A DNA stretch of 64,000 nucleotides from Hamadaea tsunoensis DSM 44101 (GTDB lineage: Bacteria; Actinomycetota; Actinomycetes; Mycobacteriales; Micromonosporaceae). Under the pieces are notes generated by a model. It was not told the DNA's origin and did no database searches. It saw nothing but the letters and a program-made list of their open reading frames with translations. Location: assembly GCF_000428945.1 (NCBI RefSeq), contig NZ_KE386822.1, positions 124,001 through 188,000 on the forward strand. The letters are read 5' to 3'. A program made the translations under genes and the position numbers. Positions 1 through 64,000 of the stretch are shown piece after piece (position 1 is the stretch's first letter; each line of letters begins with the position of its first letter).

Positions 1-129
1 CGCGTCGTCCCCGGCGACCGCGTCGGCGTGCTTCTCGCCATAGGCGTCGGGGGCGCCGAGGAGGGCCCGCAGGCGCATTTCTTTCCAGGTCTGCCAGTCG
101 TCGCGGGTGAGCCGCCGTACTTCGATCAC
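1..129 (-). CDS. GNAT family N-acetyltransferase, N-terminal fragment cut by window edge
   Basis: Only the first 43 codons lie in the window, read right to left. The protein starts M(GTG)-IEVRRLTRDDW, continues with K-E-M-R-L-R-A-L, and then A-P-D-A-Y-G-E. This is the usual opening of GNAT acetyltransferases: beta-1, then helix alpha-1 with the RLRAL..AP.A.G pattern. An in-frame TGA lies a few codons upstream of the GTG at 129, which fixes the start to this GTG or just inside it. The acetyl-CoA-binding core is outside the window, so substrate cannot be judged. It is transcribed away from the aminotransferase gene, sharing a divergent intergenic region of about 165 bp. Confidence 0.75.
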   Translation of the reverse strand, partial: MIEVRRLTRDDWQTWKEMRLRALLGAPDAYGEKHADAVAGDDA

Positions 130-295
130 GCCTTCGGACTCTAGTCACGGCGTACTGCGGGGAACACCGGGATATTTTTTGTACGCCTAACGCTGTGTCA
201 AATCTTGTGACGCGGCGCGTGACACTGTGCTGGTTGTCCGGGGCCGGGGCGCGGTGAAAGTGTCGGGGGACACACTCTGTGAGGAGAGGGCTGCC

Positions 296-1582
296 ATGTC
301 CGACGATCTGCTCGCCCGGCACCGGGCCGTGCTGCCGAACTGGGTCTCACCGCTGTACGACGAACCGATCGAGCTCGTCTCCGGGAAGGGCAGCCGGGTG
401 ACGGCCGCCGACGGGCGTACGTATCTGGACTTCTTCGGGGGTGTGCTGACGACCTCGATCGGCTACGACATCGCCGAGATCTCCGACGCCGTACGCGCCC
501 AGATCGACACCGGGATCGCGCACTCGTCGACGCTGTACCTGATCCGCCGGCAGGTCGAGCTGGCGGAGAAGATCGCGCGGCTGTCGGGGATACCGGACGC
601 GAAGGTGTTCCTGGCCAACTCGGGCACCGAGGCCAACGAGACCGCGCTGATGCTGGCCACGCAGTTCCGGCGGAGCAACCAGATCCTGGCGATGCGCAAT
701 TCGTACCACGGGCGGAGTTTCGGGGCGCTCGGGGTGACCGGCAACCGCGGCTGGTCGGCGTCGAGCCTGACCCCGGTCAACGTCAGCTACCTGCACTCGG
801 GGGACCGGCTGCGCGGGATCTTCGCGGGTCTGTCGGACGCCGAGTACACGGCGCGGGCGGTCGAGGACCTGCGGGAGGTGCTGGCGACGACCACGAGCGG
901 GGACGTCGCGTGCCTCATCGCCGAGCCGATCCAGGGCGTCGGCGGTTTCGTGGCCCCGCCGGACGGGTTCTTCGGGGCGCTCAAGGAGGTGCTGGACGAG
1001 TACGGCATCCTGTGGATCTCCGACGAGGTGCAGACCGGCTGGGGGCGTACGGGCGAGCACTTCTGGGGGTACCAGGCGCACGACGCGGTGCCGGACATGC
1101 TCACCTTCGCGAAGGGCATCGGCAACGGGTACGCCCTCGGCGGCGTGGTCGCCCGCGCGGAGGTGATGGACTGCCTGAGCGCGACGTCGTTCAACACGTT
1201 CGGCGGCAACCCGGTCTCCAGCGCGGCCGGCGGCGCGGTGCTCGACTACATCCTCGACCACGATCTGCAGGCTAACGCGGCCCGGGTCGGCGCGATCATC
1301 CACGAAGGACTGCACCGGGCGGCGGCCACGCTGCCGGTCGTCGGCGACGTCCGCGGCAAGGGGCTGATGATCGCCGTCGAGTTCGTCGAGCCGGGCACTA
1401 CCAGGCCGAACCCGGCCGCCGCGCTGCGCGTACTCGAGGAATGCAAGAAAAACGGCCTGCTGGTCGGCAAGGGCGGCCTGTACGCGAACGTCCTGCGGAT
1501 GGGGCCGCCCTTGACCCTGACCGAGGCGGAGGCCGAGGAAGGCCTGGAGATCCTGCTGGCGGCGATCGGGAGCGTGCGATGA
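296..1582 (+). CDS. Class III PLP-dependent aminotransferase (beta-amino acid / alanine-glyoxylate type)
   Basis: A 428-residue fold-type I aminotransferase. It shows the NSGTEANE phosphate-contact segment, the DEVQTGWGR motif whose Asp243 would hold the pyridine nitrogen, and TFAKGIGNG in which Lys273 forms the Schiff base. The start is ATG 296, preceded by GAGGAG 10 bases upstream; a longer reading from 227 has no ribosome site and adds unconserved residues. The stop overlaps the next start (ATGA), so the two genes are translationally coupled. The partner is methylmalonate-semialdehyde dehydrogenase. The inferred role is therefore transamination of 3-aminoisobutyrate or beta-alanine to the semialdehyde, as in pyrimidine or valine breakdown. 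The general sequence resembles AGXT2-type enzymes; the exact amino donor is not provable from sequence. Confidence 0.85.
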   Translation: MSDDLLARHRAVLPNWVSPLYDEPIELVSGKGSRVTAADGRTYLDFFGGVLTTSIGYDIAEISDAVRAQIDTGIAHSSTLYLIRRQVELAEKIARLSGIPDAKVFLANSGTEANETALMLATQFRRSNQILAMRNSYHGRSFGALGVTGNRGWSASSLTPVNVSYLHSGDRLRGIFAGLSDAEYTARAVEDLREVLATTTSGDVACLIAEPIQGVGGFVAPPDGFFGALKEVLDEYGILWISDEVQTGWGRTGEHFWGYQAHDAVPDMLTFAKGIGNGYALGGVVARAEVMDCLSATSFNTFGGNPVSSAAGGAVLDYILDHDLQANAARVGAIIHEGLHRAAATLPVVGDVRGKGLMIAVEFVEPGTTRPNPAAALRVLEECKKNGLLVGKGGLYANVLRMGPPLTLTEAEAEEGLEILLAAIGSVR

Positions 1583-3066
1583 AGCGGGTGCAGCACTTTG
1601 CCGGAGGCAAGCCGTGGCCGACCGACGGCCGCAGTGGTGACCTCTACGATCCGGCGACCGGGCAGGTCAGCGGCAGCGTGGACTTCGCCTCGGCGTCCGA
1701 TGTGGACGCTGTGGTGCGGATCGCCGCGGATGCCTTCGCCACCTGGCGCGACGCCTCGCTCGCGCGCCGCACGCAGGTCATGTTCGCCTTCCGCGAGCTG
1801 GTCAACGCGCGGCGCGAGCAGCTCGCGGCCGTGATCACCGACGAGCACGGCAAGGTCCTCTCCGACGCCGCCGGCGAGGTGCAGCGCGGTCTGGAGGTCA
1901 TCGAGTACGCGTGCGGCATCCCGGCCGCCCAGCGCGGCGGTTTCAGCGAGAACGTCTCGACCGGCGTCGACTCGTACGCGATCCGCCAGCCGCTCGGGGT
2001 CGTGGCGGTGATCTCGCCGTTCAACTTCCCGGCGATGGTGCCGCTGTGGTTCGTGCCGATCGCGGTCGCGGCGGGCAACACGGTGGTGCTCAAGCCGTCG
2101 GAGAAGGACCCGAGCGCGGCGACCCTGCTGGCGGCCTGGTTCGCCGAGGCGGGCCTGCCCGACGGGGTCTTCAACGTGGTGCACGGCGACAAGGAGGCGG
2201 TGGACGCGCTGCTGGACCACCCGGTGGTGCAGGCGGTCTCGTTCGTCGGCTCGACCCCCGTGGCGAAGTACGTGTACGAGCGCGGTACGGCGGCGGGCAA
2301 GCGCGTCCAGGCGCTGGGCGGCGCCAAGAACCACATGGTGGTGCTGCCGGACGCCGACCTCGATCTCGCGGCCGACGCGGCGGTGAGCGCCGGCTTCGGG
2401 TCGGCGGGGGAGCGGTGCATGGCGATCTCGGTCGTCGTGGCGGTGGAGCCGGTCGCGGACACGCTCGTGGAGAAGATCGCCTCGCGGATGGCCGGTATCC
2501 GCACCGGCGACGGCCGGCGGTCCTGCGACATGGGCCCCCTGGTGACAGCGGTCCACCGGGACAAGGTCGCGGGGTACGTCGCGGCGGGGGTGCAGGCGGG
2601 CGCGGTCGCGGTGGTGGACGGGCGGGACGTGACACCGGACGGCGACCCGGCCGGGTTCTGGCTCGGCCCGACGCTCTTCGACCGCGTGACGCCAGAGATG
2701 TCAGTCTATACGGACGAGATTTTCGGGCCGGTCCTCTCAGTCGTCAGGGTCCGAACGTACGAGGAGGCCGTCGCGCTCGTGAACGCCTGCCGGTACGGCA
2801 ACGGCACGGCGATCTTCACCAACGACGGCGGGGCGGCCCGGCGCTACCAGCACGAGGTCGAGGTCGGCATGATCGGGGTGAACGTGCCGATCCCGGTGCC
2901 GATGGCGTACTACTCGTTCGGCGGGTGGAAGGCGTCGCTCTTCGGCGACACGCACGCCCACGGCGCGGAAGGGGTGCATTTCTACACCCGGGCTAAGGTC
3001 GTCACCAGCCGGTGGCTGGACCCGTCGCACGGCGGCGTGAACCTCGGCTTCCCCACGCAGTCGTAA
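1579..3066 (+). CDS. mmsA: Methylmalonate-semialdehyde dehydrogenase (CoA-acylating)
   Basis: A 495-residue NAD-dependent aldehyde dehydrogenase that converts methylmalonate or malonate semialdehyde to propionyl- or acetyl-CoA. Diagnostic segments are SPFNFPAMVPLWF near residue 145, SFVGSTPVAKYVYERG around 220, GSAGERCMA with catalytic Cys280, and the C-terminal NVPIPVPMAYYSFGGWK that separates MMSDH from other ALDH families. Length is typical. It begins at ATG 1579 inside the stop of the aminotransferase, a coupled two-gene operon. A strong hairpin follows at 3086-3113. Together with the upstream aminotransferase it forms the last two steps of 3-aminoisobutyrate or beta-alanine catabolism. 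Confidence 0.9.
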   Translation: MKRVQHFAGGKPWPTDGRSGDLYDPATGQVSGSVDFASASDVDAVVRIAADAFATWRDASLARRTQVMFAFRELVNARREQLAAVITDEHGKVLSDAAGEVQRGLEVIEYACGIPAAQRGGFSENVSTGVDSYAIRQPLGVVAVISPFNFPAMVPLWFVPIAVAAGNTVVLKPSEKDPSAATLLAAWFAEAGLPDGVFNVVHGDKEAVDALLDHPVVQAVSFVGSTPVAKYVYERGTAAGKRVQALGGAKNHMVVLPDADLDLAADAAVSAGFGSAGERCMAISVVVAVEPVADTLVEKIASRMAGIRTGDGRRSCDMGPLVTAVHRDKVAGYVAAGVQAGAVAVVDGRDVTPDGDPAGFWLGPTLFDRVTPEMSVYTDEIFGPVLSVVRVRTYEEAVALVNACRYGNGTAIFTNDGGAARRYQHEVEVGMIGVNVPIPVPMAYYSFGGWKASLFGDTHAHGAEGVHFYTRAKVVTSRWLDPSHGGVNLGFPTQS

Positions 3067-3085
3067 CCGCCTCAAGATCGGTACA

Positions 3086-3113
3086 GGGTCGCCGCGCGCC
3101 CGCGCGGCGACCC
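3086..3113 (+). terminator. Hairpin terminator of the aminotransferase-mmsA operon
   Basis: Perfect 12-bp inverted repeat GGGTCGCCGCGC / GCGCGGCGACCC with a 4-base loop, 20 bases after the mmsA stop. There is no long T tract, which is common for actinobacterial terminators. Confidence 0.75.
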
Positions 3114-3287
3114 CTTCGTGTCTGGGAAGCATTCTTACCAAGCGTTACAGCCCCGCAACATCTGCCGGAGAGGGTGGCCGTCACGCCGTCGGGCGGGCAT
3201 TATTTTCGCAGCTCACCTACGCTGTGTGGGATCGCAGGCGGCCGGTCGGCGGCGGCCGCCGGGATGCATGACTGTTAATAACGATTA

Positions 3288-3365
3288 GAAAACTTCGCTC
3301 GATGACTTGACAAGAGCGGGTCCGCAGTAAGAACTTTTACCAACAACAGTTAACACTCCTTGCCA
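3288..3365 (+). promoter_or_regulatory. Promoter/operator element, copy 1 (shared with 8295-8372)
   Basis: This 78-base stretch upstream of the RpiR regulator aligns without gaps to 8295-8372 with about 13 mismatches. It holds TTGACA at 3307-3312 as a likely -35 box. The longest invariant block is CAGTAAGAACTTTTACCA, which contains the imperfect palindrome GTAAGAACTTTTAC at 3327-3340, followed by a second shared block ACAGTTAACA. Conservation of noncoding DNA around a palindrome is what an operator would show; the RpiR protein encoded next door is the obvious candidate binder. No clear -10 box is seen at the ideal spacing. The rest of the 3067-3398 gap holds only the upstream terminator and an AT-rich stretch. 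Confidence 0.7.
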
Positions 3366-3398
3366 TTGAGGCGGGCTTCGGAAGGGGCGTACCAACCG

Positions 3399-4394
3399 AT
3401 GGAACGCGAGGTGACGGTGGACACGGTGCCGGTGGCGCCGAACGATGCCGTCCCTGCGGCCAGGTACGCCACGACCGACGGCCTGCGCACCGACGGCGGC
3501 GCCACCGCGCCGCGGGAGCCGGAGAGCCTGCTCATCCGGATCGCCAATCTCCTGCCGGAGTTCACCGGGGCGCTGCGGCGGGTCGCCGACCAGGTCCTGT
3601 CCGACCCGGCCGGGGCGGCCCGCGCGACCATCGTCGAGCTGGCCGAGCGCAGCGGCACCTCGCCCGCGACCGTCACCCGGTTCTGCCGGGCCCTCGGCTT
3701 CGACGGGTACTCCGACCTGCGGCTGGGCATCGCCGGCGAGACCGGCCGGGCGTCCCGGTCGGCGGGCTGGCAGGTGGACATCGGCCGCGAGATCCAGCCG
3801 ACCGACCCGCTGGAACGCGTACTGAGCCAGCTCATGGCGGCCGACACGCTCGCCATGCGGGACACCGCCGCCCGGATCGACCTGGCGGCCGTCGAACGGG
3901 CCGCGGAGGCCATCTCCACCGCGTCCCGCGTCGACATCTACGGCGCCTCCGGCAGCGCGCTGGTGGGCGAGGAACTCCAGTTCTCGCTGCACCGCATCGG
4001 CATCGCGGCCTGGGCCTGGACCGACATCCACAACGGCCTGGCCAGCGCCGCCCTGCTCGGCAAGGGCGACGTCGCGCTCGGCATCTCGCACTCCGGCCAG
4101 ACCCGGGAGACGATCGAGATGATCGCCGAGGCCGGCAGCCACGGCGCGACCACCATCGCGCTCACCAGCTTCCCCCGTTCGCCGCTGGCCGACGTCGCGG
4201 ACATCGTCCTGCTGACGGCGACCCAGGCCACCACGTTCCGGCCGGACGCCCTGTCGGCCCGGCACCCGCAGCTCGTCGTGCTCGATCTGCTCTACATCGC
4301 GGTCGCTCAGCGTACGCACGAGCGCTCGCACGCCGCCTTCCAGCGCACCGCCCGCGCCGTCGAGGCGCACCGCGTCAAGGAGGTCTCCGAATGA
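3399..4394 (+). CDS. MurR/RpiR family transcriptional regulator (HTH + SIS)
   Basis: A 331-residue regulator. An N-terminal RpiR helix-turn-helix (about residues 45-105) has the typical recognition-helix segment TSPATVTRFCRALGF. A C-terminal SIS sugar-phosphate-binding domain (about 165-300) has DIYGASGSA and GISHSGQTRET motifs. Start taken at ATG 3399, with GGAAGGGG 12 bases upstream; an in-frame TTG farther up is less likely. It lies directly before an ngcEFG transporter operon and behind an element that recurs before the second transporter module. It is therefore the likely phospho-sugar-responsive regulator of both modules and of itself. By analogy with MurR and related proteins the ligand would be an amino-sugar phosphate; this is inference. 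Confidence 0.85.
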   Translation: MEREVTVDTVPVAPNDAVPAARYATTDGLRTDGGATAPREPESLLIRIANLLPEFTGALRRVADQVLSDPAGAARATIVELAERSGTSPATVTRFCRALGFDGYSDLRLGIAGETGRASRSAGWQVDIGREIQPTDPLERVLSQLMAADTLAMRDTAARIDLAAVERAAEAISTASRVDIYGASGSALVGEELQFSLHRIGIAAWAWTDIHNGLASAALLGKGDVALGISHSGQTRETIEMIAEAGSHGATTIALTSFPRSPLADVADIVLLTATQATTFRPDALSARHPQLVVLDLLYIAVAQRTHERSHAAFQRTARAVEAHRVKEVSE

Positions 4395-4409
4395 GGCCTT
4401 CCGCCTGAT

Positions 4410-4426
4410 CCGCCGATCTTCGGCGG
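4410..4426 (+). terminator. Short hairpin after the RpiR gene
   Basis: Inverted repeat CCGCCGA / TCGGCGG with a 3-base loop, 16 bases after the regulator stop, inside a wider GGATCC-rich surround. It could limit read-through from the regulator into ngcE1. Confidence 0.45.
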
Positions 4427-4504
4427 CGCCCGGATCCTCAGGGGCGCGCGGCCGATGTCCCTTCCGGGACGCGTACCACCCTCCGCACCACCCTCATGAA
4501 AAGT

Positions 4505-4536
4505 GTCCTCCCACCGGTGGCAGCCGGTGAGAGGAC
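4505..4536 (+). promoter_or_regulatory. Stem-loop in the leader of ngcE1
   Basis: GTCCTCCCACCGG and CCGGTGAGAGGAC pair over 13 positions with one mismatch and a 6-base loop. It lies 75 bases before the ngcE1 ATG. The position suits a transcriptional attenuator or an mRNA stabiliser. The second module has coding sequence of the SIS gene at the matching place, so the hairpin is specific to module 1. Confidence 0.5.
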
Positions 4537-4544
4537 CGGAACAT

Positions 4545-4592
4545 CACATACACCTCGAGTCCGGTACGCCGGCCCTCCGGCGTCCCGCCTGA
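4545..4592 (+). pseudogene. Remnant of the 3' end of a SIS-domain gene
   Basis: Bases 4545-4592 are highly similar to 9128-9174, where the second module encodes the last residues of its SIS protein (LESRYAGRLRRTA and the stop). In module 1 the same words, CTCGAGT, GGTACGCCGG, CTCCGGCG and CCGCCTGACCC, persist but no upstream SIS reading frame remains. The simplest reading is that module 1 also once had this SIS gene before ngcE, and that the RpiR gene now occupies its place. Confidence 0.5.
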
Positions 4593-4610
4593 CCCGTACG
4601 AGGAGACGAA

Positions 4611-6035
4611 ATGTCCAACACCCCCTCCGACCTTACCCGCCGCACGGTGCTGCGCCGTGCCGCGGCCGCGGGTCTGCTGGCCACCCCCGCGGCCGGGTTC
4701 CTGGCGGCGTGCGCGTCGAGCGACACCAACACCAACACGAACACCGGTGCCGGGACGAAGTCCGCCGACAACCCGTTCGGCGTGGACAAGTCCAAGCCGG
4801 TGGACGCGGTCGTCTTCGACGGCGGTTTCGGCCAGGACTACGCGAAGTACTACGGCTCGAACTACGAGAAGAAGTACGCCGGCTCCAAGGTCCAGATCAC
4901 CTGGTCCAAGGAGATCCTGACCGACATGCAGCCGCGGTTCACGGGCAACACGCCGCCGGATGTGATCAACAACTCGTCCCCGAAGACGCTGGACGTCGGC
5001 ACCGTCGTCGACCAGCTCGTCGACCTGACCGAGCTGTTCGAGGCGCCGAGCTTCGACGACCCCAGCGTCAAGGTCAAGGACACCCTGGTCGCCGGCACGG
5101 TGGAGTCCGGCCTGTTCAACAACAAGCCGTACACGCTGAACATGGCGTACACGGTCTACGGCTTCTTCCACGACCAGACCCTGTTCGACCAGAAGGGCTA
5201 CAAGGTCCCGACCACGTGGGAGGAGTTCTCGGCCCTCGCCGACCAGGCCAAGAAGGACGGCCTGTACGCCTTCACCCACCAGGGCAAGTACCCGTGGTAC
5301 ATGTACAACGTCATCACGGACTGGATCTGGAAGGTCGGCGGCCCGCAGGCCATCTTCGACATCGACAACCTGGAGCCGAACGCCTGGAAGTCGGACGCGG
5401 TCAAGACCGTGATCGACCGCATCGTCGAGATGCTGGGCAAGGGCTGGGTGCAGCCGGGTGCGGCCGCGCTCGACCACACCACCACGCAGCAGGCCGTCGT
5501 GGACCGCAAGGTCCTGTTCATCCCCTGCGGCACCTGGCTCGAGGGTGAGATGGCCAAGACCCTCAAGGCCGACAGCAAGCTGACGGTGAACGCCCAGTGG
5601 AGCCTCACCGCGTCGGACAAGTCGCCGTACGGCACCGTCCGCGCGGCGGCCGGCGAGGGCTGGATCGTGCCGAAGAACGGCAAGAACGAGCCCGGCGGCA
5701 TCGAGTTCCTGCGGGTCATGCTGTCCAAGGACTCGGCGCGCAAGTTCGCCGAGCTGACCAAGTCGCTCCCGGTCGTCAAGGGCGCGGCGGACGGCCTCAC
5801 CGGCTCCTCGCAGTTCGTCTCGGCGTCGGCGGCCCTCGGCGCGGCCGGCGCGAACATCATCAGCGTCCGGTTCGACGGCTGGTACAAGGACATCTACACC
5901 GCCCTCGAGGGTGCGATCAGCAACCTGATGAGCGGCAAGGGCGGCACCGCGGAGTTCACCACCGCGATGCAGAAGGCGGCCGACAAGGTCGCCGCCGACC
6001 CGAACATCAAGAAGCAGCCCAAGCGCACCGCCTGA
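4611..6035 (+). CDS. ngcE: NgcE-type N-acetylglucosamine/chitobiose-binding lipoprotein, copy 1
   Basis: A 474-residue ABC solute-binding protein. The N-terminus has a twin-arginine stretch (TRRTVLRR) and a lipobox ending in LAAC with Cys34 as lipidation site, so it is an exported membrane-anchored receptor. The start of the mature protein, with NPFGV followed by a V-V-F-D-G-G-F-G segment, is characteristic of the NgcE subfamily. GAGGAG stands just before ATG 4611. It shares most of its sequence with the second copy at 9197. The gene is followed by a 13-bp hairpin and then the two permeases. No ATPase gene is in the operon; actinobacterial sugar transporters of this class usually share the MsiK ATPase. 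Substrate assignment is by family resemblance only. Confidence 0.8.
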   Translation: MSNTPSDLTRRTVLRRAAAAGLLATPAAGFLAACASSDTNTNTNTGAGTKSADNPFGVDKSKPVDAVVFDGGFGQDYAKYYGSNYEKKYAGSKVQITWSKEILTDMQPRFTGNTPPDVINNSSPKTLDVGTVVDQLVDLTELFEAPSFDDPSVKVKDTLVAGTVESGLFNNKPYTLNMAYTVYGFFHDQTLFDQKGYKVPTTWEEFSALADQAKKDGLYAFTHQGKYPWYMYNVITDWIWKVGGPQAIFDIDNLEPNAWKSDAVKTVIDRIVEMLGKGWVQPGAAALDHTTTQQAVVDRKVLFIPCGTWLEGEMAKTLKADSKLTVNAQWSLTASDKSPYGTVRAAAGEGWIVPKNGKNEPGGIEFLRVMLSKDSARKFAELTKSLPVVKGAADGLTGSSQFVSASAALGAAGANIISVRFDGWYKDIYTALEGAISNLMSGKGGTAEFTTAMQKAADKVAADPNIKKQPKRTA

Positions 6036-6045
6036 GTGCTCCTTC

Positions 6046-6077
6046 CGGCCGGGCCGACGGCTTCGTCGGCCCGGCCG
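6046..6077 (+). promoter_or_regulatory. Intercistronic hairpin between ngcE1 and ngcF1
   Basis: Perfect 13-bp stem CGGCCGGGCCGAC / GTCGGCCCGGCCG with loop GGCTTC, placed between the binding-protein gene and the permease genes. Such hairpins typically protect or terminate part of the transcript, so that the receptor is made in excess over the membrane subunits. Module 2 has only 13 bases here and no hairpin. Confidence 0.7.
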
Positions 6078-6112
6078 CACCCCCTTCTCCACCCCTGACC
6101 GAAGGACTCGCC

Positions 6113-7099
6113 ATGAGGCACGGCAGGCTCCCGTTCATCTTGGGCTTCCTGTGGTTCCCGGTGCTGCTGTACCTGGTGTACGTGATCTGGCCGTACTGCC
6201 AGACCGTGTACTACTCGCTCACCGACTGGAACGGTTTCACCCCGAACGTCCCCTACACCGGGTTCGGCAACTACGCCGACCTGCTCAAGGACGACACGTT
6301 CGTGCGGTCGCTCTTTCACAACGCCGTGATCCTGGTCGTCTACCCGATCATCACGATCCTGCTCGCGCTGTTCTTCGCCTTCATGCTCAACGTGGGCGGC
6401 CGGGGCGACCGGGCGGGCATCCGCGGCGTCGCCGGCTCCGGGCTGTACAAGACGATCTTCTTCTTCCCGCAGCTGCTGTCCATCGCGATCGTGGCGATCC
6501 TGTGGGGCCGCATCTTCGAGAGCTCGACCGACACCGGCTTCCTGAACGCCGTGCTGGCCAAGATCGGCATCGTCGACCCGGCGCACCCGCTGTTGTTCCT
6601 CGGCGAGACCAACTCGTGGCTGCTGCCCGCGATCCCGTTCCGGGACACCGTGCTGGACGCCCCGGTGGTGCTGTGGTGCCTCATCGCCATCGCGGTGTGG
6701 GGCGGCGTCGGCTTCTACCTGGTGCTGTTCTCCGCCGGCATGCAGGCCATCCCCAAGGACCTCTTCGAGGCCGCGCTGCTGGACGGCTCCAGCCGCTACC
6801 AGACCTTCTTCAAGATCACGCTGCCGCTGCTGTGGGAGCAGATCTCCGTGGCCTGGGTCTACCTCGGCATCGCCGCCCTGGACTTCTTCCTGCTCGCGTT
6901 CGCGATCGCGCCGCCGAGCATGCAGGCGACCGGTGCCAGCCACGTGATGAGCTCCTGGGTCTTCTTCACGGCCTTCGGCAGCAGCCGGTACGACAAGTTC
7001 GGCTACGCCTGTGCCATGGCCGTCGCGATGGCCGCCTTCACCTTCATCCTCGCCTTGGTCCAGCTGCGGATCACCCGGCGCGAAAAGATCGAGTTCTAG
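6113..7099 (+). CDS. ngcF: ABC sugar permease, NgcF type, copy 1
   Basis: A 328-residue inner-membrane permease with about six hydrophobic segments. It has a binding-protein-dependent transport (EAA) loop, FEAALLDGSSRYQTFFKITLP, near residue 220. The opening MRHG followed by FILGFLWFPVLLYLV and the FFFPQLLSIAIVAILWG segment match NgcF proteins. The start is ATG 6113 with GAAGGA 7 bases before; earlier in-frame starts would run back into ngcE1. It is followed after 10 bases by ngcG1. The protein would form the channel with NgcG and receive sugar from NgcE. Confidence 0.82.
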   Translation: MRHGRLPFILGFLWFPVLLYLVYVIWPYCQTVYYSLTDWNGFTPNVPYTGFGNYADLLKDDTFVRSLFHNAVILVVYPIITILLALFFAFMLNVGGRGDRAGIRGVAGSGLYKTIFFFPQLLSIAIVAILWGRIFESSTDTGFLNAVLAKIGIVDPAHPLLFLGETNSWLLPAIPFRDTVLDAPVVLWCLIAIAVWGGVGFYLVLFSAGMQAIPKDLFEAALLDGSSRYQTFFKITLPLLWEQISVAWVYLGIAALDFFLLAFAIAPPSMQATGASHVMSSWVFFTAFGSSRYDKFGYACAMAVAMAAFTFILALVQLRITRREKIEF

Positions 7100-7109
7100 G
7101 GGTGCGGCC

Positions 7110-8054
7110 ATGACGACCACAGCGCAGCACGCGTCGCCCTCGGCGCCGCCGCAGAAGCAGATCCGGTTCGCCCGCCCGGCGAAGAACGAGGGCCGCGTCG
7201 TCAACCTGTTCTCACACGGCTTCCTGGCCCTGTGGGGACTGATGGTCGGCATCCCGCTGCTGTGGGCGACCGTCCAGTCCTTCCGGTCCGACGACGAGAT
7301 CCTGCACAACCCGCTGAGCCTGCCGAGCCACTGGCACGTCGACGCGTTCGGCCGGGCCTGGACCAAGGGCCACATCGGCGACTACTTCCTGAACACCCTC
7401 ATCGTGCTCATCCCGAGCGTGACGCTGACGATGCTGTTCGGGTCGATGGTCGCGTACGTGCTGGCCCGGTATCCGTTCCGCGGCAACAGGTTCATCTACT
7501 ACCTGTTCTTCACCGGGCTGGTCATGCCGATCTTCCTCGGCCTGATCCCGCTCTACCTCACCGTGAAGAACCTGGCGGCCTCGCTGGGCCTGGAGAGCGT
7601 CATCGGGCTCAACACCTACGGCGGCCTGATCCTCGTGTACATCGCGTACTCGCTGCCGTTCACGGTGTTCTTCATGCACTCGTTCTTCCGGACGCTGCCC
7701 AGCTCGGTCGCGGAGGCGGGGCTGATCGACGGGGCGAGCCACACGACCCTGTTCTTCCGGGTCATGCTCCCGATGGCCCGGCCGGGCCTGGTCAGCATCG
7801 GCCTGTTCAACATCATCGGGCAGTGGAACCAGTTCATCCTGCCGAACCTGCTCATGAAGCCGCAGAGCGGATTCGACAGTGACCGTTCGATGCTCACCCA
7901 GGGCCTTCTGGCGCTGGTGAACAACTCGAAGTACGAGACGGACTGGGCCCGGCTGTTCGCCGGCATGACGATCGCGATGCTGCCCATTCTGATCACGTAC
8001 CTTGCCCTCAACCGCCAGATCCAGGCCGGTCTGACCGGTTCCGTCAGCAAGTGA
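7110..8054 (+). CDS. ngcG: ABC sugar permease, NgcG type, copy 1
   Basis: A 314-residue MalG-like permease. It has a long hydrophilic N-terminus, about six membrane spans, the EAA loop AEAGLIDGASHTTLFFRVMLP, and the C-terminal signature RQIQAGLTGSVSK found in NgcG-type subunits. ATG 7110 follows the ngcF1 stop by 10 bases. It is the last gene of module 1 and is followed by a strong terminator at 8080-8115. Confidence 0.82.
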   Translation: MTTTAQHASPSAPPQKQIRFARPAKNEGRVVNLFSHGFLALWGLMVGIPLLWATVQSFRSDDEILHNPLSLPSHWHVDAFGRAWTKGHIGDYFLNTLIVLIPSVTLTMLFGSMVAYVLARYPFRGNRFIYYLFFTGLVMPIFLGLIPLYLTVKNLAASLGLESVIGLNTYGGLILVYIAYSLPFTVFFMHSFFRTLPSSVAEAGLIDGASHTTLFFRVMLPMARPGLVSIGLFNIIGQWNQFILPNLLMKPQSGFDSDRSMLTQGLLALVNNSKYETDWARLFAGMTIAMLPILITYLALNRQIQAGLTGSVSK

Positions 8055-8079
8055 GTGGCTTGTTCGACAGCTGAGACCA

Positions 8080-8115
8080 CCCGTGGGGCCGGCTCCTCCA
8101 GGCCGGCCCCACGGG
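8080..8115 (+). terminator. Rho-independent terminator of ngc module 1
   Basis: Perfect 14-bp stem CCCGTGGGGCCGGC / GCCGGCCCCACGGG with an 8-base loop, followed by a T-rich tract (CTTTCTTCGGTCTTTTG). It ends the first operon before the promoter region of module 2. Confidence 0.9.
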
Positions 8116-8294
8116 CTTTCTTCGGTCTTTTGTTTGGTCGTCATTCTTACCGGAACGGCCATCCGATAAATGGCTGAACAGATGAAAAATCCGACATTGG
8201 TGTTTTGCCGCTTATCGTCCGCCAGGGAGGACAATTCGGCAGGTCAGAGGCTTCGAGCTACTCTCTGAAGGCCCTCACGGCAGGTAACAACTCT

Positions 8295-8372
8295 GAAAAC
8301 TTCGGCCGACGACTTGACAAGGACCCGGCCTCAGTAAGAACTTTTACCAGTAACAGTTAACAGTCTTTGCCA
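8295..8372 (+). promoter_or_regulatory. Promoter/operator element, copy 2
   Basis: Gap-free match to 3288-3365. TTGACA is at 8314-8319 and the palindrome GTAAGAACTTTTAC at 8334-8347, followed by ACAGTTAACA. It stands 58 bases before the SIS gene. The rest of the 8055-8429 gap is a terminator and unusually AT-rich DNA without open frames. Confidence 0.7.
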
Positions 8373-8429
8373 AACTCGGTGCCCCTGGCGCCGGGCGGCG
8401 TACACGGCAGAACAGGGGGCCCGGCGAGA

Positions 8430-9176
8430 ATGATCTCCGCTAAGAGCTACCTGGAGAGCGTGCGACCGCTGCTCGAGCAGGTGGCCGGGCAGGCCGACGC
8501 GCTCTCCAGCGCCGCCGACCTCATCGCGGCGGCGCTGCACCGGCAAGGTGTGGTGCAGGCGTTCGGCGCCGGTCACTCCGAGGTGGTGGCCATGGAATTG
8601 ACCGCACGGGCCGGAGGGCTCGTGCCGGTGAACAGACTCGCGGTTCGCGACGTCGTGCTGCACGGCGACGCTCCGCGGGAGGCGCTCGGGGATCCCAAAC
8701 TCGAGCGTGACCCTCAGATCGCGCATCAGATCTACGCCCTCGCCGGCGCCCGCCCCGCGGACGTCTTCGTGATGGCCTCCCAATCCGGCATCCACGGCTC
8801 GGTCGTCGAGCTCGCGCTGCTGGTGAAGGAGAACAACCACCCCCTGATCGCGATCACTTCGGTAGAGCACTCCCACCGGGTGGCGGCCAGCCATCCGTCG
8901 GGCAAGCGCCTCGCCGACCTCGCCGACGTCGTCCTCGACAACGGGGCGCCGTACGGCGACGCGCTGCTGCCGCTTCCGGGCGGCGGTTCGGTCTGCGCGG
9001 TCTCGACGGTCACCAACGCGCTGCTGGCGCAGCTGTTGACCGCGGAGGTCGTGCGGAGGTTCCAAGCAGTCGGTGAGGTTCCACCCGTGTACCTCTCGGC
9101 CAGTGTCCCCGGTGGGGACGAGCACAATCACACCCTCGAGTCGCGGTACGCCGGACGTCTCCGGCGCACCGCCTGA
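8430..9176 (+). CDS. SIS-domain sugar isomerase-like protein
   Basis: A 248-residue single SIS-domain protein without a DNA-binding domain. Visible motifs are VVQAFGAGHSEVVAMEL near residue 42 and VFVMASQSGIHGSVVELA near 112, which bind the phosphate of a sugar phosphate. It belongs to the UPF0309-like group of stand-alone SIS proteins. ATG 8430 is preceded by AGGGGG; the longer reading from 8367 lies in the conserved promoter element and is rejected. It replaces the RpiR gene in the otherwise parallel module, and its stop is only 20 bases from ngcE2. A role in phospho-amino-sugar metabolism, on the sugar brought in by NgcEFG, is inferred from context. Confidence 0.78.
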   Translation: MISAKSYLESVRPLLEQVAGQADALSSAADLIAAALHRQGVVQAFGAGHSEVVAMELTARAGGLVPVNRLAVRDVVLHGDAPREALGDPKLERDPQIAHQIYALAGARPADVFVMASQSGIHGSVVELALLVKENNHPLIAITSVEHSHRVAASHPSGKRLADLADVVLDNGAPYGDALLPLPGGGSVCAVSTVTNALLAQLLTAEVVRRFQAVGEVPPVYLSASVPGGDEHNHTLESRYAGRLRRTA

Positions 9177-9196
9177 CCCGTACCGAGGAGAAACAC

Positions 9197-10624
9197 ATGT
9201 CCAACACCCCAGACCTCTCCCGCCGCAAGGTGCTTCGCCGCGCCGCGGCCGTCGGTCTGCTCGCCACTCCTGCCGCGTCCTTCCTTGCCGCCTGCGCCAC
9301 CGGCGGCGACGACACCAAGTCGGGTGACACCGGCGTCGCCAAGACGCCGACCAACCCGTTCGGCATGAAGGAAGACAGCACCGTCGAGGTCGTCATCTTC
9401 AACGGCGGCTACGGCGAGAAGTACGCCACCGACTCCCACGAGCCGAACTTCAAGAAGGCGTGGCCGAAGGCGACGATCAAGCACTCCTCGACCCAGGAGA
9501 TCTCGACCGTCCTGCAGCCGCGCTTCGCGGCCGGCAACCCGCCGGAGTTCGTGAACAACTCCGGCACGAAGTCGATGGACTTCGGCGCCCTGGTGAACGA
9601 CGGCCAGCTGGCCGACCTGACCGACCTGTGGGCCGCGCCCTCCGTGGACGACCCGAACAAGAAGGTCAGCGAGTCCGTCGTGGCGGGCACCGTCGACGTC
9701 GGCTCGTTCAACGGCAAGCCGTTCGTCCTGTACTACGTGTCGACCGTGTTCGGCCTGTGGTACTCGGGCAAGCTCTTCACGGACAAGGGCTGGACCGCCC
9801 CCACCACGTGGGACGACTTCCTCGCCCTGTGCGCGAAGATCAAGGCCGCCGGCATCACGCCCTACGGCTACGCGGGCAAGAACGCCGCGTACTACCAGTG
9901 GAACGTGATCCTGACGCACGCCGCCAAGATCGGCGGTGGCGACATCCTCAAGAACATCGACAACCTTGAGGACGGTGCCTGGAAGGCCGACGCCGTCAAG
10001 CAGGCCGCCGAGGCGTGGGGCTCGCTCGTGGGCAAGGGCTACATCGACAAGGCGTTCGAGGGCCTCATCCACACCGAGGTCCAGCTCCAGCAGAACCAGT
10101 ACAAGCTGGGCTTCTACCCGTCGGGTGACTGGCTGGAGAACGAGCAGGCGAAGACCACGCCGGCCGACTTCAAGTACCAGCTGGCCGCCATCCCGAGCCT
10201 GTCCTCCTCGGACAAGCTGCCGGCGACCGCCATCCGCGCGACCGCCGGTGAGGGCTACTTCGTGTCCGCCAAGGCCCCGAACGTGGCCGGCGGCAAGGAG
10301 TACATGCGCCAGATGCTGTCGAAGGCGTCGGGCCGCGGCTTCACGGAGGTCGTGAAGTCCGCTACCGTCGTCTCCGGCGCGGCCGACGGCTTCGCGTTCC
10401 CGCCCGGTGTGGCGAGCTCGCAGGCGGCGCTCGGCGCGGCCGGCAAGGACGTCGTGAACATCTTCTTCGACGGCTGGTACAAGGACCTCGACCAGGAGGC
10501 CCGCGCCGCCACCAACGAGCTGATGTTCGGCCGCCTCGACGCGGCCGGCTTCTGCGACCGGATCCAGAAGAAGGCCGACGCCATCAAGGCCGACTCCTCC
10601 ATCACGAAGTTCAAGCGGAACTAA
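9197..10624 (+). CDS. ngcE: NgcE-type sugar-binding lipoprotein, copy 2
   Basis: A 475-residue solute-binding lipoprotein with twin arginine (SRRKVLRR) and lipobox LAAC at Cys33. NPFGMKEDSTVEVVIFNGGYG follows the lipobox and spacer, the NgcE hallmark. It is a paralogue of 4611-6035: signal regions are almost the same, and the mature parts share order and many residues but are clearly diverged, so the two receptors may differ in chain-length or sugar preference. GAGGAG lies 10 bases before ATG 9197. The gene is followed after 13 bases by ngcF2, without the hairpin found in module 1. Confidence 0.82.
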   Translation: MSNTPDLSRRKVLRRAAAVGLLATPAASFLAACATGGDDTKSGDTGVAKTPTNPFGMKEDSTVEVVIFNGGYGEKYATDSHEPNFKKAWPKATIKHSSTQEISTVLQPRFAAGNPPEFVNNSGTKSMDFGALVNDGQLADLTDLWAAPSVDDPNKKVSESVVAGTVDVGSFNGKPFVLYYVSTVFGLWYSGKLFTDKGWTAPTTWDDFLALCAKIKAAGITPYGYAGKNAAYYQWNVILTHAAKIGGGDILKNIDNLEDGAWKADAVKQAAEAWGSLVGKGYIDKAFEGLIHTEVQLQQNQYKLGFYPSGDWLENEQAKTTPADFKYQLAAIPSLSSSDKLPATAIRATAGEGYFVSAKAPNVAGGKEYMRQMLSKASGRGFTEVVKSATVVSGAADGFAFPPGVASSQAALGAAGKDVVNIFFDGWYKDLDQEARAATNELMFGRLDAAGFCDRIQKKADAIKADSSITKFKRN

Positions 10625-10637
10625 GGGACCGGTAACG

Positions 10638-11546
10638 ATGCGGCAGGGCAAGTACCTCTTCGTCTACAGCTTTCTCCTAGCGCCCGTGGCGCTGTACGCG
10701 ACGTTCGTGATCGCGCCGTACGTTCAGGCGTTCTACATCTCGCTCACGTCGTGGCGTGGCTTCACCGCGCCCAAGTACATCGGCTTCGAGAACTATCAGA
10801 GGCTGTTGCACGACGAGCATTTCTGGAAGGCGGTACGGCACCACATCGTCTTGCTGATCGCCCTGCCCATCGTCACCATCGGCATCGCCCTGTTCTTCGC
10901 GTTCCTGCTGAACGTGGGCGGTGGCTCCCAAGGCGGCGTACGGAAGGGGGTCTGGGGGTCGAAGTTCTACCGCGTGGTGTTCTTCTTCCCCCAGGTCCTC
11001 GCCGTGTCGGTCATCGCCGTCATGTTCCAGGTGGTGTACCGGCCGAACTCGAGCGGCCTGATCAACGGTGTGCTGATGAAGCTGGGGCTCGACCCCGTCT
11101 ACTTCCTCAGCAATCCCGACCTCGCGCTGTGGTCGATCCTCGCGGTGATGGTCTGGCAGGCGGTCGGCTTCTACGTGGTGCTCTTCTCGGCCGGCATGGC
11201 CTCGGTCCCGGCCGACATCTATGAGGCCGCGGAGCTCGACGGCGCCACCCGGATGACCCTGTTCTTCAAGGTCACCCTGCCGCTGCTGTGGGACACGATC
11301 CAGGTCGCCTGGGTCTACCTCGGCATCGCGGCGTTCGACGCCTTCGCCCTGGTCTCGGTGCTCTCCGTCGGCAACAACGGCGGCCCGGACTGGAACACCA
11401 CGGTCATCGGCGTCGAGATCTACCAGAACATGCAGCAGAACAAGTACGGCTACGCCTCCGCCATGGGTGTGGCGCTGTTCTTCCTGACGATCACCTTCGC
11501 GGCGCTCACCCTCCGGGTCTCCAAGCGCGAAACGATCGAGATGTGA
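10638..11546 (+). CDS. ngcF: ABC sugar permease, NgcF type, copy 2
   Basis: A 302-residue permease with MRQGKYLFVYSFLLAPVALY at the start, about six membrane spans and an EAA loop YEAAELDGATRMTLFFKVTLP. The LALFFAFLLNVGGG and FFFPQVLAVSVIAV segments match NgcF proteins closely. It lacks the roughly 25-residue insertion after the third span present in copy 1. Second gene of the second ngc operon. Confidence 0.85.
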   Translation: MRQGKYLFVYSFLLAPVALYATFVIAPYVQAFYISLTSWRGFTAPKYIGFENYQRLLHDEHFWKAVRHHIVLLIALPIVTIGIALFFAFLLNVGGGSQGGVRKGVWGSKFYRVVFFFPQVLAVSVIAVMFQVVYRPNSSGLINGVLMKLGLDPVYFLSNPDLALWSILAVMVWQAVGFYVVLFSAGMASVPADIYEAAELDGATRMTLFFKVTLPLLWDTIQVAWVYLGIAAFDAFALVSVLSVGNNGGPDWNTTVIGVEIYQNMQQNKYGYASAMGVALFFLTITFAALTLRVSKRETIEM

Positions 11547-11557
11547 GAGGCCCGGAC

Positions 11558-12472
11558 ATGACGACCACCCCTCAGCAGAAGACTCCGGGCAAGCCGGCCA
11601 CCCCTGTGCGTACCGCGTCGGGCCGTCAGGGCGCCGCCCGGTCGGACTCCCGCATCTTCGGCGGCGTGAGCAACACCGTCCTCGCGATCTGGGCGATCAT
11701 CGTCATCGCCCCGATCATCTGGGTGTTCCTGAGCTCCTTCAAGAACACCGAGGAGATCTTCAACAGCCCGTGGACGCTGCCCGGCTCGCTGCGGTTCGAC
11801 AACTGGGCGCGCGCCTGGAGCAAGGCCCACGTCGGCCGCTACTTCCTCAACAGCGTGCTCGTGGTGTCGCTCAGCACCTTCGGAACGATGCTGCTCGGCT
11901 CGATGGCCGCGTACGTGCTGGCGCGCTACAAGTTCATCGGCAACCGGCCGATCTACTACATGTTCGTGTCGGGCCTGGCCTTCCCGGTGTTCCTGGCACT
12001 GGTCCCGCTGTTCTTCGTGGTGAAGAACCTGGGCCTGCTCAACACCTACCAGGGCCTGATCCTCGTGTACATCGCGTACTCGCTGCCGTTCACGGTGTTC
12101 TTCATGCACTCGTTCTTCAAGACGCTGCCGAACGCGGTCGCCGAGGCGGCCATGATCGACGGGGCGGGGCACGCGAAACTCTTCTTCCGGGTCATGCTCC
12201 CGATGGCCAAGCCCGGCCTCGTCAGCATCGGCATCTTCAACATCCTCGGGCAGTGGGCGCAGTACCTGCTGCCGGTGGTGCTCCTGTCGAGCGCCAAGGA
12301 CAAGTGGGTGCTGACCCAGGGCATCGCCGACATCTCGGTCAACGCGGGGTACGAGGCGGACTGGTCCGGGCTGTTCGCGGCGCTGAGCATCGCGATCCTC
12401 CCGATGATCCTCATGTACGCCCTGCTCCAGCGCCAGATCCAGGCGGGTCTGACGGCGGGCGCGGTCAAGTAG
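11558..12472 (+). CDS. ngcG: ABC sugar permease, NgcG type, copy 2
   Basis: A 304-residue MalG-like permease. It ends RQIQAGLTAGAVK and has the EAA loop AEAAMIDGAGHAKLFFRVMLP. ATG 11558 lies 11 bases after the ngcF2 stop; upstream in-frame codons are out-of-frame readings of ngcF2. The central stretch around the segment LILVYIAYSLPFTVFFMHSF is almost unchanged from copy 1, even at DNA level, suggesting recent duplication or gene conversion there. Followed by a strong terminator. Confidence 0.85.
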   Translation: MTTTPQQKTPGKPATPVRTASGRQGAARSDSRIFGGVSNTVLAIWAIIVIAPIIWVFLSSFKNTEEIFNSPWTLPGSLRFDNWARAWSKAHVGRYFLNSVLVVSLSTFGTMLLGSMAAYVLARYKFIGNRPIYYMFVSGLAFPVFLALVPLFFVVKNLGLLNTYQGLILVYIAYSLPFTVFFMHSFFKTLPNAVAEAAMIDGAGHAKLFFRVMLPMAKPGLVSIGIFNILGQWAQYLLPVVLLSSAKDKWVLTQGIADISVNAGYEADWSGLFAALSIAILPMILMYALLQRQIQAGLTAGAVK

Positions 12473-12490
12473 CGCACGCACCACGAACCG

Positions 12491-12526
12491 GAGCCGGGCG
12501 CCCACGGGGGGCGCCCGGCTCTTTTT
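12491..12526 (+). terminator. Rho-independent terminator of ngc module 2
   Basis: Perfect 12-bp stem GAGCCGGGCGCC / GGCGCCCGGCTC (12491-12502 and 12510-12521), followed by TTTTT. Confidence 0.9.
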
Positions 12527-12545
12527 GTCGCAGGTGACGGGCAGA

Positions 12546-14213
12546 ATGGGCGTCGTGGTCGAGGCGGTGGAACCCAGGGGCGCGGGCGCGCTGCTGCGCT
12601 CCCTGCGCGCCGACGGCACCCCCGACGGCGAGGCCCGCGCGGTCCCCGATCTCGCCGCCGAGGTGCGCGCCCGGCCCGAGACCCGCTGGGTCTGGCCGGG
12701 TACCGAGGACGTCTACCCGGCGCTCCTTTCCGCCGGGGCGCGCGTACCCCGGTGCTGGGATCTGGAGATGACCGAGGCGCTGCTGGTGGGCGCGGAGGGC
12801 GAGTGGGGCGCGCCGCGGTCGGTGCGGGCGGCGCACGCGCGGCTGACCGGCACGCAGGTCCCGCCCGACCCGCCCGCGCGGCAGGCCGAACCGCCGGGGC
12901 TCGCGCAGGTCGCGCTCTTCGAGCCGGTCACCCGGGTGCTGGAGCCGACCCTCGACCAGATCGTTCAGGTGTACGCCGACCAGCAGCGCCGCATAGCGAG
13001 AACGCAGGAGCCGCAACGGTTCCGGATGCTCGTGGCGGCCGAGTCGGCGAGCGCCCTGGTCGGCGTGGAGATGGGCCGGGCCGGCCTGCCGTGGAACGAG
13101 GCGGCCCACGACGAGCTGCTGGCCGGCCTGCTGGGCGCCCGGCAGCCGGGTGGCGGCCCGCCGCAGCGGCTGGTGGAGCTGACCGAGGAGATCTGCCGCC
13201 TGCTGGACAGCCCGGGGCTGCATCCGGACTCGCCGGCCGAGCTGCGCAAAGCGTTGCGGCGGGCCGGTTTCGACGTGCCGAACACGCGGGCCTGGGTGCT
13301 CAGACAGGTGGACCATCCGGCGATCGCGCCGATCCTGGCCTACAAGGAGGTCTACCGGATCTGGACGGCGCACGGGTGGGCCTGGCGGCAGCAGTGGGTC
13401 AGCGGCGGCCGGTTCCGGCCGGCGTACGTGCCGGCGGGCGTGGTGTCCGGGCGGTGGGCGACCCGGGGCGGCGGCGCGCTGCAGATCCCGGCGGTGTTGC
13501 GGGGAGCGGTCCGGTCGGAGCCGGGCCGCCGGCTGGTGATCGCCGACGCGGGGCAGCTGGAGCCGCGCATCCTGGCCGCCGTCTCCCAGGATCCCGGGCT
13601 GTGCAAGGCGGCCGGGCCGGGTGACATCTACGTCGGGCTCGAAGGCTTCGCCGACCGGGCGACGGCCAAGATCGCGCTGCTCGGCGCCATGTACGGGCAG
13701 ACGGGCGGGCAGGCCGTCCCGGCGCTGGCCGTCCTGCGAGGTCGGTACCCGAAGGCGTGGGCCGTCGTGGAGGAGGCGGCGCGGACCGGGGAGGCGGGCG
13801 GGCTGGTGCGGTCCTGGCTCGGCCGGACGTCACCGGGCCCGGGCGGCGGGCCCACCGCGGAGAGCCTGCCCGACGGCGAGTGGTTCAACAGCCGCGACGG
13901 GGACATGCGGACGACGGCCGGGCAGCGGGCCCGGGGGCGGTTCACGCGCAACTTCGTCATCCAGGCGACCGCGGCCGAGTGGGCGGCGACCCTGCTGGCC
14001 CTGGTGCGTACGCGGCTGTGGGACGTCGACGCCGAGATGGTGTTCTTCCAGCACGACGAGGTGATCATCGACTGTGCGCAGGACGTGGCCGACGAGGTGG
14101 CCGCGGTGCTGACCGACTGCGCCGCGCAGGCCGGTCTGCTGCTGTTCGGCGAGACCGGAGTCCATTTCGTCATGCACGCCAAGATCGTCGAGTCGTACGC
14201 CGACGCGAAGTAG
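12546..14213 (+). CDS. Family A DNA polymerase-like protein (3'-5' exonuclease/polymerase)
   Basis: A 555-residue member of the actinobacterial short PolA-like group. Polymerase motif A reads LVIADAGQLEPRILA (usual D-Y-S-Q-I-E-L-R), with its Asp kept. Motif B reads RATAKIALLGAMYGQ with the Arg, Lys and Tyr-Gly kept. Motif C reads FFQHDEV with the second catalytic Asp. A region like the Q-G-T-A-A-D segment reads QATAAEWAA. The N-terminal 200 residues are degenerate and I cannot identify full exonuclease motifs. Start ATG 12546 was chosen because earlier codons lie in the terminator loop region. It would act on DNA in repair, but no function is proven for this subgroup. Confidence 0.8.
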   Translation: MGVVVEAVEPRGAGALLRSLRADGTPDGEARAVPDLAAEVRARPETRWVWPGTEDVYPALLSAGARVPRCWDLEMTEALLVGAEGEWGAPRSVRAAHARLTGTQVPPDPPARQAEPPGLAQVALFEPVTRVLEPTLDQIVQVYADQQRRIARTQEPQRFRMLVAAESASALVGVEMGRAGLPWNEAAHDELLAGLLGARQPGGGPPQRLVELTEEICRLLDSPGLHPDSPAELRKALRRAGFDVPNTRAWVLRQVDHPAIAPILAYKEVYRIWTAHGWAWRQQWVSGGRFRPAYVPAGVVSGRWATRGGGALQIPAVLRGAVRSEPGRRLVIADAGQLEPRILAAVSQDPGLCKAAGPGDIYVGLEGFADRATAKIALLGAMYGQTGGQAVPALAVLRGRYPKAWAVVEEAARTGEAGGLVRSWLGRTSPGPGGGPTAESLPDGEWFNSRDGDMRTTAGQRARGRFTRNFVIQATAAEWAATLLALVRTRLWDVDAEMVFFQHDEVIIDCAQDVADEVAAVLTDCAAQAGLLLFGETGVHFVMHAKIVESYADAK

Positions 14214-14241
14214 CGCCGGCGCACGACTCGACGAGCCCGGA

Positions 14242-17200
14242 CTATGCGCCGTAGGCCTCCAGTTCGGAGAGTTGACCGGCCGGCCATCCCGTGTTGCCCG
14301 TGACCGTGATCCGCAGGTAGCGCACCGACGCCGCCGGGACGGTGATCGTCACGGTGTTCGCGGTCGCCGGGTCGAACGTGTAGGCCGCCGAGCCCACGAG
14401 CGTCGTCCCGGTCGACCCGTCGGTGACCGACAGGGTCTGCGTACGCGCCGCCCAGGCGGTGGCCGGGGGCAGCTTGAGGACCACGCGGCCGACCGTCTGC
14501 GCCGAGCCCAGGTCGACCTGGATCCATTGCGGGAAGGCGTTGTTATTCGATTCCCAGTACGTGTTCGCGTTGCCGTCGACCGCGTTGCCCGATCCGTAGC
14601 TCTGCGTGTTCGACGACTGGCTGGTCGCCTTGCCCAGCGCCAGGTTCGTTCCACTCGGGACGGTCCCGGTGCCGGTCAGCGTGACGTTCAGCGGCGAGTT
14701 GGTCGCGGTGCTCGGCACGGTCAGGACGCCGGTCCGGCTGCCCGACGCGGTGGGCCGGAAGACGACCGAGACCGTGCAGGACGCTCCGGCCGCGATCGTG
14801 CCACCGCAGGTGTTCGTCTGCGTGTAGTCACCGCTCGCGGCGATCGAGGACAGCGTGGCCGCCGCCGTGCCCGTGTTGCTCACGGTGACGTTCTGGGCCG
14901 CACTGGCGCTGCCCGCGTTCGTCGCCGGGAAGGTCAGCCCGGCCGGGTTCGCGCTCAGCGTCGCCGAACCCGTCGACGTCCCGGTGCCCGTGAGCCCGAT
15001 CGTCAGCGGCGAATTGGTGGCGCTGCTGACCACCGAGAGCGTTCCGGTACGCGTACCGGCGGCGGTCGGGTGGAAGGTGACGGTCACGATGCAGTTGGCC
15101 CCGGCCGCGATGGTCGCCGGACAGGTGGTGCTGGTCGTGAAGTCGCCGGTGGCCCCGATCGACGAGACGCTCGCCGGACCCGTGCCCGTGTTCGTGACGA
15201 CGACCGTCTGCCAGTCCTCGTCGTTCGTGTTCACCGGAGTGGCGGCGAACGTCAGCGAGGTCGGCGCGGCCGTCAACGTCGCCGGGCCGGAGGTGCCCGC
15301 GGAGAACACCTCGAAGTCCGACAGCTGTCCCGCCGGCCAGCCGGTGTTGCCGGTGATGTTCAGCCGGACGTAGCGGGCGGTCGTCGCGGGGAACGACACC
15401 GTCACCTGGTTGCCGGCGGCCGGATCGAAGACGTAGCCGGACGAGTTCACGATCGTCGAGAACGTGTTCCCGTCCGTGCTGCCCTGGATCGCGAGGGTCT
15501 GCGTACGCGCGGCCCACGCGGTCGGCGGCGGCAGCTTCAGCAGCACCTTGCCGACCGCCTGCGCCGAGCCCAGGTCGACCTGGATCCATTGCGGGAAGGC
15601 GTTGTTGGCCGACTCCCAGTACGTGTTGGCGTCCGCGTCGGTCACGTTGGCGGCGCCGTAGGTCTGCGTCACCGAGGAGGCCGTCGCGGGTCTGCCCGCC
15701 GCCACGTTCGTCGTCCCGGTCCCGGTCACACCGGTCCCGGTGAGCTGCACGGCGATCGCACCCTGGCCGTCGTCGCCGGTGATCGAGTAGATCGCCGACT
15801 GCGCTCCGGCCGCCGCGGGGGAGAACGTGACGGTCTGGTGGATCACGTCACCGGGCGACAGTTGCTGGCCCTCGGAGACCGGCGTACTCGTGGCGAAGGC
15901 CCCGACCGGCGGCGCGGCCTTGGTCAGCGTGAGCATGATGTTGCCGGTGTTGGCGATGTCGAACGTCTGCGTCGCCGTCGTGCCGACCGCCACCGACCCG
16001 AACGCCACCGGGTTCGGCGTGATCGTCAGGTGCGCCGCGCCGGTCACCGCCGTACCCGAGATCGGCACGGTCACCGTACCGGCGTTGCCGGCCACCGCGA
16101 GGGAGGACGTCTGCGTACCGACGGCGGTGGGGGCGTAGGTGACGGAGACGGCCACCGAGGCACCCGCCGCGAGCGTGGACCCGTTGGCGGGGAAGCCGGT
16201 CGCCGTGAACGGGCCGGTCGGCGGGGTCGATCCGGTGATCGTCACCGCCGAGGTCCCGGTGTTCACAATGCTCACGGAGATCGTCTTGCGGGCGCCCGTC
16301 GGCACGGTCCCGAACGCGAGCGAGGCCGGCGTCGCGCCGAGGCCGGTCTGCGTACCGGTGCCGTGCAGGTCGAACGCGACCGTCCCGGCGTCCGTCGCGA
16401 ACGACAGGCTCGCGGTCGCCCCGCCGGGCGCGGTGGGGCTGAAGCGTACCGGCACGGCCAGGGTCTGCCCCGTCGTCAAGGTCACCGGCAGCGCGGGCGG
16501 CGTGACCCCGAACGGCGCCGTCGTGCTCACTCCCGAGACAGTCACCGTACGCGTGGCCGTCACGGTCATGGTGGCGTTACCGGTCGCGCCGACGGCCACG
16601 TTGCCGAAGTCGGTCGGCGGGCTGCTCAGCGCGGCCTGGGTCGGCCGGCCGAAACCGAAGATCTTGCCGTCGCGCGTACCGACGTAGACACGGCTGCCGT
16701 CGGTGCCCGGCACGGCGAACTTCGCCGCGGTCCCGATCGGCGCCGAGTAGCGCAGGTGCAACTGGCCGCTCACGGGCAGGGCGTCGTACGCGCGCAGCTG
16801 CCCGTTGGCGCCGTTGGAGCCGTCGCTGTAGACGGTCCAGACGATCGCCGAGCCCGAGGCCGTCCCGGTCGACGTGACCACCGGCGAGCCGGAGGTGTAG
16901 CCGAACGTCGAGGAGCTGGTCGCGGCCGAGGTGAGCACGGGCAGGCCGCTGCCGTTGACGCCGTACTTGAAGGCGCGCAGGAAGCCCGCGTTCTCCACCT
17001 GGTAGACGTAACCGCCGTCGCCGCCCCAGAAGGCCGGGTGACCCCAGACGCCGTTGTAGGGACCGGCCGGCGGGCCGACCGAGTTGTCCGTCCCACCGGG
17101 ACCCTGGGCCATGCCGCCGAGGTTGTCCCGGTCGAGCAGGTAGACCCGGCCGTCCTTGCCCGTCTGCACGAGCAGGTGCGGATGCGCGGTCGTACCGAAC

Positions 17201-18210
17201 CCGGCCGGCAGCGCGAGCGGGCCGCCCGAGCCGAAGTCGGTGTCGTCCTGGTCGAGCTTGCCGTTGTTGGCCGGGCTGAAGAAGTCCTTCGCGGTCAGCG
17301 AGCCGTCCCCGTTGACCTGCAGGCGCACGACCGACTCGGCCAGCGTGCCGGGCGGGCTGGTGCCGGGGCCGGGTGCGGGGGAGACGCCGTTGCCGGTGGC
17401 GAAGATGATCCGGCCCGAGCCGTCGGAGACGAGCCCGCCGCCGGACTGCCAGATGCCGGCCATGCCCGCCGAGCGGCCGCCCTGCGTCGACCAGAGTGTC
17501 GACATCGCGGGCGTGGTGGTCTTCACCCCGGCCACGTAGCCGACGTAGGGGCCGTAGTCGCAGTGGGACGCGAAGCCGGCGTACACGACGCCGTCGAGGA
17601 GCAGCAGGCCCGGCCGCTGGGCCGCGGTCTTCGGGTTGAACGGGTTGGCCGGATCGTTGGTCGGCGTGCCCTGGATCGTCACCGGCCACCCGGTACGCTC
17701 CGTACCCGTCTGCGGGTTGATCGAGTGCAGGTAGAAGTGCGGATGCGAGGTGTCGGAGCCGTCGTTGACCTTCGCGGTGAAGAAGACCGACGCGGTCGCG
17801 GGATCGTAGACCGGCGTACTCGTGATGCCGATGTTCGGCACGAGGTCGCCGCAGCCGATCGCCGACGCCGGCCAGGCCGGTCCGACGCTGCGCGACCAGG
17901 CCACCGCGCCGGTGGCGGCGTTCAGTCCGTAGATCCAGTTGTTCTCGGTCATCGCGATGACGGTGCCGCCGACGACGATCGGCTGCGCGTACACCTGACC
18001 GTCCACAGTGGTCGAGAAGAGCTGGCCGAAGTCCGCGGCCGAGACGGACGAGGGGGCGAGGCCCGCCTCGTTCGCGTCCCAGCCGGTACGCAGGGTGTCG
18101 ACGGAAGCGGTCGTCAGGTCCGCGGCGGCGTTGCCGGGCAGGACGACCAGAAGGGAGAGCGCCAGCGTCGCGGGGACGACCGCGGACGCCAGGCGGCGGA
18201 TGCCACGCAT
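14242..18210 (-). CDS. Large secreted protein: beta-propeller, ASH-type and two F5/8C domains
   Basis: 1322 residues. A signal peptide (about 1-30, ending AAADL) is followed by a PQQ/pyrrolo-quinoline-like beta-propeller (about 35-530, with NNWIYGLNAATGAVAW and DGRVYLLDRDN blades). Then come several immunoglobulin-like choice-of-anchor (ASH) domains with the FGNVAVG or FGTVPTG signature, a first F5/8 type C (discoidin) domain near 855-990, two more ASH repeats, and a second F5/8C domain at the C-terminus. The two discoidin domains share the segment NAFPQWIQVDLGSAQ and long identical DNA. AGGAG precedes the ATG. The protein is probably exported and binds cell-surface or plant carbohydrate; no catalytic motif is visible. 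The product is convergent with the polymerase-like gene. Confidence 0.85.
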   Translation of the reverse strand: MRGIRRLASAVVPATLALSLLVVLPGNAAADLTTASVDTLRTGWDANEAGLAPSSVSAADFGQLFSTTVDGQVYAQPIVVGGTVIAMTENNWIYGLNAATGAVAWSRSVGPAWPASAIGCGDLVPNIGITSTPVYDPATASVFFTAKVNDGSDTSHPHFYLHSINPQTGTERTGWPVTIQGTPTNDPANPFNPKTAAQRPGLLLLDGVVYAGFASHCDYGPYVGYVAGVKTTTPAMSTLWSTQGGRSAGMAGIWQSGGGLVSDGSGRIIFATGNGVSPAPGPGTSPPGTLAESVVRLQVNGDGSLTAKDFFSPANNGKLDQDDTDFGSGGPLALPAGFGTTAHPHLLVQTGKDGRVYLLDRDNLGGMAQGPGGTDNSVGPPAGPYNGVWGHPAFWGGDGGYVYQVENAGFLRAFKYGVNGSGLPVLTSAATSSSTFGYTSGSPVVTSTGTASGSAIVWTVYSDGSNGANGQLRAYDALPVSGQLHLRYSAPIGTAAKFAVPGTDGSRVYVGTRDGKIFGFGRPTQAALSSPPTDFGNVAVGATGNATMTVTATRTVTVSGVSTTAPFGVTPPALPVTLTTGQTLAVPVRFSPTAPGGATASLSFATDAGTVAFDLHGTGTQTGLGATPASLAFGTVPTGARKTISVSIVNTGTSAVTITGSTPPTGPFTATGFPANGSTLAAGASVAVSVTYAPTAVGTQTSSLAVAGNAGTVTVPISGTAVTGAAHLTITPNPVAFGSVAVGTTATQTFDIANTGNIMLTLTKAAPPVGAFATSTPVSEGQQLSPGDVIHQTVTFSPAAAGAQSAIYSITGDDGQGAIAVQLTGTGVTGTGTTNVAAGRPATASSVTQTYGAANVTDADANTYWESANNAFPQWIQVDLGSAQAVGKVLLKLPPPTAWAARTQTLAIQGSTDGNTFSTIVNSSGYVFDPAAGNQVTVSFPATTARYVRLNITGNTGWPAGQLSDFEVFSAGTSGPATLTAAPTSLTFAATPVNTNDEDWQTVVVTNTGTGPASVSSIGATGDFTTSTTCPATIAAGANCIVTVTFHPTAAGTRTGTLSVVSSATNSPLTIGLTGTGTSTGSATLSANPAGLTFPATNAGSASAAQNVTVSNTGTAAATLSSIAASGDYTQTNTCGGTIAAGASCTVSVVFRPTASGSRTGVLTVPSTATNSPLNVTLTGTGTVPSGTNLALGKATSQSSNTQSYGSGNAVDGNANTYWESNNNAFPQWIQVDLGSAQTVGRVVLKLPPATAWAARTQTLSVTDGSTGTTLVGSAAYTFDPATANTVTITVPAASVRYLRITVTGNTGWPAGQLSELEAYGA

Positions 18211-18261
18211 GACCTACTCCTGGGGGTGAGCAAGGTTTGGCGCAGCGAACCGTAACCCGCC

Positions 18262-18294
18262 GGTCACATGACCGCAAGATATTGACTTCAATAT
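18262..18294 (-). promoter_or_regulatory. Two palindromes upstream of the secreted multidomain gene
   Basis: GGTCACATGACC (18262-18273) and ATATTGACTTCAATAT (18279-18294; 7-base arms around CT) lie 50-85 bases before the start at 18210. The DNA around them is AT-rich against a very GC-rich background. They suit an operator and promoter region for the minus-strand gene. Confidence 0.5.
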
Positions 18295-18352
18295 GAAATT
18301 TTGAGACAGTTCACTATGTGAAAGTGGCTCCGGCCTGGTCCTGGCTGTACGT

Positions 18353-19240
18353 CTAGCTGGTCACGTCCTTGCCGCCGAACCGTGCCCACGCGGCCGTCGC
18401 GAACACCACCGCGTACGCGGCCGCGCGCAGGAGGCCCTCCCGCAACCCGGTGAAGTTGACGGGATCGCGCAGCAGGTCGCCGAAGTTCATCCACGAATGC
18501 GTCAGCAGATACGGGTGCAGCCAGTCGATCTGCGGGATGTTGTCGAGGATGAAGCTGGCCACCGTGAAGATCATCGTGCCGATCATGGCGCCGATCGGCT
18601 GCTCGGTCAGGCTGGAGGCGAACAGTCCCACCGCCGCCATCGAGCACAGGCAGATCCCCAGGTACGCGCACACGCCCAGCACCCGCAGCACGCCCTCGCC
18701 GAAACCGATCTGCCGGCCGGACAGCAGGGTCATGTCGCCGCCGCCGAACAGGATCAGTCCCATGAGGACGCCCACGCCCGCCACGAGCAGCGTCGAGGCG
18801 AACGCGAAAATGCACGCGGCCGCGTACTTCACGGCGAGCAGCCGGGTCCGGTGCACCGGGGTGGTGAGCAGGTAGCGCAGCGTACCGGTGTTGGCCTCGC
18901 CCGCTATGGCGTCACCCGAGATCGCCGCGACCGCCAGCGGCAGGAAGAGCGGCAGCTCGACCGTCAACGCCGCGAGGGCCACGAACAGGCCGTTCTCCGT
19001 GATGCCGGCGAAGAAGTCGGGGCCGCCGCCCCCGCCGCTCGGCGGGTCGAACTTCACCGCGACCGCGATGATGACCGGGATCGCCGCCAGGACGGCCAGG
19101 CCCGCCCAGTTCCGCCGTCGTCCGAAGATCAGCATCAGCTCGGACAGCAGGAACCTCGGCGAGAACATCCTCGGCCGGGGCAGCACCGCACGCACCTCGG
19201 ACGCGACGGCCGCCGGAGTGACGGCCTCAGCCACTGACAT
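18353..19240 (-). CDS. ABC-2 type transporter permease
   Basis: A 295-residue membrane protein with about six hydrophobic segments. It includes AGLAVLAAIPVIIAVAV near 50 and a DAIAGEANTGTLRYLLTTPVHR segment near 110 that is typical of ABC-2 permeases working with drug- or lipid-export ATPases. Its start overlaps the ATPase gene by 14 bases, so the two are coupled. It ends the three-gene reverse operon (LolA-like protein, ATPase, permease) that diverges from a two-component system. Confidence 0.85.
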   Translation of the reverse strand: MSVAEAVTPAAVASEVRAVLPRPRMFSPRFLLSELMLIFGRRRNWAGLAVLAAIPVIIAVAVKFDPPSGGGGGPDFFAGITENGLFVALAALTVELPLFLPLAVAAISGDAIAGEANTGTLRYLLTTPVHRTRLLAVKYAAACIFAFASTLLVAGVGVLMGLILFGGGDMTLLSGRQIGFGEGVLRVLGVCAYLGICLCSMAAVGLFASSLTEQPIGAMIGTMIFTVASFILDNIPQIDWLHPYLLTHSWMNFGDLLRDPVNFTGLREGLLRAAAYAVVFATAAWARFGGKDVTS

Positions 19241-20219
19241 CGAAACCCTCTCCCGTCAGGGATACGAACAGGTCTTCCAGACTCGGCCGGACGGTCGTGA
19301 ACCCCCGCACCGGTACGCCGCCGTGCACGAGCGCCGCGACGGCCTTCTCCGGCGGGGTGTCGCCGAGATCGCCGGTCACCTCGTCGCCGTCCCGCGCGAG
19401 GTCGGTCACGCCCAACTCGCCGAGAATGCGTACCGCCGCCTCGGGCTCCGGGGTCGACGCGCTGATCCGGTGGCCGGCGGGGCGCAGGTCGGCCAGCGGC
19501 CCCTGCGCGACCAGGCGCCCCTGGTGCATGACGCCGGCGTGCGTACAGATCTGCTCCACTTCGGACAGCAGATGCGAGGACAGCAGCACGGTCGTCCCGT
19601 CGGCGGCCAGCGCGGCGATCAGCGTACGCACCTCGCGGGTGCCCTGCGGGTCGAGACCGTTGGTCGGCTCGTCCAGGATGAGCAGCTCCCGGGGCACGAG
19701 CAGGGTGGCCGCCAGGGCCAGCCGCTGCCGCATCCCCAGCGAGTACGCCCGGTAGCGCTTCTTCGCGGCCGCGAGCAGCCCGACGCGGTCGAGCGCGGCG
19801 TCCACGCGTACGCCGGCCGTGGCGGGGTCGGCCCACCGGTCGGCCGCGTCGAGCCGGCGGAGGTTGGCACGGCCGCTGAGGTAGGGGTGGAACGCCGGGC
19901 CCTCGATCAGCGCGCCGACCCGCGGCAGGACCGTGCCCGCGCCGCCCGGCATCGGCCGCCCGAGCAGGGTGTGCTGCCCGGCGGTCGGGCCGATGAGGCC
20001 GAGCAGCATCCGGATCGTCGTGGTCTTGCCGGAGCCGTTCGGGCCGAGGAAGCCGTAGACGCCGCCACGCGGCACGGCCAGGTCGATGTGGTCGACGGCC
20101 GTCTGGTGGCCGAACCGCTTGGTCAGCCCGGTGGTCGACACCGCCGGACCGGCGAGGCCGGCACTCGCCGCAGCGAGGCCGGCCGGACCGGTGGCGGATG
20201 TCGTGGTCAGGGCGCTCAC
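19227..20219 (-). CDS. ABC transporter ATP-binding protein
   Basis: A 330-residue ATPase. Walker A is GPNGSGKTT, the signature is YSLGMRQRLALA and Walker B is LLILDEPTNGLD, with an H-loop in LLSSHLLSEVEQ. The C-terminal extension resembles those of antibiotic-export ATPases. It starts at GTG 20219, which overlaps the TGA of the preceding gene, so translation is coupled; no better start exists before the conserved fold. It would energise the permease encoded next. Substrate unknown; lipid, peptide or drug export are the usual cases. Confidence 0.88.
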   Translation of the reverse strand: MSALTTTSATGPAGLAAASAGLAGPAVSTTGLTKRFGHQTAVDHIDLAVPRGGVYGFLGPNGSGKTTTIRMLLGLIGPTAGQHTLLGRPMPGGAGTVLPRVGALIEGPAFHPYLSGRANLRRLDAADRWADPATAGVRVDAALDRVGLLAAAKKRYRAYSLGMRQRLALAATLLVPRELLILDEPTNGLDPQGTREVRTLIAALAADGTTVLLSSHLLSEVEQICTHAGVMHQGRLVAQGPLADLRPAGHRISASTPEPEAAVRILGELGVTDLARDGDEVTGDLGDTPPEKAVAALVHGGVPVRGFTTVRPSLEDLFVSLTGEGFDVSG

Positions 20220-21442
20220 TTGCCGGCCGGGGCGGACAGCGCCGCCGCCGACGCCTTCGGGTCGGCCGCCGCCGCGTACAGGCGGTCGGGGTCGACCGCC
20301 CCGGCGAACACCCGGCCGTCGTCCGTCAGCAGGACGCTGAACAGCGCGCCGGTCAGGAGGTGGCCGCTGCCCCAGGAACCGCTGACCGCGGGCAGCCGGC
20401 CGACCAGGCCGAGCAGGTTCGCCGTACCCAGCGGACCCTTGGGCGCAGCGGTGTTCGGCCGGATGGTGTTCGGCTGGCCGTCCTTCGGCGGGGCGGCCTG
20501 GTCGTCCTTGGTCGGCGCCGGGAGCTTGGCCGCGAGGACCGAGGTCCAGCCGTCGCCGAGGACGACCGGTTCGCCGCCCGCCTTGCCGGCCTGATCCTTG
20601 GCGGTCAGGTCCTTGGCGGCCGAGTCGGCCTTCTTCTGCAGGTCGGCCGCGCTCTCGTCGGTCACCTTCGCCCCCGGCGGCGGGTTGAACGCGAACTGCT
20701 CGGCGCCCGGCCGGTTGAAGCTCACCTGGGTGAACGCGACCTCCACGGCCGGCTCGGCGGCCCCGCGGGCGAAGACGCGTACGCGCAACGGCACATGCCG
20801 CTCCGCGTCGATCGCGATGGTCACCTGCCCGATCCGGGAAGCCTTGTCGCGGGGCGCCAGCAGCAGCTCGTACGCCGACCGCCCGGCCACCTTCGTCGGA
20901 CCGGCCGTGGTCACGACGGTCGTCGGGTCGATCGCGGCCAGCGCGGCGTCCGCGGCCTCCTGCGGCGTCTTCGGCACCGACGTCAGATCCGGCTTGCGGG
21001 CCGGCGCCGTGCCTTCGGGACGAACGCTGTGCACGGCCGTGTTGTCGCGGCTGTTCCACACCCACACGTCACGGCCGTTGGTGATGAAGTCGGACTCGCC
21101 GAGCGTGCCGAGCAGGGCCACCCGGGCGGAACCGGGTCCGGAGTACCAGACCCGCAGGGTGTGCGTACCGGCGACGAGGGAACTGAGATCGGAGCTGCTG
21201 CCGCCGCCGGTGAGACCCGGCAGCGAGGGCAGGCCGAGGTCGGCACGCTGCGCGACCATCCCGCTGAGCCCGTCCACCCGGGCGGTCTGCAGGTCGACCA
21301 GCAACTGCGCGGCGGTACGCGCCGGCAGCCGGGGCGCGGCGTCGGCACCGGCGGTGGTCAGGGCGGCCGCTCCGGCGGTCGTGGCGACGATGGCGGCGGC
21401 CGGTACGAGCCAGCGCAGCCACTTCGGACGATTCTCGGTCAT
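20216..21442 (-). CDS. LolA/LppX-like exported lipid-carrier or sigma-regulatory protein
   Basis: A 408-residue protein with an N-terminal membrane segment (WLVPAAAIVATTAGAAAL) and a long exported part. The visible pattern of an amphipathic beta structure (LRVWYSGPGSARVALLG, DVWVWNSRDNTA, RVRVFARGA) is that of actinobacterial LolA/DUF2092-like proteins. Start is ATG 21442 (MTENRPKW); the longer reading to 21700 runs through repeat sequence. It is first in an operon with an ABC ATPase and permease and diverges from a response regulator gene. The arrangement suggests a cell-envelope lipid or antibiotic response module. Confidence 0.7.
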   Translation of the reverse strand: MTENRPKWLRWLVPAAAIVATTAGAAALTTAGADAAPRLPARTAAQLLVDLQTARVDGLSGMVAQRADLGLPSLPGLTGGGSSSDLSSLVAGTHTLRVWYSGPGSARVALLGTLGESDFITNGRDVWVWNSRDNTAVHSVRPEGTAPARKPDLTSVPKTPQEAADAALAAIDPTTVVTTAGPTKVAGRSAYELLLAPRDKASRIGQVTIAIDAERHVPLRVRVFARGAAEPAVEVAFTQVSFNRPGAEQFAFNPPPGAKVTDESAADLQKKADSAAKDLTAKDQAGKAGGEPVVLGDGWTSVLAAKLPAPTKDDQAAPPKDGQPNTIRPNTAAPKGPLGTANLLGLVGRLPAVSGSWGSGHLLTGALFSVLLTDDGRVFAGAVDPDRLYAAAADPKASAAALSAPAGK

Positions 21443-21519
21443 GCTCCCAGAGTGCCCCACGTGCCCTGAGCGGATACTGAGAAACGACCGCCCTTCCGCG
21501 CCGGCCTGCCAGCCGTCCC

Positions 21520-21596
21520 TGATCCCGCTTGGATCACGGTTGTCACCCGAATCACGGCCCAAGATTCGGGTGATTTCCCTGATCCAAGCCGGATCA
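21520..21596. repeat. Palindromic repeat family A, copy 1
   Basis: A 77-base imperfect palindrome built of TGATCC, CTTGGATCA and TCACCCGAATC arms around a CCCAAGATTCGGG-type centre. Related copies are at 33451-33540 and 60251-60327. All begin and end with GATC-containing words and share the block AATCACCCGAATCTTGG or its complement. It lies in the divergent gap between the LolA-like gene and the response regulator. Confidence 0.85.
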
Positions 21597-21598
21597 TG

Positions 21599-21868
21599 TG
21601 TCCGATATGGGCGATGTCTCGCCGACCGGTGGACTGATCGTCGACGGTCCGGAGCGCGTTGATGGTGATCGCCGATGATCGCGTCGAAGCTCTTGATCAT
21701 GCAGTCGCGACAAAGGCCTGCGTGCGGGGGTGAAGCCGTGATCGGACGACGGTGATGGATGCTTCGCCCTACTCAGCTGGCAGTGGAGGCCCCCCAGGGC
21801 CGGAACGGTCTCCCGCGGGAGGAGCGGAGGTGAGATCGACGAACCCGGGACATGAAAATGATCTTAAA
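21599..21868. repeat. Composite intergenic repeat R1 (short form)
   Basis: Contains half of the delimiter motif (TGTCCGATAT at 21599-21608), a palindromic stretch with GATCGTCGACGG and GATCATGCA, an inverted delimiter part (CAGTCGCGACAAA, 21702-21714), and module E (21741-21850). Module E shares its sequence with 28711-28826, and in inverse orientation with 50520-50635 and 61352-61447. It ends with GATCTTAAAGATC at 21860-21872. It fills most of the 459-base gap before the response regulator gene. Confidence 0.8.
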
Positions 21869-21901
21869 GATCTTGACAGTGGGCGTGCCATCCTGGGGAG
21901 C

Positions 21902-22561
21902 ATGCGCTTGCTGGTGGTGGAGGACGAGACGCGGATGGCCGCGGCGTTGCGGCGTGGCCTGGAGGCCGAGGGTTTCGTGGTCGATCTCGCGGCGACCGGG
22001 AAGCAGGGCCTGGACGCCGCCCGGTTCGGTGAGTACGACGCGGCGATCGTGGACGTGATGCTGCCGGGCCTGTCGGGCTACCAGGTGGTGAGCACCTTGC
22101 GGGACGAGGGGAAGTGGCTGCCGATCCTCATGCTGTCGGCCAAGGACGGCGAGCACGATCAGGCGGACGGGCTCGACTGCGGCGCCGACGACTACCTGAC
22201 CAAGCCGTTCTCCTACGTCGTGCTGCTGGCCCGGTTGCGTGCGCTGCTGCGGCGCGGTACGCCGGAGCGGCCGCCGATCCTGAGTGCCGGGCCGCTGGCG
22301 CTCGATCCCGCCGCGCGCCGCGTCACCCGCGACGGGGCCGAGGTCGCCCTCACTTCTCGCGAGTTCGCGCTGCTGGAGTACCTGATGCGGCATGCCGCGC
22401 GGGTGGTGTCCAAGACCGAGCTGCTCGACCACGTCTTCGACGCGGGCGAGGACACCGCGGCCAACCTGGTCGAGGTCTACGTCGGCTACCTGCGGCGCAA
22501 GCTCGGCACGGACGCGGTCGAGACCGTGCGCGGGGCCGGCTACCGGCTGGGCACGGCGTGA
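21902..22561 (+). CDS. Two-component response regulator, OmpR/PhoB type
   Basis: A 219-residue regulator. The receiver domain (1-115) has acidic residues E7 and D8, phosphoacceptor D51 in VDVMLPG, and Lys in TKPFSY. The C-terminal winged helix has TSREFALLEYLMR and VEVYVGYLRRKL with the RGAGYRL ending. Start is ATG 21902 with GGGGAG close before it; the longer open frame is repeat R1 and is rejected. It overlaps the histidine kinase start (GTGA) and is divergent from an ABC exporter operon, which is its likely target. Confidence 0.9.
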   Translation: MRLLVVEDETRMAAALRRGLEAEGFVVDLAATGKQGLDAARFGEYDAAIVDVMLPGLSGYQVVSTLRDEGKWLPILMLSAKDGEHDQADGLDCGADDYLTKPFSYVVLLARLRALLRRGTPERPPILSAGPLALDPAARRVTRDGAEVALTSREFALLEYLMRHAARVVSKTELLDHVFDAGEDTAANLVEVYVGYLRRKLGTDAVETVRGAGYRLGTA

Positions 22562-23928
22562 GGCGCCTGGGCACCTGGTGGGGGCGGCTCACGCTGCGCG
22601 GCCGACTGATGATCATCGGGGTCGGCGGGCTCACCGTCGGCTTCACGCTCGGCACCGTCGCGCTCACCGCGATCCTCGCGGTCACCCTCGGCCACAGCGT
22701 CGACGACCAGGCGCGTACGACCGCGCGCGACGTCGCCGACCTGGTGGACGCGGGGTCCCTCGCGCAGCCGGTTCCCGTTGCCGGTCCGTCGATCGTCCAG
22801 GTCGTCGACGATCGGCAACGCGTACGCGCGTCCTCGCCGGCCGCCGACGGTCTCGTGTCCCTGCTGCGGCCCCAGGAGATCGCGGCGGTACGCGCCGGGC
22901 AGACCCTCACGATCGACGGGGACCGGGCGACCGTGCACGGGCTGCTGCACGTGATCGGGGCGCCGGCCGGGACGTCGGACGATCCGCTGACGGTGGTCGT
23001 GGCGCTGCCGGTGGACCAGGCGCTCAAGAGCGTGAGCCTGCTCCGGTCGATCCTGTTCGTCGTGTACCCGGTGCTGGTCGGCGGGCTGTCGCTGCTGGCC
23101 TGGCGGGTCGTCGGGATCGCGCTGCGGCCGGTCGAGGATCTGCGCGCCGGTGCCGAGCGGATCGCGGAGGGCGGTCACGCCGAGCGGCTGCCCGTCCCGG
23201 ACGGCGCCGACGAGGTGCACAGGCTGGCGGTCACCCTCAACCACATGCTCGACCGGCAGGAGGCGGCCCGGCAGCGGCAGCGCGAGTTCGTCGCCGACGC
23301 CGCCCACGAACTGCGCAGCCCGATCGCCAACCTGCGGGTGCAGCTGGAGGTGGCCGAGCACGCGGGCGTACCGGTGCCGGCGCCGGAGCTGCTGGCCGAC
23401 GTCGAACGGCTGACCCGGCTCACCGACGACCTGCTTCTCCTGGCGCGCAACGAGTCCGCCCCGGCTCGACTGTCCGTTGTGGAGGTTCACGGGCTGCTGG
23501 CGGAGGTGGCCGGCCGCTACAGTGCCGCTCGCGTACCCGTCGTCGCTCCGGCTGCGGGCTCGGCTGCCGCGGCGGCCGTCGTCCGGGGCGATCCGGTGGC
23601 GCTCGACCGGCTGCTCGCCAACCTCGTCGACAACGCCGTCCGGTACGCGGCCACGGCCGTGACCCTGTCGGCCCGCGTCCTGCCCGGCGCCGTCGAGATC
23701 GTGGTGGCCGACGACGGTCCGGGCGTACCGGCGGCGGACCGGGAGCGGGTGTTCGAGCGGTTCACCCGGCTCGACGACGCCCGCAGCCGGGACGAGGGCG
23801 GCACCGGTCTCGGCCTCGCGATCGTCCGCGAGATCGCCCGCCGCCATCACGGGGACGTGACGTTGGCGGCCAACGACCCCGGCGTACGCGCGATCGTCAC
23901 GCTGCCGCTCGGCGGCCGCTCAGCCTGA
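22558..23928 (+). CDS. Sensor histidine kinase
   Basis: A 456-residue membrane kinase. A first membrane span near 18-42 (MIIGVGGLTVGF) and a second near 160-185 flank an extracytoplasmic sensor loop. HAMP, dimerisation and ATPase domains follow. The H box is FVADAAHELRSPIANL with His250, the N box is LLANLVDNAVRYA, and G boxes are DDGPGVP and GGTGLGLAIV. GTG 22558 overlaps the stop of the response regulator. The 3' end overlaps 32 bases with the convergent DUF2306 gene. Confidence 0.9.
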   Translation: MRRLGTWWGRLTLRGRLMIIGVGGLTVGFTLGTVALTAILAVTLGHSVDDQARTTARDVADLVDAGSLAQPVPVAGPSIVQVVDDRQRVRASSPAADGLVSLLRPQEIAAVRAGQTLTIDGDRATVHGLLHVIGAPAGTSDDPLTVVVALPVDQALKSVSLLRSILFVVYPVLVGGLSLLAWRVVGIALRPVEDLRAGAERIAEGGHAERLPVPDGADEVHRLAVTLNHMLDRQEAARQRQREFVADAAHELRSPIANLRVQLEVAEHAGVPVPAPELLADVERLTRLTDDLLLLARNESAPARLSVVEVHGLLAEVAGRYSAARVPVVAPAAGSAAAAAVVRGDPVALDRLLANLVDNAVRYAATAVTLSARVLPGAVEIVVADDGPGVPAADRERVFERFTRLDDARSRDEGGTGLGLAIVREIARRHHGDVTLAANDPGVRAIVTLPLGGRSA

Positions 23929-24361
23929 TGATCGCGAGGGCGAGGCCGACGCAGGCCAGGGCGCCCAGCGTCAGCGGGACCGGGTTGTGGACGATCCACT
24001 GCGGGATCTGGCGCACCGGGACGACGACGGCCCCGACGAAGGCGCCGAGCAGGCCGAAGTAGGACCCGGTCATGAAGCGCCGGTGATGCTTCACCCGCCC
24101 GGTACGCGCCGCCCACAGGCCGATCGTCAGGGTCACGAAGGTGAACACCGACAGCCCGTGGATCCAGCTGAAGTGGCCTGGCCGCAGGGCCTGGATGAAG
24201 AACGACGTGATGATCGTGAGGTACATGGCGACGACCCAGACGCGCCCGATCCGGCGGTGCCGCTGATCGCCCTTCGGCCGGCGGAGCAGGTTGTACGCCC
24301 CCAGCACCAGTGAGACGGTCGCGGCCGAGGCGTGCACTCCGATAACAACGTTATTGGCCAT
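23897..24361 (-). CDS. DUF2306-type membrane protein
   Basis: A 154-residue integral membrane protein with four hydrophobic segments. The R-R-I-G-R-V-W and H-F-S-W-I-H-G-L-S segments and the H-H-R-R-F-M-T-G-S-Y-F stretch are those of predicted DUF2306 proteins. Start at ATG 24361 (MANNVVIGVHASAA); a TATAAC box a few bases upstream suggests a leaderless or near-leaderless message. It is divergent from a TetR gene that shares the twin operator, so it is the likely regulated target. Function unknown. Confidence 0.75.
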   Translation of the reverse strand: MANNVVIGVHASAATVSLVLGAYNLLRRPKGDQRHRRIGRVWVVAMYLTIITSFFIQALRPGHFSWIHGLSVFTFVTLTIGLWAARTGRVKHHRRFMTGSYFGLLGAFVGAVVVPVRQIPQWIVHNPVPLTLGALACVGLALAIIRLSGRRAAA

Positions 24362-24372
24362 AACACTGTTAT
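24342..24372. promoter_or_regulatory. Twin TetR-type operators between DUF2306 and TetR genes
   Basis: ATAACAACGTTAT (24342-24354) and ATAACACTGTTAT (24360-24372) are two ATAAC-N3-GTTAT palindromes with centres 18 bp apart. The left one covers the first codons of the DUF2306 gene. The right one overlaps a TATAGT -10 box (24370-24375) for the TetR gene, whose ATG at 24383 would be the transcript start. Binding there would block both genes. Confidence 0.75.
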
Positions 24373-24382
24373 AGTCCTCGTC

Positions 24383-24967
24383 ATGGCATCGGTCAAGGGA
24401 GATCTGATCGACCGGCTCGTGGACGAGGGCGCGCGGCTGCTCGTCGCCGAGGGGCTCGGCGGGCTCTCGCTGCGCAAGGTCGCGGCGGCCGCCGGGGTGT
24501 CGACGATGCCCGTCTACACGCTCTTCGGCGACAAGCGCGGACTGCTGGCGGCCATGCACCGGGAGGCGTTCCGCCGGCTCGGCGCGGCCCTCGCCGCCGC
24601 CGGCCCCGCCGACGATCCGCTGCAGCACCTGGGTTTGCTGGGATTCGCGTACCGGCAGTCCGCTTTGGACGGGCCGCACCTGTACGCGCTCATGTTCGGC
24701 CAGGTGTTCGCCGAGCTGCCGGCCGACGAGGACGGCCGGGCGGCTGCCGATGCGGCGTACCTGCCCCTGGTGGACGGCGTACGCGCGGCCCAGACGGCGG
24801 GGATCCTGGCCGAGGGGGACCCGGAGCCGGTCGCGCTGCACCTGTGGGCGGTGGCGCACGGGATGGTGAGCCTGGAGATCAACGGACATCTTCCGGCGCT
24901 CGGCGACCCCGCGGACATGTACGCGATCGCCCTCAACAACGCGATCCAGCCCTTCCTCCGCATGTGA
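24383..24967 (+). CDS. TetR/AcrR family regulator
   Basis: A 194-residue repressor. The N-terminal helix-turn-helix is LSLRKVAAAAGVSTMPVYTLFGDKRGLL (residues about 30-58). A TetR C-terminal ligand domain follows (with the WAVAHGMVSLEI segment). Start ATG 24383, likely leaderless. It diverges from the DUF2306 gene over a twin-palindrome operator and is probably autoregulated. Ligand unknown. Confidence 0.87.
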   Translation: MASVKGDLIDRLVDEGARLLVAEGLGGLSLRKVAAAAGVSTMPVYTLFGDKRGLLAAMHREAFRRLGAALAAAGPADDPLQHLGLLGFAYRQSALDGPHLYALMFGQVFAELPADEDGRAAADAAYLPLVDGVRAAQTAGILAEGDPEPVALHLWAVAHGMVSLEINGHLPALGDPADMYAIALNNAIQPFLRM

Positions 24968-25006
24968 CCCCGGCCTGCCCGGCTGGTGTGCCGGGCTGCC
25001 CGGGCG

Positions 25007-25032
25007 TTGACAATCCTTTTCGGTCATAGAAC
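25007..25032 (+). promoter_or_regulatory. Candidate promoter of the amidase-lysozyme pair
   Basis: TTGACA at 25007-25012 and a TAGAAC word at 25027-25032, in an AT-rich stretch just after a GC hairpin. The spacing of 14 is short for a typical -35/-10 pair, so the assignment is tentative. Confidence 0.35.
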
Positions 25033-25088
25033 GATGCTTGTGAATTCTTCACTGGTTCCATGCTTCGTGCTGTACCGATGGAGGTGCG

Positions 25089-25742
25089 ATGATCTCTCTG
25101 AGCCGACGGCGGCTGCTCGCCGGAACCGGGACGCTCGCGGGCGGGCTGCTGCTCGGCGGCACCCCCGGCCGGGCGTCCGCGGCCGTGACCCCGCCCCGCG
25201 TCTACACCCGCGCCGAATGGAGCGCCCGGCCGCCGTCCAGCCCGGTGACCGTGCTCGACAGCAAGCCCGACCACATCGTCGTGCACCACACGGCCAGCGG
25301 GAACACCACGGACTACTCGCTCGCGCAGGCGGGCCGGCTGTCCCACTGGATCCAGGACCTGCACATGGACACCAACGGCTGGAGCGACTCCGGCCAGCAG
25401 CTGACCATCAGCCGCGGCGGCTACGTCATGGAGGGCCGCGACCGCAGCCTGGAGACGGTCGACGCCGGCAAGCTCGTCGTCGGCGCGCAGACGGCCAACC
25501 AGAACAGCCACACGATCGGCATCGAGAACGAGGGCATCTACGTCTCGCAGGACACCACGACGATGCTCTTCGACTCGCTGGTGCAGACGTGCGCGTGGCT
25601 GTGCGTCGCGTACTCGCTCGATCCGCGGCAGGCCATCGTCGGGCACCGGGACTACGTCACCACCACCCAGTGCCCGGGCGACGTGCTCTACGCCCGGCTG
25701 CCCGAACTGCGTACGCGGGTCGCTGCGGTGCTGGGGGCCTGA
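25089..25742 (+). CDS. Secreted N-acetylmuramoyl-L-alanine amidase (amidase_2/PGRP)
   Basis: A 217-residue protein with a twin-arginine signal (LSRRRLL...GGLLLGG) and an amidase_2 domain. Zinc ligands are visible in VVHHTA (first His pair), and in VGHRDYVTTTQCPGD (second His and the Cys). The enzyme would cut the bond between muramic acid and the stem peptide. GGAGG before ATG 25089. The next gene, a GH25-like muramidase, starts one base after the stop, so the pair would be made together to attack glycan and peptide links of the same wall. Confidence 0.87.
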   Translation: MISLSRRRLLAGTGTLAGGLLLGGTPGRASAAVTPPRVYTRAEWSARPPSSPVTVLDSKPDHIVVHHTASGNTTDYSLAQAGRLSHWIQDLHMDTNGWSDSGQQLTISRGGYVMEGRDRSLETVDAGKLVVGAQTANQNSHTIGIENEGIYVSQDTTTMLFDSLVQTCAWLCVAYSLDPRQAIVGHRDYVTTTQCPGDVLYARLPELRTRVAAVLGA

Positions 25743-25743
25743 C

Positions 25744-26538
25744 ATGGGACGCCGTATCGCGCTGCTGCTCATCGTGGTGGGTGTCCTGGTCGCCCCCGCG
25801 TCCTCGGCGGTCTCGTCCGAGCTCTCCGGCGAGGTCACCGCCGCTGTTCCGGCCGCTGCCGTCCCGCTTGCCGCCGCCGCCCCGCTCGCCGCGTCCGTCG
25901 GCGGTGTCGAGGCCGGGGCGTTCGCGGGCACCGTCACCTGGACAACCGTGCACAACGCCGGCGTCCAGTACGCGTACATCAAGGCGACCGAAGGAGCGTC
26001 CACGAAGGACACGAGCTTCGGCTCGAACTATCCGAACGCGTACTACGCGGGTCTGATCCGGGGCGCGTTGCACGTGGCGCGACCGAACCAGTCGAGCGGG
26101 ACCGCCCAGGCGGACTTCCTGGCGGGCAACGGCGGCGCCTGGTCGGCGGACGGCCAGACCCTGCCGGCGGCCGTGGACCTGGAGCCGAACCCGATCTCCG
26201 GCGGCTACTGCTACGGGCTCGGTACGAGCGCGATGGTCTCCTGGATCACGGCCTTCGTGAACGAGTACCACGCCCGGACGACGCGCTGGCCGGTCATCCA
26301 GACCACGACGTCGTTCTGGAAGCTCTGCACGGGCAACTCGACGGCCTTCGGCGGCAGGAGCCCGCTCGCGATCATCCACTGGGACACCGCCGCCGGTACG
26401 CTTCCCGCCGGCTGGAGCGTCTACACCTTCTGGCTGTCGACGGACTGCCAGCCGACCGCGGGCATGACCGGCTGCCCGGAGGCGTCGGTGTTCAACGGCG
26501 CCCAGAGTCGCTTGGTGGCCTTGGCCAACAACACCTGA
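25744..26538 (+). CDS. GH25-type lysozyme homologue with altered catalytic motif
   Basis: A 264-residue secreted protein: signal peptide (about 1-35), then a GH25 (N,O-diacetylmuramidase) fold. Family landmarks present are AYIKATEGAS near 77, IRGALHVARPN, VDLEPNP (equivalent of the DxE active-site pair), and TLPAGWSVYTFW. The first catalytic segment, normally a D in G-V-D-x-S-x-Y-Q-G, reads GVEAGAFAG, so that Asp is Glu, and the usual D-x-N before FNG is missing. Activity is therefore doubtful; it may be a binding or inhibitor-like relative. Forms an operon with the amidase. Confidence 0.75.
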   Translation: MGRRIALLLIVVGVLVAPASSAVSSELSGEVTAAVPAAAVPLAAAAPLAASVGGVEAGAFAGTVTWTTVHNAGVQYAYIKATEGASTKDTSFGSNYPNAYYAGLIRGALHVARPNQSSGTAQADFLAGNGGAWSADGQTLPAAVDLEPNPISGGYCYGLGTSAMVSWITAFVNEYHARTTRWPVIQTTTSFWKLCTGNSTAFGGRSPLAIIHWDTAAGTLPAGWSVYTFWLSTDCQPTAGMTGCPEASVFNGAQSRLVALANNT

Positions 26539-26562
26539 GCACCCTTCCGGCGCTATCGTGAG

Positions 26563-26605
26563 ACCGCTCCCGGCGACGTCCGATGTGGACGGCGCCGGGA
26601 GCGGT
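26563..26605 (+). terminator. Bidirectional hairpin terminator
   Basis: ACCGCTCCCGGCG and CGCCGGGAGCGGT pair over 13 positions. An inner CGTCC/GGACG pair continues the stem. It separates the plus-strand lysozyme-like gene from the minus-strand gene at 26609, four bases away. Confidence 0.85.
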
Positions 26606-26608
26606 GGA

Positions 26609-26869
26609 TCAGCTTACGGGGTGACCTCCGTCGCCCTGCACGACGACGTCCATCTTCCCGTCCTCGTCCAGGTCGACCATCGTGATGTCGGGCCGCCCGT
26701 CCCCATCGGTGTCGATCTGGAACAGGTCCGCCTTGCCGTTGCCGTCCGTGTCGATCGCCCAGACGTCGGGCGTACCGTCGCCGGTGGTGTCCAAGGCGAC
26801 GATCTCGTTACGCTCGTCGCCGCGGGTCTGGACTTCGCCGCCCTCGGCGGGGGTGCCGTCGTTCGTCAT
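26609..26869 (-). CDS. Small protein with calcium-binding-like DxDxDG repeats
   Basis: 86 residues. After about 20 residues, four repeats of roughly 12 each read D-x-x-G-D-G-x-x-D-x-x-x-x-D, for example DTTGDGTPDVW, DTDGNGKADLF, DTDGDGRPDIT, DLDEDGKMDVV. This resembles thrombospondin type 3 or EF-hand-like calcium loops. There is no signal peptide. I do not recognise a function. It is followed by its own terminator and preceded by a MpaB-like gene on the same strand with a 30-base gap. Confidence 0.65.
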   Translation of the reverse strand: MTNDGTPAEGGEVQTRGDERNEIVALDTTGDGTPDVWAIDTDGNGKADLFQIDTDGDGRPDITMVDLDEDGKMDVVVQGDGGHPVS

Positions 26870-26899
26870 ACCGCCGTACTTCCCCCGTTCGCCCAGGAA

Positions 26900-27739
26900 T
26901 CATGCCTGCTCCTCCGCGGGGCCGGCCGTCGCCTTGGCCGCCCGGGCCATCGCGCTGCGGAAGATCGGCCCCTCGAACGCCCGCCGCGGCAGGACGCGCA
27001 GCGCGTGCCGGACGGCGTACGCGGAGGCGGTCGCGGACACGTCCGTCGTCGGCAGGCCGGGGAGGCTGTACATCCGCCGCGCCCACCGGGGCAGCAGGCC
27101 GACACCGAGCGCGCTGAAACCCCACCAGGCAACGCGTACGGGGGTGATGCCCAGGCCGTAGGGGAGCGGCGGGGACACCAGGAACCTCATCACCTCCCGG
27201 GCCTCAGGCGTCGAGTGCAGTTCCGGCAGGTGCCGTTCGTAGAAGGCGGCCACCTCGGCGGCAGTTCCGGGTACCGTGGCCGGATCGAGGCCGACCAGCT
27301 CCGCCGCCCGGCGCTGCTCGGCGTAATAGCGGTCGACGTCGGCGTCGGACAGTTCCAGCCCGGCGCGGCGGGCCGTCGTCACGAACGAGTCCACCTCGGT
27401 GACGTGCACCCAGCGCAGCAGGTCGGGCTCGTCCAGCCGGAACTCCTCGCCGGTGTCGACATCGCGGGCGGTCATGGCCGCGTGGACCGCGCGTACGCGC
27501 CGCCCCGCCGCCTCGGCCTGCGCCGTCGTCCCGTACACGACGGTCGCGACGTAGTTGATCGTGCGCTGGAGGCGTCCCCAGGGATCGTTCTTGAAGTCGG
27601 AGTTCTGCGTCACACCGGCGATCGCGCGCGGGTGCAGGGCCTGCAGCAGCAGGGCGCGCGGCGCGGAGAGCAACAGGACCGGCTCGGCGTGCACCCGCCA
27701 GGTCACCGTGCCGGGCCCGAACAGACCGAGATCGCTCAT
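26900..27739 (-). CDS. Oxygenase MpaB/DUF2236 family protein
   Basis: A 279-residue protein with a short hydrophobic segment near the N-terminus (WRVHAEPVLLLSAPRALLLQALHP) and the R-T-I-N-Y-V and WVHVTEVDSF (H and D) stretches typical of DUF2236. In Mycobacterium and other actinobacteria these are haem- or iron-dependent oxygenase-like proteins, related to latex-clearing-type enzymes. Start ATG 27739 (MSDLGLFG) fits the family; the longer reading goes over the divergent promoter. Product role unknown. Confidence 0.75.
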   Translation of the reverse strand: MSDLGLFGPGTVTWRVHAEPVLLLSAPRALLLQALHPRAIAGVTQNSDFKNDPWGRLQRTINYVATVVYGTTAQAEAAGRRVRAVHAAMTARDVDTGEEFRLDEPDLLRWVHVTEVDSFVTTARRAGLELSDADVDRYYAEQRRAAELVGLDPATVPGTAAEVAAFYERHLPELHSTPEAREVMRFLVSPPLPYGLGITPVRVAWWGFSALGVGLLPRWARRMYSLPGLPTTDVSATASAYAVRHALRVLPRRAFEGPIFRSAMARAAKATAGPAEEQA

Positions 27740-27806
27740 GCATCGAGGGTGGCACGCTCGGCGCAAACCGGCCACACCCAATCTGACCTGCTTATACGCT
27801 GATGAC

Positions 27807-28109
27807 ATGTCGGTCATCATGATCATGCGAGTGCCGGGCGAAGCCGAATCGTTCGAGCGGTACGCCGCCGAGAACGCCGCCGAGATGCGCGGCGTCGCCG
27901 ACCGGGCGAAAGGCTACGGAGCCGTCCGCCACTTCTTCGGCAGCGGCCGGGGCGAGGTCGTGGTGATCGACGAATGGCCGGACGAGGAGAGCTTCCGCCG
28001 CTTTTTCGCGGAGGTGAAGGAACTGCCGGACATCATGCAGCGGGCGGGGGCGCAGGGGGCGCCGGAGCTGTCCTTCCTCCGCAAACTCGACATGCCCGGC
28101 GAGTTCTGA
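27807..28109 (+). CDS. Small antibiotic-biosynthesis-monooxygenase-like (ABM) protein
   Basis: 100 residues with one ferredoxin-like alpha/beta domain: MSVIMIMRVPGEAESF, GEVVVIDEWPDEESF and RFFAEVKELPDIMQ. It lacks a distinct active site; the fold serves small oxygenases and unknown proteins. ATG 27807; TACGCT 7 bases upstream could be a -10, giving a leaderless mRNA. It is divergent from the MpaB-like gene. After it begins the composite repeat R2. Confidence 0.6.
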   Translation: MSVIMIMRVPGEAESFERYAAENAAEMRGVADRAKGYGAVRHFFGSGRGEVVVIDEWPDEESFRRFFAEVKELPDIMQRAGAQGAPELSFLRKLDMPGEF

Positions 28110-28127
28110 TCCCGGCAGTTTCTAGCT

Positions 28128-28830
28128 TTTGTCCCGACTATCCGATATGTGCGGTCGGTCGTCAGGCCTGACTGCCCGGTGATCGTTGACGGCTGCGGTG
28201 TGAAAACAGGCCCCCGATGCATGATCGTTGACGGTTCTGGAGCGCGTTGACCGGCTCCGGCTACACCTGACGCGTAAACGATCATGCAGATCGGCCCGGA
28301 TTGACACCTCAGCCGTAAATGATCAAGGAATCCGTGTCTCCAGCCCACATGACGGAAGATCGTTCTCGCGTCATGGGCTCCGGCCGAGGACGGGGCGGCG
28401 CGCCAGCCGCGAACGATCACCCACCAGTCGATCCATCCGATCGCCAAATCGGACAGTCGCGACAAAGGCCGGGGTAAAGAGCCGCGTCACCCATAGCAGG
28501 TCGCCGATGATCGCGCCGAACTCCTTGATCATGTAACCCTGTTCCGGCAAGAAAACGCTCTCCCGCCGATATGGCGTTACATGATCAAGGCGCAGCCACC
28601 CCCATCGCCGGAATAGCGCTACATGATCATGGCATCGGGCACAGGACCCGCCGGCAACCGATGTTCATATCGGACAGTCGCGACAAAAGCCGGGGTGAAG
28701 GGGTGAACCAGCGACCGGACGACGGTGATGGATGCCTCGCCCCACTCAGCTGGCAGTGGAGGCCCCCCAGGGCCGGAACGGTCTCCCGCGGGAGGAGCGG
28801 AGGTGAGATCGACGAACCCGGGACCTGAAT
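28128..28830. repeat. Composite intergenic repeat R2 (long form)
   Basis: Order left to right: delimiter TTGTC...GATAT (28128-28148), a large palindrome P (28180-28325, two arms of about 53 bases with TGATCGTTGACGG and GATCATGCA words), reversed delimiter (28446-28466), module B with the hairpin CCTTGATCATGTAAC / GTTACATGATCAAGG (28523-28590), another reversed delimiter (28667-28687), and module E (28711-28826). This fills nearly the whole gap between two convergent genes. It matches region 50498-51441 in opposite orientation, and 28447-28826 is almost identical to it. Confidence 0.9.
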
Positions 28831-28857
28831 CTGATCGTGAATGAAAAGCTCTTGGAT

Positions 28858-29682
28858 TTACAGCTCCACGCCGAACTTGCGGAGGATGGCGCTGCCGGCC
28901 AGGGCTATCCCGGCGCCGATCGAGATCACGGCGAAGATGCCGGACAGGACCACGCGCTCGACCTTGCCGCCGACCTCGACCGCGATCGCGTTCGGTACGC
29001 CGAACATCCGCCACAGCCGCATCTGCTTGAACTTGAAGCCGGTCGGGATCGGCCAGAGGATCGGTACGCCGGCGCTGGTGATGATGTCGCCGAGCAGGTG
29101 CACGATGCAGCCGACGCCGACGGCGAAGCCTATGAGCGGATAGCCGGCCCCGGCGTCGAGGTGCAGGAACGTGTAGTACGCGGCACCGGCGGCGAGCAGG
29201 GTGGTGATGAGCCAGCCGGCCCGCTTCGCCCAGTGCTCGAAGACGCCGCGGACGGCGAGCCCGATCATCAGGAACAGGATCGGCAGGACGGCCCACTTGC
29301 CGAAACGCGAGCACAGGAAGGTCGCGCCCCAGCCCATGAGCAGCGCGAACGGCAGCGTGTGGGTGAAGGTCCGGTGGCCGTAGTCGCGTTTGGGATCGTG
29401 GCTGAGCCGGGTCGCGGTGTAGATGCCGAGCGACAGCTTCTCGATGATCTCGGAGATGAACATCGAGACCGGGCCGAAGGTGTGCGCGACGGTGGCGCCG
29501 CCCTGGTTGGTCGTCACCTTGCCGGACAGGTCCAGGTCGGGCAGGAGCGCGCCGCCCGCGCAGACGGCGGTGCCGAGCGCGATGTAGAGCGGCGACTGCT
29601 GCTTGTCGAAGAACTGCTCCATCACCCAGGATCCGCCAAGCCATACCGCGGCACCGGAAAGCGCGTGCGAACGCCCCATCAT
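28858..29682 (-). CDS. YdjM-like metal-dependent membrane hydrolase (LexA-binding-inner-membrane family)
   Basis: A 274-residue polytopic membrane protein. The N-terminal MMGRSHALSGAAVWL carries the conserved G-R-x-H motif; PDLDLSG and YGHRTFTHTLPF supply further metal-binding Asp and His residues, and HLLGDIITSAGVP another. These are the landmarks of the YdjM/DUF457 family. Start at ATG 29682 with GAGGAA in good position; the longer ORF is not supported. Substrate unknown. Confidence 0.78.
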   Translation of the reverse strand: MMGRSHALSGAAVWLGGSWVMEQFFDKQQSPLYIALGTAVCAGGALLPDLDLSGKVTTNQGGATVAHTFGPVSMFISEIIEKLSLGIYTATRLSHDPKRDYGHRTFTHTLPFALLMGWGATFLCSRFGKWAVLPILFLMIGLAVRGVFEHWAKRAGWLITTLLAAGAAYYTFLHLDAGAGYPLIGFAVGVGCIVHLLGDIITSAGVPILWPIPTGFKFKQMRLWRMFGVPNAIAVEVGGKVERVVLSGIFAVISIGAGIALAGSAILRKFGVEL

Positions 29683-29763
29683 GACGGCTGTTCCTCCCCA
29701 AAGGATCGTGGGCGCCCAAAGGGAGCCGCGCACACTTTGCCAGAACATGTGTCGGAAGACAAT

Positions 29764-29794
29764 CGGCCGGTCCTACACGCGATAGGACCGGCCG
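29764..29794 (-). terminator. Hairpin terminator after trpEG
   Basis: CGGCCGGTCCTA / TAGGACCGGCCG, 12 bp perfect, 7-base loop, 14 bases past the trpEG stop on the reverse strand. Confidence 0.8.
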
Positions 29795-29807
29795 GTGCGC
29801 CTTCTCT

Positions 29808-31628
29808 TCAGGCGGTGACGGGCAGCAATGTCGCGATGAGGTCGGTCAGGATCGCCGGACCGTCCTCCGTCAGGACGGACTCCGGGTGGAACTGCACACC
29901 GGCGACGCCCTCGCCGCGCAGCGCGTGCACGAATCCGGTCGCGTCGGTCGCGAACTCGACACCGTCCACAGGGGACGCGATCGCCGTGAAGGTCGAGTAG
30001 TAGCCGACCCGGCGTACGGTGCCGAACAGGTCGATCTCCATCGGCACGCCCTGCGCCGGCACCTCGCGCCGGTGCAGCGTCAGGCCCAGTTCGTCGCAGA
30101 GCACCTGGTGGCCCAGGCACACGGCCAGCAGCGGCGCGCGCCGGGCCCGCCGGTCCCTGATCACCGCGCGCAGCGCCGCCACCCGGTCCAGGGCCGGGTC
30201 CGTGGGATCGCCCGGCCCGGGGCCTGCCACGACGAGATCGTGGTCCAGCTCACCCACCTCGTCGTACGCGCGGAGCTCCACCCGCATCCCGAGGGAGTGC
30301 AGCATGTGCGCCAGCATGCCGGTGAAGGTGTCCTCGGCGTCGACGATGAGACAGGACCGCCCGGCGAACGGGCGGGCCATGGCCAGGTCGCGCCGGTCGG
30401 CCAGCCAGAACGGGGAGAGCCGGTCGTTGCGGGCGGCCAGCACGGCGAGCACGTCCGGATCGGCGGCCAGCGGCGCTTCGGGCTTCGCGGGACGCGTACG
30501 CGCCGCCAGGCCGAGGGCCGCGAGGACGCCGGCCGCCTTCGCCTCGGTCTCGGCGACCTCCCCCGCGGGCGTGGAGTCCCGGACGAGGGTGGCGCCGACG
30601 CTGACGCCCAGTTCGCCCCCGGTCGTCAGGACGGCCGTGCGGATGAGGATGGTCGAGTCCAGCCGGGGCGCGCCGGTGCCGTCGTGGTCGAGCAGCGCCA
30701 CGACGCCCCCGTAGTAGGCCCGGCCGCGGCCCTCGTGCCGGGCGATGACCCGGCAGGCGTTCTCGATCGGGCTGCCGGTCACGGTCGGGGCGAACATCGT
30801 CTCGCGGAGGATGTCGCGTACGTCCAGAGTGGACCGGCCGGCGAGGAGGTACTCGGTGTGCGCGAGATGCGCCATCTCCTTGAGGTACGGTCCGACGACC
30901 TGGCCGCCGCCGTCGGCGACCACGGCCATCATCTTCAGCTCCTCGTCGAGCACCATGGCCAGCTCGTTGACCTCCTTGGGGTCGGCGAGGAACGCCAGCA
31001 GCCCGGCCTTGTCGGGCCCGGTCGCCGGATGCCGGTAGGTGCCCGAGATGGGATTCATCATCACCAGGCCGTCCTGCTGGGACACGTGCCGCTCCGGGCT
31101 CGCCCCCACGAAGTACGCCGACCCGGTGAACACGACGAACGTCCAGTAGGCGCCGGTCTCGGTGGTCAGCAGGCGGCGCAGGCAGGCCAGCGCGGTGTGC
31201 CCGGGATCGGCCGCGTACGCCCGCCGGGTCCGGTGGATGACGAAGTTGGAGCCCTCGCCCCGGCCGATCTCCTCGTCGAGGACCCGGCCGACGATGTGCG
31301 CGTACTCGTCGTCGCCGACGTCGAAGCCGCGATCGTCCACGGTGCCGATGTCGACGGGCAGCGCCGCCAGCAGATCGATCAGCGGGATGCTCGTACGCTC
31401 GTCGGCGACCAGGCACAGCAGCGGCGCGCGGTCGTCGACGACCTCGAAACCGCGCTCGGCGATGAGCCGGTGGGGCAGCAGGGCGATGGTCGGCCGGCCC
31501 GGTTCCAGCGGGATGTCGGCGGTCGAGGCGACCTCGGCGACGCTGCCGAGGAACAGTTCGACCTGGTCGGCACCCTCGCGCCGGATGAGCGCGTACGGCC
31601 GGTCGGCGGGCAGGTGGTGCGGTGTCAC
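29808..31628 (-). CDS. trpEG: Fused anthranilate synthase (TrpE-TrpG)
   Basis: A 606-residue fusion. The N-terminal chorismate-binding part (about 1-395) shows NPISGTYRHP, DEELKMMAVV, KEMAHLAHTEY, DVRDILRETMFA, and TVTGSPIENACRVI. The C-terminal class I glutamine amidotransferase (about 420-606) shows the catalytic Cys in LLAVCLGHQVL and His-Glu in GVQFHPES. It makes anthranilate from chorismate and glutamine. The sequence is close to PhzE-like fusions, so an amino-deoxyisochorismate synthase is the alternative. But the gene is single and lies behind a leader peptide with two Trp codons, which favours tryptophan biosynthesis. A similar single fused gene with a trp attenuator is known in Streptomyces. 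Start is GTG 31628 with GAGGAG before. Confidence 0.85.
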   Translation of the reverse strand: MTPHHLPADRPYALIRREGADQVELFLGSVAEVASTADIPLEPGRPTIALLPHRLIAERGFEVVDDRAPLLCLVADERTSIPLIDLLAALPVDIGTVDDRGFDVGDDEYAHIVGRVLDEEIGRGEGSNFVIHRTRRAYAADPGHTALACLRRLLTTETGAYWTFVVFTGSAYFVGASPERHVSQQDGLVMMNPISGTYRHPATGPDKAGLLAFLADPKEVNELAMVLDEELKMMAVVADGGGQVVGPYLKEMAHLAHTEYLLAGRSTLDVRDILRETMFAPTVTGSPIENACRVIARHEGRGRAYYGGVVALLDHDGTGAPRLDSTILIRTAVLTTGGELGVSVGATLVRDSTPAGEVAETEAKAAGVLAALGLAARTRPAKPEAPLAADPDVLAVLAARNDRLSPFWLADRRDLAMARPFAGRSCLIVDAEDTFTGMLAHMLHSLGMRVELRAYDEVGELDHDLVVAGPGPGDPTDPALDRVAALRAVIRDRRARRAPLLAVCLGHQVLCDELGLTLHRREVPAQGVPMEIDLFGTVRRVGYYSTFTAIASPVDGVEFATDATGFVHALRGEGVAGVQFHPESVLTEDGPAILTDLIATLLPVTA

Positions 31629-31683
31629 GGCGTCTCCTCGTCGGTGACGACCGCCCGCCCGGGACCACCCCCGGACATGCCGA

Positions 31684-31706
31684 CGGCCGCCTCGGTGAGG
31701 CGGCCG
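31684..31706 (-). terminator. Attenuator terminator hairpin of trpEG
   Basis: CGGCCGCCT / AGGCGGCCG, 9 bp, 5-base loop, between the leader peptide and trpEG. It is preceded by an alternative hairpin (31728-31748, GGCCCGCC / GGCGGGCC) that overlaps the end of the leader peptide, so stalled ribosomes would favour read-through. Confidence 0.7.
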
Positions 31707-31734
31707 CGTCTGGTGCGCGAAAGGCTCGGCCCGC

Positions 31735-31770
31735 CTACGTGGCGGGCCACCAGCTCTGTCGCGCGTACAT
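31735..31770 (-). CDS. trpL: trp leader peptide with tandem Trp codons
   Basis: Twelve codons on the reverse strand: M-Y-A-R-Q-S-W-W-P-A-T then TAG, with TGG TGG adjacent. ATG 31770 follows a TAGAGT -10 box (31783-31778) by seven bases, so the message may be leaderless. Tandem Trp codons in a short leader ahead of an anthranilate synthase gene are the classic attenuation arrangement: low tryptophan stalls the ribosome and prevents the terminator at 31684-31706. Confidence 0.8.
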   Translation of the reverse strand: MYARQSWWPAT

Positions 31771-31777
31771 GGGAGAC

Positions 31778-31783
31778 ACTCTA
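31778..31783 (-). promoter_or_regulatory. -10 box of the trp attenuator transcript
   Basis: TAGAGT on the reverse strand, 7 bases before the leader start. No strong -35 at 17 bases; TTGACA (31824-31829) is too far. Confidence 0.45.
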
Positions 31784-31922
31784 GCGCAATGATCGCCGGC
31801 GATCGAGTTTGTCATGCCGAAGTTGTCAAAACGCCGCCCGGCGATCGGATTTCGCGCCCGGCGGCGATACCATACCCGCAGCACCGCGCCGGGGAGGGCC
31901 GCGGGCCGGGAGGGGCGGCGTC

Positions 31923-32921
31923 ATGCTGGGGAGGGTACGCACGGGGCGGCTGGATCCGGCTCCGCCGGACGCCGGATACGCACCGGTCGATCGCGAGGAA
32001 GTGAGCGCGATCGTGGTCAACCTCGCACGCCGCAGTCAGTCGCTTGTGGAGCGGCAGCTGCGGGTGCTGGAGGAACTCGAACGGGAGGAACGGGATCCGG
32101 CCCGGCTGGCCGAGCTGTTCCGGCTGGAGCGGCTGACCGCGCACATGCGCCGGACTAACGAGAACCTGCTGGTGCTGGCGGGCACGTCGGCGCGCCGCCG
32201 CGGGCGGGAGCCCGTGCCGCTGGCCGCGCTGATCCTCGCCGCCGTCTCCGAGAACGACTCCTATCAACGCGTACGCGCGGAGGTGGAGGACGGGCTGCAG
32301 GTGTCGGGCCTGGTCGCGGCGGATCTGGTGCACATGCTGGCCGAGATCCTGGACAACGCCGCCGGCTACTCGCCGCCCACCAGCACGATCCAAGTCAGCG
32401 GGCGAGGTACGCGCGAAGGTGCGATGATCGCCATTGTGGACCAGGGCATCGGCATGAAGCCGGAGGTGTTCGAGGAGCTCAATTCGGTGCTCGCGACGCC
32501 GCCCGGGGTCACCGCCGCGGTGACCGAGCGGATGGGTCTGGTGGTCGTCGGCCACCTCGCCGCCCGGCACGGCATCACGGTCCGGCTCGCCGACGCGGCG
32601 CCGGGCGTGCGGGTGACCGTGCACCTGCCCGCGAGCGTCCTGCACGGGCGGCCGGAGCCGGTCGCCGAGACCAGGGAGGCTGATGTCAGGATGCGCTTGA
32701 ACCCCGCCGGTGGCGAACTGGGCTTCCTCGACGGCGAGACGACCATGCGCCTGACCTACCAGGAAGACAACACGGTGGTCCTGCTGCCCACCCGCGTGCC
32801 GATGGCGAGCATGCCGTCGACGCCGGCCCCGGATCCGGAGGCGACGGCGCTGTCGCCCGCGGAGCCGGCGATCGAGCGGGTGCTCACCAGGCTGTACGAC
32901 GGACTGCGGGGCGGCTCCTGA
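31923..32921 (+). CDS. Conservon-type (CvnA-like) cytosolic histidine kinase/ATPase
   Basis: A 332-residue ATP-binding protein without membrane spans. The segment HMRRTNENLLVLAG near residue 75 is the dimerisation region of CvnA-like kinases, followed by an HATPase domain with EILDNAAGYSPP (N box) and VDQGIGM (G1). In this family the usual segment is L-D-H-L-A-T-R-M-R-R; here it reads L-E-R-L-T-A-H-M-R-R, so the usual His is Arg and a His stands four residues on. ATG 31923 follows GGGGCGG and defines a good start. It pairs with a roadblock protein but no CvnC or CvnD gene follows. Confidence 0.75.
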   Translation: MLGRVRTGRLDPAPPDAGYAPVDREEVSAIVVNLARRSQSLVERQLRVLEELEREERDPARLAELFRLERLTAHMRRTNENLLVLAGTSARRRGREPVPLAALILAAVSENDSYQRVRAEVEDGLQVSGLVAADLVHMLAEILDNAAGYSPPTSTIQVSGRGTREGAMIAIVDQGIGMKPEVFEELNSVLATPPGVTAAVTERMGLVVVGHLAARHGITVRLADAAPGVRVTVHLPASVLHGRPEPVAETREADVRMRLNPAGGELGFLDGETTMRLTYQEDNTVVLLPTRVPMASMPSTPAPDPEATALSPAEPAIERVLTRLYDGLRGGS

Positions 32922-32991
32922 GGAGCCGGCCGCACCGGATGCACGACTGCGAGTCGTACGAGAACGACGCCACGATCGAGGGGAGCGAACG

Positions 32992-33414
32992 ATGGCGACG
33001 AACACCCTGAGTCCACCCGCTCAGCGGCTGCATTGGCTGATCAGCGGGTTCGTGGAGCGTACGCCGGGCGTGGCGCACGCGGCGGTCGTGTCGGCGGACG
33101 GGCTCCCGCTCGTCGCCGCCGACTCGATGATCCACGATCGGGCGCTCGAACTGGCGGCCATCACCGCCGGGGTGCACAGCATCGCGAAGGGGGCGGTGGA
33201 ACTCACCGGCTCCACCGACGTCACGCAGACGGTCGTCGAGATGGACCGGGCCTACCTGGTCATCATGTCGATCAGCGAGACGGCGGTGCTCGCGGTGCTC
33301 GCGGACCGGACGGCCGACCTCGGCGTCATCGGATTCGAGATGGTACGCCTCGTCAAGGCCGCCGGGGACATGCTCACACCGGCGCTGCGCGCCGAACTGC
33401 ACGCCGGCTGGTGA
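32992..33414 (+). CDS. Roadblock/LC7 domain protein (CvnB-like)
   Basis: A 140-residue single roadblock/LC7 domain: HWLISGFVERTPGVAHAAVVSADGLPL, AAITAGVHSIAKG, and YLVIMSISETAVLAVLA. In conservons (Cvn A-D) such proteins pair with a kinase-like A protein and regulate a small GTPase (CvnD). Here the partner ATPase gene is 70 bases upstream; the DUF742 and GTPase genes are absent and a family A palindrome follows. It may work with a GTPase encoded elsewhere. Confidence 0.85.
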   Translation: MATNTLSPPAQRLHWLISGFVERTPGVAHAAVVSADGLPLVAADSMIHDRALELAAITAGVHSIAKGAVELTGSTDVTQTVVEMDRAYLVIMSISETAVLAVLADRTADLGVIGFEMVRLVKAAGDMLTPALRAELHAGW

Positions 33415-33450
33415 CCCACCGGTCCCAGCCCCGACCGGGCACCGCCCGCC

Positions 33451-33540
33451 AACCCAAGATCCCGCTCGGATCAGGGAAATCACCCGAATCTTGGACCATG
33501 ATTCGGGTGGTAACCGTGATCCCAGCGGGATCTTGGGGTT
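33451..33540. repeat. Palindromic repeat family A, copy 2
   Basis: A 90-base palindrome between two convergent genes. Outer arms are AACCCAAGATCCCGCT and AGCGGGATCTTGGGGTT; the inner core is AATCACCCGAATCTTGGACC with its complement. It is the longest copy of the family (others at 21520 and 60251) and could act as a terminator of both genes. Confidence 0.85.
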
Positions 33541-33561
33541 CGCGGGCGAGACTGGCGGCAG

Positions 33562-34800
33562 TCAGGTGGTGGGGACCGCGGCGAGGTCGGCGCGCAGGAT
33601 GGCCGCGCGCGCGGCCGTGATGTCGCCGGCGGTGACTCCGGCGTCCACCCGCTTGCCGAAGTTCTTCAGCTTCGGGTCGAGCTTCTTGCCCAGCCGGGCG
33701 TCGGTGAGCAGATCGGCCGCGGCGGAGTCGAGCCGCGCCCCGAGCTTCGTCTCGATCTCGGCGGTGTCGCGGCCCGCGGTCACGTCGGCCCGCAGCTTCG
33801 TCAACGCGGCCAGCACGGTATCGGTCGCGGGCGAGGACGCTGTGGCAGCCGGCGACGCGGAAACGGAACCGGAGTGCCCCGGGGTGGGACCGCCGGCGCC
33901 GCCGGGCGTACCGGCGATGGTGGCGGGCTGCGAGGGGATCAGGGTCGTACCGGTCGGCCGCGCGGCAGCGGCGGGCACGGGCGACGGTCGCCCGGTCTCG
34001 GTGCCCGCGGTGTCGGCCGTGTTCAGCGCCGGTACGCCCGCGCCGGTGAGCTCGCCGACGCCGGCGGTGACGGCCGCGCCCAGGAAGGCGGCCCCGACCA
34101 GCGCCAGCCGTCGCCGTACGCGGCCCGGCCCGGCCGGCGGCGTGCCCGCCAGCTTGGTCAGCGCCGCGGCGAAGGCATCCATGGTCAGTGCGCCCGATAG
34201 GGCGTCTCCGCAGACCCGGACGAGTGACGGTGCCGCCTCGGTCGAAGCCAGGATCAGGTCCGCGAGCGCCCCGGTGTCGGCACAGGGCGCGGCGGGCTCC
34301 TCGGCGACGAGGTGGCGGGTGCCCACCAGCCCGACGAGAACCGGGCCCGTCGGCGTCAGCAGCACCGAGGAGGGGCACACCTCGCCGTGGGTCAGGTTCC
34401 GGCGGTGCATCTCGGCGAGCCCGCCGGCCAGTCCGGCGCCGATCCGGATCGCCTCCGGCTCGGGCAGCCGGCCCCGCACGAGCCGGTCGGCCAGCGGCGT
34501 ACCGTCGATGCGGGCCATGACGAGATAGGGGACCGGTTCACCGCCGGGCGCGTACGCGTCGCCGACGTCGTGCACCGGGACGAGATGGGGATGGCCGAGG
34601 CGGGCCGCCGTCCGGGCCCGGGACCGCAGTGTCCGCAGTCCACCGTGGTCGGTCGCGGGCAGCGCGAAGAACTTGACGGCGACCGGCCGGCCGAGCACGT
34701 CGTCGAGCGCCGCCCACGTCTGGGCCGCCGGTGACGCGGCCATCCGCGCCACCAGCAGGTACCGGCCGGCCACCGGCGTACCGGCGGCGAATCCGAGCAT
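33562..34800 (-). CDS. Kinase-like protein lacking catalytic residues (pseudokinase) with membrane anchor
   Basis: 412 residues. An N-terminal Ser/Thr-kinase fold (about 10-225) keeps the ATP-lysine (VAVKF, Lys43) but the catalytic loop, normally H-R-D-x-K-P-x-N, reads HGEVCPSS (residues 138-145), and the DFG is replaced by VGLVG. A membrane span (about 232-252) follows and a Thr/Ser/Pro/Gly-rich exposed region ends in a helical segment. It would not phosphorylate; a scaffold or ligand-sensing role is likely. It is the last gene in the reverse cluster with MoxR, DUF58 and transglutaminase-like proteins, 21 bases after the latter. Confidence 0.8.
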   Translation of the reverse strand: MLGFAAGTPVAGRYLLVARMAASPAAQTWAALDDVLGRPVAVKFFALPATDHGGLRTLRSRARTAARLGHPHLVPVHDVGDAYAPGGEPVPYLVMARIDGTPLADRLVRGRLPEPEAIRIGAGLAGGLAEMHRRNLTHGEVCPSSVLLTPTGPVLVGLVGTRHLVAEEPAAPCADTGALADLILASTEAAPSLVRVCGDALSGALTMDAFAAALTKLAGTPPAGPGRVRRRLALVGAAFLGAAVTAGVGELTGAGVPALNTADTAGTETGRPSPVPAAAARPTGTTLIPSQPATIAGTPGGAGGPTPGHSGSVSASPAATASSPATDTVLAALTKLRADVTAGRDTAEIETKLGARLDSAAADLLTDARLGKKLDPKLKNFGKRVDAGVTAGDITAARAAILRADLAAVPTT

Positions 34801-34821
34801 GCGACGAAGCCTAGGGCATCC

Positions 34822-37101
34822 TCAGCGCTCGCGCCGCTGGCGGTTCCAACGCAGTGGGCCCGGGTGCAGCGCCCAGACGATCCGCCGCCACCATGACCGG
34901 CGCGACCTCAGCTCGGCCACGTACGCGTGGGCGGCGGCCCTCGCCCGTTCGGCGTCCCCGGCGGCGGTGACGGCCGCCCCGAACTCGGCCGCGTTGACCA
35001 TCGTGGCCAGGTCGTCGAGGGGCGGAGCGGGCAGGCGTACGTGGCGGGCTCCGGCGGCGGCCGTCGCGGCCTCCCGGGCGTGTTCGGCGACCTCGGCGGC
35101 CGAGAGGTGCTCGGGAGCCGGCCGCCCCGCGAGGCGCAGCGCGTCGCCGACCTCCAGCCAGGCCCCGTTCACCCACGCGCCCGGCGGCCCTTCGAAACGG
35201 CGGCGGCGCAGCGCGCTTCGTCCGATGAGGACGATCAGGATCAGTCCCACCAGGATCAGCACGAGCAGGCCGCCCGAACCGGCCGCGACGACCGGCAGGG
35301 CCAGCCCGGCGGCGGCGCTGGCGGAGGCCGCGTGCGAGGCGCCCGAGGCGGCCGCGACCGGCGACTCCGTCGGCAGCGCCTGCTGCTCCGGCGGCTCGCT
35401 CGACGGCGGCGGCTTGGGTTTGTACTGGTCCTCCAGCGGCTCGGCCTGCTGGCCCGGGTGCGGCAGCGGGTCGAACGGCACCCAGCCCACTCCGGCGAAG
35501 AGCACCTCCGGCCAGGCCGAAGCGTCCGAAGCCAGCACCGGATGCGTACCCTGCCGGCCGTGGAAGCCGACGACGACCCGCGACGGCAGGCCCGTCATCC
35601 GGGCGAGAACGGCGAACGAGGCGGCGAATTGTTCGGCCGTTCCCTTGAACCCGCCGCCGTTGCCGTTGAGCGCGCCGAACAGGAAGAAGTCCAGGTTCGG
35701 CAGCGCGTGCCCGCTCGGCGCGTTCGCGTCCAGCGTGTAGTGGGTCGCGAGGAACTGCTCGATCGCCAGGGCGCGGGCGTATGCGGTGCCGTTGTCGGTG
35801 GTCAGCTGCTGGGCGAGCTGCTGCATCCGCTGCGGCAGCGTGCCCGAGCCGATGGACAGGTAGCGGCTGACCGAAGGGCCCGTCGGCACGTCGGCCATCG
35901 GCATCGTGTTGTCGTCGGGCTCGCTCGACTGCGAGGTCACGTCGTAGCTCAGGCCCGGCCGCAATCCGTCCGGCAGCATGAGCGTGCCGCTGTCGGTGTC
36001 GATGTCCACGCGTACGCCGTCGACGTGGCGAGCGGTCGCGACGGCGGGCAGGAGCTTGCCGGTGAGGCCGGCCACGGTGATCTTCTGGGTGACGGTGCTC
36101 GCGGTGCCCGGCGCGACGGCCGCGTCGGCGGCGGCCGGGGGCGGGGCCGGCGGCGACGGCAGCGTACGCGCGGCCGGCCGGTAGGAGCCCGAGACGTGCC
36201 AGGTGACGCCGTCGTAGTCGGTGAGGACGGCGAGCCGGATGACCTCGTCGGCCGACAGCGTGGTGTCGAGCAGGTGCTCGGTGGGGTTGACCGCCCAGCC
36301 GGACAGGCGGATCAGCGGGTTCTGGTCGAGCGCGTCCAGCGACGGCGGCGACACGTACGCGCGCGGGTTGACCGGCTGCCGGCCGACGCCCCCGGCGAGA
36401 CCCGGCCCGGCCAGGGCGGTGAGGCCGACGATGACGGCGACCCCGGCCAGGGCCGCGACGGCCGCACGGACCTGCAGCGAGCGGCGGGTCCGCACGTCGA
36501 TCTCGGCGCCGGGGGCTGCGTTGACCGGGCGGCGGCGGGAGCTCTGGCCGGTCGCGGCGAGCGCGGTGACGGCGAGCGCGGCGAACGCGAGGCTCGGCCA
36601 GACGCTCGCCCGGTGCGGGCCGACCAGGAACAGCGCCGCTCCATAGAGGACGGTCGGCAGCCCGAGGCCCAGCAGCGTACGCCGGGCGCGGCCGGCCAGC
36701 TCGGTGACGCCGAGGCCGGTCAGCCAGGCGGCGATCACGGGTATGGCCACGGTGTCGGGCTGCGGCTCGATCGGCACGAGTGCCGTGAGCAGCCGCGGTA
36801 CGCCGTTGGCCAGCGCGTCGGCGGCGATGTCGGCCAGGCTGCCGGTGATCCCGGCGTTCTCGGCCGTCAGGTGGACGCAGAACGCGAGGTAGCCGCCGAG
36901 CCCGAGGACCGACAGCGGGGCGGCCGACCAGCCGGGCAGCGGCCGGGTGAGCAGGCCGAGCAGGACGCTGCCGGCCGCGGCCCCGGCGAACAGCTCGAAC
37001 AGCAGGGGATCGGAGTAGATCTCGCCCAGCGTCCGGCCCGCGATGACGATCATGCCGCCGAGCAGGAGAGGAACGAGCGCTGCCCGAAGCAGACGGGTCA
37101 T
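34822..37101 (-). CDS. TgpA-like transglutaminase-fold protein with substituted active site
   Basis: 759 residues. N-terminal part with about seven membrane spans (TgpA/DUF3488 style), then a transglutaminase-like core outside the membrane and a last span near 640 with a cytoplasmic tail. In the core, the segment that should carry the nucleophilic Cys reads GTAEQFAASFAVLAR with Ala489, and the expected His reads DASAWPEV with Ser528; the Asp in FDP (544) remains. So this member is probably non-catalytic. It is coupled to DUF58 (4-base gap) and MoxR. Similar intact proteins in actinobacteria act on envelope peptides. Confidence 0.85.
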   Translation of the reverse strand: MTRLLRAALVPLLLGGMIVIAGRTLGEIYSDPLLFELFAGAAAGSVLLGLLTRPLPGWSAAPLSVLGLGGYLAFCVHLTAENAGITGSLADIAADALANGVPRLLTALVPIEPQPDTVAIPVIAAWLTGLGVTELAGRARRTLLGLGLPTVLYGAALFLVGPHRASVWPSLAFAALAVTALAATGQSSRRRPVNAAPGAEIDVRTRRSLQVRAAVAALAGVAVIVGLTALAGPGLAGGVGRQPVNPRAYVSPPSLDALDQNPLIRLSGWAVNPTEHLLDTTLSADEVIRLAVLTDYDGVTWHVSGSYRPAARTLPSPPAPPPAAADAAVAPGTASTVTQKITVAGLTGKLLPAVATARHVDGVRVDIDTDSGTLMLPDGLRPGLSYDVTSQSSEPDDNTMPMADVPTGPSVSRYLSIGSGTLPQRMQQLAQQLTTDNGTAYARALAIEQFLATHYTLDANAPSGHALPNLDFFLFGALNGNGGGFKGTAEQFAASFAVLARMTGLPSRVVVGFHGRQGTHPVLASDASAWPEVLFAGVGWVPFDPLPHPGQQAEPLEDQYKPKPPPSSEPPEQQALPTESPVAAASGASHAASASAAAGLALPVVAAGSGGLLVLILVGLILIVLIGRSALRRRRFEGPPGAWVNGAWLEVGDALRLAGRPAPEHLSAAEVAEHAREAATAAAGARHVRLPAPPLDDLATMVNAAEFGAAVTAAGDAERARAAAHAYVAELRSRRSWWRRIVWALHPGPLRWNRQRRER

Positions 37102-37105
37102 GCGG

Positions 37106-38314
37106 TCACCATCGGCCTACTCCGTCCCACTCCGCCGCGAAATCGGGGCCGTCCTCGGCGCGCAGCATCAGCATCCCGGCCCCGCCGGTCTGGCCCTCGC
37201 CCGGTTCGAACGGGCCGAGGACGCCGGCGACCACGCTCGGGAACGCCCCTTGCAGGGCGCTGATCACGCCGAGATCGGTGAGCCCGCGCAGGCCCGTGAG
37301 GTAGACCAGGGTGTCGCCGGGCCGGTGCTGGCGCAGCCGGTTGGCCGCCTCGACCAGGATCTCGCCGCCGCCGTCCGGCCGCAGCACGGCCTCGGCCAGG
37401 GTGTCGAGATGCGCCTGGGCGCTGCCCCGCTGGTGGGCCACGGCCGCCCCGCCGACCGTGTGCAGCACGACCGGCAGGTCCTCGCGGACGGCGGCGGCGA
37501 TCACGGACGCGGCCGACTCGCAGGCCGACTCGAACGCCGCCACCTCGCCGCCCGGCGACTCGGGCGCCGGATAGGAGGCGGCCCGGTCGTCGAGCAGTAC
37601 CACGATCCGGGGCAGGCTGGTGTCGAGATGCTCGCGCACCATCAGCTCGCCGACCTTCGCGCTCGTACGCCAGTGCACGTGCCGCAGCTCGTCGCCGATC
37701 ACGTACTCGCGCAGGGTGTCGAAGGTGATGCTGCCGTGCGGTACGCGGTCCACCCGGCCGTCCATGCTGCGGGTGACGCCGGCCGGGACGGCCTGCATGG
37801 GGTGGATACGCGGATGCACCCAGATCCGGGCCACGCCGCCGTGGTCGCGGGCGAACGAGATCAGGCCGAGCGGATCGCGCCGGTTCACCCGCAACGGTCC
37901 GACCTGGACGACGCCGCGCCGCCGGGTCGGGACCGCGTACGCGACGTCGGTCGTGGTGCCGGCCCGCAACCGCAGGACGGGAACGGGGACCACCGCGGCG
38001 TCGGCCAGGCCGTCGAGGTCCACCCGGCCGCAGACGTCCTCGGCGATCATGCTGGCGGCGAGGAAGCGGCTGGCGTTGCGGACCGACAGGGTGACCCGGC
38101 TGCCGTCGCCCCGGCCGACGCGGTCCGGATCGGCCGTCCGGTTCACGTCCAGCTTCGGCCGCCACAGGCCGTAGGTCAGGGCGAAGACGACCGCGATCAC
38201 GGCGGACGTACCGAGAACGGCCAGCTCGGGATAGCCGAAGACGAAAGCGGCGCCGGTCAGCAGCAGGCCGCCGGCGCCGAGTCCGGCGCCGCGCAGGGTG
38301 ATCGGCGCGGTCAT
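37106..38314 (-). CDS. DUF58 domain protein
   Basis: 402 residues. Two N-terminal membrane spans (about 10-50), then a DUF58 domain with the core segments REYVIGDELRHVHWRTSAKVGELMVREH and a vWA-like ending. The hallmark segment R-E-Y-x-x-G-D-x-x-R-x-x-H-W is complete. Its ATG (38314) overlaps the MoxR stop (ATGA). In the MoxR-DUF58-TgpA trio the ATPase is thought to remodel or activate partner proteins; by genome context it belongs to the same envelope module. Confidence 0.88.
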   Translation of the reverse strand: MTAPITLRGAGLGAGGLLLTGAAFVFGYPELAVLGTSAVIAVVFALTYGLWRPKLDVNRTADPDRVGRGDGSRVTLSVRNASRFLAASMIAEDVCGRVDLDGLADAAVVPVPVLRLRAGTTTDVAYAVPTRRRGVVQVGPLRVNRRDPLGLISFARDHGGVARIWVHPRIHPMQAVPAGVTRSMDGRVDRVPHGSITFDTLREYVIGDELRHVHWRTSAKVGELMVREHLDTSLPRIVVLLDDRAASYPAPESPGGEVAAFESACESAASVIAAAVREDLPVVLHTVGGAAVAHQRGSAQAHLDTLAEAVLRPDGGGEILVEAANRLRQHRPGDTLVYLTGLRGLTDLGVISALQGAFPSVVAGVLGPFEPGEGQTGGAGMLMLRAEDGPDFAAEWDGVGRW

Positions 38315-39303
38315 CGGGGCCGCGTGTCCGCCTGCCCCGGCAACGGCACCGGAACGGCCTCCATCGCGTCGTGCAGCACCTCGATCGCGGTGACCCCGCG
38401 CAGCTGCGCGTCCGGGGTCAGCAGGACACGATGGGCGAACACCGGCTCCAGCAGCGCCTTCATGTCCTCGGGGAGGACGAAGCCACGGCCCTCGGTCAGC
38501 GCGTACGCCGCGGCGGCCCGGGTCAGCGCGATGACGCCGCGGGGACTCACACCGACGCGCACGTGCTTGTGTTCCCGGGTCGCGGTCGCCAGCCGCACCG
38601 CGTACGCGTACAGGGCGTCGGCGATGTGCGCCCGCTGCGCGAGCCGGACCGCCTCCGCGACGGTGTCGGTCGAGCAGACGGGTTCGATGGCCTCCGGCGA
38701 GCGGATGGTCGCCCCGCGCAGCACCTCGATCTCGACGGCCTCGCTGGGATAGCCCATCGACAGTTTCATCAGGAACCGGTCGAGCTGCGCCTCCGGCAGC
38801 CGGTAGGTGCCGTCCATCTCGACCGGGTTCTGCGTGGCCACCACCAGGAACGGCCGCGGCACGCCATGGCGTACGCCGTCGACGGTGACCGTGCGCTCCT
38901 CCATGACCTCCAGCAGCGCCGACTGGGTCTTCGGCGAGGCCCGGTTGATCTCGTCGGCGATGACGATGTTGGCGAAGATCGGGCCCGGGTGGAACTCGAA
39001 GCCCCGGTTCGCCTGGTTGAAGATCGTCACACCGGTGACGTCCGAGGGCAGCAGGTCGGGGGTGAACTGCACCCGTCGCCACTGCCCCTGGACGCTCGCG
39101 GCCATCGCCCGGGCCAGCGTGGTCTTGCCGACCCCGGGCACGTCCTCGAGCAGGACGTGCCCCTGGGCGAACAGGCAGACCAGCCCCAGCCGCACCGTCT
39201 CGGGCTTGCCGAGGACGATCTTGCCGACCGCGCCGGCCAGCCTGGCCGACAACTCGGCGAAGGCGGCGACCTGCGCGGGGGTCAGCGGCTGCGGTTGGCT
39301 CAC
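38311..39303 (-). CDS. MoxR family AAA+ ATPase
   Basis: A 330-residue ATPase of the MoxR subgroup: Walker A DVPGVGKTT, Walker B VIADEINRASPKTQ, sensor ATQNPVEMDGTY, and arginine-finger LPEAQLDRFLM. GTG 39303 is 37 bases from the previous gene. Its stop overlaps the DUF58 start. It would act as a chaperone on the von Willebrand-like DUF58 protein. Confidence 0.9.
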   Translation of the reverse strand: MSQPQPLTPAQVAAFAELSARLAGAVGKIVLGKPETVRLGLVCLFAQGHVLLEDVPGVGKTTLARAMAASVQGQWRRVQFTPDLLPSDVTGVTIFNQANRGFEFHPGPIFANIVIADEINRASPKTQSALLEVMEERTVTVDGVRHGVPRPFLVVATQNPVEMDGTYRLPEAQLDRFLMKLSMGYPSEAVEIEVLRGATIRSPEAIEPVCSTDTVAEAVRLAQRAHIADALYAYAVRLATATREHKHVRVGVSPRGVIALTRAAAAYALTEGRGFVLPEDMKALLEPVFAHRVLLTPDAQLRGVTAIEVLHDAMEAVPVPLPGQADTRPR

Positions 39304-39340
39304 GGTCGTTTCCCTTGCTCGGTGCGACTGGGGGGCGGGT

Positions 39341-41902
39341 TTAGAAGCAGTCCGGCAGCGAGCTCAGCTCGGCGTCGGACAGATCCGTGTACGCGAACGG
39401 CAGATAGTACGGGTCGCGCACCATCACCCAGTAGTTGCTCTTCTTGTTGTTGTTCTCGGTCGCCGAGTTGATCGTCACGCCGGTGTGCTTGCAGACCGCC
39501 GCGAGGCTCTGGCCGTCCGAGTGCGCGTTGCCGGCGTACGTGTTGTTCTGGTCGATGGTGCCACCGTGCGCCTTGTACTCCCACACACCCGTGCCGCAGC
39601 CGTTGCACTGTGAGGTGCCGGTGACGGCGCTGGTGCTCGCCGAACCGTTGGCCGAGTAGGAACCGGCCGCGTTGGAGACGTCCAGCGTCCACGAGAAGCC
39701 CGTGCCGGCCCGGTTCACGCTCACGGTCAGCTTGCTGCCGTTGGCGCAGGACGAGTCGGTCACCGACGCCTGCCCGGCCACGGTCAGCTTGCAGGTCGCG
39801 GCCTCGCCGGTGAACGTCGCCGTCACCGACACCGAGGACGCCGTCGAGCTCGCGTTCTCGGCACTGCGTACCGGGGCGGCGAGGGTCTTCGCGGTGGTCT
39901 TCGCGACCGCGCTGTCGCCCGCCTCGTTGACCGCCACGACCGAGACCGTCACGGTCTGCCCGTCGCCGAGCCCGTTCCAGGTCATCGACACGTCGGTGGT
40001 CTTCTTGGTGGTGCCGTTGATGGTCACGTCGTACTCGGTGATCGCCCGGCCGTTGTCCGAACCCGGCACCCAGCCGATCTTCACCGAGCCGGCCGCGCTG
40101 GTCACCGTCGAGGCCGTCAGGCTCTTCACCGCGTCCGGCTTCGTGAACGGCACGACCGTCTCGCTGAGCGGGGACGCCTTCGACGCGACGCCGATGTCGT
40201 TGACCGTGACGACGCTGAACGCGTACTGCGTGCCGTAGTCCAGGTCGCCGGCCTTGATGGTGAGGGTGGATCCGGACGCCGAACCGACCGGCTCCGTCGC
40301 GCCGTTGGAGCTGGCGGTCACCTCGTACCGGACGATCTTGTGGCCCTGCCCGTTGGCGCCGCTCCAGGTGACGACCACGGTGCCATCCGGCTTCGGGGTC
40401 GCGGTGACGGTCGCCGGCGGGTCGGGTGTCTCGAAGCTGGGCGTGACCGTGTTGCTCGTACGCTTCGGCCCCTCGCCCTTGCTGTTGACCGCCCACACGT
40501 CGAACGTGTACTGCGTGCCGTTGACCAGGCCGGTGACCACGAGCGACCGCTGGGCGGCGCCGACGGTGAAGGTCTGCCCGTTGCCGGTGACCATGTACTT
40601 GGTGATCGCCGCGCCGTTGCTGGTCGCCTTGCCCCAGGTGATGGTCGCCTGCGTGTTGCCCGCGACCGCCTTGAGGTTCTTGACCGCGCCGGGCTTGCCG
40701 ATGGTGGGCTTCGGCGGCGGGGGCGGCGGCAGCTTCGGCGGGTCGCCGCCGAGCACGTCGTCGGTGAACTTGTTGACGATCTTCACGTGGCCGTCGTCGT
40801 CGATCACCCGGGCGGTCGCGGCGTTGGGCGCGTTGACGAAGAGGCGGTTCTCCCGGACCTCCAGGTCGATCGAGCCCCGCGCCTCCTTGAAGTCGATCGT
40901 GTCGGTCAGCTTGCCGTCGTGGTCGAGCACGTAGACGACGCTGTTCGTCTCGTCGGCCACATAGAAGCGGCCCGCCCACGGCACGGCCGGCTTGAGCCGG
41001 GCGCCGTCGCCGGGGACCGTGAAGTCGTGCACGGTGTCGTTGCTGACGACGAACACGTGCCGGCCGTCGACGACCGTCACCGGGACGTCCGGCCCGGTCG
41101 TGCGCGTCGGCAGCGAACCGGAGCCGCCCTGCAGGTCGAGGCCGACCTGGTGCTGCTGGTCGTCGAGCACGGTGGTGAGCCGGCCGTTGGTGCGGTCGAG
41201 GACGGCGACGCCGGTGTCCAGCGTGGACACCGTCAGATCGTGGCTGCGGTCGGCCACCGCCACCGTCTTGACCAGGTTCGGGTTGCCGCCGCCGACGCCG
41301 CCGCTGGAGGGCATCGGACCGGCCGGCGTGATCGCGGCGACCGTGCCCTCGCTCGGCACGGCGATCCACAGCCGCCCCTTGCCGTCGAACGAGCCGCCGG
41401 TGATGCCGGCCGGGAAGTGCACGGGGTCGCCGACCGGGGCGAGCGTGGCCGGGTTGATCTGGCGGACCAGGCCCTGCGCCGGGTCGATGAGGAACGCGGC
41501 GTCGCCGTCGAGGGCGACGGTCACGCCGAGCCCGGAGGTGCTCGCCGCCGTGCCCGACGTCTGCAGCGTGGTCAGGTCGACCGCGCTGAGCTGGCCGGTG
41601 TTCACGTCGCGCAGCACCATGTAGCGGTCGCTCTGGCTCACCTGCATGGTGTGGCCGCTCGCGCCGGGCACCGCCATCCGGGTGTCGACCTTGCCGGTCA
41701 CCCCGTTGACCCTCGCCATCTCGCTCTTCAGCGAGCTCCACAGCCACGACTCGGAGTCGTAGCTGGCGGCCGCGTGATCCTTGGCGCCGAGGCCGAACCA
41801 TGTCAGTGCGATCCCGGCGATGAGCGCCAGCACCGTCACGATCGTGACGATGCCGCCCTTCGACCTGGCCTTGCGTCCGATGGCGCCCGGTGTGACCACC
41901 AT
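39341..41902 (-). CDS. Membrane-anchored protein with beta-propeller and three FN3 domains
   Basis: 853 residues. Start ATG 41902 (MVVTPGAIGRK) with GGAGGG 9 bases upstream; the longer reading to 42031 has no ribosome site. One membrane span (about 18-38), an exposed beta-propeller-like part (about 50-380: repeated G-x-L-W-I-A and D-x-x-G-x-x-x-x-V segments), a proline-rich linker PKLPPPPPPKP, three fibronectin type III domains (about 405-690), and a final Cys-containing domain. It opens the MoxR-DUF58 cluster and may bind ligand or scaffold outside the cell. Confidence 0.8.
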   Translation of the reverse strand: MVVTPGAIGRKARSKGGIVTIVTVLALIAGIALTWFGLGAKDHAAASYDSESWLWSSLKSEMARVNGVTGKVDTRMAVPGASGHTMQVSQSDRYMVLRDVNTGQLSAVDLTTLQTSGTAASTSGLGVTVALDGDAAFLIDPAQGLVRQINPATLAPVGDPVHFPAGITGGSFDGKGRLWIAVPSEGTVAAITPAGPMPSSGGVGGGNPNLVKTVAVADRSHDLTVSTLDTGVAVLDRTNGRLTTVLDDQQHQVGLDLQGGSGSLPTRTTGPDVPVTVVDGRHVFVVSNDTVHDFTVPGDGARLKPAVPWAGRFYVADETNSVVYVLDHDGKLTDTIDFKEARGSIDLEVRENRLFVNAPNAATARVIDDDGHVKIVNKFTDDVLGGDPPKLPPPPPPKPTIGKPGAVKNLKAVAGNTQATITWGKATSNGAAITKYMVTGNGQTFTVGAAQRSLVVTGLVNGTQYTFDVWAVNSKGEGPKRTSNTVTPSFETPDPPATVTATPKPDGTVVVTWSGANGQGHKIVRYEVTASSNGATEPVGSASGSTLTIKAGDLDYGTQYAFSVVTVNDIGVASKASPLSETVVPFTKPDAVKSLTASTVTSAAGSVKIGWVPGSDNGRAITEYDVTINGTTKKTTDVSMTWNGLGDGQTVTVSVVAVNEAGDSAVAKTTAKTLAAPVRSAENASSTASSVSVTATFTGEAATCKLTVAGQASVTDSSCANGSKLTVSVNRAGTGFSWTLDVSNAAGSYSANGSASTSAVTGTSQCNGCGTGVWEYKAHGGTIDQNNTYAGNAHSDGQSLAAVCKHTGVTINSATENNNKKSNYWVMVRDPYYLPFAYTDLSDAELSSLPDCF

Positions 41903-42139
41903 GGTTCGCCCTCCCCACCCCGTGCCGGACCATCGGCCCGGCGCGCTCGTCATGGCGCTGTGCCGCCCGTAGTTGGCTGTCGCCGAATCAGATGTCGCCG
42001 TGCGGTGCCGCCGTGGCGCGAAGCGCCTCACGGCCGGCGGCCGGGCCGTCAGGAGCGCTGCCCGGTACCGCCGAAGCCGCCGTCATCATAGGGCGCCGCT
42101 GTGACATCGAAAAGCCGCGTCGCCCCCGCTGTGGATAAG

Positions 42140-43318
42140 TCACTTCGCCGACGATCCGGGCCGGTTCGTACAGACCGGCTGGGACTCCAGCAACTCGGTC
42201 GCCGAATAGATCGTCACGACGCTGAAACAGTAGTCGTACTTGGCGTTCAGACCGGTGATGGTGAACGTCGGCTTGCCGCCGAGGTTGCCCGTGACCAGCT
42301 TCATCGACTCCTTGGTCGCGCCCATCTTGACCGCGAATCCGGCCTGCCCGGAGGCCGGGTCGCTCCAGCGCAACGTTATCGAATCGCCGTGATCGCCGAT
42401 CGCGAGATCGGTGGCGGGCACATGGTCCACTTGCGACTGCGCGGCCCGCGGGTCCCCGCCGGTCGACGGCTGCTGGCCGCGGCCGATGAGCACCATCACG
42501 ACCACGCCCGCGGCGACCACCGCCACCAGCGCCGCCGCCACCGCGAGCAGCATCGTGCCCCGCCCGCGCCGCTCGACGATCACCGAGGGCGGCGCCGTGA
42601 ACACCGGCGACGGCGCGGCCACTTCCGGCGTACGCGCGGGCGCCCGCACCGGTTCCGGCATCGGCTCGGCCGGCCGCTCGGCGAACCGGACCGGCCCGGG
42701 CAGCGAAGGCAGGGGAGCGTGCGACATGGCCGGACTGACCGGCGCCTCCGGGACGGTCGACGGGGCGGCCGCGCCCATCACCGGCCGGTCCTGCGGTACG
42801 CGTTGCGGCAGCGCCGGATCCGCCGGCACGGCCTGCGGCGGCACGGCCAGCACGCCGGGCCCGGGGGACGCCGCCGGGGCGGCCGGGACCGGTGCGGCCG
42901 AACCCAGGCGGCTCTGGGCTTCGCGTACGACGTCTTCGAGACCGGGGACGGCGGGGCCGAGCGTGACGACGCGGCCGTAGTGCTTGCGGGCCTCGTGCTT
43001 GTTGCCCAGCTGGTCGGCGATGCCGGCGAGCTCGAAGCTCAGCCGCAGCATGACCGGCTCGGCCTCGTCGTGGCGCAGCGATCCGGCCTGCAGCGCCTCC
43101 TCGACGACGCGGCGCGCGGTCGGCAGGTCGCCGCCGCGGCGGTGGAGGCTGGCCAGCAGCAGCGCGGTGGCCAGGATGTCGGGATGGTCCTCGCCGTACT
43201 GGAAGGTGGCCGCGTCGAGGGTGTCCTCCAGCAGCATCCGCGCGGACGCGAGGTCGCCGCGGTCGCGGAACGCGCGGGCCTGCGCCCAGATGTCGGGGAG
43301 GTGGGTCTGCTGCGGCAC
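42140..43318 (-). CDS. TPR and FN3 domain membrane protein
   Basis: 392 residues. N-terminal tetratricopeptide-like repeats (about 1-130; ATALLLASLHRRGGDLPTARRVV and similar helix pairs), a long Pro/Ala-rich linker, a membrane span near 262-285, and a C-terminal FN3-like domain (about 305-385). The best start is GTG 43318 (MPQQTHLP). It lies at the head of the same reverse gene cluster as the MoxR trio. I infer a scaffold or sensor role; no catalytic motif. Confidence 0.7.
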   Translation of the reverse strand: MPQQTHLPDIWAQARAFRDRGDLASARMLLEDTLDAATFQYGEDHPDILATALLLASLHRRGGDLPTARRVVEEALQAGSLRHDEAEPVMLRLSFELAGIADQLGNKHEARKHYGRVVTLGPAVPGLEDVVREAQSRLGSAAPVPAAPAASPGPGVLAVPPQAVPADPALPQRVPQDRPVMGAAAPSTVPEAPVSPAMSHAPLPSLPGPVRFAERPAEPMPEPVRAPARTPEVAAPSPVFTAPPSVIVERRGRGTMLLAVAAALVAVVAAGVVVMVLIGRGQQPSTGGDPRAAQSQVDHVPATDLAIGDHGDSITLRWSDPASGQAGFAVKMGATKESMKLVTGNLGGKPTFTITGLNAKYDYCFSVVTIYSATELLESQPVCTNRPGSSAK

Positions 43319-43404
43319 GCGTACATGCTGCCGCCTCGGCTGCCATTCCGCCAGCCCGTGACCGTTGACAACGGACCATCCACGCTGTTAGACCTGACCT
43401 AACT

Positions 43405-43424
43405 GTGACAAGGGTCGATGTCAC
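43405..43424 (+). promoter_or_regulatory. Operator-like palindrome upstream of the mannanase gene
   Basis: GTGACA and TGTCAC separated by 8 bases, 52 bases before ATG 43476. It sits in the divergent region with the TPR gene and fits a repressor site. Confidence 0.4.
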
Positions 43425-43475
43425 GCGCTGGTTCGCGCAGGTGGACCGGTGTCCTTCGTCGCCCCGGAGGCTGTC

Positions 43476-45290
43476 ATGCCGTATGTCACCCGTGCCCTGG
43501 CGAGCCTGCTGCTCCTCGCCGCGCTCGTGCCCGCCCTCCCCGCTCCGGCGGCCGCCGCCGAACCCGTGGTCTGCTCGGTCTTCTGCGACCGCCGCGATCC
43601 GTCGCAGGCCCGCGCCGAGACGTTCCCCGTACCGGCCAAGGTGGTCAACGGCCGGCAGATCCGGCTGCACCTGTCCGACCCGGACGGGATGGCCTGGGCC
43701 AGCATCGACGCCGGCCAGACCGGCGACGCGGTCTGGCTCGACCGCTCCTTCGACGGCGGCGCGACCTGGGACGGCCTGCTCGGCCAGGCGTCGATCCCGT
43801 CCGGCTGGACCGGTACGCGCACCCTGCTCTACAACGTCGCCGACCCGTCCCACCACCGCCGGGGCGTCGTCCGCGCCTGCGGCAACGGCGGCGCGACGGC
43901 CTGCACGCCGTGGGTCTACCAGCCGCTCTGCGTGACCGCGTGCGACGGGACCGCCCCCGGATCGGGCGACTACCAGCCGGTCGGCGCGACCACGCTGAGC
44001 GGCCGCCGGATCGCCCTGCACATGTCGTCGGCCGGGACCGCGTGGGCCACGATCGACACCGGCCGCGCCGGCGACGAGGTCTGGCTCGACCGCTCCTGGG
44101 ACGCCGGCGCCTCCTGGCCGGGCGGCTCCTCGCTCGGGCGTACGAGCATCGGCGGCGGGACGTCGACGCGGACCAACGCGTACAACACCACGGACGTCGT
44201 CGGCCGCATGTCCGGCGGCTCCGTACGCGCCTGCGGCCGCGCGGTCGAGAGCAGCAGCGGCAGCTGCACGGCCTGGGCCCGCCCGTCGTCCACACGGGAC
44301 ACCGCCGCCGCCGACGCGCTGATGTACAGCTACGACCCGTACACCGCATGGTGGCCGTCCAGCTGGTGGAATTCGGCGGTCGCCGTGCACACGGTCGCCG
44401 ACTACATGCGCCGCGACGGCGACACCCGCTACCGCTGGGTCCTCGACCAGACCTACACCGTCAACCGGGCCGCGTTCCCGGCCGGCGTACGCTCCTCCGA
44501 CCAGATCGACGGCGACTTCGTCAGCCGGGCGATCGACGACTCCGCCTGGTGGGGCCTCGCCTGGGTGGCCGCCTACGACGCCACCGCCGAGCGCCGCTAC
44601 CTCGACGAGGCGGTCACCATCGCCGGCTACGTCAACACCTTCTGGGACCCGTCGACCTGCGGCGGCGGCGTCTGGTGGAACCGCGAGCGCACCTACAAGA
44701 ACGCGGTCACCGTCGGGCTCTACATCCGCCTCACGGCCGCCCTGCACAACCGGCTCGGCGGCGACACCCTGTGGCTGGGGCGCGCGCGTACCGGCTGGAA
44801 CTGGTTCGCCGCCAGCGGCATGATCAACTCTGCCGGCCTGGTCAACGACGGCCTCACCACCGGCTGCGCGAACAACGGCCAGACCGTCTGGACCTACAAC
44901 CAGGGCCTCGCCATCGGCGCCGCGGTCGAGCTCTACCGCGCGACCGGGGATCCGTCCCTCGTCACCGTCGCGCGCCGGCTGGCCGACGCCGCCCTTTCCT
45001 CTTCTCTGGTACGCGCCGGGGTGCTCACCGAATCCTGCGACACCGACACGACCACCTGCGACGACAACCAGAAGCAGTTCAAGGGCGTCTTCGAGCGCTA
45101 CCTCGGCGACCTGAACTCCGTCACCGCCGGCGCGTACGCGACGTTCCTGCGTACGCAGTCCGACACGATCTGGTCGGCGGACCGGGACACGTTGAACCGC
45201 TTCGGAGCGCGCTGGAACGGCCGCAGCCCCAACCCCACCGACTGGCGTACGCAGGCGTCAGCCCTGGCCGCCCTCCTCGCCACCCCATAG
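43476..45290 (+). CDS. Secreted GH76 alpha-1,6-mannanase-like glycoside hydrolase
   Basis: 604 residues: signal peptide (about 1-30), two N-terminal repeats of about 95 residues (each with a D-G-M-A-W-A-S-I-D or S-A-G-T-A-W-A-T-I-D segment and WLDRS), then a GH76 catalytic domain (about 285-590). Catalytic tandem Asp in FVSRAIDDSAWWGLAW; other landmarks WWNRERTYKNAVT and WTYNQGLAIGAAVELY. It would attack alpha-1,6-mannan of fungal or mycolic walls. GGAGG precedes ATG 43476. It stands alone between two noncoding palindromic regions. Confidence 0.87.
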   Translation: MPYVTRALASLLLLAALVPALPAPAAAAEPVVCSVFCDRRDPSQARAETFPVPAKVVNGRQIRLHLSDPDGMAWASIDAGQTGDAVWLDRSFDGGATWDGLLGQASIPSGWTGTRTLLYNVADPSHHRRGVVRACGNGGATACTPWVYQPLCVTACDGTAPGSGDYQPVGATTLSGRRIALHMSSAGTAWATIDTGRAGDEVWLDRSWDAGASWPGGSSLGRTSIGGGTSTRTNAYNTTDVVGRMSGGSVRACGRAVESSSGSCTAWARPSSTRDTAAADALMYSYDPYTAWWPSSWWNSAVAVHTVADYMRRDGDTRYRWVLDQTYTVNRAAFPAGVRSSDQIDGDFVSRAIDDSAWWGLAWVAAYDATAERRYLDEAVTIAGYVNTFWDPSTCGGGVWWNRERTYKNAVTVGLYIRLTAALHNRLGGDTLWLGRARTGWNWFAASGMINSAGLVNDGLTTGCANNGQTVWTYNQGLAIGAAVELYRATGDPSLVTVARRLADAALSSSLVRAGVLTESCDTDTTTCDDNQKQFKGVFERYLGDLNSVTAGAYATFLRTQSDTIWSADRDTLNRFGARWNGRSPNPTDWRTQASALAALLATP

Positions 45291-45321
45291 TCCGGGCGCG
45301 GACAGAGCGTGATGGACGTGG

Positions 45322-45389
45322 CGATCTTGCGCGAATGTCCGGGCATTTCGGGCAGTCAGGACGAAATTCGAGACATTCGCGCAAGATCG
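45322..45389. repeat. Palindromic repeat family C, copy 1
   Basis: 68 bases with perfect 18-base arms CGATCTTGCGCGAATGTC / GACATTCGCGCAAGATCG. The second copy, also 68 bases, is at 51471-51538. It sits between convergent genes and could act as a bidirectional terminator. Confidence 0.85.
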
Positions 45390-45413
45390 TCGGACATGGC
45401 CGCGGACAGTCGG

Positions 45414-45665
45414 TCAGTGGCGGAAGTGGACGAAGATGCGGCCGAAGTTCTTGGAGTCCTTCTCCACCCGGTGGTACAGCGCCTTGATCTCCTTCTGATC
45501 GAGGAACCGCAGCACCTTCTTCTTCAGCTGTCCCGACCCCTTGCCAGGGATGATCTCGATGAGCGGCGCCTTCTTCGCGACGGCCTCGCGCACGATGGCG
45601 TTGAGCGCGCGATCGATCTCGCCGCCCTTGTTGTAGATGTCGTGGAGGTCCAGTACCAGCTTCAT
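45414..45665 (-). CDS. Smr domain protein
   Basis: 83 residues. Smr (MutS2-type) fold: LDLHDIYNKGGEIDRALNAIVREA, then IEIIPGKGSGQLKKKVLRFL. The LDxH and G-K-G-S-G motifs are complete, as in small stand-alone Smr proteins, which are nucleases or RNA-binding. ATG 45665. It shares a strand with the DUF3105 gene 21 bases upstream, probably one operon. Confidence 0.87.
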   Translation of the reverse strand: MKLVLDLHDIYNKGGEIDRALNAIVREAVAKKAPLIEIIPGKGSGQLKKKVLRFLDQKEIKALYHRVEKDSKNFGRIFVHFRH

Positions 45666-45686
45666 CGTCGTCCAGGATAACGGTTG

Positions 45687-46457
45687 TCAGGACTGGTGAT
45701 CGAGGTCCGCCCCGGTGGTGGTGTTGCCGCCCGAGCAGACCGCGCCGGTCTCCTGCGACGCGTTGACGCGCAGGTCGTTGATGAACTGGTCGATCCGCGA
45801 GTCGCCGGCGTTGTCGACCTTGAGCTGCCAGCCCCAGGCCTGCAGCGAGATGGCCGAGCCCTGGTCCGGATACGGGCTGAGCAGCGTGTACGGGACGCCC
45901 TTGACCCGGTCTTCGAGGAGTTTGACCTGGTCGGCCGGGAGGCTGGGGTCGTAGGTGATCCAGATGGCGCCGTGTTCGAGGCTGTGTACGGCGTGCTCGT
46001 TCGCGATCGGCTGGGTGTAGACGTCGCCCATGCAGTTCTGCCAGATCGGGTTGTGGTTGCCGCCGATCGGGGGCGTCGTGTCGTAGGTGACCTTGCCCTG
46101 GACGTGGGTGTTGCCGAACTTCTCGGTGTGCCGGTCGACGATGCCGGAGATCGTCTGCGCCTTGGCGACGTAGTCGCCGGTGACGGTCGGGGTGGCGGCG
46201 GTGTTCTTGCCGGACTGCGCGTTGACGAACCAGACGGCGCCGGCGATGGCCACGAGGACGGCGACCGCGACGGTGATCAGCGTGAAGTTCCACGGCCGGT
46301 CGGCGTGGGCGGCCGCCTTGACCGCCTTCTGCGCCGCGGCCCGCTGCTGCGTTCCGCCGGCCGGCCGCTGGGGCTGCGTACCGGAGGCCGGCTTCGGGCC
46401 GCGCGGCTTCGTGCCGGATCCGCCGCCGGGGCGGGCGCCTGATTTCCTCGTCGCCAT
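45687..46457 (-). CDS. DUF3105 membrane-anchored protein
   Basis: 256 residues. Cytoplasmic Lys/Pro-rich N-terminus, one membrane span (about 60-80), then an extracytoplasmic DUF3105 domain with PIGGNHNPIWQNC, and the E-H-A-V-H-S-L-E-H-G-A-I-W segment carrying three His. Start ATG 46457. Function not known; histidines suggest metal binding. Confidence 0.83.
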   Translation of the reverse strand: MATRKSGARPGGGSGTKPRGPKPASGTQPQRPAGGTQQRAAAQKAVKAAAHADRPWNFTLITVAVAVLVAIAGAVWFVNAQSGKNTAATPTVTGDYVAKAQTISGIVDRHTEKFGNTHVQGKVTYDTTPPIGGNHNPIWQNCMGDVYTQPIANEHAVHSLEHGAIWITYDPSLPADQVKLLEDRVKGVPYTLLSPYPDQGSAISLQAWGWQLKVDNAGDSRIDQFINDLRVNASQETGAVCSGGNTTTGADLDHQS

Positions 46458-46513
46458 TGGCCCGACGGTAGCCAGGTTTCCTGTGAGGCCGCTGTACCTG
46501 GGCCGAGGGGGTG

Positions 46514-46596
46514 CTGAACCGTTTAAGCTGCTGGCGGCCCCGACGGGAAGATATGGGCTTCGATAGGGGTGGAGATTTGCCTTAACCGGTTCTTCG
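46514..46596 (+). promoter_or_regulatory. LacI-type operator words before the LacI gene
   Basis: CTGAACCGTTTAAG near 46514-46528 and TTAACCGGTT near 46582-46591 are both AACC-GGTT-type half-site pairs, the usual LacI-family operator core. They surround the divergent promoters of the DUF3105 and LacI genes and support autoregulation. Confidence 0.5.
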
Positions 46597-46611
46597 CGGC
46601 ACGATGTGTCC

Positions 46612-47694
46612 ATGCAGAATCGGGGCGCTGCTCCCGACGGTACCCGGGTCGTCCCGGCCGCGCGGGGCACGGGGGTCGGCGGCCGCAAGACCATCGGCGA
46701 CATCGCCCGCGCCGCCGGAGTCTCCAAGGGCGCCGTCTCCTACGCCCTCAACGGCAAACCCGGCGTCTCCGACGTCACCCGCCAGCGTATCCTCGCCATC
46801 GCCGAGGAGCTCGGGTGGCACCCGAGCAGCGCCGCCCGGGCCCTGTCGGACGGGCGTACGGGAGTGCTGGGGCTGATCGTCGACCGGCCGGCGCGCACCC
46901 TCGGCATCGAATCGTTCTTCATGCAGCTCATCTCCGGCATCGAGGCCACCCTCTCCGCCCGCGACGTCGGCCTGCTCCTGCAGGTCACCGACGACCAGCA
47001 GCGGGAGATGGCGGCGTACCGGCAGTGGTGGGCGCGGCAGCGGGTGGACGGCGTGATCCTCGTCGACCTGCGCGCCGACGATCCACGCGTACCGCTGCTG
47101 GAGGAGCTCGGCATGCCGTGCGTCGTGATCGGCGGGCCGGAGGGGCTCGGTACGCTGCCCGGCATCTGGAGCGACGACGGCGCCGCCATCACGTCCGTCG
47201 TCGAGTACCTGGCCGCGCTCGGCCACCGCCGCATCGCCCGCGTCGCCGGCCTGCCCAACCTCTACCACACCGCACTGCGCGACCGCGGCGTGGCGGCCGC
47301 CGCCGAGCGGCTCGGCCTCGACGAGGTCATCACGGTGTACGCGGACTACACCGGCGAGGAGGGCGCCCGGGCGACCAGGACGCTGCTGAGCCGCCGGCCC
47401 GCCCCGACGGCCGTGATCTACGACAACGACGTGATGGCCGTGGCCGGCGTCGCGGTCGCCCACGAGATGCGGGTGTCGATCCCGGCCGACCTGTCGGTCG
47501 TCGCGTGGGACGACTCGCCCCTGTGCCAGCTGGTGCATCCGCAGCTGTCGGCCGTGAACCGGGACATCGCGGCCTACGGCGCCCACGCGGCCCAGCGGCT
47601 GCTGGAGATCGTCGAGGGTACGCCGGCCGTCTCGGTCCAGGACCCGACGCCGCAACTGGTCCCGCGCGGCAGCACAGCCGCCCCCGGCCGCTGA
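46612..47694 (+). CDS. LacI family transcriptional regulator
   Basis: 360 residues. N-terminal LacI helix-turn-helix: TIGDIARAAGVSKGAVSYALNGKPGVSD, with hinge-helix SSAARALSDGRTG. Periplasmic-binding-type ligand domain to the end. Start at ATG 46612; a GTG six bases upstream is an alternative. No sugar transport gene is adjacent, so its targets are elsewhere or the upstream divergent gene. Its 3' end begins a tandem repeat (47692-47744). Confidence 0.88.
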   Translation: MQNRGAAPDGTRVVPAARGTGVGGRKTIGDIARAAGVSKGAVSYALNGKPGVSDVTRQRILAIAEELGWHPSSAARALSDGRTGVLGLIVDRPARTLGIESFFMQLISGIEATLSARDVGLLLQVTDDQQREMAAYRQWWARQRVDGVILVDLRADDPRVPLLEELGMPCVVIGGPEGLGTLPGIWSDDGAAITSVVEYLAALGHRRIARVAGLPNLYHTALRDRGVAAAAERLGLDEVITVYADYTGEEGARATRTLLSRRPAPTAVIYDNDVMAVAGVAVAHEMRVSIPADLSVVAWDDSPLCQLVHPQLSAVNRDIAAYGAHAAQRLLEIVEGTPAVSVQDPTPQLVPRGSTAAPGR

Positions 47695-47750
47695 GCCGCC
47701 CGGTCGCGCCCGACCGCTGAGCCGTCCCGTCGCTCGGCCGCTGAGCCGGA
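47692..47750 (+). repeat. Stop-codon tandem repeat after the LacI gene
   Basis: GACCGCTGAGCCG-type words recur three times (TGA at 47692, 47718 and 47742), 26 and 24 bases apart. The first is the LacI stop codon itself. Compare 55789, 57516 and 63529. Confidence 0.6.
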
Positions 47751-47800
47751 CGGAAGCCGAGCGCTCGGCCCGGGTGGACCGCTTGCGGCAGAATCCGCAC

Positions 47801-48535
47801 ATGGAGCCCGTGGAGATCCGTCGGCTGGACAGCGTCGATCGGCAGCTGGCGGGCGTACGCCTGCTGTGCGCCGTCTGGGGGACCGACAGCGCGGAGGACC
47901 TGGTCGGGCCCTCGATGATGCGGGCGCTGGACTTCGCCGGGAACTACGTCTACGGCGCGTACCTGGGTGGGGAGCTGGTCGGGGTCAGCGTCGCGTTCCT
48001 CGGCGGGGATCACCTGCACTCCCACATCACGGGGCTGCTGCCCTCGGCCCGGGCGGCCGGGCTGGGTCCGGCGTTGAAGCGGCACCAGCGCGACTGGGCG
48101 CTGGAGCGGGGGATCACCCGCGTCGAGTGGACCTTCGATCCGCTGGTGGCCCGCAACGCGTACTTCAACCTGCAGAAGCTAGGCGCGGTGGCGGTGGCGT
48201 ACCTGCCGGACTTCTACGGGGCCATGGCGGACGGGCTGAACGACGGGGACGCCACCGACCGGCTGCTGGCCCGTTGGGACCTGACGCGGACGGGACCGGT
48301 GCAGCCGGTCGCCGTGACGGCCGGCGACCGGGCCGTCGAGGTGCCCCGGGACGTGGAATCGCTGCGGCGCAACGACCCTGCCGCCGCGGCCGGCTGGCGG
48401 CAGCGCGTACGCGACCGGTTCCAGGAGGCGCTGGCGGACGGCTTCCGGATCGCGGGCATCACCCGCGACAGCGTCTACGTCCTGCGTCCGGCCGGCCGGG
48501 GCCCGGCCGCGGACCGGTGCGAGGATGAGGCATGA
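47801..48535 (+). CDS. GNAT superfamily acyltransferase (COG3375 type)
   Basis: 244 residues. GNAT core: DLVGPSMMRALDFAGNYVYGAYLGGELVGVSVAFLG, HSHITGLLPSARAAGLGPALKRHQRDWA (acyl-CoA pyrophosphate loop), and LVARNAYFNLQKLGAVAVAYLPDFYG. This larger GNAT type accompanies N-acylamino acid racemases, and the stop of this gene overlaps the racemase ATG (ATGA). By analogy with Geobacillus-type systems it would N-succinylate a D-amino acid; the substrate is inferred. Confidence 0.8.
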   Translation: MEPVEIRRLDSVDRQLAGVRLLCAVWGTDSAEDLVGPSMMRALDFAGNYVYGAYLGGELVGVSVAFLGGDHLHSHITGLLPSARAAGLGPALKRHQRDWALERGITRVEWTFDPLVARNAYFNLQKLGAVAVAYLPDFYGAMADGLNDGDATDRLLARWDLTRTGPVQPVAVTAGDRAVEVPRDVESLRRNDPAAAAGWRQRVRDRFQEALADGFRIAGITRDSVYVLRPAGRGPAADRCEDEA

Positions 48536-49638
48536 ACATCAGCGGCGTGGAACTGCGCCGGGTGCGGATGCCCCTCGTGGCGCCGTTCCGGACCTCCTTC
48601 GGCACCGAGTACGAGCGCGACGTCCTGCTGGTACGCGTCGCGACCGGCGACGGCTACGGCTGGGGCGAGTGCGTCGCGATGTCCGAGCCGGTGTACTCCT
48701 CCGAATACGTGTCCGGCGCGGCGGAGGTGATCGCCAAGTTCCTCGTGCCGCTGCTGGGCGGGCCGGAGCCGCGTACGCCGCACGACGTGGAACAGCGGTT
48801 CGCCAAGGTCAAGGGACACCCGATGGCCAAGGCCGCGCTGCACACCGCGATCCTCGACGCGTACCTGCGCGAGACCGGTACGCCGCTGGCCGAGTTCCTC
48901 GGCGGTGTCACCCCCACGGTCCCGACCGGCGTCTCCGTCGGCATCCAGGACTCCCTTCCGGAGCTGCTGTCCGCCGTCGAGGGCTACCTGGCCGAGGGCT
49001 ACGCCCGGATCAAGCTGAAGATCGAGCCCGGCTGGGACATCGAGCCCGTACGCGCCGTCCGCGAACGGTTCGGCGACATCCTGCTGCAGGTGGACGCGAA
49101 CTGCGCGTACGAGCTGCGCGACGCGCGCCACCTCGCCGAACTCGACCGGTTCGACCTGCTGCTCATCGAACAGCCGCTGGCCGAGGACGACCTGCGCGGC
49201 CACGCGGCCCTGGCCCGCCAGCTGCGTACGCCGATGTGCCTCGACGAGTCCATCGTGTCCGCCCGGGCGGCGGCGGACGCGATCGCGATCGGCGCGGCGG
49301 CGATCGTCAACATCAAACCCGGCCGGGTCGGCGGCTACCTGGAAGCCCGTCGCATCCACGACGTGTGCGCCGCGCACGGCGTACCCGTGTGGATCGGCGG
49401 CATGCTGGAGACGGGCGTCGGGCGGGCCGCGAACCTGGCGCTCGCGGCGCTGCCGAACTTCACGCTGCCCGGGGACGTCTCGGCCTCGCGGCGCTACTAC
49501 GAGCAGGACCTGACCGCGCCCTTCGAACTGGTGGACGGCCTGATGACCGTGCCGGCCGGCGCGGGGATCGGCGTGGACCCGGAGCCGGAGGTCCTGCGCG
49601 AGCTGACGACGGAGGTCACGCGGCTCACGGTCGGCTGA
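48532..49638 (+). CDS. N-acylamino acid racemase / o-succinylbenzoate synthase (MenC-type enolase superfamily)
   Basis: 368 residues. Muconate-lactonizing subgroup of the enolase superfamily. Catalytic Lys pair in IKLKIEP, metal ligands in VDANCAY, IEQP and CLDES, and the other catalytic Lys in VNIKPGRVGG. The sequence is close to NAAAR/OSBS proteins such as those of Amycolatopsis and Geobacillus. Coupled to a GNAT gene, so racemisation of N-succinylamino acids is more likely than menaquinone synthesis, though both activities often coexist. An M20 peptidase gene is 3 kb downstream and could supply the hydrolytic step. Confidence 0.82.
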   Translation: MNISGVELRRVRMPLVAPFRTSFGTEYERDVLLVRVATGDGYGWGECVAMSEPVYSSEYVSGAAEVIAKFLVPLLGGPEPRTPHDVEQRFAKVKGHPMAKAALHTAILDAYLRETGTPLAEFLGGVTPTVPTGVSVGIQDSLPELLSAVEGYLAEGYARIKLKIEPGWDIEPVRAVRERFGDILLQVDANCAYELRDARHLAELDRFDLLLIEQPLAEDDLRGHAALARQLRTPMCLDESIVSARAAADAIAIGAAAIVNIKPGRVGGYLEARRIHDVCAAHGVPVWIGGMLETGVGRAANLALAALPNFTLPGDVSASRRYYEQDLTAPFELVDGLMTVPAGAGIGVDPEPEVLRELTTEVTRLTVG

Positions 49639-49666
49639 GGTAGCCTAGCGGCGACTTCGACGGCGG

Positions 49667-50497
49667 ATGGGGTACCCGGTGACCTGGCAGGCGGGCGACG
49701 AGCAGCCGCAATGGCGATTCGCGCCGATGCATCCCTCATGGGTCCGCTGGCTGCCCTGCGCGGTGGCGAGCCTGCGCGTGGTCCCCGCCGAGGATCCCAC
49801 CGGCGACGCGTTTCCCCGCCGCTGGTACGACCACCCTGCGCTGGACCTGCCCTGGGACGATCCTGTGTGGTGCGACCCCGGCCCGGTCGAGGAGTGGATC
49901 GAGCAGTCGCGCGGCGCGAGCTCGGAGGCCGACGCCCGCGCCCACTACGCCCGCGTGATCCAGGCCCGGACGCGACGCATCGACATCTTCACCGAATGCT
50001 GCGCCCGCTCCGACGTCCCGGTCCCGCTCAACCTCCGCCAGCTCGTCGACTGCCTGGTCGGCCTCGGCGTCCTGTGGGAGTTCGAGGGCGCCGACGGCAC
50101 CCCGTGGATCACCGCCAACTTCGCCGCGAACCCGCTCGACCTGCTGGCGCTCACCCCGCAGGAAGCGGCCGACGAGGCGTCCGCGCAGATCCTCGAACGC
50201 GGCGTCCTGGCCGGGATCGGCCTGCGCCGCCTCGCCGAACAGCAGGCGCCCGAAGGCGGCGGCCAGACCGTGTGGCTGACGCTGCGCCAGCTCGGCGACG
50301 AGATCGACCTCACGCCCGCGGCGGCCCGGCTCGCGCTCGGGCTGATCGCGTCCGAGGAACACTGGATCTCCGTGGACCCGCATGTGGACCTGCAGAGCGT
50401 CAAACTCGACCAGCCGTTCGTCGTGAAAGCGGATCACGACCGGTTGGCGCTGGTGTACGACATGGACGAGCTGATCGCGCCCGAGCATCTGATCTGA
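49667..50497 (+). CDS. Uncharacterised actinobacterial protein
   Basis: 276 residues, cytosolic, Trp-rich N-terminus (MGYPVTWQAG, WVRWLPCAVASL), no membrane segment. A helical C-terminus contains a winged-helix-like stretch (LRQLGDEIDLTPAAARLALGLI) near 205-230. I do not recognise the family with certainty; it may be one of the DUF6042-type proteins. Start ATG 49667 lacks a good ribosome site; a later ATG (49727) is possible. The gene is followed at once by composite repeat R3. Confidence 0.5.
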   Translation: MGYPVTWQAGDEQPQWRFAPMHPSWVRWLPCAVASLRVVPAEDPTGDAFPRRWYDHPALDLPWDDPVWCDPGPVEEWIEQSRGASSEADARAHYARVIQARTRRIDIFTECCARSDVPVPLNLRQLVDCLVGLGVLWEFEGADGTPWITANFAANPLDLLALTPQEAADEASAQILERGVLAGIGLRRLAEQQAPEGGGQTVWLTLRQLGDEIDLTPAAARLALGLIASEEHWISVDPHVDLQSVKLDQPFVVKADHDRLALVYDMDELIAPEHLI

Positions 50498-51441
50498 CGA
50501 TCTTCAAGATCTTTTGTTCCCGGGTTCGTCGATCTCACCTCCGCTCCTCGCGCGGGAGACCGTTCCGGCCCTGGGGGGCCTCCACTGCCAGGTGAGTGGG
50601 GCGAAGCATCCATCACCGTCGTCCGGTCGCTGGTTCACCCCTTCAACCCGGACTTTGTCGCGACTGTCCGATATGAACAGCGGTTGCCGGCGGGTCCTGT
50701 GCCCGATGCCATGATCATGTAGCGCCATTCCGGCGATGGGGGTGGCTGCGCCTTGATCATGTAACGCCACATCGGCGGGAGAGCGTTTTCTTGCCGGAAT
50801 AGGGTTACATGATCAAGGAGTTCGGCGCGATCATCGGCGACCCGCTATGGGTGACGCGGCTCTTTACCCCGGCCTTTGTCGCGACTGTCCGATATGGTCG
50901 AGTGAACGTCGGTCGGCAGGTGTTCCGCAGCCGCTGAGAGGTCACCTCGCACCCAGCCCCCTTGATGCGGTGCCCGCCAGGCGGGACCGATCATCCAGCC
51001 GCGAGACGAGACGCCGATCCCGTGATCGTCGGCGGTGGGGATGTGGTTTTCGGGCCGGCTCCCTCGATCGTTTGCGGCTGAGATGTCGGTAGGGGCCGGG
51101 TTTCTCCATCAGCAGCGCCTTGGATCTTGGGCGGCGGTCGGGTTTCTACAGCTCAGCCGCTGTGGATCACCCCGAGCCGCTTCGCTGCCGCCCGTCGTCC
51201 GCGATGTGGGAAGGATCTTCCGCCCAGTGGATCGCCATCGCCGTTTGACCGATCGTTGACGGCTGGGGTGTCATTTCCGGCTCGCCTTGCATGATCGTTT
51301 ACGCGTCAGGTGCCACCAGGGGCGTCCAGGTGCTCCAGAACCGTAAATGATCATGCAGTGGGTGGCTGTTTTTACACCAGAGCCGCAAACGATCAACCCA
51401 TCGGTCGGCGGCGCGCGCCCATATCGGACAGTCGCGACAAA
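50498..51441. repeat. Composite intergenic repeat R3 (long form, inverse of R2)
   Basis: Order: GATCTTCAAGATC (50499-50511), module E (50520-50635, reverse), delimiter TTGTCGCGACTGTCCGATAT (50655-50674), module B with hairpin 50751-50818 (CCTTGATCATGTAAC arms), second delimiter (50876-50895), a 350-base GATC-rich stretch, palindrome P (51251-51395), and a reversed delimiter (51421-51440). Bases 50516-50903 are the reverse complement of 28447-28826 with only about a dozen differences. No gene is present; short open frames here are rejected. The rest, to 51700, holds one family C palindrome. Confidence 0.9.
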
Positions 51442-51470
51442 GCCAAGCGTGCGGAGGTGCCCACCCCGGA

Positions 51471-51538
51471 CGATCTTGCGCGAATGTTCGGGCCCATCGG
51501 ACATTCCAGACGGATTCCGGGACGCTCGCGCAAGATCG
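51471..51538. repeat. Palindromic repeat family C, copy 2
   Basis: 68 bases with CGATCTTGCGCGAATGT at one end and CGCGCAAGATCG at the other, matching the first copy at 45322-45389 in length and ends; the centre differs. Confidence 0.8.
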
Positions 51539-51706
51539 TCGGGGTGGGTGCGCGCATGATCCGATCCCGCGTTGGACCGTGTGTCGTAACGCCTCCGACC
51601 TGGGTGAACCCGTTAGCGTGACGTCCTGGTGACACCGTGCGCCCGGCGCGGAACGCGTACGGGAGCGCCGGTGGCTTCGGCAGGCGTACGCATAGACGGA
51701 AGCCAT

Positions 51707-51722
51707 TGTGATCTAGGTCACC
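51707..51722 (+). promoter_or_regulatory. Crp/GlxR-type operator upstream of the SGNH esterase
   Basis: TGTGATCTAGGTCACC fits TGTGA-N2-TA-N2-TCAC. A TACCGTTCGGTA palindrome follows at 51730-51741. Both lie about 65-100 bases before ATG 51806. Confidence 0.55.
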
Positions 51723-51750
51723 TCAAAGCTACCGTTCGGTAACGTCCTCC

Positions 51751-51789
51751 GTCCCCCCGTCCCCCCGTCCCCCCGTTCCCCCGTCCCCC
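51751..51789 (+). repeat. Short tandem repeat (GTCCCCCC)n
   Basis: Three exact 8-base units GTCCCCCC, then GTTCCCCC and GTCCCCC, directly before the ribosome site and ATG of the SGNH gene. A C-run of this kind is prone to slippage. Confidence 0.8.
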
Positions 51790-51805
51790 GGAAGGTCAGG
51801 TCGTC

Positions 51806-52633
51806 ATGCGCGTACCGCGTACTCTGCTGACTCTTGTCGCCGGACTGGCCGCCGCGGCGCTGATCGCGTCGCCGGCCGCCGCCGACCCCGGACCGCCGCC
51901 CGGCTCGATCGCGAGCATGGGCGACTCGATCACCCGCGGCTTCAACGCCTGCGGCTGGTACTCCGACTGCCCGTCGCGTTCCTGGAGCACCGGGACCACG
52001 ACCTCGATCAACAGCCACTATCTGCGCATCCTCGCCAAGAATGCGGCGATCTCGGGCAAGAACTACAACGACGCGAAGTCCGGTGCGAAGGTCGCCGACA
52101 TGTACGGCCAGGCCGGGAGCGCCGTCAGCCAGGGCGCGGCGTACATCACGATTCTCATCGGGGCCAACGACGCCTGCACGAGCACCGAGGCGGGCATGAC
52201 GACGCCGGCCGCGTTCCGGGCCTCGATCGACTCGGCGCTCGCCCGGATCTCCAGCGGCCTGCCGAACGCGAAGGTCGCGCTCCTCTCGGTGCCCAACGTG
52301 TGGCAGCTCTGGAGCGTCGGGCACGTCAGCGGCTCGGCCACCAGCACCTGGGGCCTGTTCGGCATCTGCCAGTCGCTGCTGGCCAACCCGACCTCGACCG
52401 CCCAGGCCGACGTCGACCGGCGGGCGCGCGTACGCCAGCGGGTCGTGGACTTCAACACACAGCTGGCCCAGGCCTGTGCCGCGTACGGGCCGAACTGCGA
52501 CTGGGACGACAACGCGGTGTTCAACTACCCGTTCGCGCTGTCGCAGATCTCGACCTGGGACTATTTCCACCCGAACCCGGCCGGCCAGACCGTGCTCGCG
52601 AGCGTCAGTTACGCCGCGGGATTCAACTGGTGA
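51806..52633 (+). CDS. Secreted SGNH/GDSL esterase-lipase
   Basis: 275 residues. Signal peptide (1-26, ...SPAAADPG). SGNH motifs in order: block I MGDSIT with Ser41, block II with Gly, block III GANDAC, and block V DYFHPN (Asp and His). It hydrolyses esters, for example acetylated polysaccharide or lipid. Upstream region carries a Crp-like site and a short C-repeat; GGAAGG lies before ATG 51806. Confidence 0.88.
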   Translation: MRVPRTLLTLVAGLAAAALIASPAAADPGPPPGSIASMGDSITRGFNACGWYSDCPSRSWSTGTTTSINSHYLRILAKNAAISGKNYNDAKSGAKVADMYGQAGSAVSQGAAYITILIGANDACTSTEAGMTTPAAFRASIDSALARISSGLPNAKVALLSVPNVWQLWSVGHVSGSATSTWGLFGICQSLLANPTSTAQADVDRRARVRQRVVDFNTQLAQACAAYGPNCDWDDNAVFNYPFALSQISTWDYFHPNPAGQTVLASVSYAAGFNW

Positions 52634-52683
52634 TCGTCAAACCTGCCCGGCGGGCTGCCCGGCCCGCCTGGTAGGAATGCTGC

Positions 52684-53976
52684 ATGAGTGACGTCGTCGA
52701 ACTGTGCCGTGACCTGATCCGCATCGACTCCACCAACACGGGGGACCTCGCCACCAGCACCGGCGAGCGCGCGGCGGCCGAGTACGTGGCCGGCGTACTG
52801 TCGGGGATCGGCCTGGAGCCGGCGGTGCTGGAGACCGCGAAGGGCCGCACGAACCTGGTCACCCGGATCCAGGGGCGCGACTCCTCGCGCGGCGCGCTGC
52901 TGATCCACGGGCACCTCGACGTCGTGCCCGCGGACGCCAGCGAGTGGTCGGTGCACCCGTTCAGCGGCGAGCTCAAGGACGGCTACGTCTGGGGCCGCGG
53001 GGCCGTCGACATGAAGGACTTCGACGCGATGGTCCTGGCCACGGTCCGCCAGTGGCACGCGGAGGGTTACCAGCCCGAGCGCGATATCGTGCTGTGCTTC
53101 ACCGCGGACGAGGAGGCCGGCGGCGACTACGGCGCCCACTACCTGGTCAAGGAGCACGCCGACCTGTTCGAGGGCTGCACCGAGGCGATCGGCGAGGTGG
53201 GCGGCTTCTCCGTCACCGTCGGCAACGACCTGCGGCTCTACCTGATCCAGACGGCCGAGAAGGGCATCGACTGGCTGCGGCTGCACGCGAGCGGCCGCCC
53301 CGGTCACGGCTCGTTCGTCAACGACGACAACGCGGTCACCGCGCTGTGCGAGGCCGTGGCCCGCCTCGGCCGCCACCGGTTCCCCATCGTCGTCACCCCG
53401 ACCGTACGCGACTTCCTGTCGCACGTCTCCGAGGTGCTGGGCGTGGAGCTGGACCCGGACGACCCGGAGACGGCGATCGCCAAGCTGGGCCCGATCGCGA
53501 GCATCGTCGGCGCCACGATCCGCAACACGGCCAACCCGACCCGGCTCGCGGCCGGATACAAGGACAACGTCATCCCCGGCCGGGCGACCGCCACGATCGA
53601 CTGCCGTACGCTGCCCGGCTTCGACGTCGAGTTCATGAGCCAGCTGCGCGACGTGATCGGGGACAGCCTGGAGATCGAGACGGTCCACCACCAGCAGGCC
53701 CTGGAGACGACCTTCGACGGGCCGCTCGTCGACGCCATGGCGGCCGCGCTGCGCGCCGAGGACGCGGGGGCCCGGCCGGTGCCGTACATGCTGTCGGGGG
53801 GTACCGACGCCAAGGCGTTCGCGACGCTCGGCATGCGGTGCTTCGGCTTCTCGCCCCTGAAACTGCCCGCCGACCTGAACTTCGCCGCGTTGTTCCACGG
53901 CATTGACGAGCGCGTCCCGACCGAGGGACTAGAGTTCGGCGTGCGGGTGCTGGACCGCCTCCTGCGCAACTGCTGA
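52684..53976 (+). CDS. M20 family metallopeptidase (carboxypeptidase/deacylase)
   Basis: 430 residues. Metal ligands: HGHLDVV (His, Asp), WGRGAVDMKDF (Asp), ADEEAGG (catalytic Glu pair), and the last in the GGTDAKAF and LFHGIDERV (His) segments; lid domain between about 195 and 315. It removes acyl groups or single residues from amino acid derivatives. Together with the GNAT and racemase 3 kb upstream it could be the L-selective deacylase of an N-succinyl route, but this is inference. Confidence 0.85.
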   Translation: MSDVVELCRDLIRIDSTNTGDLATSTGERAAAEYVAGVLSGIGLEPAVLETAKGRTNLVTRIQGRDSSRGALLIHGHLDVVPADASEWSVHPFSGELKDGYVWGRGAVDMKDFDAMVLATVRQWHAEGYQPERDIVLCFTADEEAGGDYGAHYLVKEHADLFEGCTEAIGEVGGFSVTVGNDLRLYLIQTAEKGIDWLRLHASGRPGHGSFVNDDNAVTALCEAVARLGRHRFPIVVTPTVRDFLSHVSEVLGVELDPDDPETAIAKLGPIASIVGATIRNTANPTRLAAGYKDNVIPGRATATIDCRTLPGFDVEFMSQLRDVIGDSLEIETVHHQQALETTFDGPLVDAMAAALRAEDAGARPVPYMLSGGTDAKAFATLGMRCFGFSPLKLPADLNFAALFHGIDERVPTEGLEFGVRVLDRLLRNC

Positions 53977-54020
53977 GGACCGCACCCCAGTTCACGTCAC
54001 CAGTCCGAAGGGGACCAGTC

Positions 54021-54659
54021 ATGAGCTACACCGACGCACAGGTCGACGCCGCGCTGGAGGCGGTGTTCGCCGCAGCCCGCGAGCACCTCGCCGCGGTACG
54101 CCAGGCCGGCGGCAAGATCGACGACGACGAGGTCTGGCGGACCTACGTGGAGCTGAACAACGCGTCGGTGGCGTATGACGACTGCCTGCTGGAGGTCTTC
54201 GGCGAGGTCACGCCGTGGCAGGTCGACACGATCGACGCCGACAAGGCCGACGAGTTCTTCGTCGAGCAGGCCGTGGGCGACGACCCGTACCCGAAGGTCA
54301 TCTCGGTCCGCCAGCGCCGCGACTACCGCATCCCGAGCATCGCCGCGCTGCTGAAGGCCGGCCAGGAGGCCCGCGAGGCGGCCGTCGGCGCCGAGGAGGA
54401 CGCCGACCGCGTCGAGACGGTCTCCGAGGCGCTCGTCGAGCTGCTCCAGGCGGGCGACGGATCGCTGTCCGCCCTGGACATCCCGGAGCTGGAGCCGCTC
54501 GACGGCATCGTCGCGGTGGCCGAGGTGGACACCGCGCTCGACCCGGAGGCGTTCGAGGAGACCGACGGCGCCGGCCCGTTCGCCCTCGCGGGCGGCGACC
54601 GCCTCATCGGCCGCATGGACGAACACCTCCACGCCGACGAAGACGATCACGACCACTGA
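54021..54659 (+). CDS. Uncharacterised acidic protein with His/Asp-rich tail
   Basis: 212 residues, no signal peptide, no membrane segment. N-terminal 75 residues are mostly helical with AYDDCLLEVFGEVTPWQV, followed by VISVRQRRDYRIPS near 92-106. It is very acidic and ends HLHADEDDHDH, a potential metal-binding or flexible tail. I do not recognise a family. GGGGACC before ATG 54021. Its neighbours (M20 peptidase and aldo/keto reductase) give no clear clue. A terminator-like hairpin follows. Confidence 0.6.
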   Translation: MSYTDAQVDAALEAVFAAAREHLAAVRQAGGKIDDDEVWRTYVELNNASVAYDDCLLEVFGEVTPWQVDTIDADKADEFFVEQAVGDDPYPKVISVRQRRDYRIPSIAALLKAGQEAREAAVGAEEDADRVETVSEALVELLQAGDGSLSALDIPELEPLDGIVAVAEVDTALDPEAFEETDGAGPFALAGGDRLIGRMDEHLHADEDDHDH

Positions 54660-54701
54660 GTTGCCGGGGCCTTCCGGCCGCCGACGGCCCCTATAGGCAA
54701 C
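54660..54701 (+). terminator. Terminator hairpin after 54021-54659
   Basis: GTTGCC-GGGGCC pairs with GGCCCC and GGCAAC, with a small TATA bulge. Confidence 0.5.
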
Positions 54702-54825
54702 GCCCGTCCCCGCCAGAGATCCTCGACTTCGTCGCGGATCTTGTGCGGGGCCGGGCGTCGCCGGGCCGGGCGGCCGGAACGCCCGTGCATGACAGCCGGT
54801 ACCGGTTGCGAATATCGTTTGCTTT

Positions 54826-55791
54826 ATGCAGCAGCGACCGCTCGGCCGCAGCGGTCTGACGGTGTCCCGTCTGGCGCTCGGCACCATGACGTGGGGGCAC
54901 GACACCGACCCCGACGACGCGGGCGCGCAGCTCAAGTCCTTTGTGGACGCCGGTGGCACCCTGGTGGACACCGCCGACGTGTACGCCGACGGCGAGGCCG
55001 AGGCGGTTCTGGGGACGCTGCTGGACGCCATGGTCCCCCGGGACGAACTGGTCATCGTCGGCAAGGCGGGCGTACGCGCGACCGGACCGCGCCGGCGCGA
55101 CGGGTCGCGGGGCCACCTGCTGCACAGCCTCGACATCACGCTGCGCCGGCTGGGCACGGACCACCTCGACGTGTGGCAGCTGCACGGGCACGACCCGCAC
55201 ACCCCGATCGAGGAGACGATGTCGGCGATCGACTACGCCGTCTCCTCCGGCCGCACCCGGTACGCCGGCGTCGCCAACCACTCCGGCTGGCAGACGGCCA
55301 GGGCGTACACATGGCAGCAGGCGTGGCCGGGGCGGGCCCCGATCGTCGCGGCGGGCTTCGAGTACTCGCTGCTCGACCGGTGTGCCGAGCGCGACGTCCT
55401 GCCCGCCTGCGCGTCCCTCGGCATCGGCACGCTGCCCTGGTCGCCGCTCGGCCGCGGGGTGCTCACCGGCAAGTACCGCAACGGCCGCCCGGCCGGTTCG
55501 CGGGCCGCCTCGCCGCAGTACGAGCGGTTCGTGCTCGCGTACCTCGATCCGCGCTGCTCGGCGATCGTCGAGGCGGTCGTCACGGCGGCCGACGGGCTCG
55601 GCGTCTCCCCGGCCCAGGTCGCGCTCTCCTGGATCCGGGACCGCCCGGGCGTCACCGCGCCGGTGATCGGGGCGCGGACGGTCGACCAGCTGGAGGAGGC
55701 CCTGCGTACGGAGGACCTCCCGCTGCCGGAGGAGATCTGGCGGGCGCTCGACGACGTCTCCGCCATCGACCTCGGCGAGGAGCACTACTGA
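54826..55791 (+). CDS. Aldo/keto reductase
   Basis: 321 residues, a (beta/alpha)8 NADPH-dependent reductase. Start segment RPLGRSGLTVSRLALGTMTWG, tetrad members Asp in DTADVYADG with Tyr, Lys in VIVGKAG, and His in WQLHGHD, and C-terminal coenzyme segment APVIGARTVDQLEEAL. ATG 54826. Its stop codon begins a 15-base tandem repeat. Confidence 0.88.
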   Translation: MQQRPLGRSGLTVSRLALGTMTWGHDTDPDDAGAQLKSFVDAGGTLVDTADVYADGEAEAVLGTLLDAMVPRDELVIVGKAGVRATGPRRRDGSRGHLLHSLDITLRRLGTDHLDVWQLHGHDPHTPIEETMSAIDYAVSSGRTRYAGVANHSGWQTARAYTWQQAWPGRAPIVAAGFEYSLLDRCAERDVLPACASLGIGTLPWSPLGRGVLTGKYRNGRPAGSRAASPQYERFVLAYLDPRCSAIVEAVVTAADGLGVSPAQVALSWIRDRPGVTAPVIGARTVDQLEEALRTEDLPLPEEIWRALDDVSAIDLGEEHY

Positions 55792-55862
55792 GCCGCCGGC
55801 ACCTGAGCGCCGTCACGTGAGCCGCCGTCACGTGAGCCGCCGGCACCGCCGTCACCGCCGCC
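55789..55862 (+). repeat. Stop-codon tandem repeat after the aldo/keto reductase
   Basis: Units TGAGCCGCCGGCACC, TGAGCGCCGTCACG, TGAGCCGCCGTCACG, TGAGCCGCCGGCACC and GCCGTCACC follow one another, the first being the gene's stop codon. Confidence 0.75.
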
Positions 55863-55868
55863 GGGCAG

Positions 55869-57206
55869 TCACCACCGCCAGCCTCGGGTGAGGGCGGCCG
55901 CCGTGGGGCGGTGGTCGCGTACCTGGGCGGTGATGCGGCGCAGCAGCGGCGCGACCAGCCACCCGAACACCACCACCTCGTACGCGAGCACCAGGTACTG
56001 CCCGGTACGCGGCCGGGCGCCGGCGACGAACGGATGCCACAGCGCGCTGAACTCCGGGGTGAAGTGGCAGAGGAATTCGAGCTGGTAGTAGTTGTCCGTG
56101 CAGGTGGTCGGCAGTTCGGGGAAGACCACCGCCGCCGTGGCGACCCAGCAGCTGAGCAGGGTCACCGCCAGCGTGGCGAGGTTCGCGCGCAGGCTTGCCG
56201 CCTCGTCGCGGAGGGCCGCGGCCAGGGCGACACTGGCGGGCAGGATGCCGAGGACGAAGAAGCGCGGGCCCCAGTAGAGCCCGCCGTACCAGGACCACCA
56301 GCCGGCGTACAGCAGGACGAAGGCCAGCAGCTGCACGAGCCACAGCCGGTACGCCTGCCGCAGCGGGTCGGCCAGCCGGTGCCAGGCCGGCAGGAGCAGG
56401 CCGGGGAAGTACCAGACCAGCCCCTTGCCGAACGAGAACAGGATCGCGAGCACCCCGAAGAACACCGGGTACGAGAAGCCGCCGCGGCCGGAGTACGGCA
56501 TGACCGTACGCGCGATGTGGTTCGTTCCGGCGTACGGGTCGGCGCCCGCCCGGCGTACCAGGGATTCGAGCAGCACCAGGGCGACCGCCGCGACCAGGGG
56601 GACGGCGTAGCGCCAGCGGCGCCGCAGGACGGCCCAGACGGCGACCGTGAGGGCGAGCGCGGGCAGGGCCGCGATGGAGTTGGCCGCGCCGAGCACGGCG
56701 GCGCTCCAGCCGATGAGCCGGGCGGCGCGGGTGCCGGCGACGGCGCCGGTCATCCCGAGGCCGAGTCCGACGAGGGTGAACATCTCGCCGTAGAAGTTGG
56801 CGACGGCGGGCGCGGCGACGCTGGCCCCGGCCAGGACGAGGCCGGCCGTGCGCAGCAGTTCGGGCGCCACCTGCCGGCGCAGCGCGAGGTACGCGGCGAC
56901 CGCGCCCAGCACAAAGATGATCATGTTGTAGTACGCGAGGAGCCGGTCGTCGATCGCGAGCAGCGGGGCGGCGAACAGCGGGCCGATCAGCGAGTAGGGG
57001 TTGTTGACGAGCTCGCCGTGCCGGACGAGGGCGCTCAGCGCGGCGGCCCGGTCGGCGCCGTCCCCGCCCACCTCGTGGTGCAGGACGGCGGCCCAGCCGG
57101 CGACGCCGCCGAGCATGAGGGCGATCTCGACGGCGGCGCGGGCACGGCCGGCGAGCGGGTGGAGGGCGGGCGGAAGGGCATCGGCGCGGGGGAGCGTCGT
57201 CGTCAC
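55869..57206 (-). CDS. Polytopic membrane protein (glycosyltransferase-like)
   Basis: 445 residues with about ten membrane segments and a R-R-x-x-W-R-Y-A-V-P loop near 195. Length and topology resemble the polyprenyl-linked mannosyltransferase-like proteins of actinobacteria, but the catalytic Asp motif is not obvious, so the name is only suggestive. Start taken at GTG 57206; another valine start is possible. The 5' region is shared with the divergent DUF5703 gene. Confidence 0.55.
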   Translation of the reverse strand: MTTTLPRADALPPALHPLAGRARAAVEIALMLGGVAGWAAVLHHEVGGDGADRAAALSALVRHGELVNNPYSLIGPLFAAPLLAIDDRLLAYYNMIIFVLGAVAAYLALRRQVAPELLRTAGLVLAGASVAAPAVANFYGEMFTLVGLGLGMTGAVAGTRAARLIGWSAAVLGAANSIAALPALALTVAVWAVLRRRWRYAVPLVAAVALVLLESLVRRAGADPYAGTNHIARTVMPYSGRGGFSYPVFFGVLAILFSFGKGLVWYFPGLLLPAWHRLADPLRQAYRLWLVQLLAFVLLYAGWWSWYGGLYWGPRFFVLGILPASVALAAALRDEAASLRANLATLAVTLLSCWVATAAVVFPELPTTCTDNYYQLEFLCHFTPEFSALWHPFVAGARPRTGQYLVLAYEVVVFGWLVAPLLRRITAQVRDHRPTAAALTRGWRW

Positions 57207-57326
57207 GCCCGAGACGATAGGGGAGCGGCGGCCCGCCGGTGGCCCCGGTGCTTATCGGCGCTGTGCGGGGGTTTGATGCTGTTCGGGGACTTGTCGCGAT
57301 CCGGGGGGCGGGGGCAGGATCGGGCC

Positions 57327-57518
57327 ATGGACTACGAATACGCGCCGCTGCGGTTGCCACCGGATGTCGACAGGATGACCGCCGCGGTGCGGCTCGCGCT
57401 GCAGGCGGAGTACGCCGGCTGGGAGCTGGACCGCCTCCGGCTCCTGAAGGACGGCACCCGGAAGGTCGTCCTCCGGCGGCCGCTGCTGAACCCGCTCGTT
57501 CCGGGTTTGTCAACATAG
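57327..57518 (+). CDS. DUF5703 family small protein
   Basis: 63 residues: MDYEYAPLRLPPDVDR, the centre AEYAGWELDRLRL, and the end DGTRKVVLRRP, which is the pattern of the short actinobacterial DUF5703 proteins found next to LLM oxidoreductase genes. Its stop TAG starts an 18-base tandem repeat. Function unknown. Confidence 0.8.
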   Translation: MDYEYAPLRLPPDVDRMTAAVRLALQAEYAGWELDRLRLLKDGTRKVVLRRPLLNPLVPGLST

Positions 57519-57562
57519 CCGCACGAATGGCCATAGCTGCACGAATGGCCGCACGGGTAGCG
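57512..57562 (+). repeat. Stop-codon tandem repeat after the DUF5703 gene
   Basis: CATAGCCGCACGAATGGC and CATAGCTGCACGAATGGC, then CGCACGGGTAG. TAG at 57516, 57534 and 57558 are all in frame with the gene. Confidence 0.75.
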
Positions 57563-57583
57563 GTGCGCTCGTGACCCGCATGC

Positions 57584-57600
57584 CTACTCGTGAGTAGCAT
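57584..57600 (+). promoter_or_regulatory. Palindromic operator and -10 box of the LLM gene
   Basis: CTACTCGTGAGTAG (57584-57597) is an inverted repeat with 6-base arms that overlaps a TAGCAT hexamer (57595-57600), 7 bases from ATG 57607. It suits a TetR-type repressor acting on a leaderless message. Confidence 0.55.
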
Positions 57601-57606
57601 GTCGGG

Positions 57607-58674
57607 ATGAAGCTTGGACTCAGCCTCGGCTACCAGACTCCCTGGTCCACTCCGGCCAGCCATCTCGCCCTGTCCCAGGAGGCCGAGCGGCTCGGCTTCT
57701 CCGTCGTCTGGGCCGCGGAGGCGTACGGCTCGGACTCGCCGAGCATGCTCTCGTGGATCGCCGGGCAGACCGAGCGGATCGACGTCGGCGCGGCCGTCAT
57801 GCAGATCCCCGCGCGTACGCCCGCCGCCACCGCGATGACCGCCGCCACGATCGACGCCTGCAGCGGCGGCCGGTTCCGGCTCGGCCTCGGCGTCTCCGGA
57901 CCGCAGGTCTCCGAGGGCTGGCACGGCGTACGCTTCGCCAAGCCGCTCGGGCGCACCCGGGAGTACGTCGAGATCGTCAAGATGGCGCTGGCCCGCAAGA
58001 CGGTGGAGTTCCACGGCGAGCACTACGAACTGCCCCTGCCGGACGGCCCGGGCAAGGCGCTGAAGCTGGGCTTCCACCCGCCGCGCGACTACATCCCGGT
58101 CTACCTGGCCGCGGTCGGGCCCAACAACCTGGAGTTGGCCGGCGAGATCGCGGACGGCTGGCTGGCCGTGTTCCTGTCCCCGGAGCACGCCGGCGAGCAG
58201 CTCGCCCACATCGCCGCGGGCCGGGCGAAGGTCGGCAAGACGATGGAAGGCTTCGACGTCGTACCGACCGTGCCGCTGGTCGTCGGCGACGACGACTCCG
58301 AGACCGGCATCGCGAACTGCGCCGAGCTCGTCCGCTGGTACGCCGCCCTCTACATCGGTGGGATGGGCAGCCGCGAGAAGAACTTCTACAACCAGCTGGC
58401 GACCCGCATGGGCTTCGGCGAGGCGGCCAAGGAGGTCCAGGACCTGTACCTGGCCAAGCGGCAGCGCGACGCGGCGGCCGCGGTGCCGCTGGAGTTCATC
58501 GACCGCACCAGTCTTCTCGGTACGCCCGAACGGATAGCGGGCCGCCTGCGTGACTACGCCGATGCGGGAGTGACTACGCTCTCGGTGTCGCTCTTCGTCG
58601 CCGACGCGGAGACGGGAATCGCGACGCTGCGTCAGGTCGCGCAGGCCATGGAACTGTCCGGAGTGGGGGAGTAG
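57607..58674 (+). CDS. LLM class F420-dependent oxidoreductase (Rv3520c family)
   Basis: 355 residues, a TIM-barrel luciferase-like enzyme using coenzyme F420. Opening MKLGLSLGYQTPW, centre WAAEAYGSDSPSMLSWIAG, and VSGPQVSEGWHG fit the Rv3520c group. Start ATG 57607. The stop is joined to the ATG of uppP without a gap, as commonly found in this gene order in actinobacteria. Confidence 0.87.
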   Translation: MKLGLSLGYQTPWSTPASHLALSQEAERLGFSVVWAAEAYGSDSPSMLSWIAGQTERIDVGAAVMQIPARTPAATAMTAATIDACSGGRFRLGLGVSGPQVSEGWHGVRFAKPLGRTREYVEIVKMALARKTVEFHGEHYELPLPDGPGKALKLGFHPPRDYIPVYLAAVGPNNLELAGEIADGWLAVFLSPEHAGEQLAHIAAGRAKVGKTMEGFDVVPTVPLVVGDDDSETGIANCAELVRWYAALYIGGMGSREKNFYNQLATRMGFGEAAKEVQDLYLAKRQRDAAAAVPLEFIDRTSLLGTPERIAGRLRDYADAGVTTLSVSLFVADAETGIATLRQVAQAMELSGVGE

Positions 58675-59514
58675 ATGTCACAGATCGAGATCTGGCAGGC
58701 CGTTGTCCTCGGTGTCGTCGAAGGCATCACCGAGTTCCTACCGATCTCGTCGACGGGGCACCTGACGATCGCCGAACAGCTCATGAACCTCGACATCACC
58801 GACGAGGGGATCACGGCGTACACGGCCGTGATCCAGATGGGTGCGATCGCCGCCGCCGTCATCTACTTCTTCAAGGACATCAAGCGGTTGGTGGTCGGGT
58901 TCGTCCGGGGGCTGTTCTCGGCCTCCGGCCGCCAGTCCTTCGACTGGCGCATGGCCTGGTACGTGATCATCGGCTCGATCCCGGTGGGCGTCGTCGGCTT
59001 CCTCGCCCAGGACTTCATCAAGGGCAGCCTGCGCAGCCTCTGGGTGGTGGCCGGGGCGCTCATCCTCTGGAGCGTCCCGATGGCGTTCGCCGAGCACGCC
59101 GCGACCCAGATCAAGGGCGAGACCGGCATGCGGATGAAGGACTCGATCATCATCGGCCTCACCCAGTGCCTCGCGCTGATCCCCGGCGTCTCGCGCTCCG
59201 GCGCCACCATCACCGCCGGCCTGCTGCGCGACTTCGACCGCGTCACCGCCACCCGCCTGTCGTTCTTCCTCGGCATCCCGGCCCTCACGGCCGCGGGGCT
59301 CTACGAGCTCAAGGACGCGCTGTCGGGACCGTCCGTCGGCACCACGGCGCTCGTCGTGGGCACGGTCGTGAGCTTCCTCGTCGCGTACGCGGCCATCGCC
59401 TGGCTGCTGAAGTTCGTCGCCCACCACACGATGATGACCTTCGTCTGGTACCGGGTGGCCATCGGTTTGGTGATCATCGGGCTGCTGGCCACGAACGTCA
59501 TCGCGGCGACCTAG
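58675..59514 (+). CDS. uppP: Undecaprenyl-diphosphate phosphatase
   Basis: 279 residues with eight hydrophobic segments. Catalytic segments EGITEFLPISSTGHL near 16-30 and PGVSRSGATI near 170-180 with the required Glu, Ser and Arg residues. It recycles the C55 lipid carrier of the cell wall and can confer bacitracin tolerance. The ATG is the next base after the LLM stop. Confidence 0.93.
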   Translation: MSQIEIWQAVVLGVVEGITEFLPISSTGHLTIAEQLMNLDITDEGITAYTAVIQMGAIAAAVIYFFKDIKRLVVGFVRGLFSASGRQSFDWRMAWYVIIGSIPVGVVGFLAQDFIKGSLRSLWVVAGALILWSVPMAFAEHAATQIKGETGMRMKDSIIIGLTQCLALIPGVSRSGATITAGLLRDFDRVTATRLSFFLGIPALTAAGLYELKDALSGPSVGTTALVVGTVVSFLVAYAAIAWLLKFVAHHTMMTFVWYRVAIGLVIIGLLATNVIAAT

Positions 59515-59524
59515 ACTTCACCCA

Positions 59525-59554
59525 ATGAGCACAGTCCTGCCGGTACGCCGATGA
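59525..59554 (+). other. Mini-ORF created by tandem duplication of a start region
   Basis: Bases 59525-59550 (start ATGAGCACAGTCCTG...) are a copy of 59551-59576 (start ATGAGCACCGTTCTG...). The first copy reads M-S-T-V-L-P-V-R-R then TGA, which overlaps the true start ATG of the histidine phosphatase (ATGA). The mini-ORF could couple or dampen translation. Confidence 0.65.
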
Positions 59555-60222
59555 GCACCGTTCTGCTGGTACGCCACGGGCGCACGACCGCCAACGCGGA
59601 AGGCGTACTGGCCGGGGATCTGCCGGTCGAGCTGGACGACCGCGGTCGCGAGCAGGCGACGGCGGTCGGCACACGGCTGGCCGGCCTGCCGCTGGCCGAG
59701 GTGGTGAGCAGCCCGCTGCGCCGCTGCCGGCAGACGCTGGAGCTGGCGCTGCCGGGGCGGGTGCCGTCGGTCGAGCCGGGCCTGACCGAGTGCGGCTACG
59801 GCTCCTGGGTGGGCAAGTCGCTCAAGGAGCTGGCCAAGGATCCACTGTGGACGACGGTGCAGCAGCACCCGGCCGCGGTGACCTTCCCCGGCGGCGAGGC
59901 CATGGCCGCGATGGCCACCCGGGCCGTCGCCGCCGTCCGTGCCTGGGACGCCCGGGTGACGGCGGAGCACGGCGCGGACGCGCTCTGGGTGGCGTCCAGC
60001 CACGGCGACGTGATCAAGGCGATCGTGGCCGACGCGCTCGGCCTGCATCTCGACCTGTTCCAGCGGATCAGCGTCGACCCCGGCTCGGTGACGATCATCC
60101 GGTACACGCCGCACCGGCCGTTCCTGCTGCGCCTGTCGGACACGGGCGGCGACCTGGCCGGCCTCATCCAGAAGGCGGCCACCGTCCCCGCCGGCGACGC
60201 CCCCGTAGGCGGCACCGCCTGA
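59551..60222 (+). CDS. Histidine phosphatase family protein
   Basis: 223 residues, phosphoglycerate-mutase-like. Catalytic RHGRTTAN with His9, another basic in SSPLRRCRQT, Glu in LTECGYG, and SSHGDVIKA with the second His. It resembles the MSMEG_4193-type group. ATG 59551; a duplicated upstream copy is a decoy start. Confidence 0.88.
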   Translation: MSTVLLVRHGRTTANAEGVLAGDLPVELDDRGREQATAVGTRLAGLPLAEVVSSPLRRCRQTLELALPGRVPSVEPGLTECGYGSWVGKSLKELAKDPLWTTVQQHPAAVTFPGGEAMAAMATRAVAAVRAWDARVTAEHGADALWVASSHGDVIKAIVADALGLHLDLFQRISVDPGSVTIIRYTPHRPFLLRLSDTGGDLAGLIQKAATVPAGDAPVGGTA

Positions 60223-60250
60223 CGCACCTCCACCCCGGCTCACTCCGCCA

Positions 60251-60327
60251 TGATCCGGTTTGGATCAGGGAAATCACCCGAATCTTGGTCCAAGATTACG
60301 TGGCGATCCCTGATCCGAACGTGATCA
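60251..60327. repeat. Palindromic repeat family A, copy 3
   Basis: 77 bases from TGATCCGGTTTGGATCAGGG to TGATCA, with AATCACCCGAATCTTGG and its partial complement. The length equals copy 1; the right arm has more changes. Between the phosphatase and the protease gene. Confidence 0.85.
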
Positions 60328-60391
60328 AGCCGGGGTGTTCGCCGTGGGCGAAGCATGGATGAGGATGGCTCGATCCGGCGTTGCGACGGGC

Positions 60392-61315
60392 ATGGAAGAT
60401 GACGCCCTGGACGCCTATTCGCAGGTGGTCACCTCGGTGGCCGCGAACCTGCTGCCGAGCGTGGCCAGCCTGGAGGTGCGTACGCCCGGCGGTGCCGGAG
60501 CCGGTTCCGCCGTCCTGTTCACCGCCGACGGATTCCTGCTGACCAGCGCGCACGTCGTCGGCTCGGCCAAGGTCGGCTCGGCCGAGTTCGGCGACGGCGA
60601 GCAGCGCCGGTTCGACGTCGTCGGCACCGACCCGCTCGCCGACCTGGCCGTGATCCGGGTCGGCACGGCCGACGCGCCCGCGGCCACCCTCGGCGACGCC
60701 GACGAACTGCGGGTCGGCCAGCTCGTCGTCGCCGTCGGCAACCCGCTCGGCCTGGCCGGTTCGGTGACCGCCGGGGTGGTCAGCGCCCTCGGCCGTTCCC
60801 TGCCCGTACGCGACGGCCGCCGCGCCCGGCTCATCGACGACGTGATCCAGACCGACGCGGCCCTGAACCCCGGCAACTCCGGTGGCGCCCTGGCCGACTC
60901 GCGTTCCCGGGTGGTCGGCGTGAACACGGCGGTGGCCGGGGTCGGCCTCGGCCTCGCCGTCCCCATCAATGCCAACACCCGCCACATCATCACGGACCTG
61001 ATGACCCACGGCCGCGTACGCCGGGCCTGGCTGGGCGTCGCCGGAGTGCCGGTCGCGCTGCCGCCCGCGGTGGCCGAACGGCTCGGCCACCGCCGGGGAC
61101 TGCGGGTCGTCGAGGTGGTGCCGGGATCTCCGGCGGGAGTGGCCGGGCTGTACCTCGGCGACGTGCTGGTCAGCGCGGACGGGAAACCGGTCCAAGGGGT
61201 GCAGGACGTTCAGCGGCTGATGCTGCGCCCGGCGATCGGCCGCCGGCTGCCGATGACGGTCCTGCGCCGCGGCGCCTTCGTCGACGTGGTCGCGGTCCCG
61301 TCCGAGCTCTCCTGA
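60392..61315 (+). CDS. HtrA-like serine protease with PDZ domain, no signal peptide
   Basis: 307 residues. Trypsin-like domain with LTSAHVV (His), DPLADLAVIRV (Asp), and NPGNSGGAL (Ser), then a PDZ domain (GLRVVEVVPGSPAGVAGLY). Start ATG 60392 is chosen (MEDDALDAYS); two ATGs and an earlier reading upstream are possible, but none adds a signal peptide. The absence of a membrane anchor is unusual for HtrA proteins and suggests a cytosolic form. Confidence 0.82.
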   Translation: MEDDALDAYSQVVTSVAANLLPSVASLEVRTPGGAGAGSAVLFTADGFLLTSAHVVGSAKVGSAEFGDGEQRRFDVVGTDPLADLAVIRVGTADAPAATLGDADELRVGQLVVAVGNPLGLAGSVTAGVVSALGRSLPVRDGRRARLIDDVIQTDAALNPGNSGGALADSRSRVVGVNTAVAGVGLGLAVPINANTRHIITDLMTHGRVRRAWLGVAGVPVALPPAVAERLGHRRGLRVVEVVPGSPAGVAGLYLGDVLVSADGKPVQGVQDVQRLMLRPAIGRRLPMTVLRRGAFVDVVAVPSELS

Positions 61316-61351
61316 CCCTTTTCAAAATCAAGATCAAATTCATGTCCCAGG

Positions 61352-61447
61352 TCCGTCGATCTCACCTCCGCTCCTCGCGCGGGAGACCGGTCGGCCCCGT
61401 CACATGACGTGACGGGGCCTCCCTGCCAGGTGAGTGGGGCGAAGCAT
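61352..61447. repeat. Module E copy R4 with strong hairpin
   Basis: Inverse copy of module E (shared GTCGATCTCACCTCCGCTCC and TGCCAGGTGAGTGGGGCGAA words) in which the centre is replaced by a 10-bp stem GGCCCCGTCA / TGACGGGGCC (61393-61402 and 61410-61419). It lies between convergent genes and fits a terminator. Confidence 0.75.
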
Positions 61448-61459
61448 CGGTCGCCGCGG

Positions 61460-62884
61460 TCAGGCGACGGCCATCGGCTCCGGCAGGGCCTCCGCGTCCG
61501 CCGCGGATGCCTCCGGTGTCACGGATGCCGCCGGAAGGAAGAGGGCGAAGACCGTCGCCACGGCCAGGACGGCTGCCCCGATCCATTCGGCGGCGCGGGT
61601 TCCGTCCACGAAGGACTGTGCCGAAGCGTAGCCGCCCACCGAGGAGAAGACCGTGCCCAGGGCCGCCACCCCGAGGACGGTGCCGAGCTGGCGGAGCGCG
61701 TTCGACGTGCCCGAGGCCACGCCCTGCAGGCGTACCGGCGCGAAGTCGATGGTCAGCCGGGCGATCGGGGCGAAGAACAGGCCCATGCCCGCGCCGGCGA
61801 GCACGAACGCGGGCACCAGCCGGCCGTACGCGACCTCCGGCGACAGGACCACGGCCAGCCAGCCGATGCCGGCGGCCTGCAGGGCGAGCCCGAGGGCGAG
61901 GATGCGCCGGGCGCCGAGGCGGTCGCTGAACATCCCCGCGAGCGGGGCGGTGAGGACCGGCATCGCCGTCCACGGCAGCGTGCGTACGCCCGCTTCGAGG
62001 GGCGAGTAGCCCTGGACGGTCTGCAGGAACTGGGCGCCGAGGAAGACCGCGCCGAACATGCCGAACGCCATCAGCAGGGCGACCGTGTTCGTCAGAGCGA
62101 ACCCGCGGCTGCGGAACAGGCCGAGCGGGATCATCGGGGCCGGGGCGCGCAGTTCCCAGAGCAGGAACGCCGCCAGCAGCACGCCGCCGCCGACCAGCCC
62201 GGTAAGCACCTGGGCGCTCGTCCAGCCGTGCTGGTTGCCGCGGACCATGCCGAAGACGACGCCGAACAGGCCGAGGGTCGCGAGCACGGTGCCGACCGGG
62301 TCGAGGCGGCCGGCCCCGCCGCGGCTCTCGCGTACGCCGAAAAGGACCGGCAGCAGCAGGAGGCCGATGGGGACGTTGACCCAGAAGATCCACTGCCAGG
62401 ACCAGTACTCGGTGATGGCGCCGCCGATGACCGGGCCGAGCGCGACGCCGAGGCCGGCGGTGGCGCTCCAGACGCCGAAGGCGACCCCGCGGCGCTGCGG
62501 CGGGACGACGCTGGCCAGCAGCGTCAGGGTGAGCGGCATGGCGATCGCTCCGCCGACGCCCTGGACGGCGCGCGCGGCGATCAGGATGCCGATGTTCGGC
62601 GCGAGCGCGGCGGCCGCGGAGGCCAGCGTGAAGACGACCAGGCCGATGGTGAACAGCCGGCGGCGGCCGAACCGGTCGCCCAGCGCGGCCCCGGTGAGCA
62701 GGAAGACCGCGAAGCTGAGCGTGTACGCGTTGACCGTCCACTCCAGACCTTCGAGGCCGGCGTCCAGCTTGAGCCGGATGACGGGCAGCGCGTTGGTGAC
62801 GACGAGGTTGTCCATCGAGACCATGAAGACGGCCACGCTGGCCGCGATCCAGGTCCAGAGGGGCCGCGGTACGCGGGTGGTCAT
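61460..62884 (-). CDS. MFS drug exporter, DHA2 (EmrB/QacA) type
   Basis: 474 residues with about 14 membrane spans. Motif A GDRFGRRRLF after the second span, motif C GVALGPVIGG, and the D1 motif SMDNLVVTNALP near the start, all typical of 14-span DHA2 exporters. Its ATG (62884) follows an operator palindrome at 62904-62919. The TetR gene directly upstream likely represses it. Confidence 0.9.
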   Translation of the reverse strand: MTTRVPRPLWTWIAASVAVFMVSMDNLVVTNALPVIRLKLDAGLEGLEWTVNAYTLSFAVFLLTGAALGDRFGRRRLFTIGLVVFTLASAAAALAPNIGILIAARAVQGVGGAIAMPLTLTLLASVVPPQRRGVAFGVWSATAGLGVALGPVIGGAITEYWSWQWIFWVNVPIGLLLLPVLFGVRESRGGAGRLDPVGTVLATLGLFGVVFGMVRGNQHGWTSAQVLTGLVGGGVLLAAFLLWELRAPAPMIPLGLFRSRGFALTNTVALLMAFGMFGAVFLGAQFLQTVQGYSPLEAGVRTLPWTAMPVLTAPLAGMFSDRLGARRILALGLALQAAGIGWLAVVLSPEVAYGRLVPAFVLAGAGMGLFFAPIARLTIDFAPVRLQGVASGTSNALRQLGTVLGVAALGTVFSSVGGYASAQSFVDGTRAAEWIGAAVLAVATVFALFLPAASVTPEASAADAEALPEPMAVA

Positions 62885-62903
62885 GTCGAGCTCCTAGGAT
62901 GTG

Positions 62904-62919
62904 TAGTGATCAGTCACTA
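62904..62919 (-). promoter_or_regulatory. Operator of the MFS gene
   Basis: TAGTGATCAGTCACTA: 6-base arms TAGTGA / TCACTA around TCAG, 20 bases before the start. A TetR-type operator, compare 63505-63522. Confidence 0.65.
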
Positions 62920-62960
62920 ACTTTCCGTGGCACAAAAAAACGCCCCGGGGCAGGAGAAGC

Positions 62961-63497
62961 TCACCAGCCCTGGAGCGAGTCGCCCAGGCGTTCCTTGATA
63001 CGGGGCAGATCCATGGCGGCGAAGACGTTGAGCAGCATGCCCTTGGCCATGAACTGCATGATCTCCTGGTCGTCGGCGCCGGACAGGCGCTGGGCGTGCG
63101 CCCAGAGGCGGCCCATGCCGCGGCGGGTGACGTCGCGGACCTCTTCGTCCTGGCACGCCACCGCCCACATCTGCAGCTGGAGCTGGAGGGTCTCGCGGTT
63201 CTCCAGCAGGCTGTTGTAGGCCAGCCCGATCGCGCGCAGGGCATCGGACGGCGGGAGGTCGCCGGCGGCCTCCTCGAACATGTCCGAGATCCGGTCGAAG
63301 CAGCGCTGGATCGCGGCCAGGAAGATCGCCTTCTTGGACGGGAACAGCCGGAACAGGTAGGGCTGCGAGACGCCGACCCGGCGCGCGATGGCGTCGGTGG
63401 TGGTCGCCTGCAGGCCGTTCTGGCCGAACTCGATCATGGCGGCGTCGAGGACGGCTTCCCGCCGCTCGTCGGCGCTCATGCGGGTCCGTGTGGCCAT
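62961..63497 (-). CDS. TetR family repressor of the MFS exporter
   Basis: 178 residues. Helix-turn-helix TTTDAIARRVGVSQPYLFRLFPSKKAIF (residues about 33-60) and a helical ligand domain with LQLQLQMWAVACQDEEV. ATG 63497 is followed by an operator-like palindrome at 63505-63522 on the upstream side. It sits directly before the exporter gene on the same strand, with 76 bases between; the second operator is there. Confidence 0.88.
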   Translation of the reverse strand: MATRTRMSADERREAVLDAAMIEFGQNGLQATTTDAIARRVGVSQPYLFRLFPSKKAIFLAAIQRCFDRISDMFEEAAGDLPPSDALRAIGLAYNSLLENRETLQLQLQMWAVACQDEEVRDVTRRGMGRLWAHAQRLSGADDQEIMQFMAKGMLLNVFAAMDLPRIKERLGDSLQGW

Positions 63498-63504
63498 GCC
63501 CCCA

Positions 63505-63522
63505 AGTTATTGGTCGATAACT
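63505..63522 (-). promoter_or_regulatory. Autoregulatory operator of the TetR gene
   Basis: AGTTATTGGTCGATAACT: 6-base arms AGTTAT / ATAACT. It lies 8 bases upstream of the TetR start. Confidence 0.6.
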
Positions 63523-63528
63523 AACCTG

Positions 63529-63582
63529 TCAAGCAGATGGTTCCGATCAAGCAGATGGTTCCGATCAAGCGGATGGTTCCGA
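63529..63582 (-). repeat. 18-base tandem repeat across the MOSC gene end
   Basis: Three units of TCAAGCAGATGGTTCCGA (last with one change). Read on the gene's strand each encodes S-E-P-S-A and a TGA stop, so the last six codons are present three times. All stops are in frame. Confidence 0.9.
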
Positions 63583-64000
63583 GAGGGGTGTGACGGGGTC
63601 GCCGAGGCGGATGACGCCGGGCGACAGCGGGACCAGCCGTACGCCGAACCACGTCTTGCCGTCCCAGCGCCGGTACCTCGACAACGTGCGGATCGGTTCC
63701 TTCCCCGTCCGGAACGTCCCCGCGTCGATGGTCGTCAGCACGCACCGGTCGCAGACTTCGGCGAAGCGGAACTCGACGCCGCCGACGCGTACGCCGGGCC
63801 AGGTGTCCTCCGCGAACGGTTCCGGGGCGCCGTCGACCACCAGGCTCGGGCGGAATCGCGAGATCGGCAGGGGTTCGGGCACCTCCTCGCCGCGTTCGGC
63901 CGCGTCCTGCGCGATCCAGTCGTTGAGTTGCCGCATCGAGGCGGTGCTGGCCAGCAGCAGGGGCCCTGCGTCCGAGAGGTTGAGCGGGTCGCCCGGCCGG
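63565..64000 (-). CDS. MOSC domain protein, C-terminal part cut by window edge
   Basis: The open frame continues past the window to the right; 145 codons are seen. MOSC beta-barrel segment (DPLNLSDAGPLLLASTASM), then the MOSC core with SRFRPSLVV, FAEDTW, and the C-D-R-C (usual Cys) segment in FAEVCDRCVLTT, with GDPVTP at the end. Such proteins carry sulphur or molybdenum-cofactor-related functions (YcbX-like). Its last codons are part of a tandem repeat. Confidence 0.85.
   Translation of the reverse strand, partial: RPGDPLNLSDAGPLLLASTASMRQLNDWIAQDAAERGEEVPEPLPISRFRPSLVVDGAPEPFAEDTWPGVRVGGVEFRFAEVCDRCVLTTIDAGTFRTGKEPIRTLSRYRRWDGKTWFGVRLVPLSPGVIRLGDPVTPLSEPSA

Follow-up and report, generated by a model that had tools for sequence, protein, structure and literature searches.

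The window analysed here is the whole 64,000-nt stretch of Hamadaea tsunoensis DSM 44101 DNA, and it carries six copies of a 22-nt delimiter, TTTGTCGCGACTGTCCGATATG, where none is expected from 100 shuffles. All six had been listed in an earlier sequence-only reading (at 28129, 28446, 28667, 50655, 50876 and 51421), and the fragments it had placed at 21599 and 21702 are delimiter halves of 11 and 13 nt. Far from being a single unit, the range 21599-51441 takes in three separate composites (R1, R2 and R3; Table 1) and 24 gene-like ORFs called by our own ORF picker. R2 has the modules P, B and E as originally described. R1 had been taken for a short P plus E, of which the E arm was confirmed; the supposed short P at 21521-21601 is instead a palindrome of a separate family, I, 119 of whose 124 BLAST hits are solitary. 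R3, described as the full inverse of R2, does have E, B and P in inverse order and shares with it a block of 380 nt at 97% identity, from E through the inner delimiter (28444-28823 versus 50518-50897); a C palindrome, however, lies where its right E arm was expected. A fourth, E-only copy was also found, as a relic outside the range in which it had been placed.

Table 1 Repeat features located in the window.
Feature	Position	Strand	Remarks
I palindrome (separate family)	21521..21601		Abuts truncated delimiter of R1
R1 truncated delimiter, right part	21599..21609	+	11 nt (TGTCCGATATG)
R1 decayed remnants	21610..21701		P remnant before B remnant, by eye only
R1 B remnant	21669-21701		88% to R2
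R1 truncated delimiter, left part	21702..21714	-	13 nt
R1 E arm	21716..21863	+	91% to R2 E arm
R2 delimiter, P side	28128..28149	+	2 mismatches
R2 module P, shortened	28150..28444	+	p-end hairpin retained, v-end half mostly lost
R2 delimiter P/B	28445..28466	-	1 mismatch
R2 module B	28467..28665		GATCATGTAACGC palindromes
R2 delimiter B/E	28666..28687	-	Exact
R2 module E, outer arm	28688..28841	+	With GC hairpin
Solo C palindrome	45321..45395		Between gene-like ORFs
R3 module E, left arm	50518..50653	-
R3 delimiter E/B	50654..50675	+	Exact
R3 module B	50676..50874
R3 delimiter B/P	50875..50896	+	Exact
R3 module P	50897..51419	-	523 nt, p end at right
R3 outer right delimiter	51420..51441	-	Exact
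C palindrome outside R3 right delimiter	51468..51545		At expected place of right E
E-only relic	61328..61464	-	77.5%; sole E-only copy found in window

A genome-wide census (9.48 Mb) returned 242 delimiters at ≤2 mismatches and none for a reversed control pattern, together with 224 sites of module E and 393 arm sites of module C; none of 40 relatives has more than one site of either module. The delimiter gave no match in the other 353 genomes of the family searched at ≤2 mismatches, three congeners included, nor in these three congeners at ≤1 mismatch, and the exact sequence was absent from the viral contigs searched. An exact match to the 22-mer in the proteobacterial bin L059 was put down to chance, as no modules surround it and an open frame crosses it. 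The conserved site extends to about 28 bp rather than 22, as YYGGMC-TTTGTCGCGACTGTCCGA[T/C][A/T]TG. Among 32 copies of P the mean identity was 0.74, compared with 0.43 for the adjoining outer 22 nt and 0.92 for their delimiters, the last value being biased upward because delimiters were selected by match. Since the delimiter sits with the modules and is absent from the relatives searched, we rejected the possibility that it is an ordinary regulatory site found upstream of unrelated genes without them. Half delimiters were limited to four left-half and four right-half cases, three of the latter outside composites, and a common truncation point was therefore rejected. Outside composites, right halves of 11-12 nt turned up three times in 1.46 Mb, which makes a lone half-delimiter fragment weak evidence.

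In the module strings of 75 composites the usual order is E > (C >) P < (B <) (C <) E'; L081, L101, L116 and L117 are among those that depart from it. At its most complete a composite reads E > C > P < B < C < E', and its ends are formed by inverted E arms of about 150 bp each, which are usually outermost. The central P core (about 420 bp) comprises two long palindromes made up of repeats of one GATC-rooted motif, and B and C are optional palindromic cassettes; one and the same inward-facing site of 22-28 bp recurs between the modules. In all nine cases scored, B sits at the v end of P (the assignment in R2 being marginal, 8 versus 10 mismatches), whereas C adjoins the p end 16 times and the v end 8 times (Fisher p 0.0009 for the difference in end preference). 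At all four B/C delimiters C lies outside B, with L081 as a counter-example among the module strings. Free assembly of the building blocks is accordingly unsupported, and the modules are not freely shuffled: there is a preferred order with exceptions.

Both neighbouring modules were classified at 100 delimiters. There, seven of the 11 bases at -12 to -2 varied with the outer module (p < 0.01), and no such association with the inner module was seen for any of these; bases 18-19 and 10 of the 13 bases at 22-34 varied with the inner module. The split at the core is imperfect: base 6 and bases 18 and 22-25 varied with both neighbours, and for bases 7 and 20 the association was with the outer module alone. 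The left bases mostly track the outer module and the right bases the inner one, which supports the conclusion that the delimiter marks the module joint and that the joint lies inside its core.

Composites are intergenic, with a preference for convergent neighbours, and our own ORF picker called no gene-like ORF inside any of the 75 composites. No Rfam match reached the gathering score in the window, and a known RNA family was rejected on that basis; R3 gave five sub-threshold matches, to miRNA hairpins only. Two Watson-Crick types occurred in few predicted pairs of P (2 of 37 forward, 4 of 60 reverse), and covariation did not bear out RNA hairpins there. The forward hairpin of P had 39 G-T and 29 A-C pairs (p 0.27), and the reverse fold 263 and 43, although this fold itself selects G-T pairs. 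Oriented palindromes favoured no consistent strand (G-T/A-C of 207/135 for C and 36/54 for I). In the stem of the E hairpin, paired changes were seen between copies (75 of 81 copies listed), so that E may be structured. In 77 of 96 cases the distance of GATCTT from the end of E is a multiple of three, and the frame concerned is open in 53 of 93 copies; this pattern could be explained by a hexamer-like repeat rather than by coding.

We compared occupied sites with those of a congener (G001), whose aligned blocks are only 65-89% identical and which is for that reason too distant to define exact junctions. Two composites have alignable genes on either side: at C11:29296-30004 the gap between aligned blocks is 1108 nt versus 202 nt in the congener, and at C11:114331-114848 it is 638 nt versus 59 nt. 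The R3 site measures 1279 nt versus 1101 nt in a congener, with no clean empty site, and to the left of R2 lies an island that two congeners lack. Given these alignable sites and the absence of the family from relatives, it has probably spread by some mobile process. The earlier suggestion of a mobile or recombining noncoding family is accordingly upheld in that the elements are dispersed, apparently non-coding, modular and probably mobile; no recombinase could be tied to the delimiter. Our searches by recombinase type took in Y1, integrase, IS110 and resolvase. No RAYT (Y1) was detected as a PF01797 match in this genome, whereas the control search gave hits in 6 of the 14 named genomes, and the 17 recombinase matches (13 integrase, two IS110, two resolvase) had no delimiter within about 1.5 kb of flank, less at contig ends.

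The sequence-only reading had matched the repeats to no known family; they do have a match in kind in the neisserial intergenic mosaic elements (NIMEs) and the pneumococcal BOX elements. NIMEs consist of RS modules between 20-bp dRS3 repeats, and it has been suggested that recombination takes place at dRS3, since this repeat is the integration site of a filamentous phage (PMC3898611, PMC9778887). The likeness lies in short conserved delimiters between differing repeat modules, in intergenic arrays and in hundreds of delimiters per genome. Unlike dRS3, however, the delimiter here has no ATTCCC(N8)GGGAAT pattern. The modules differ as well, being palindromes of greater length that follow a preferred order within an array bounded by E arms; no phage or integrase was found at the delimiter (17 recombinase matches), and the host is 71% GC. 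BOX elements of S. pneumoniae and S. suis (boxA-boxB-boxC) are, according to PMC3049150, largely species-restricted and over-represented between convergent genes, and repeat families there insert into one another. Compared by description only, the composites resemble BOX in all three respects and also in a fixed module order (with exceptions here), a variable complement and inverted ends. They differ in that the portion of PMC3049150 consulted mentions no common delimiter between BOX modules, and in size: BOX elements measure 67-637 bp, whereas the E arms here lie 0.4-1.3 kb apart. BOX is also reported to make target duplications; none was recognised by eye in 20 composites here.

The best explanation is probably a lineage-specific, non-autonomous, non-coding family of intergenic mosaics, mobilised in trans and kin in kind to NIMEs and BOX. 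A putative trans-acting enzyme would recognise the delimiter, and perhaps the palindromes too, and whole composites would be copied into intergenic spacers on the 3' side of genes. Gain or loss of B and C would then occur precisely within the delimiter core, as each is flanked by direct delimiter copies. Anatomy, copy number, confinement to this genome among those searched, siting, module order and the joint in the core are observed; mobility in trans and the gain or loss of B and C by recombination at the core are inferred. Several results weigh against this reading. The searches yielded no mobiliser (no Y1 match, and no delimiter near the 17 recombinase matches), no target-site duplication was seen by eye in the 20 composites with E at both ends, and R3 offers no clean empty site. 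The core splits imperfectly, the usual order has its exceptions, and 4 of 108 segments are bounded by outward delimiters. Within a composite, left and right E arms are barely more similar (0.78) than arms taken from different composites (0.76; p 0.04, 20 pairs). Of 269 breakpoints of recent high-identity blocks, 6 fell at delimiters versus 8.1 expected; recent exchange at delimiters was rejected for want of enrichment, and free assembly likewise gains no support from this result.

A classical MITE or foldback element, in which the E arms and delimiter would be long terminal inverted repeats cut by the DDE transposase of an end-sharing IS, with B and C as later insertions, appears unlikely. Like MITEs and Correia elements, the composites are non-coding, with inverted ends and high copy number. 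Inverted E arms were found at both ends of 20 composites (outer termini TGTCCCGGG...CCCGGGACA). P lies between inward delimiters spaced mostly 420-425 nt apart, and many of the high-identity blocks stop some 150 nt beyond the outermost delimiter. By contrast, no target-site duplication was recognised by eye in these 20 composites, and each copy has several delimiters. At the approximately 140 of 242 delimiters inspected, outside the masked contigs C62-C68 (N), we found neither a gene-like ORF between delimiters nor a parent IS.

We give still less credence to site-specific cassettes, in which the delimiters would be att-like and circular B and C would have entered through a recombinase of the tyrosine or serine type or through a phage integrase, on the model put forward for dRS3. 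Such a system would agree with a module joint within a nearly invariant core and with 54 of 108 segments lying between direct delimiter copies. About 270 nt from the matched stretch of one integrase gene (C17:246693-247244) there is also half a P, consisting of the p...P hairpin and lacking a delimiter. Against this stand the preferred order and position of B, the rarity of like neighbours (C next to C once and B next to B never at the 100 classified delimiters) and the integrase, IS110 and resolvase matches, none with a delimiter nearby.

A host-serving role, as bidirectional terminators or as binding sites for nucleoid or transcription proteins spread by gene conversion, is hardly more than a slight possibility. 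It would account for the siting, as flanking genes are convergent for 29 of 58 composites with both genes called versus 201 of 869 gene pairs (p 2e-5), and gene 3' ends face composites on 78 of 107 sides (p 2e-6). The delimiter and palindrome arms are also conserved while linkers are near random. The presence of E, however, is independent of whether a gene points at that side (44 of 78 versus 16 of 29, p 1.0), by which a gene-serving 3' element was rejected, and the congener lacks such sequence at alignable sites. Palindromes of REP/BIME type spread by a RAYT are very improbable: palindromes do lie close to gene 3' ends, including solo C and I downstream of genes (I mostly 5-65 nt after stops), but this genome has no Y1 match, and the composites are larger than BIMEs.

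Mosaic intergenic repeats with a shared delimiter are known mainly from Neisseria, and the suggestion there is that phages integrating at the delimiter drive rearrangement. Among the titles listed from an open-access library, which omits most subscription journals, none describes the present family. The same plan, with 242 delimiters and without a RAYT match, in a high-GC bacterium unrelated to Neisseria points to more than one origin of delimiter-joined mosaics. The preferred order and the joint in the core make the mechanism testable by strain comparison. It is a long shot that a resident recombinase acts at the 22-bp core and moves palindromic cassettes in and out at fixed positions of the intergenic composites, which number in the hundreds; if so, the genome would hold rearrangeable structured spacers without coding cargo.

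The delimiter that separates the modules had been described by the sequence-only reading as a 20-mer; it was found at all six of its reported places, with 0 expected by chance, and the segments between its copies do recur, as had been claimed. As the 22-letter site TTTGTCGCGAC[N][R]TCCGATATG it occurs 242 times with at most two mismatches (118 forward, 124 reverse) in the 9.48-Mb genome of H. tsunoensis DSM 44101 (68 contigs, 71% GC; the window is C11:124001-188000), against 0 for a control pattern, and 90 of the 242, counted from the listing, are mismatch-free. No delimiter was observed in three congeners or in any of the 353 further family genomes searched, and no exact copy in viral contigs. 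The single exact match in a collection of 84,980 species, a scan from which records near the present genome may be absent, comes from a proteobacterial bin and has no module around it. Equally, the patterns for the arms of E (the outer arm with a GC hairpin) and C (an optional palindrome) have 224 and 393 sites, respectively, versus at most one in any of 40 relatives.

The delimiter family looks unevenly spread over the genome. Contigs C2-C4, taken as at least 484 kb each from their apparent length order, hold none of the 90 exact delimiters versus 13.8 expected (P about 1e-6), and C4 has at least three copies with one mismatch. Several contigs (C9, C12, C24, C55, C56) have ends inside composites, and the composite family seems to break the assembly.

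The anatomy of the composites was analysed in sixty stretches of about 20 kb round listed delimiters together with the window (1.26 Mb), where 186 delimiters have at most five mismatches, 142 of them at most two; 75 clusters holding 180 of the 186 were treated as composites. The logo from 177 copies reads YYGGMC-TTTGTCGCGACTGTCCGA[T/C][A/T]TG, with near-random linkers on either side. Segments between adjacent delimiters (n = 108) are bounded by inward inverted copies in 50 cases, by direct copies in 54 and by outward copies in 4. Written as motif strings, composites usually follow the order E > (C >) P < (B <) (C <) E', where P is the central core and C, B and C are each optional; four loci (L081, L101, L116, L117) depart from this order, and P or one of the E arms is missing from several composites. 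P, mostly 420-425 nt long (32 copies of 380-500 nt were aligned), consists of two long imperfect palindromes built from repeats of one TGATCGTTTACGGCTGAGGTGT-like motif, and B and C are palindromes with the roots TGATCATGTAACGC and CGATCTTGCGCGAATG, respectively. E is about 150 bp long; its outward end consists of CCCGGGACA with an AT-rich tail of GATCTTGA, and the stem of its hairpin varies by paired substitutions.

The outer tail of E (for example in L126 around 11040) is an AT-rich run of hexamer-like GATCTTGA repeats of variable length, with GATCTT in a single phase in 77 of 96 cases. At L123:9567-9908 an F palindrome (GATCGTGTCGCGCGTATATGTCG) lies within a C palindrome, so palindromes nest in one another. 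L125:3044-4282 and L128:18762-20000, on contigs C36 and C43, are 100% identical over 1239 nt up to the edge of the sampled stretch, being either an assembly duplicate or a true duplication. The separate I palindromes, about 80 bp with GATCCCGTTTGGATCA arms, are represented in 1.46 Mb by 69 distinct 79-nt copies; they mostly lie 5-65 nt past stop codons and are terminator- or REP-like.

Module order round P was analysed at 80 delimiters with a recognisable P end as inner neighbour, 19 of which had no recognised outer module. B was the outer neighbour nine times at the v end of P and never at the p end (the assignment in composite R2 is marginal, 8 versus 10 mismatches), C 16 times at the p end and 8 at the v end, and E 17 and 11 times, respectively; C and B differ in the end of P that they adjoin (Fisher p 0.0009). 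Where a delimiter separates C from B, C takes the outer side in 4/4 cases, and the counter-order was seen within one segment of L081. The position of B and the order of C outside B point to one ancestral composite with optional modules more than to free shuffling.

The joint between modules was examined at 100 delimiters with both neighbours classified, out of 178, at a level of p < 0.01. Bases -12, -11, -9, -7, -6, -4 and -2 vary with the outer module, and among these 100 delimiters no base from -12 to -1 varies with the inner module at that level. Bases 18-19, 22-28, 30, 33 and 34 vary with the inner module; 18 and 22-25 are tied to the outer module as well and base 20 to the outer alone, an effect that correlation between neighbours could cause. 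The core (0-17) is nearly invariant, except for base 6, tied to both modules, and base 7, tied to the outer. Left bases mostly follow the outer module and right bases the inner, which places the joint within the core, the outcome to be expected of recombination between delimiters. Breakpoint counts tell against recent recombination at these sites: 141 blocks with identities of 95% or more gave 269 breakpoints, 6 of them inside delimiters (8.1 expected) and 14 no further than 10 nt from one (15.6 expected). The block common to composites R2 and R3 (97% identity) stops at the inner delimiter but, as breakpoints are not enriched at delimiters, such cases are no proof.

As to a mobiliser, the suggested RAYT is disfavoured, as no Y1/RAYT gene was found in the genome. 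A recombinase acting on the delimiter had also been suggested; 13 integrase, 2 IS110 and 2 resolvase matches were found, with the delimiter near none of them in flanks of about 1.5 kb per side (less at contig ends). The integrase at C17:246693-247244 (L194) has half a P (p...P hairpin, no delimiter) at a distance of about 270 nt from its matched part, which is either a lead to the enzyme or a coincidence; a C arm and an I motif are in the flanks of two other integrase matches. All delimiters on C52-C61 (20,000 of 20,921 bases of C52 covered) are in composites at the ends of C55 and C56, and C62-C68 read N.

Corresponding sites were compared between the whole of contig C11 (318,580 nt) and 400 kb of the congener G001, in which no delimiter, B, C, P, W or F motif was found and E and I motifs occur once each (at most 4 mismatches). 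Of 37 motif clusters, eleven were usable, having an aligned block on each side with less than 2.6 kb between the two in C11 as well as in G001; the other 26 are without such two-sided alignment. The spacer is shorter in G001 at 9 of the 11 sites and longer at 2; for 2 of the 9 the difference is below 180 nt in spacers of more than 1 kb. Because the aligned blocks are 65-89% identical, exact insertion junctions are unreadable, and a target duplication may have occurred. Window positions 14210-28865 (about 14.6 kb), with R2 at the right edge, are missing from G001 and from a second congener, G003, where the flanks are about 450 and 170 nt apart.

Positions of elements in the window and distances between aligned blocks in C11 and G001
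Feature	Window position	C11/G001 distance (nt)
I palindromes	33452-33540, 21521-21601, 60248-60327	
Composites		1108/202, 638/59
R3 composite		1279/1101
Stretch holding the E relic of the window	61316-63598	2281/9
Solo C palindromes		116/27, 1025/1065
I palindromes		221/152, 875/249, 178/85, 1136/1031, 433/507

A home-made GC-frame ORF picker found gene-like ORFs within 0 of 75 composites. Both flanking genes were called for 58 composites, of which 29 occupy convergent spacers (versus 201 of all 869 pairs of adjacent genes, p 2e-5) and 6 divergent ones (versus 202/869, p 0.02). Of 107 composite sides with a gene no more than 600 nt away, 78 face the 3' end of that gene, and the frequency of E does not differ by the gene end faced (16/29 of 5' sides, 44/78 of the others). 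Such siting is what tolerated insertion would show, a reading shared with pneumococcal repeats, for whose siting the same argument has been made (PMC3049150).

Among the titles listed by open-access literature searches aimed at such a family, none describes one. Neisserial intergenic mosaic elements (NIMEs) are 50-150-bp RS modules between 20-bp dRS3 copies; a genome has about 200 to 700 of these copies, the arrays span 200-2700 bp, and the phage integrase has been suggested to recombine the dRS3 copies (PMC9778887, PMC3898611). The delimiter plan is common to both, and the present family is not a NIME because its delimiter is not dRS3. Ordered modules are shared, by description, with the pneumococcal BOX elements, given in PMC3049150 as boxA, then boxB in variable number, then boxC. 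By analogy, the present family would work like a NIME or BOX element.
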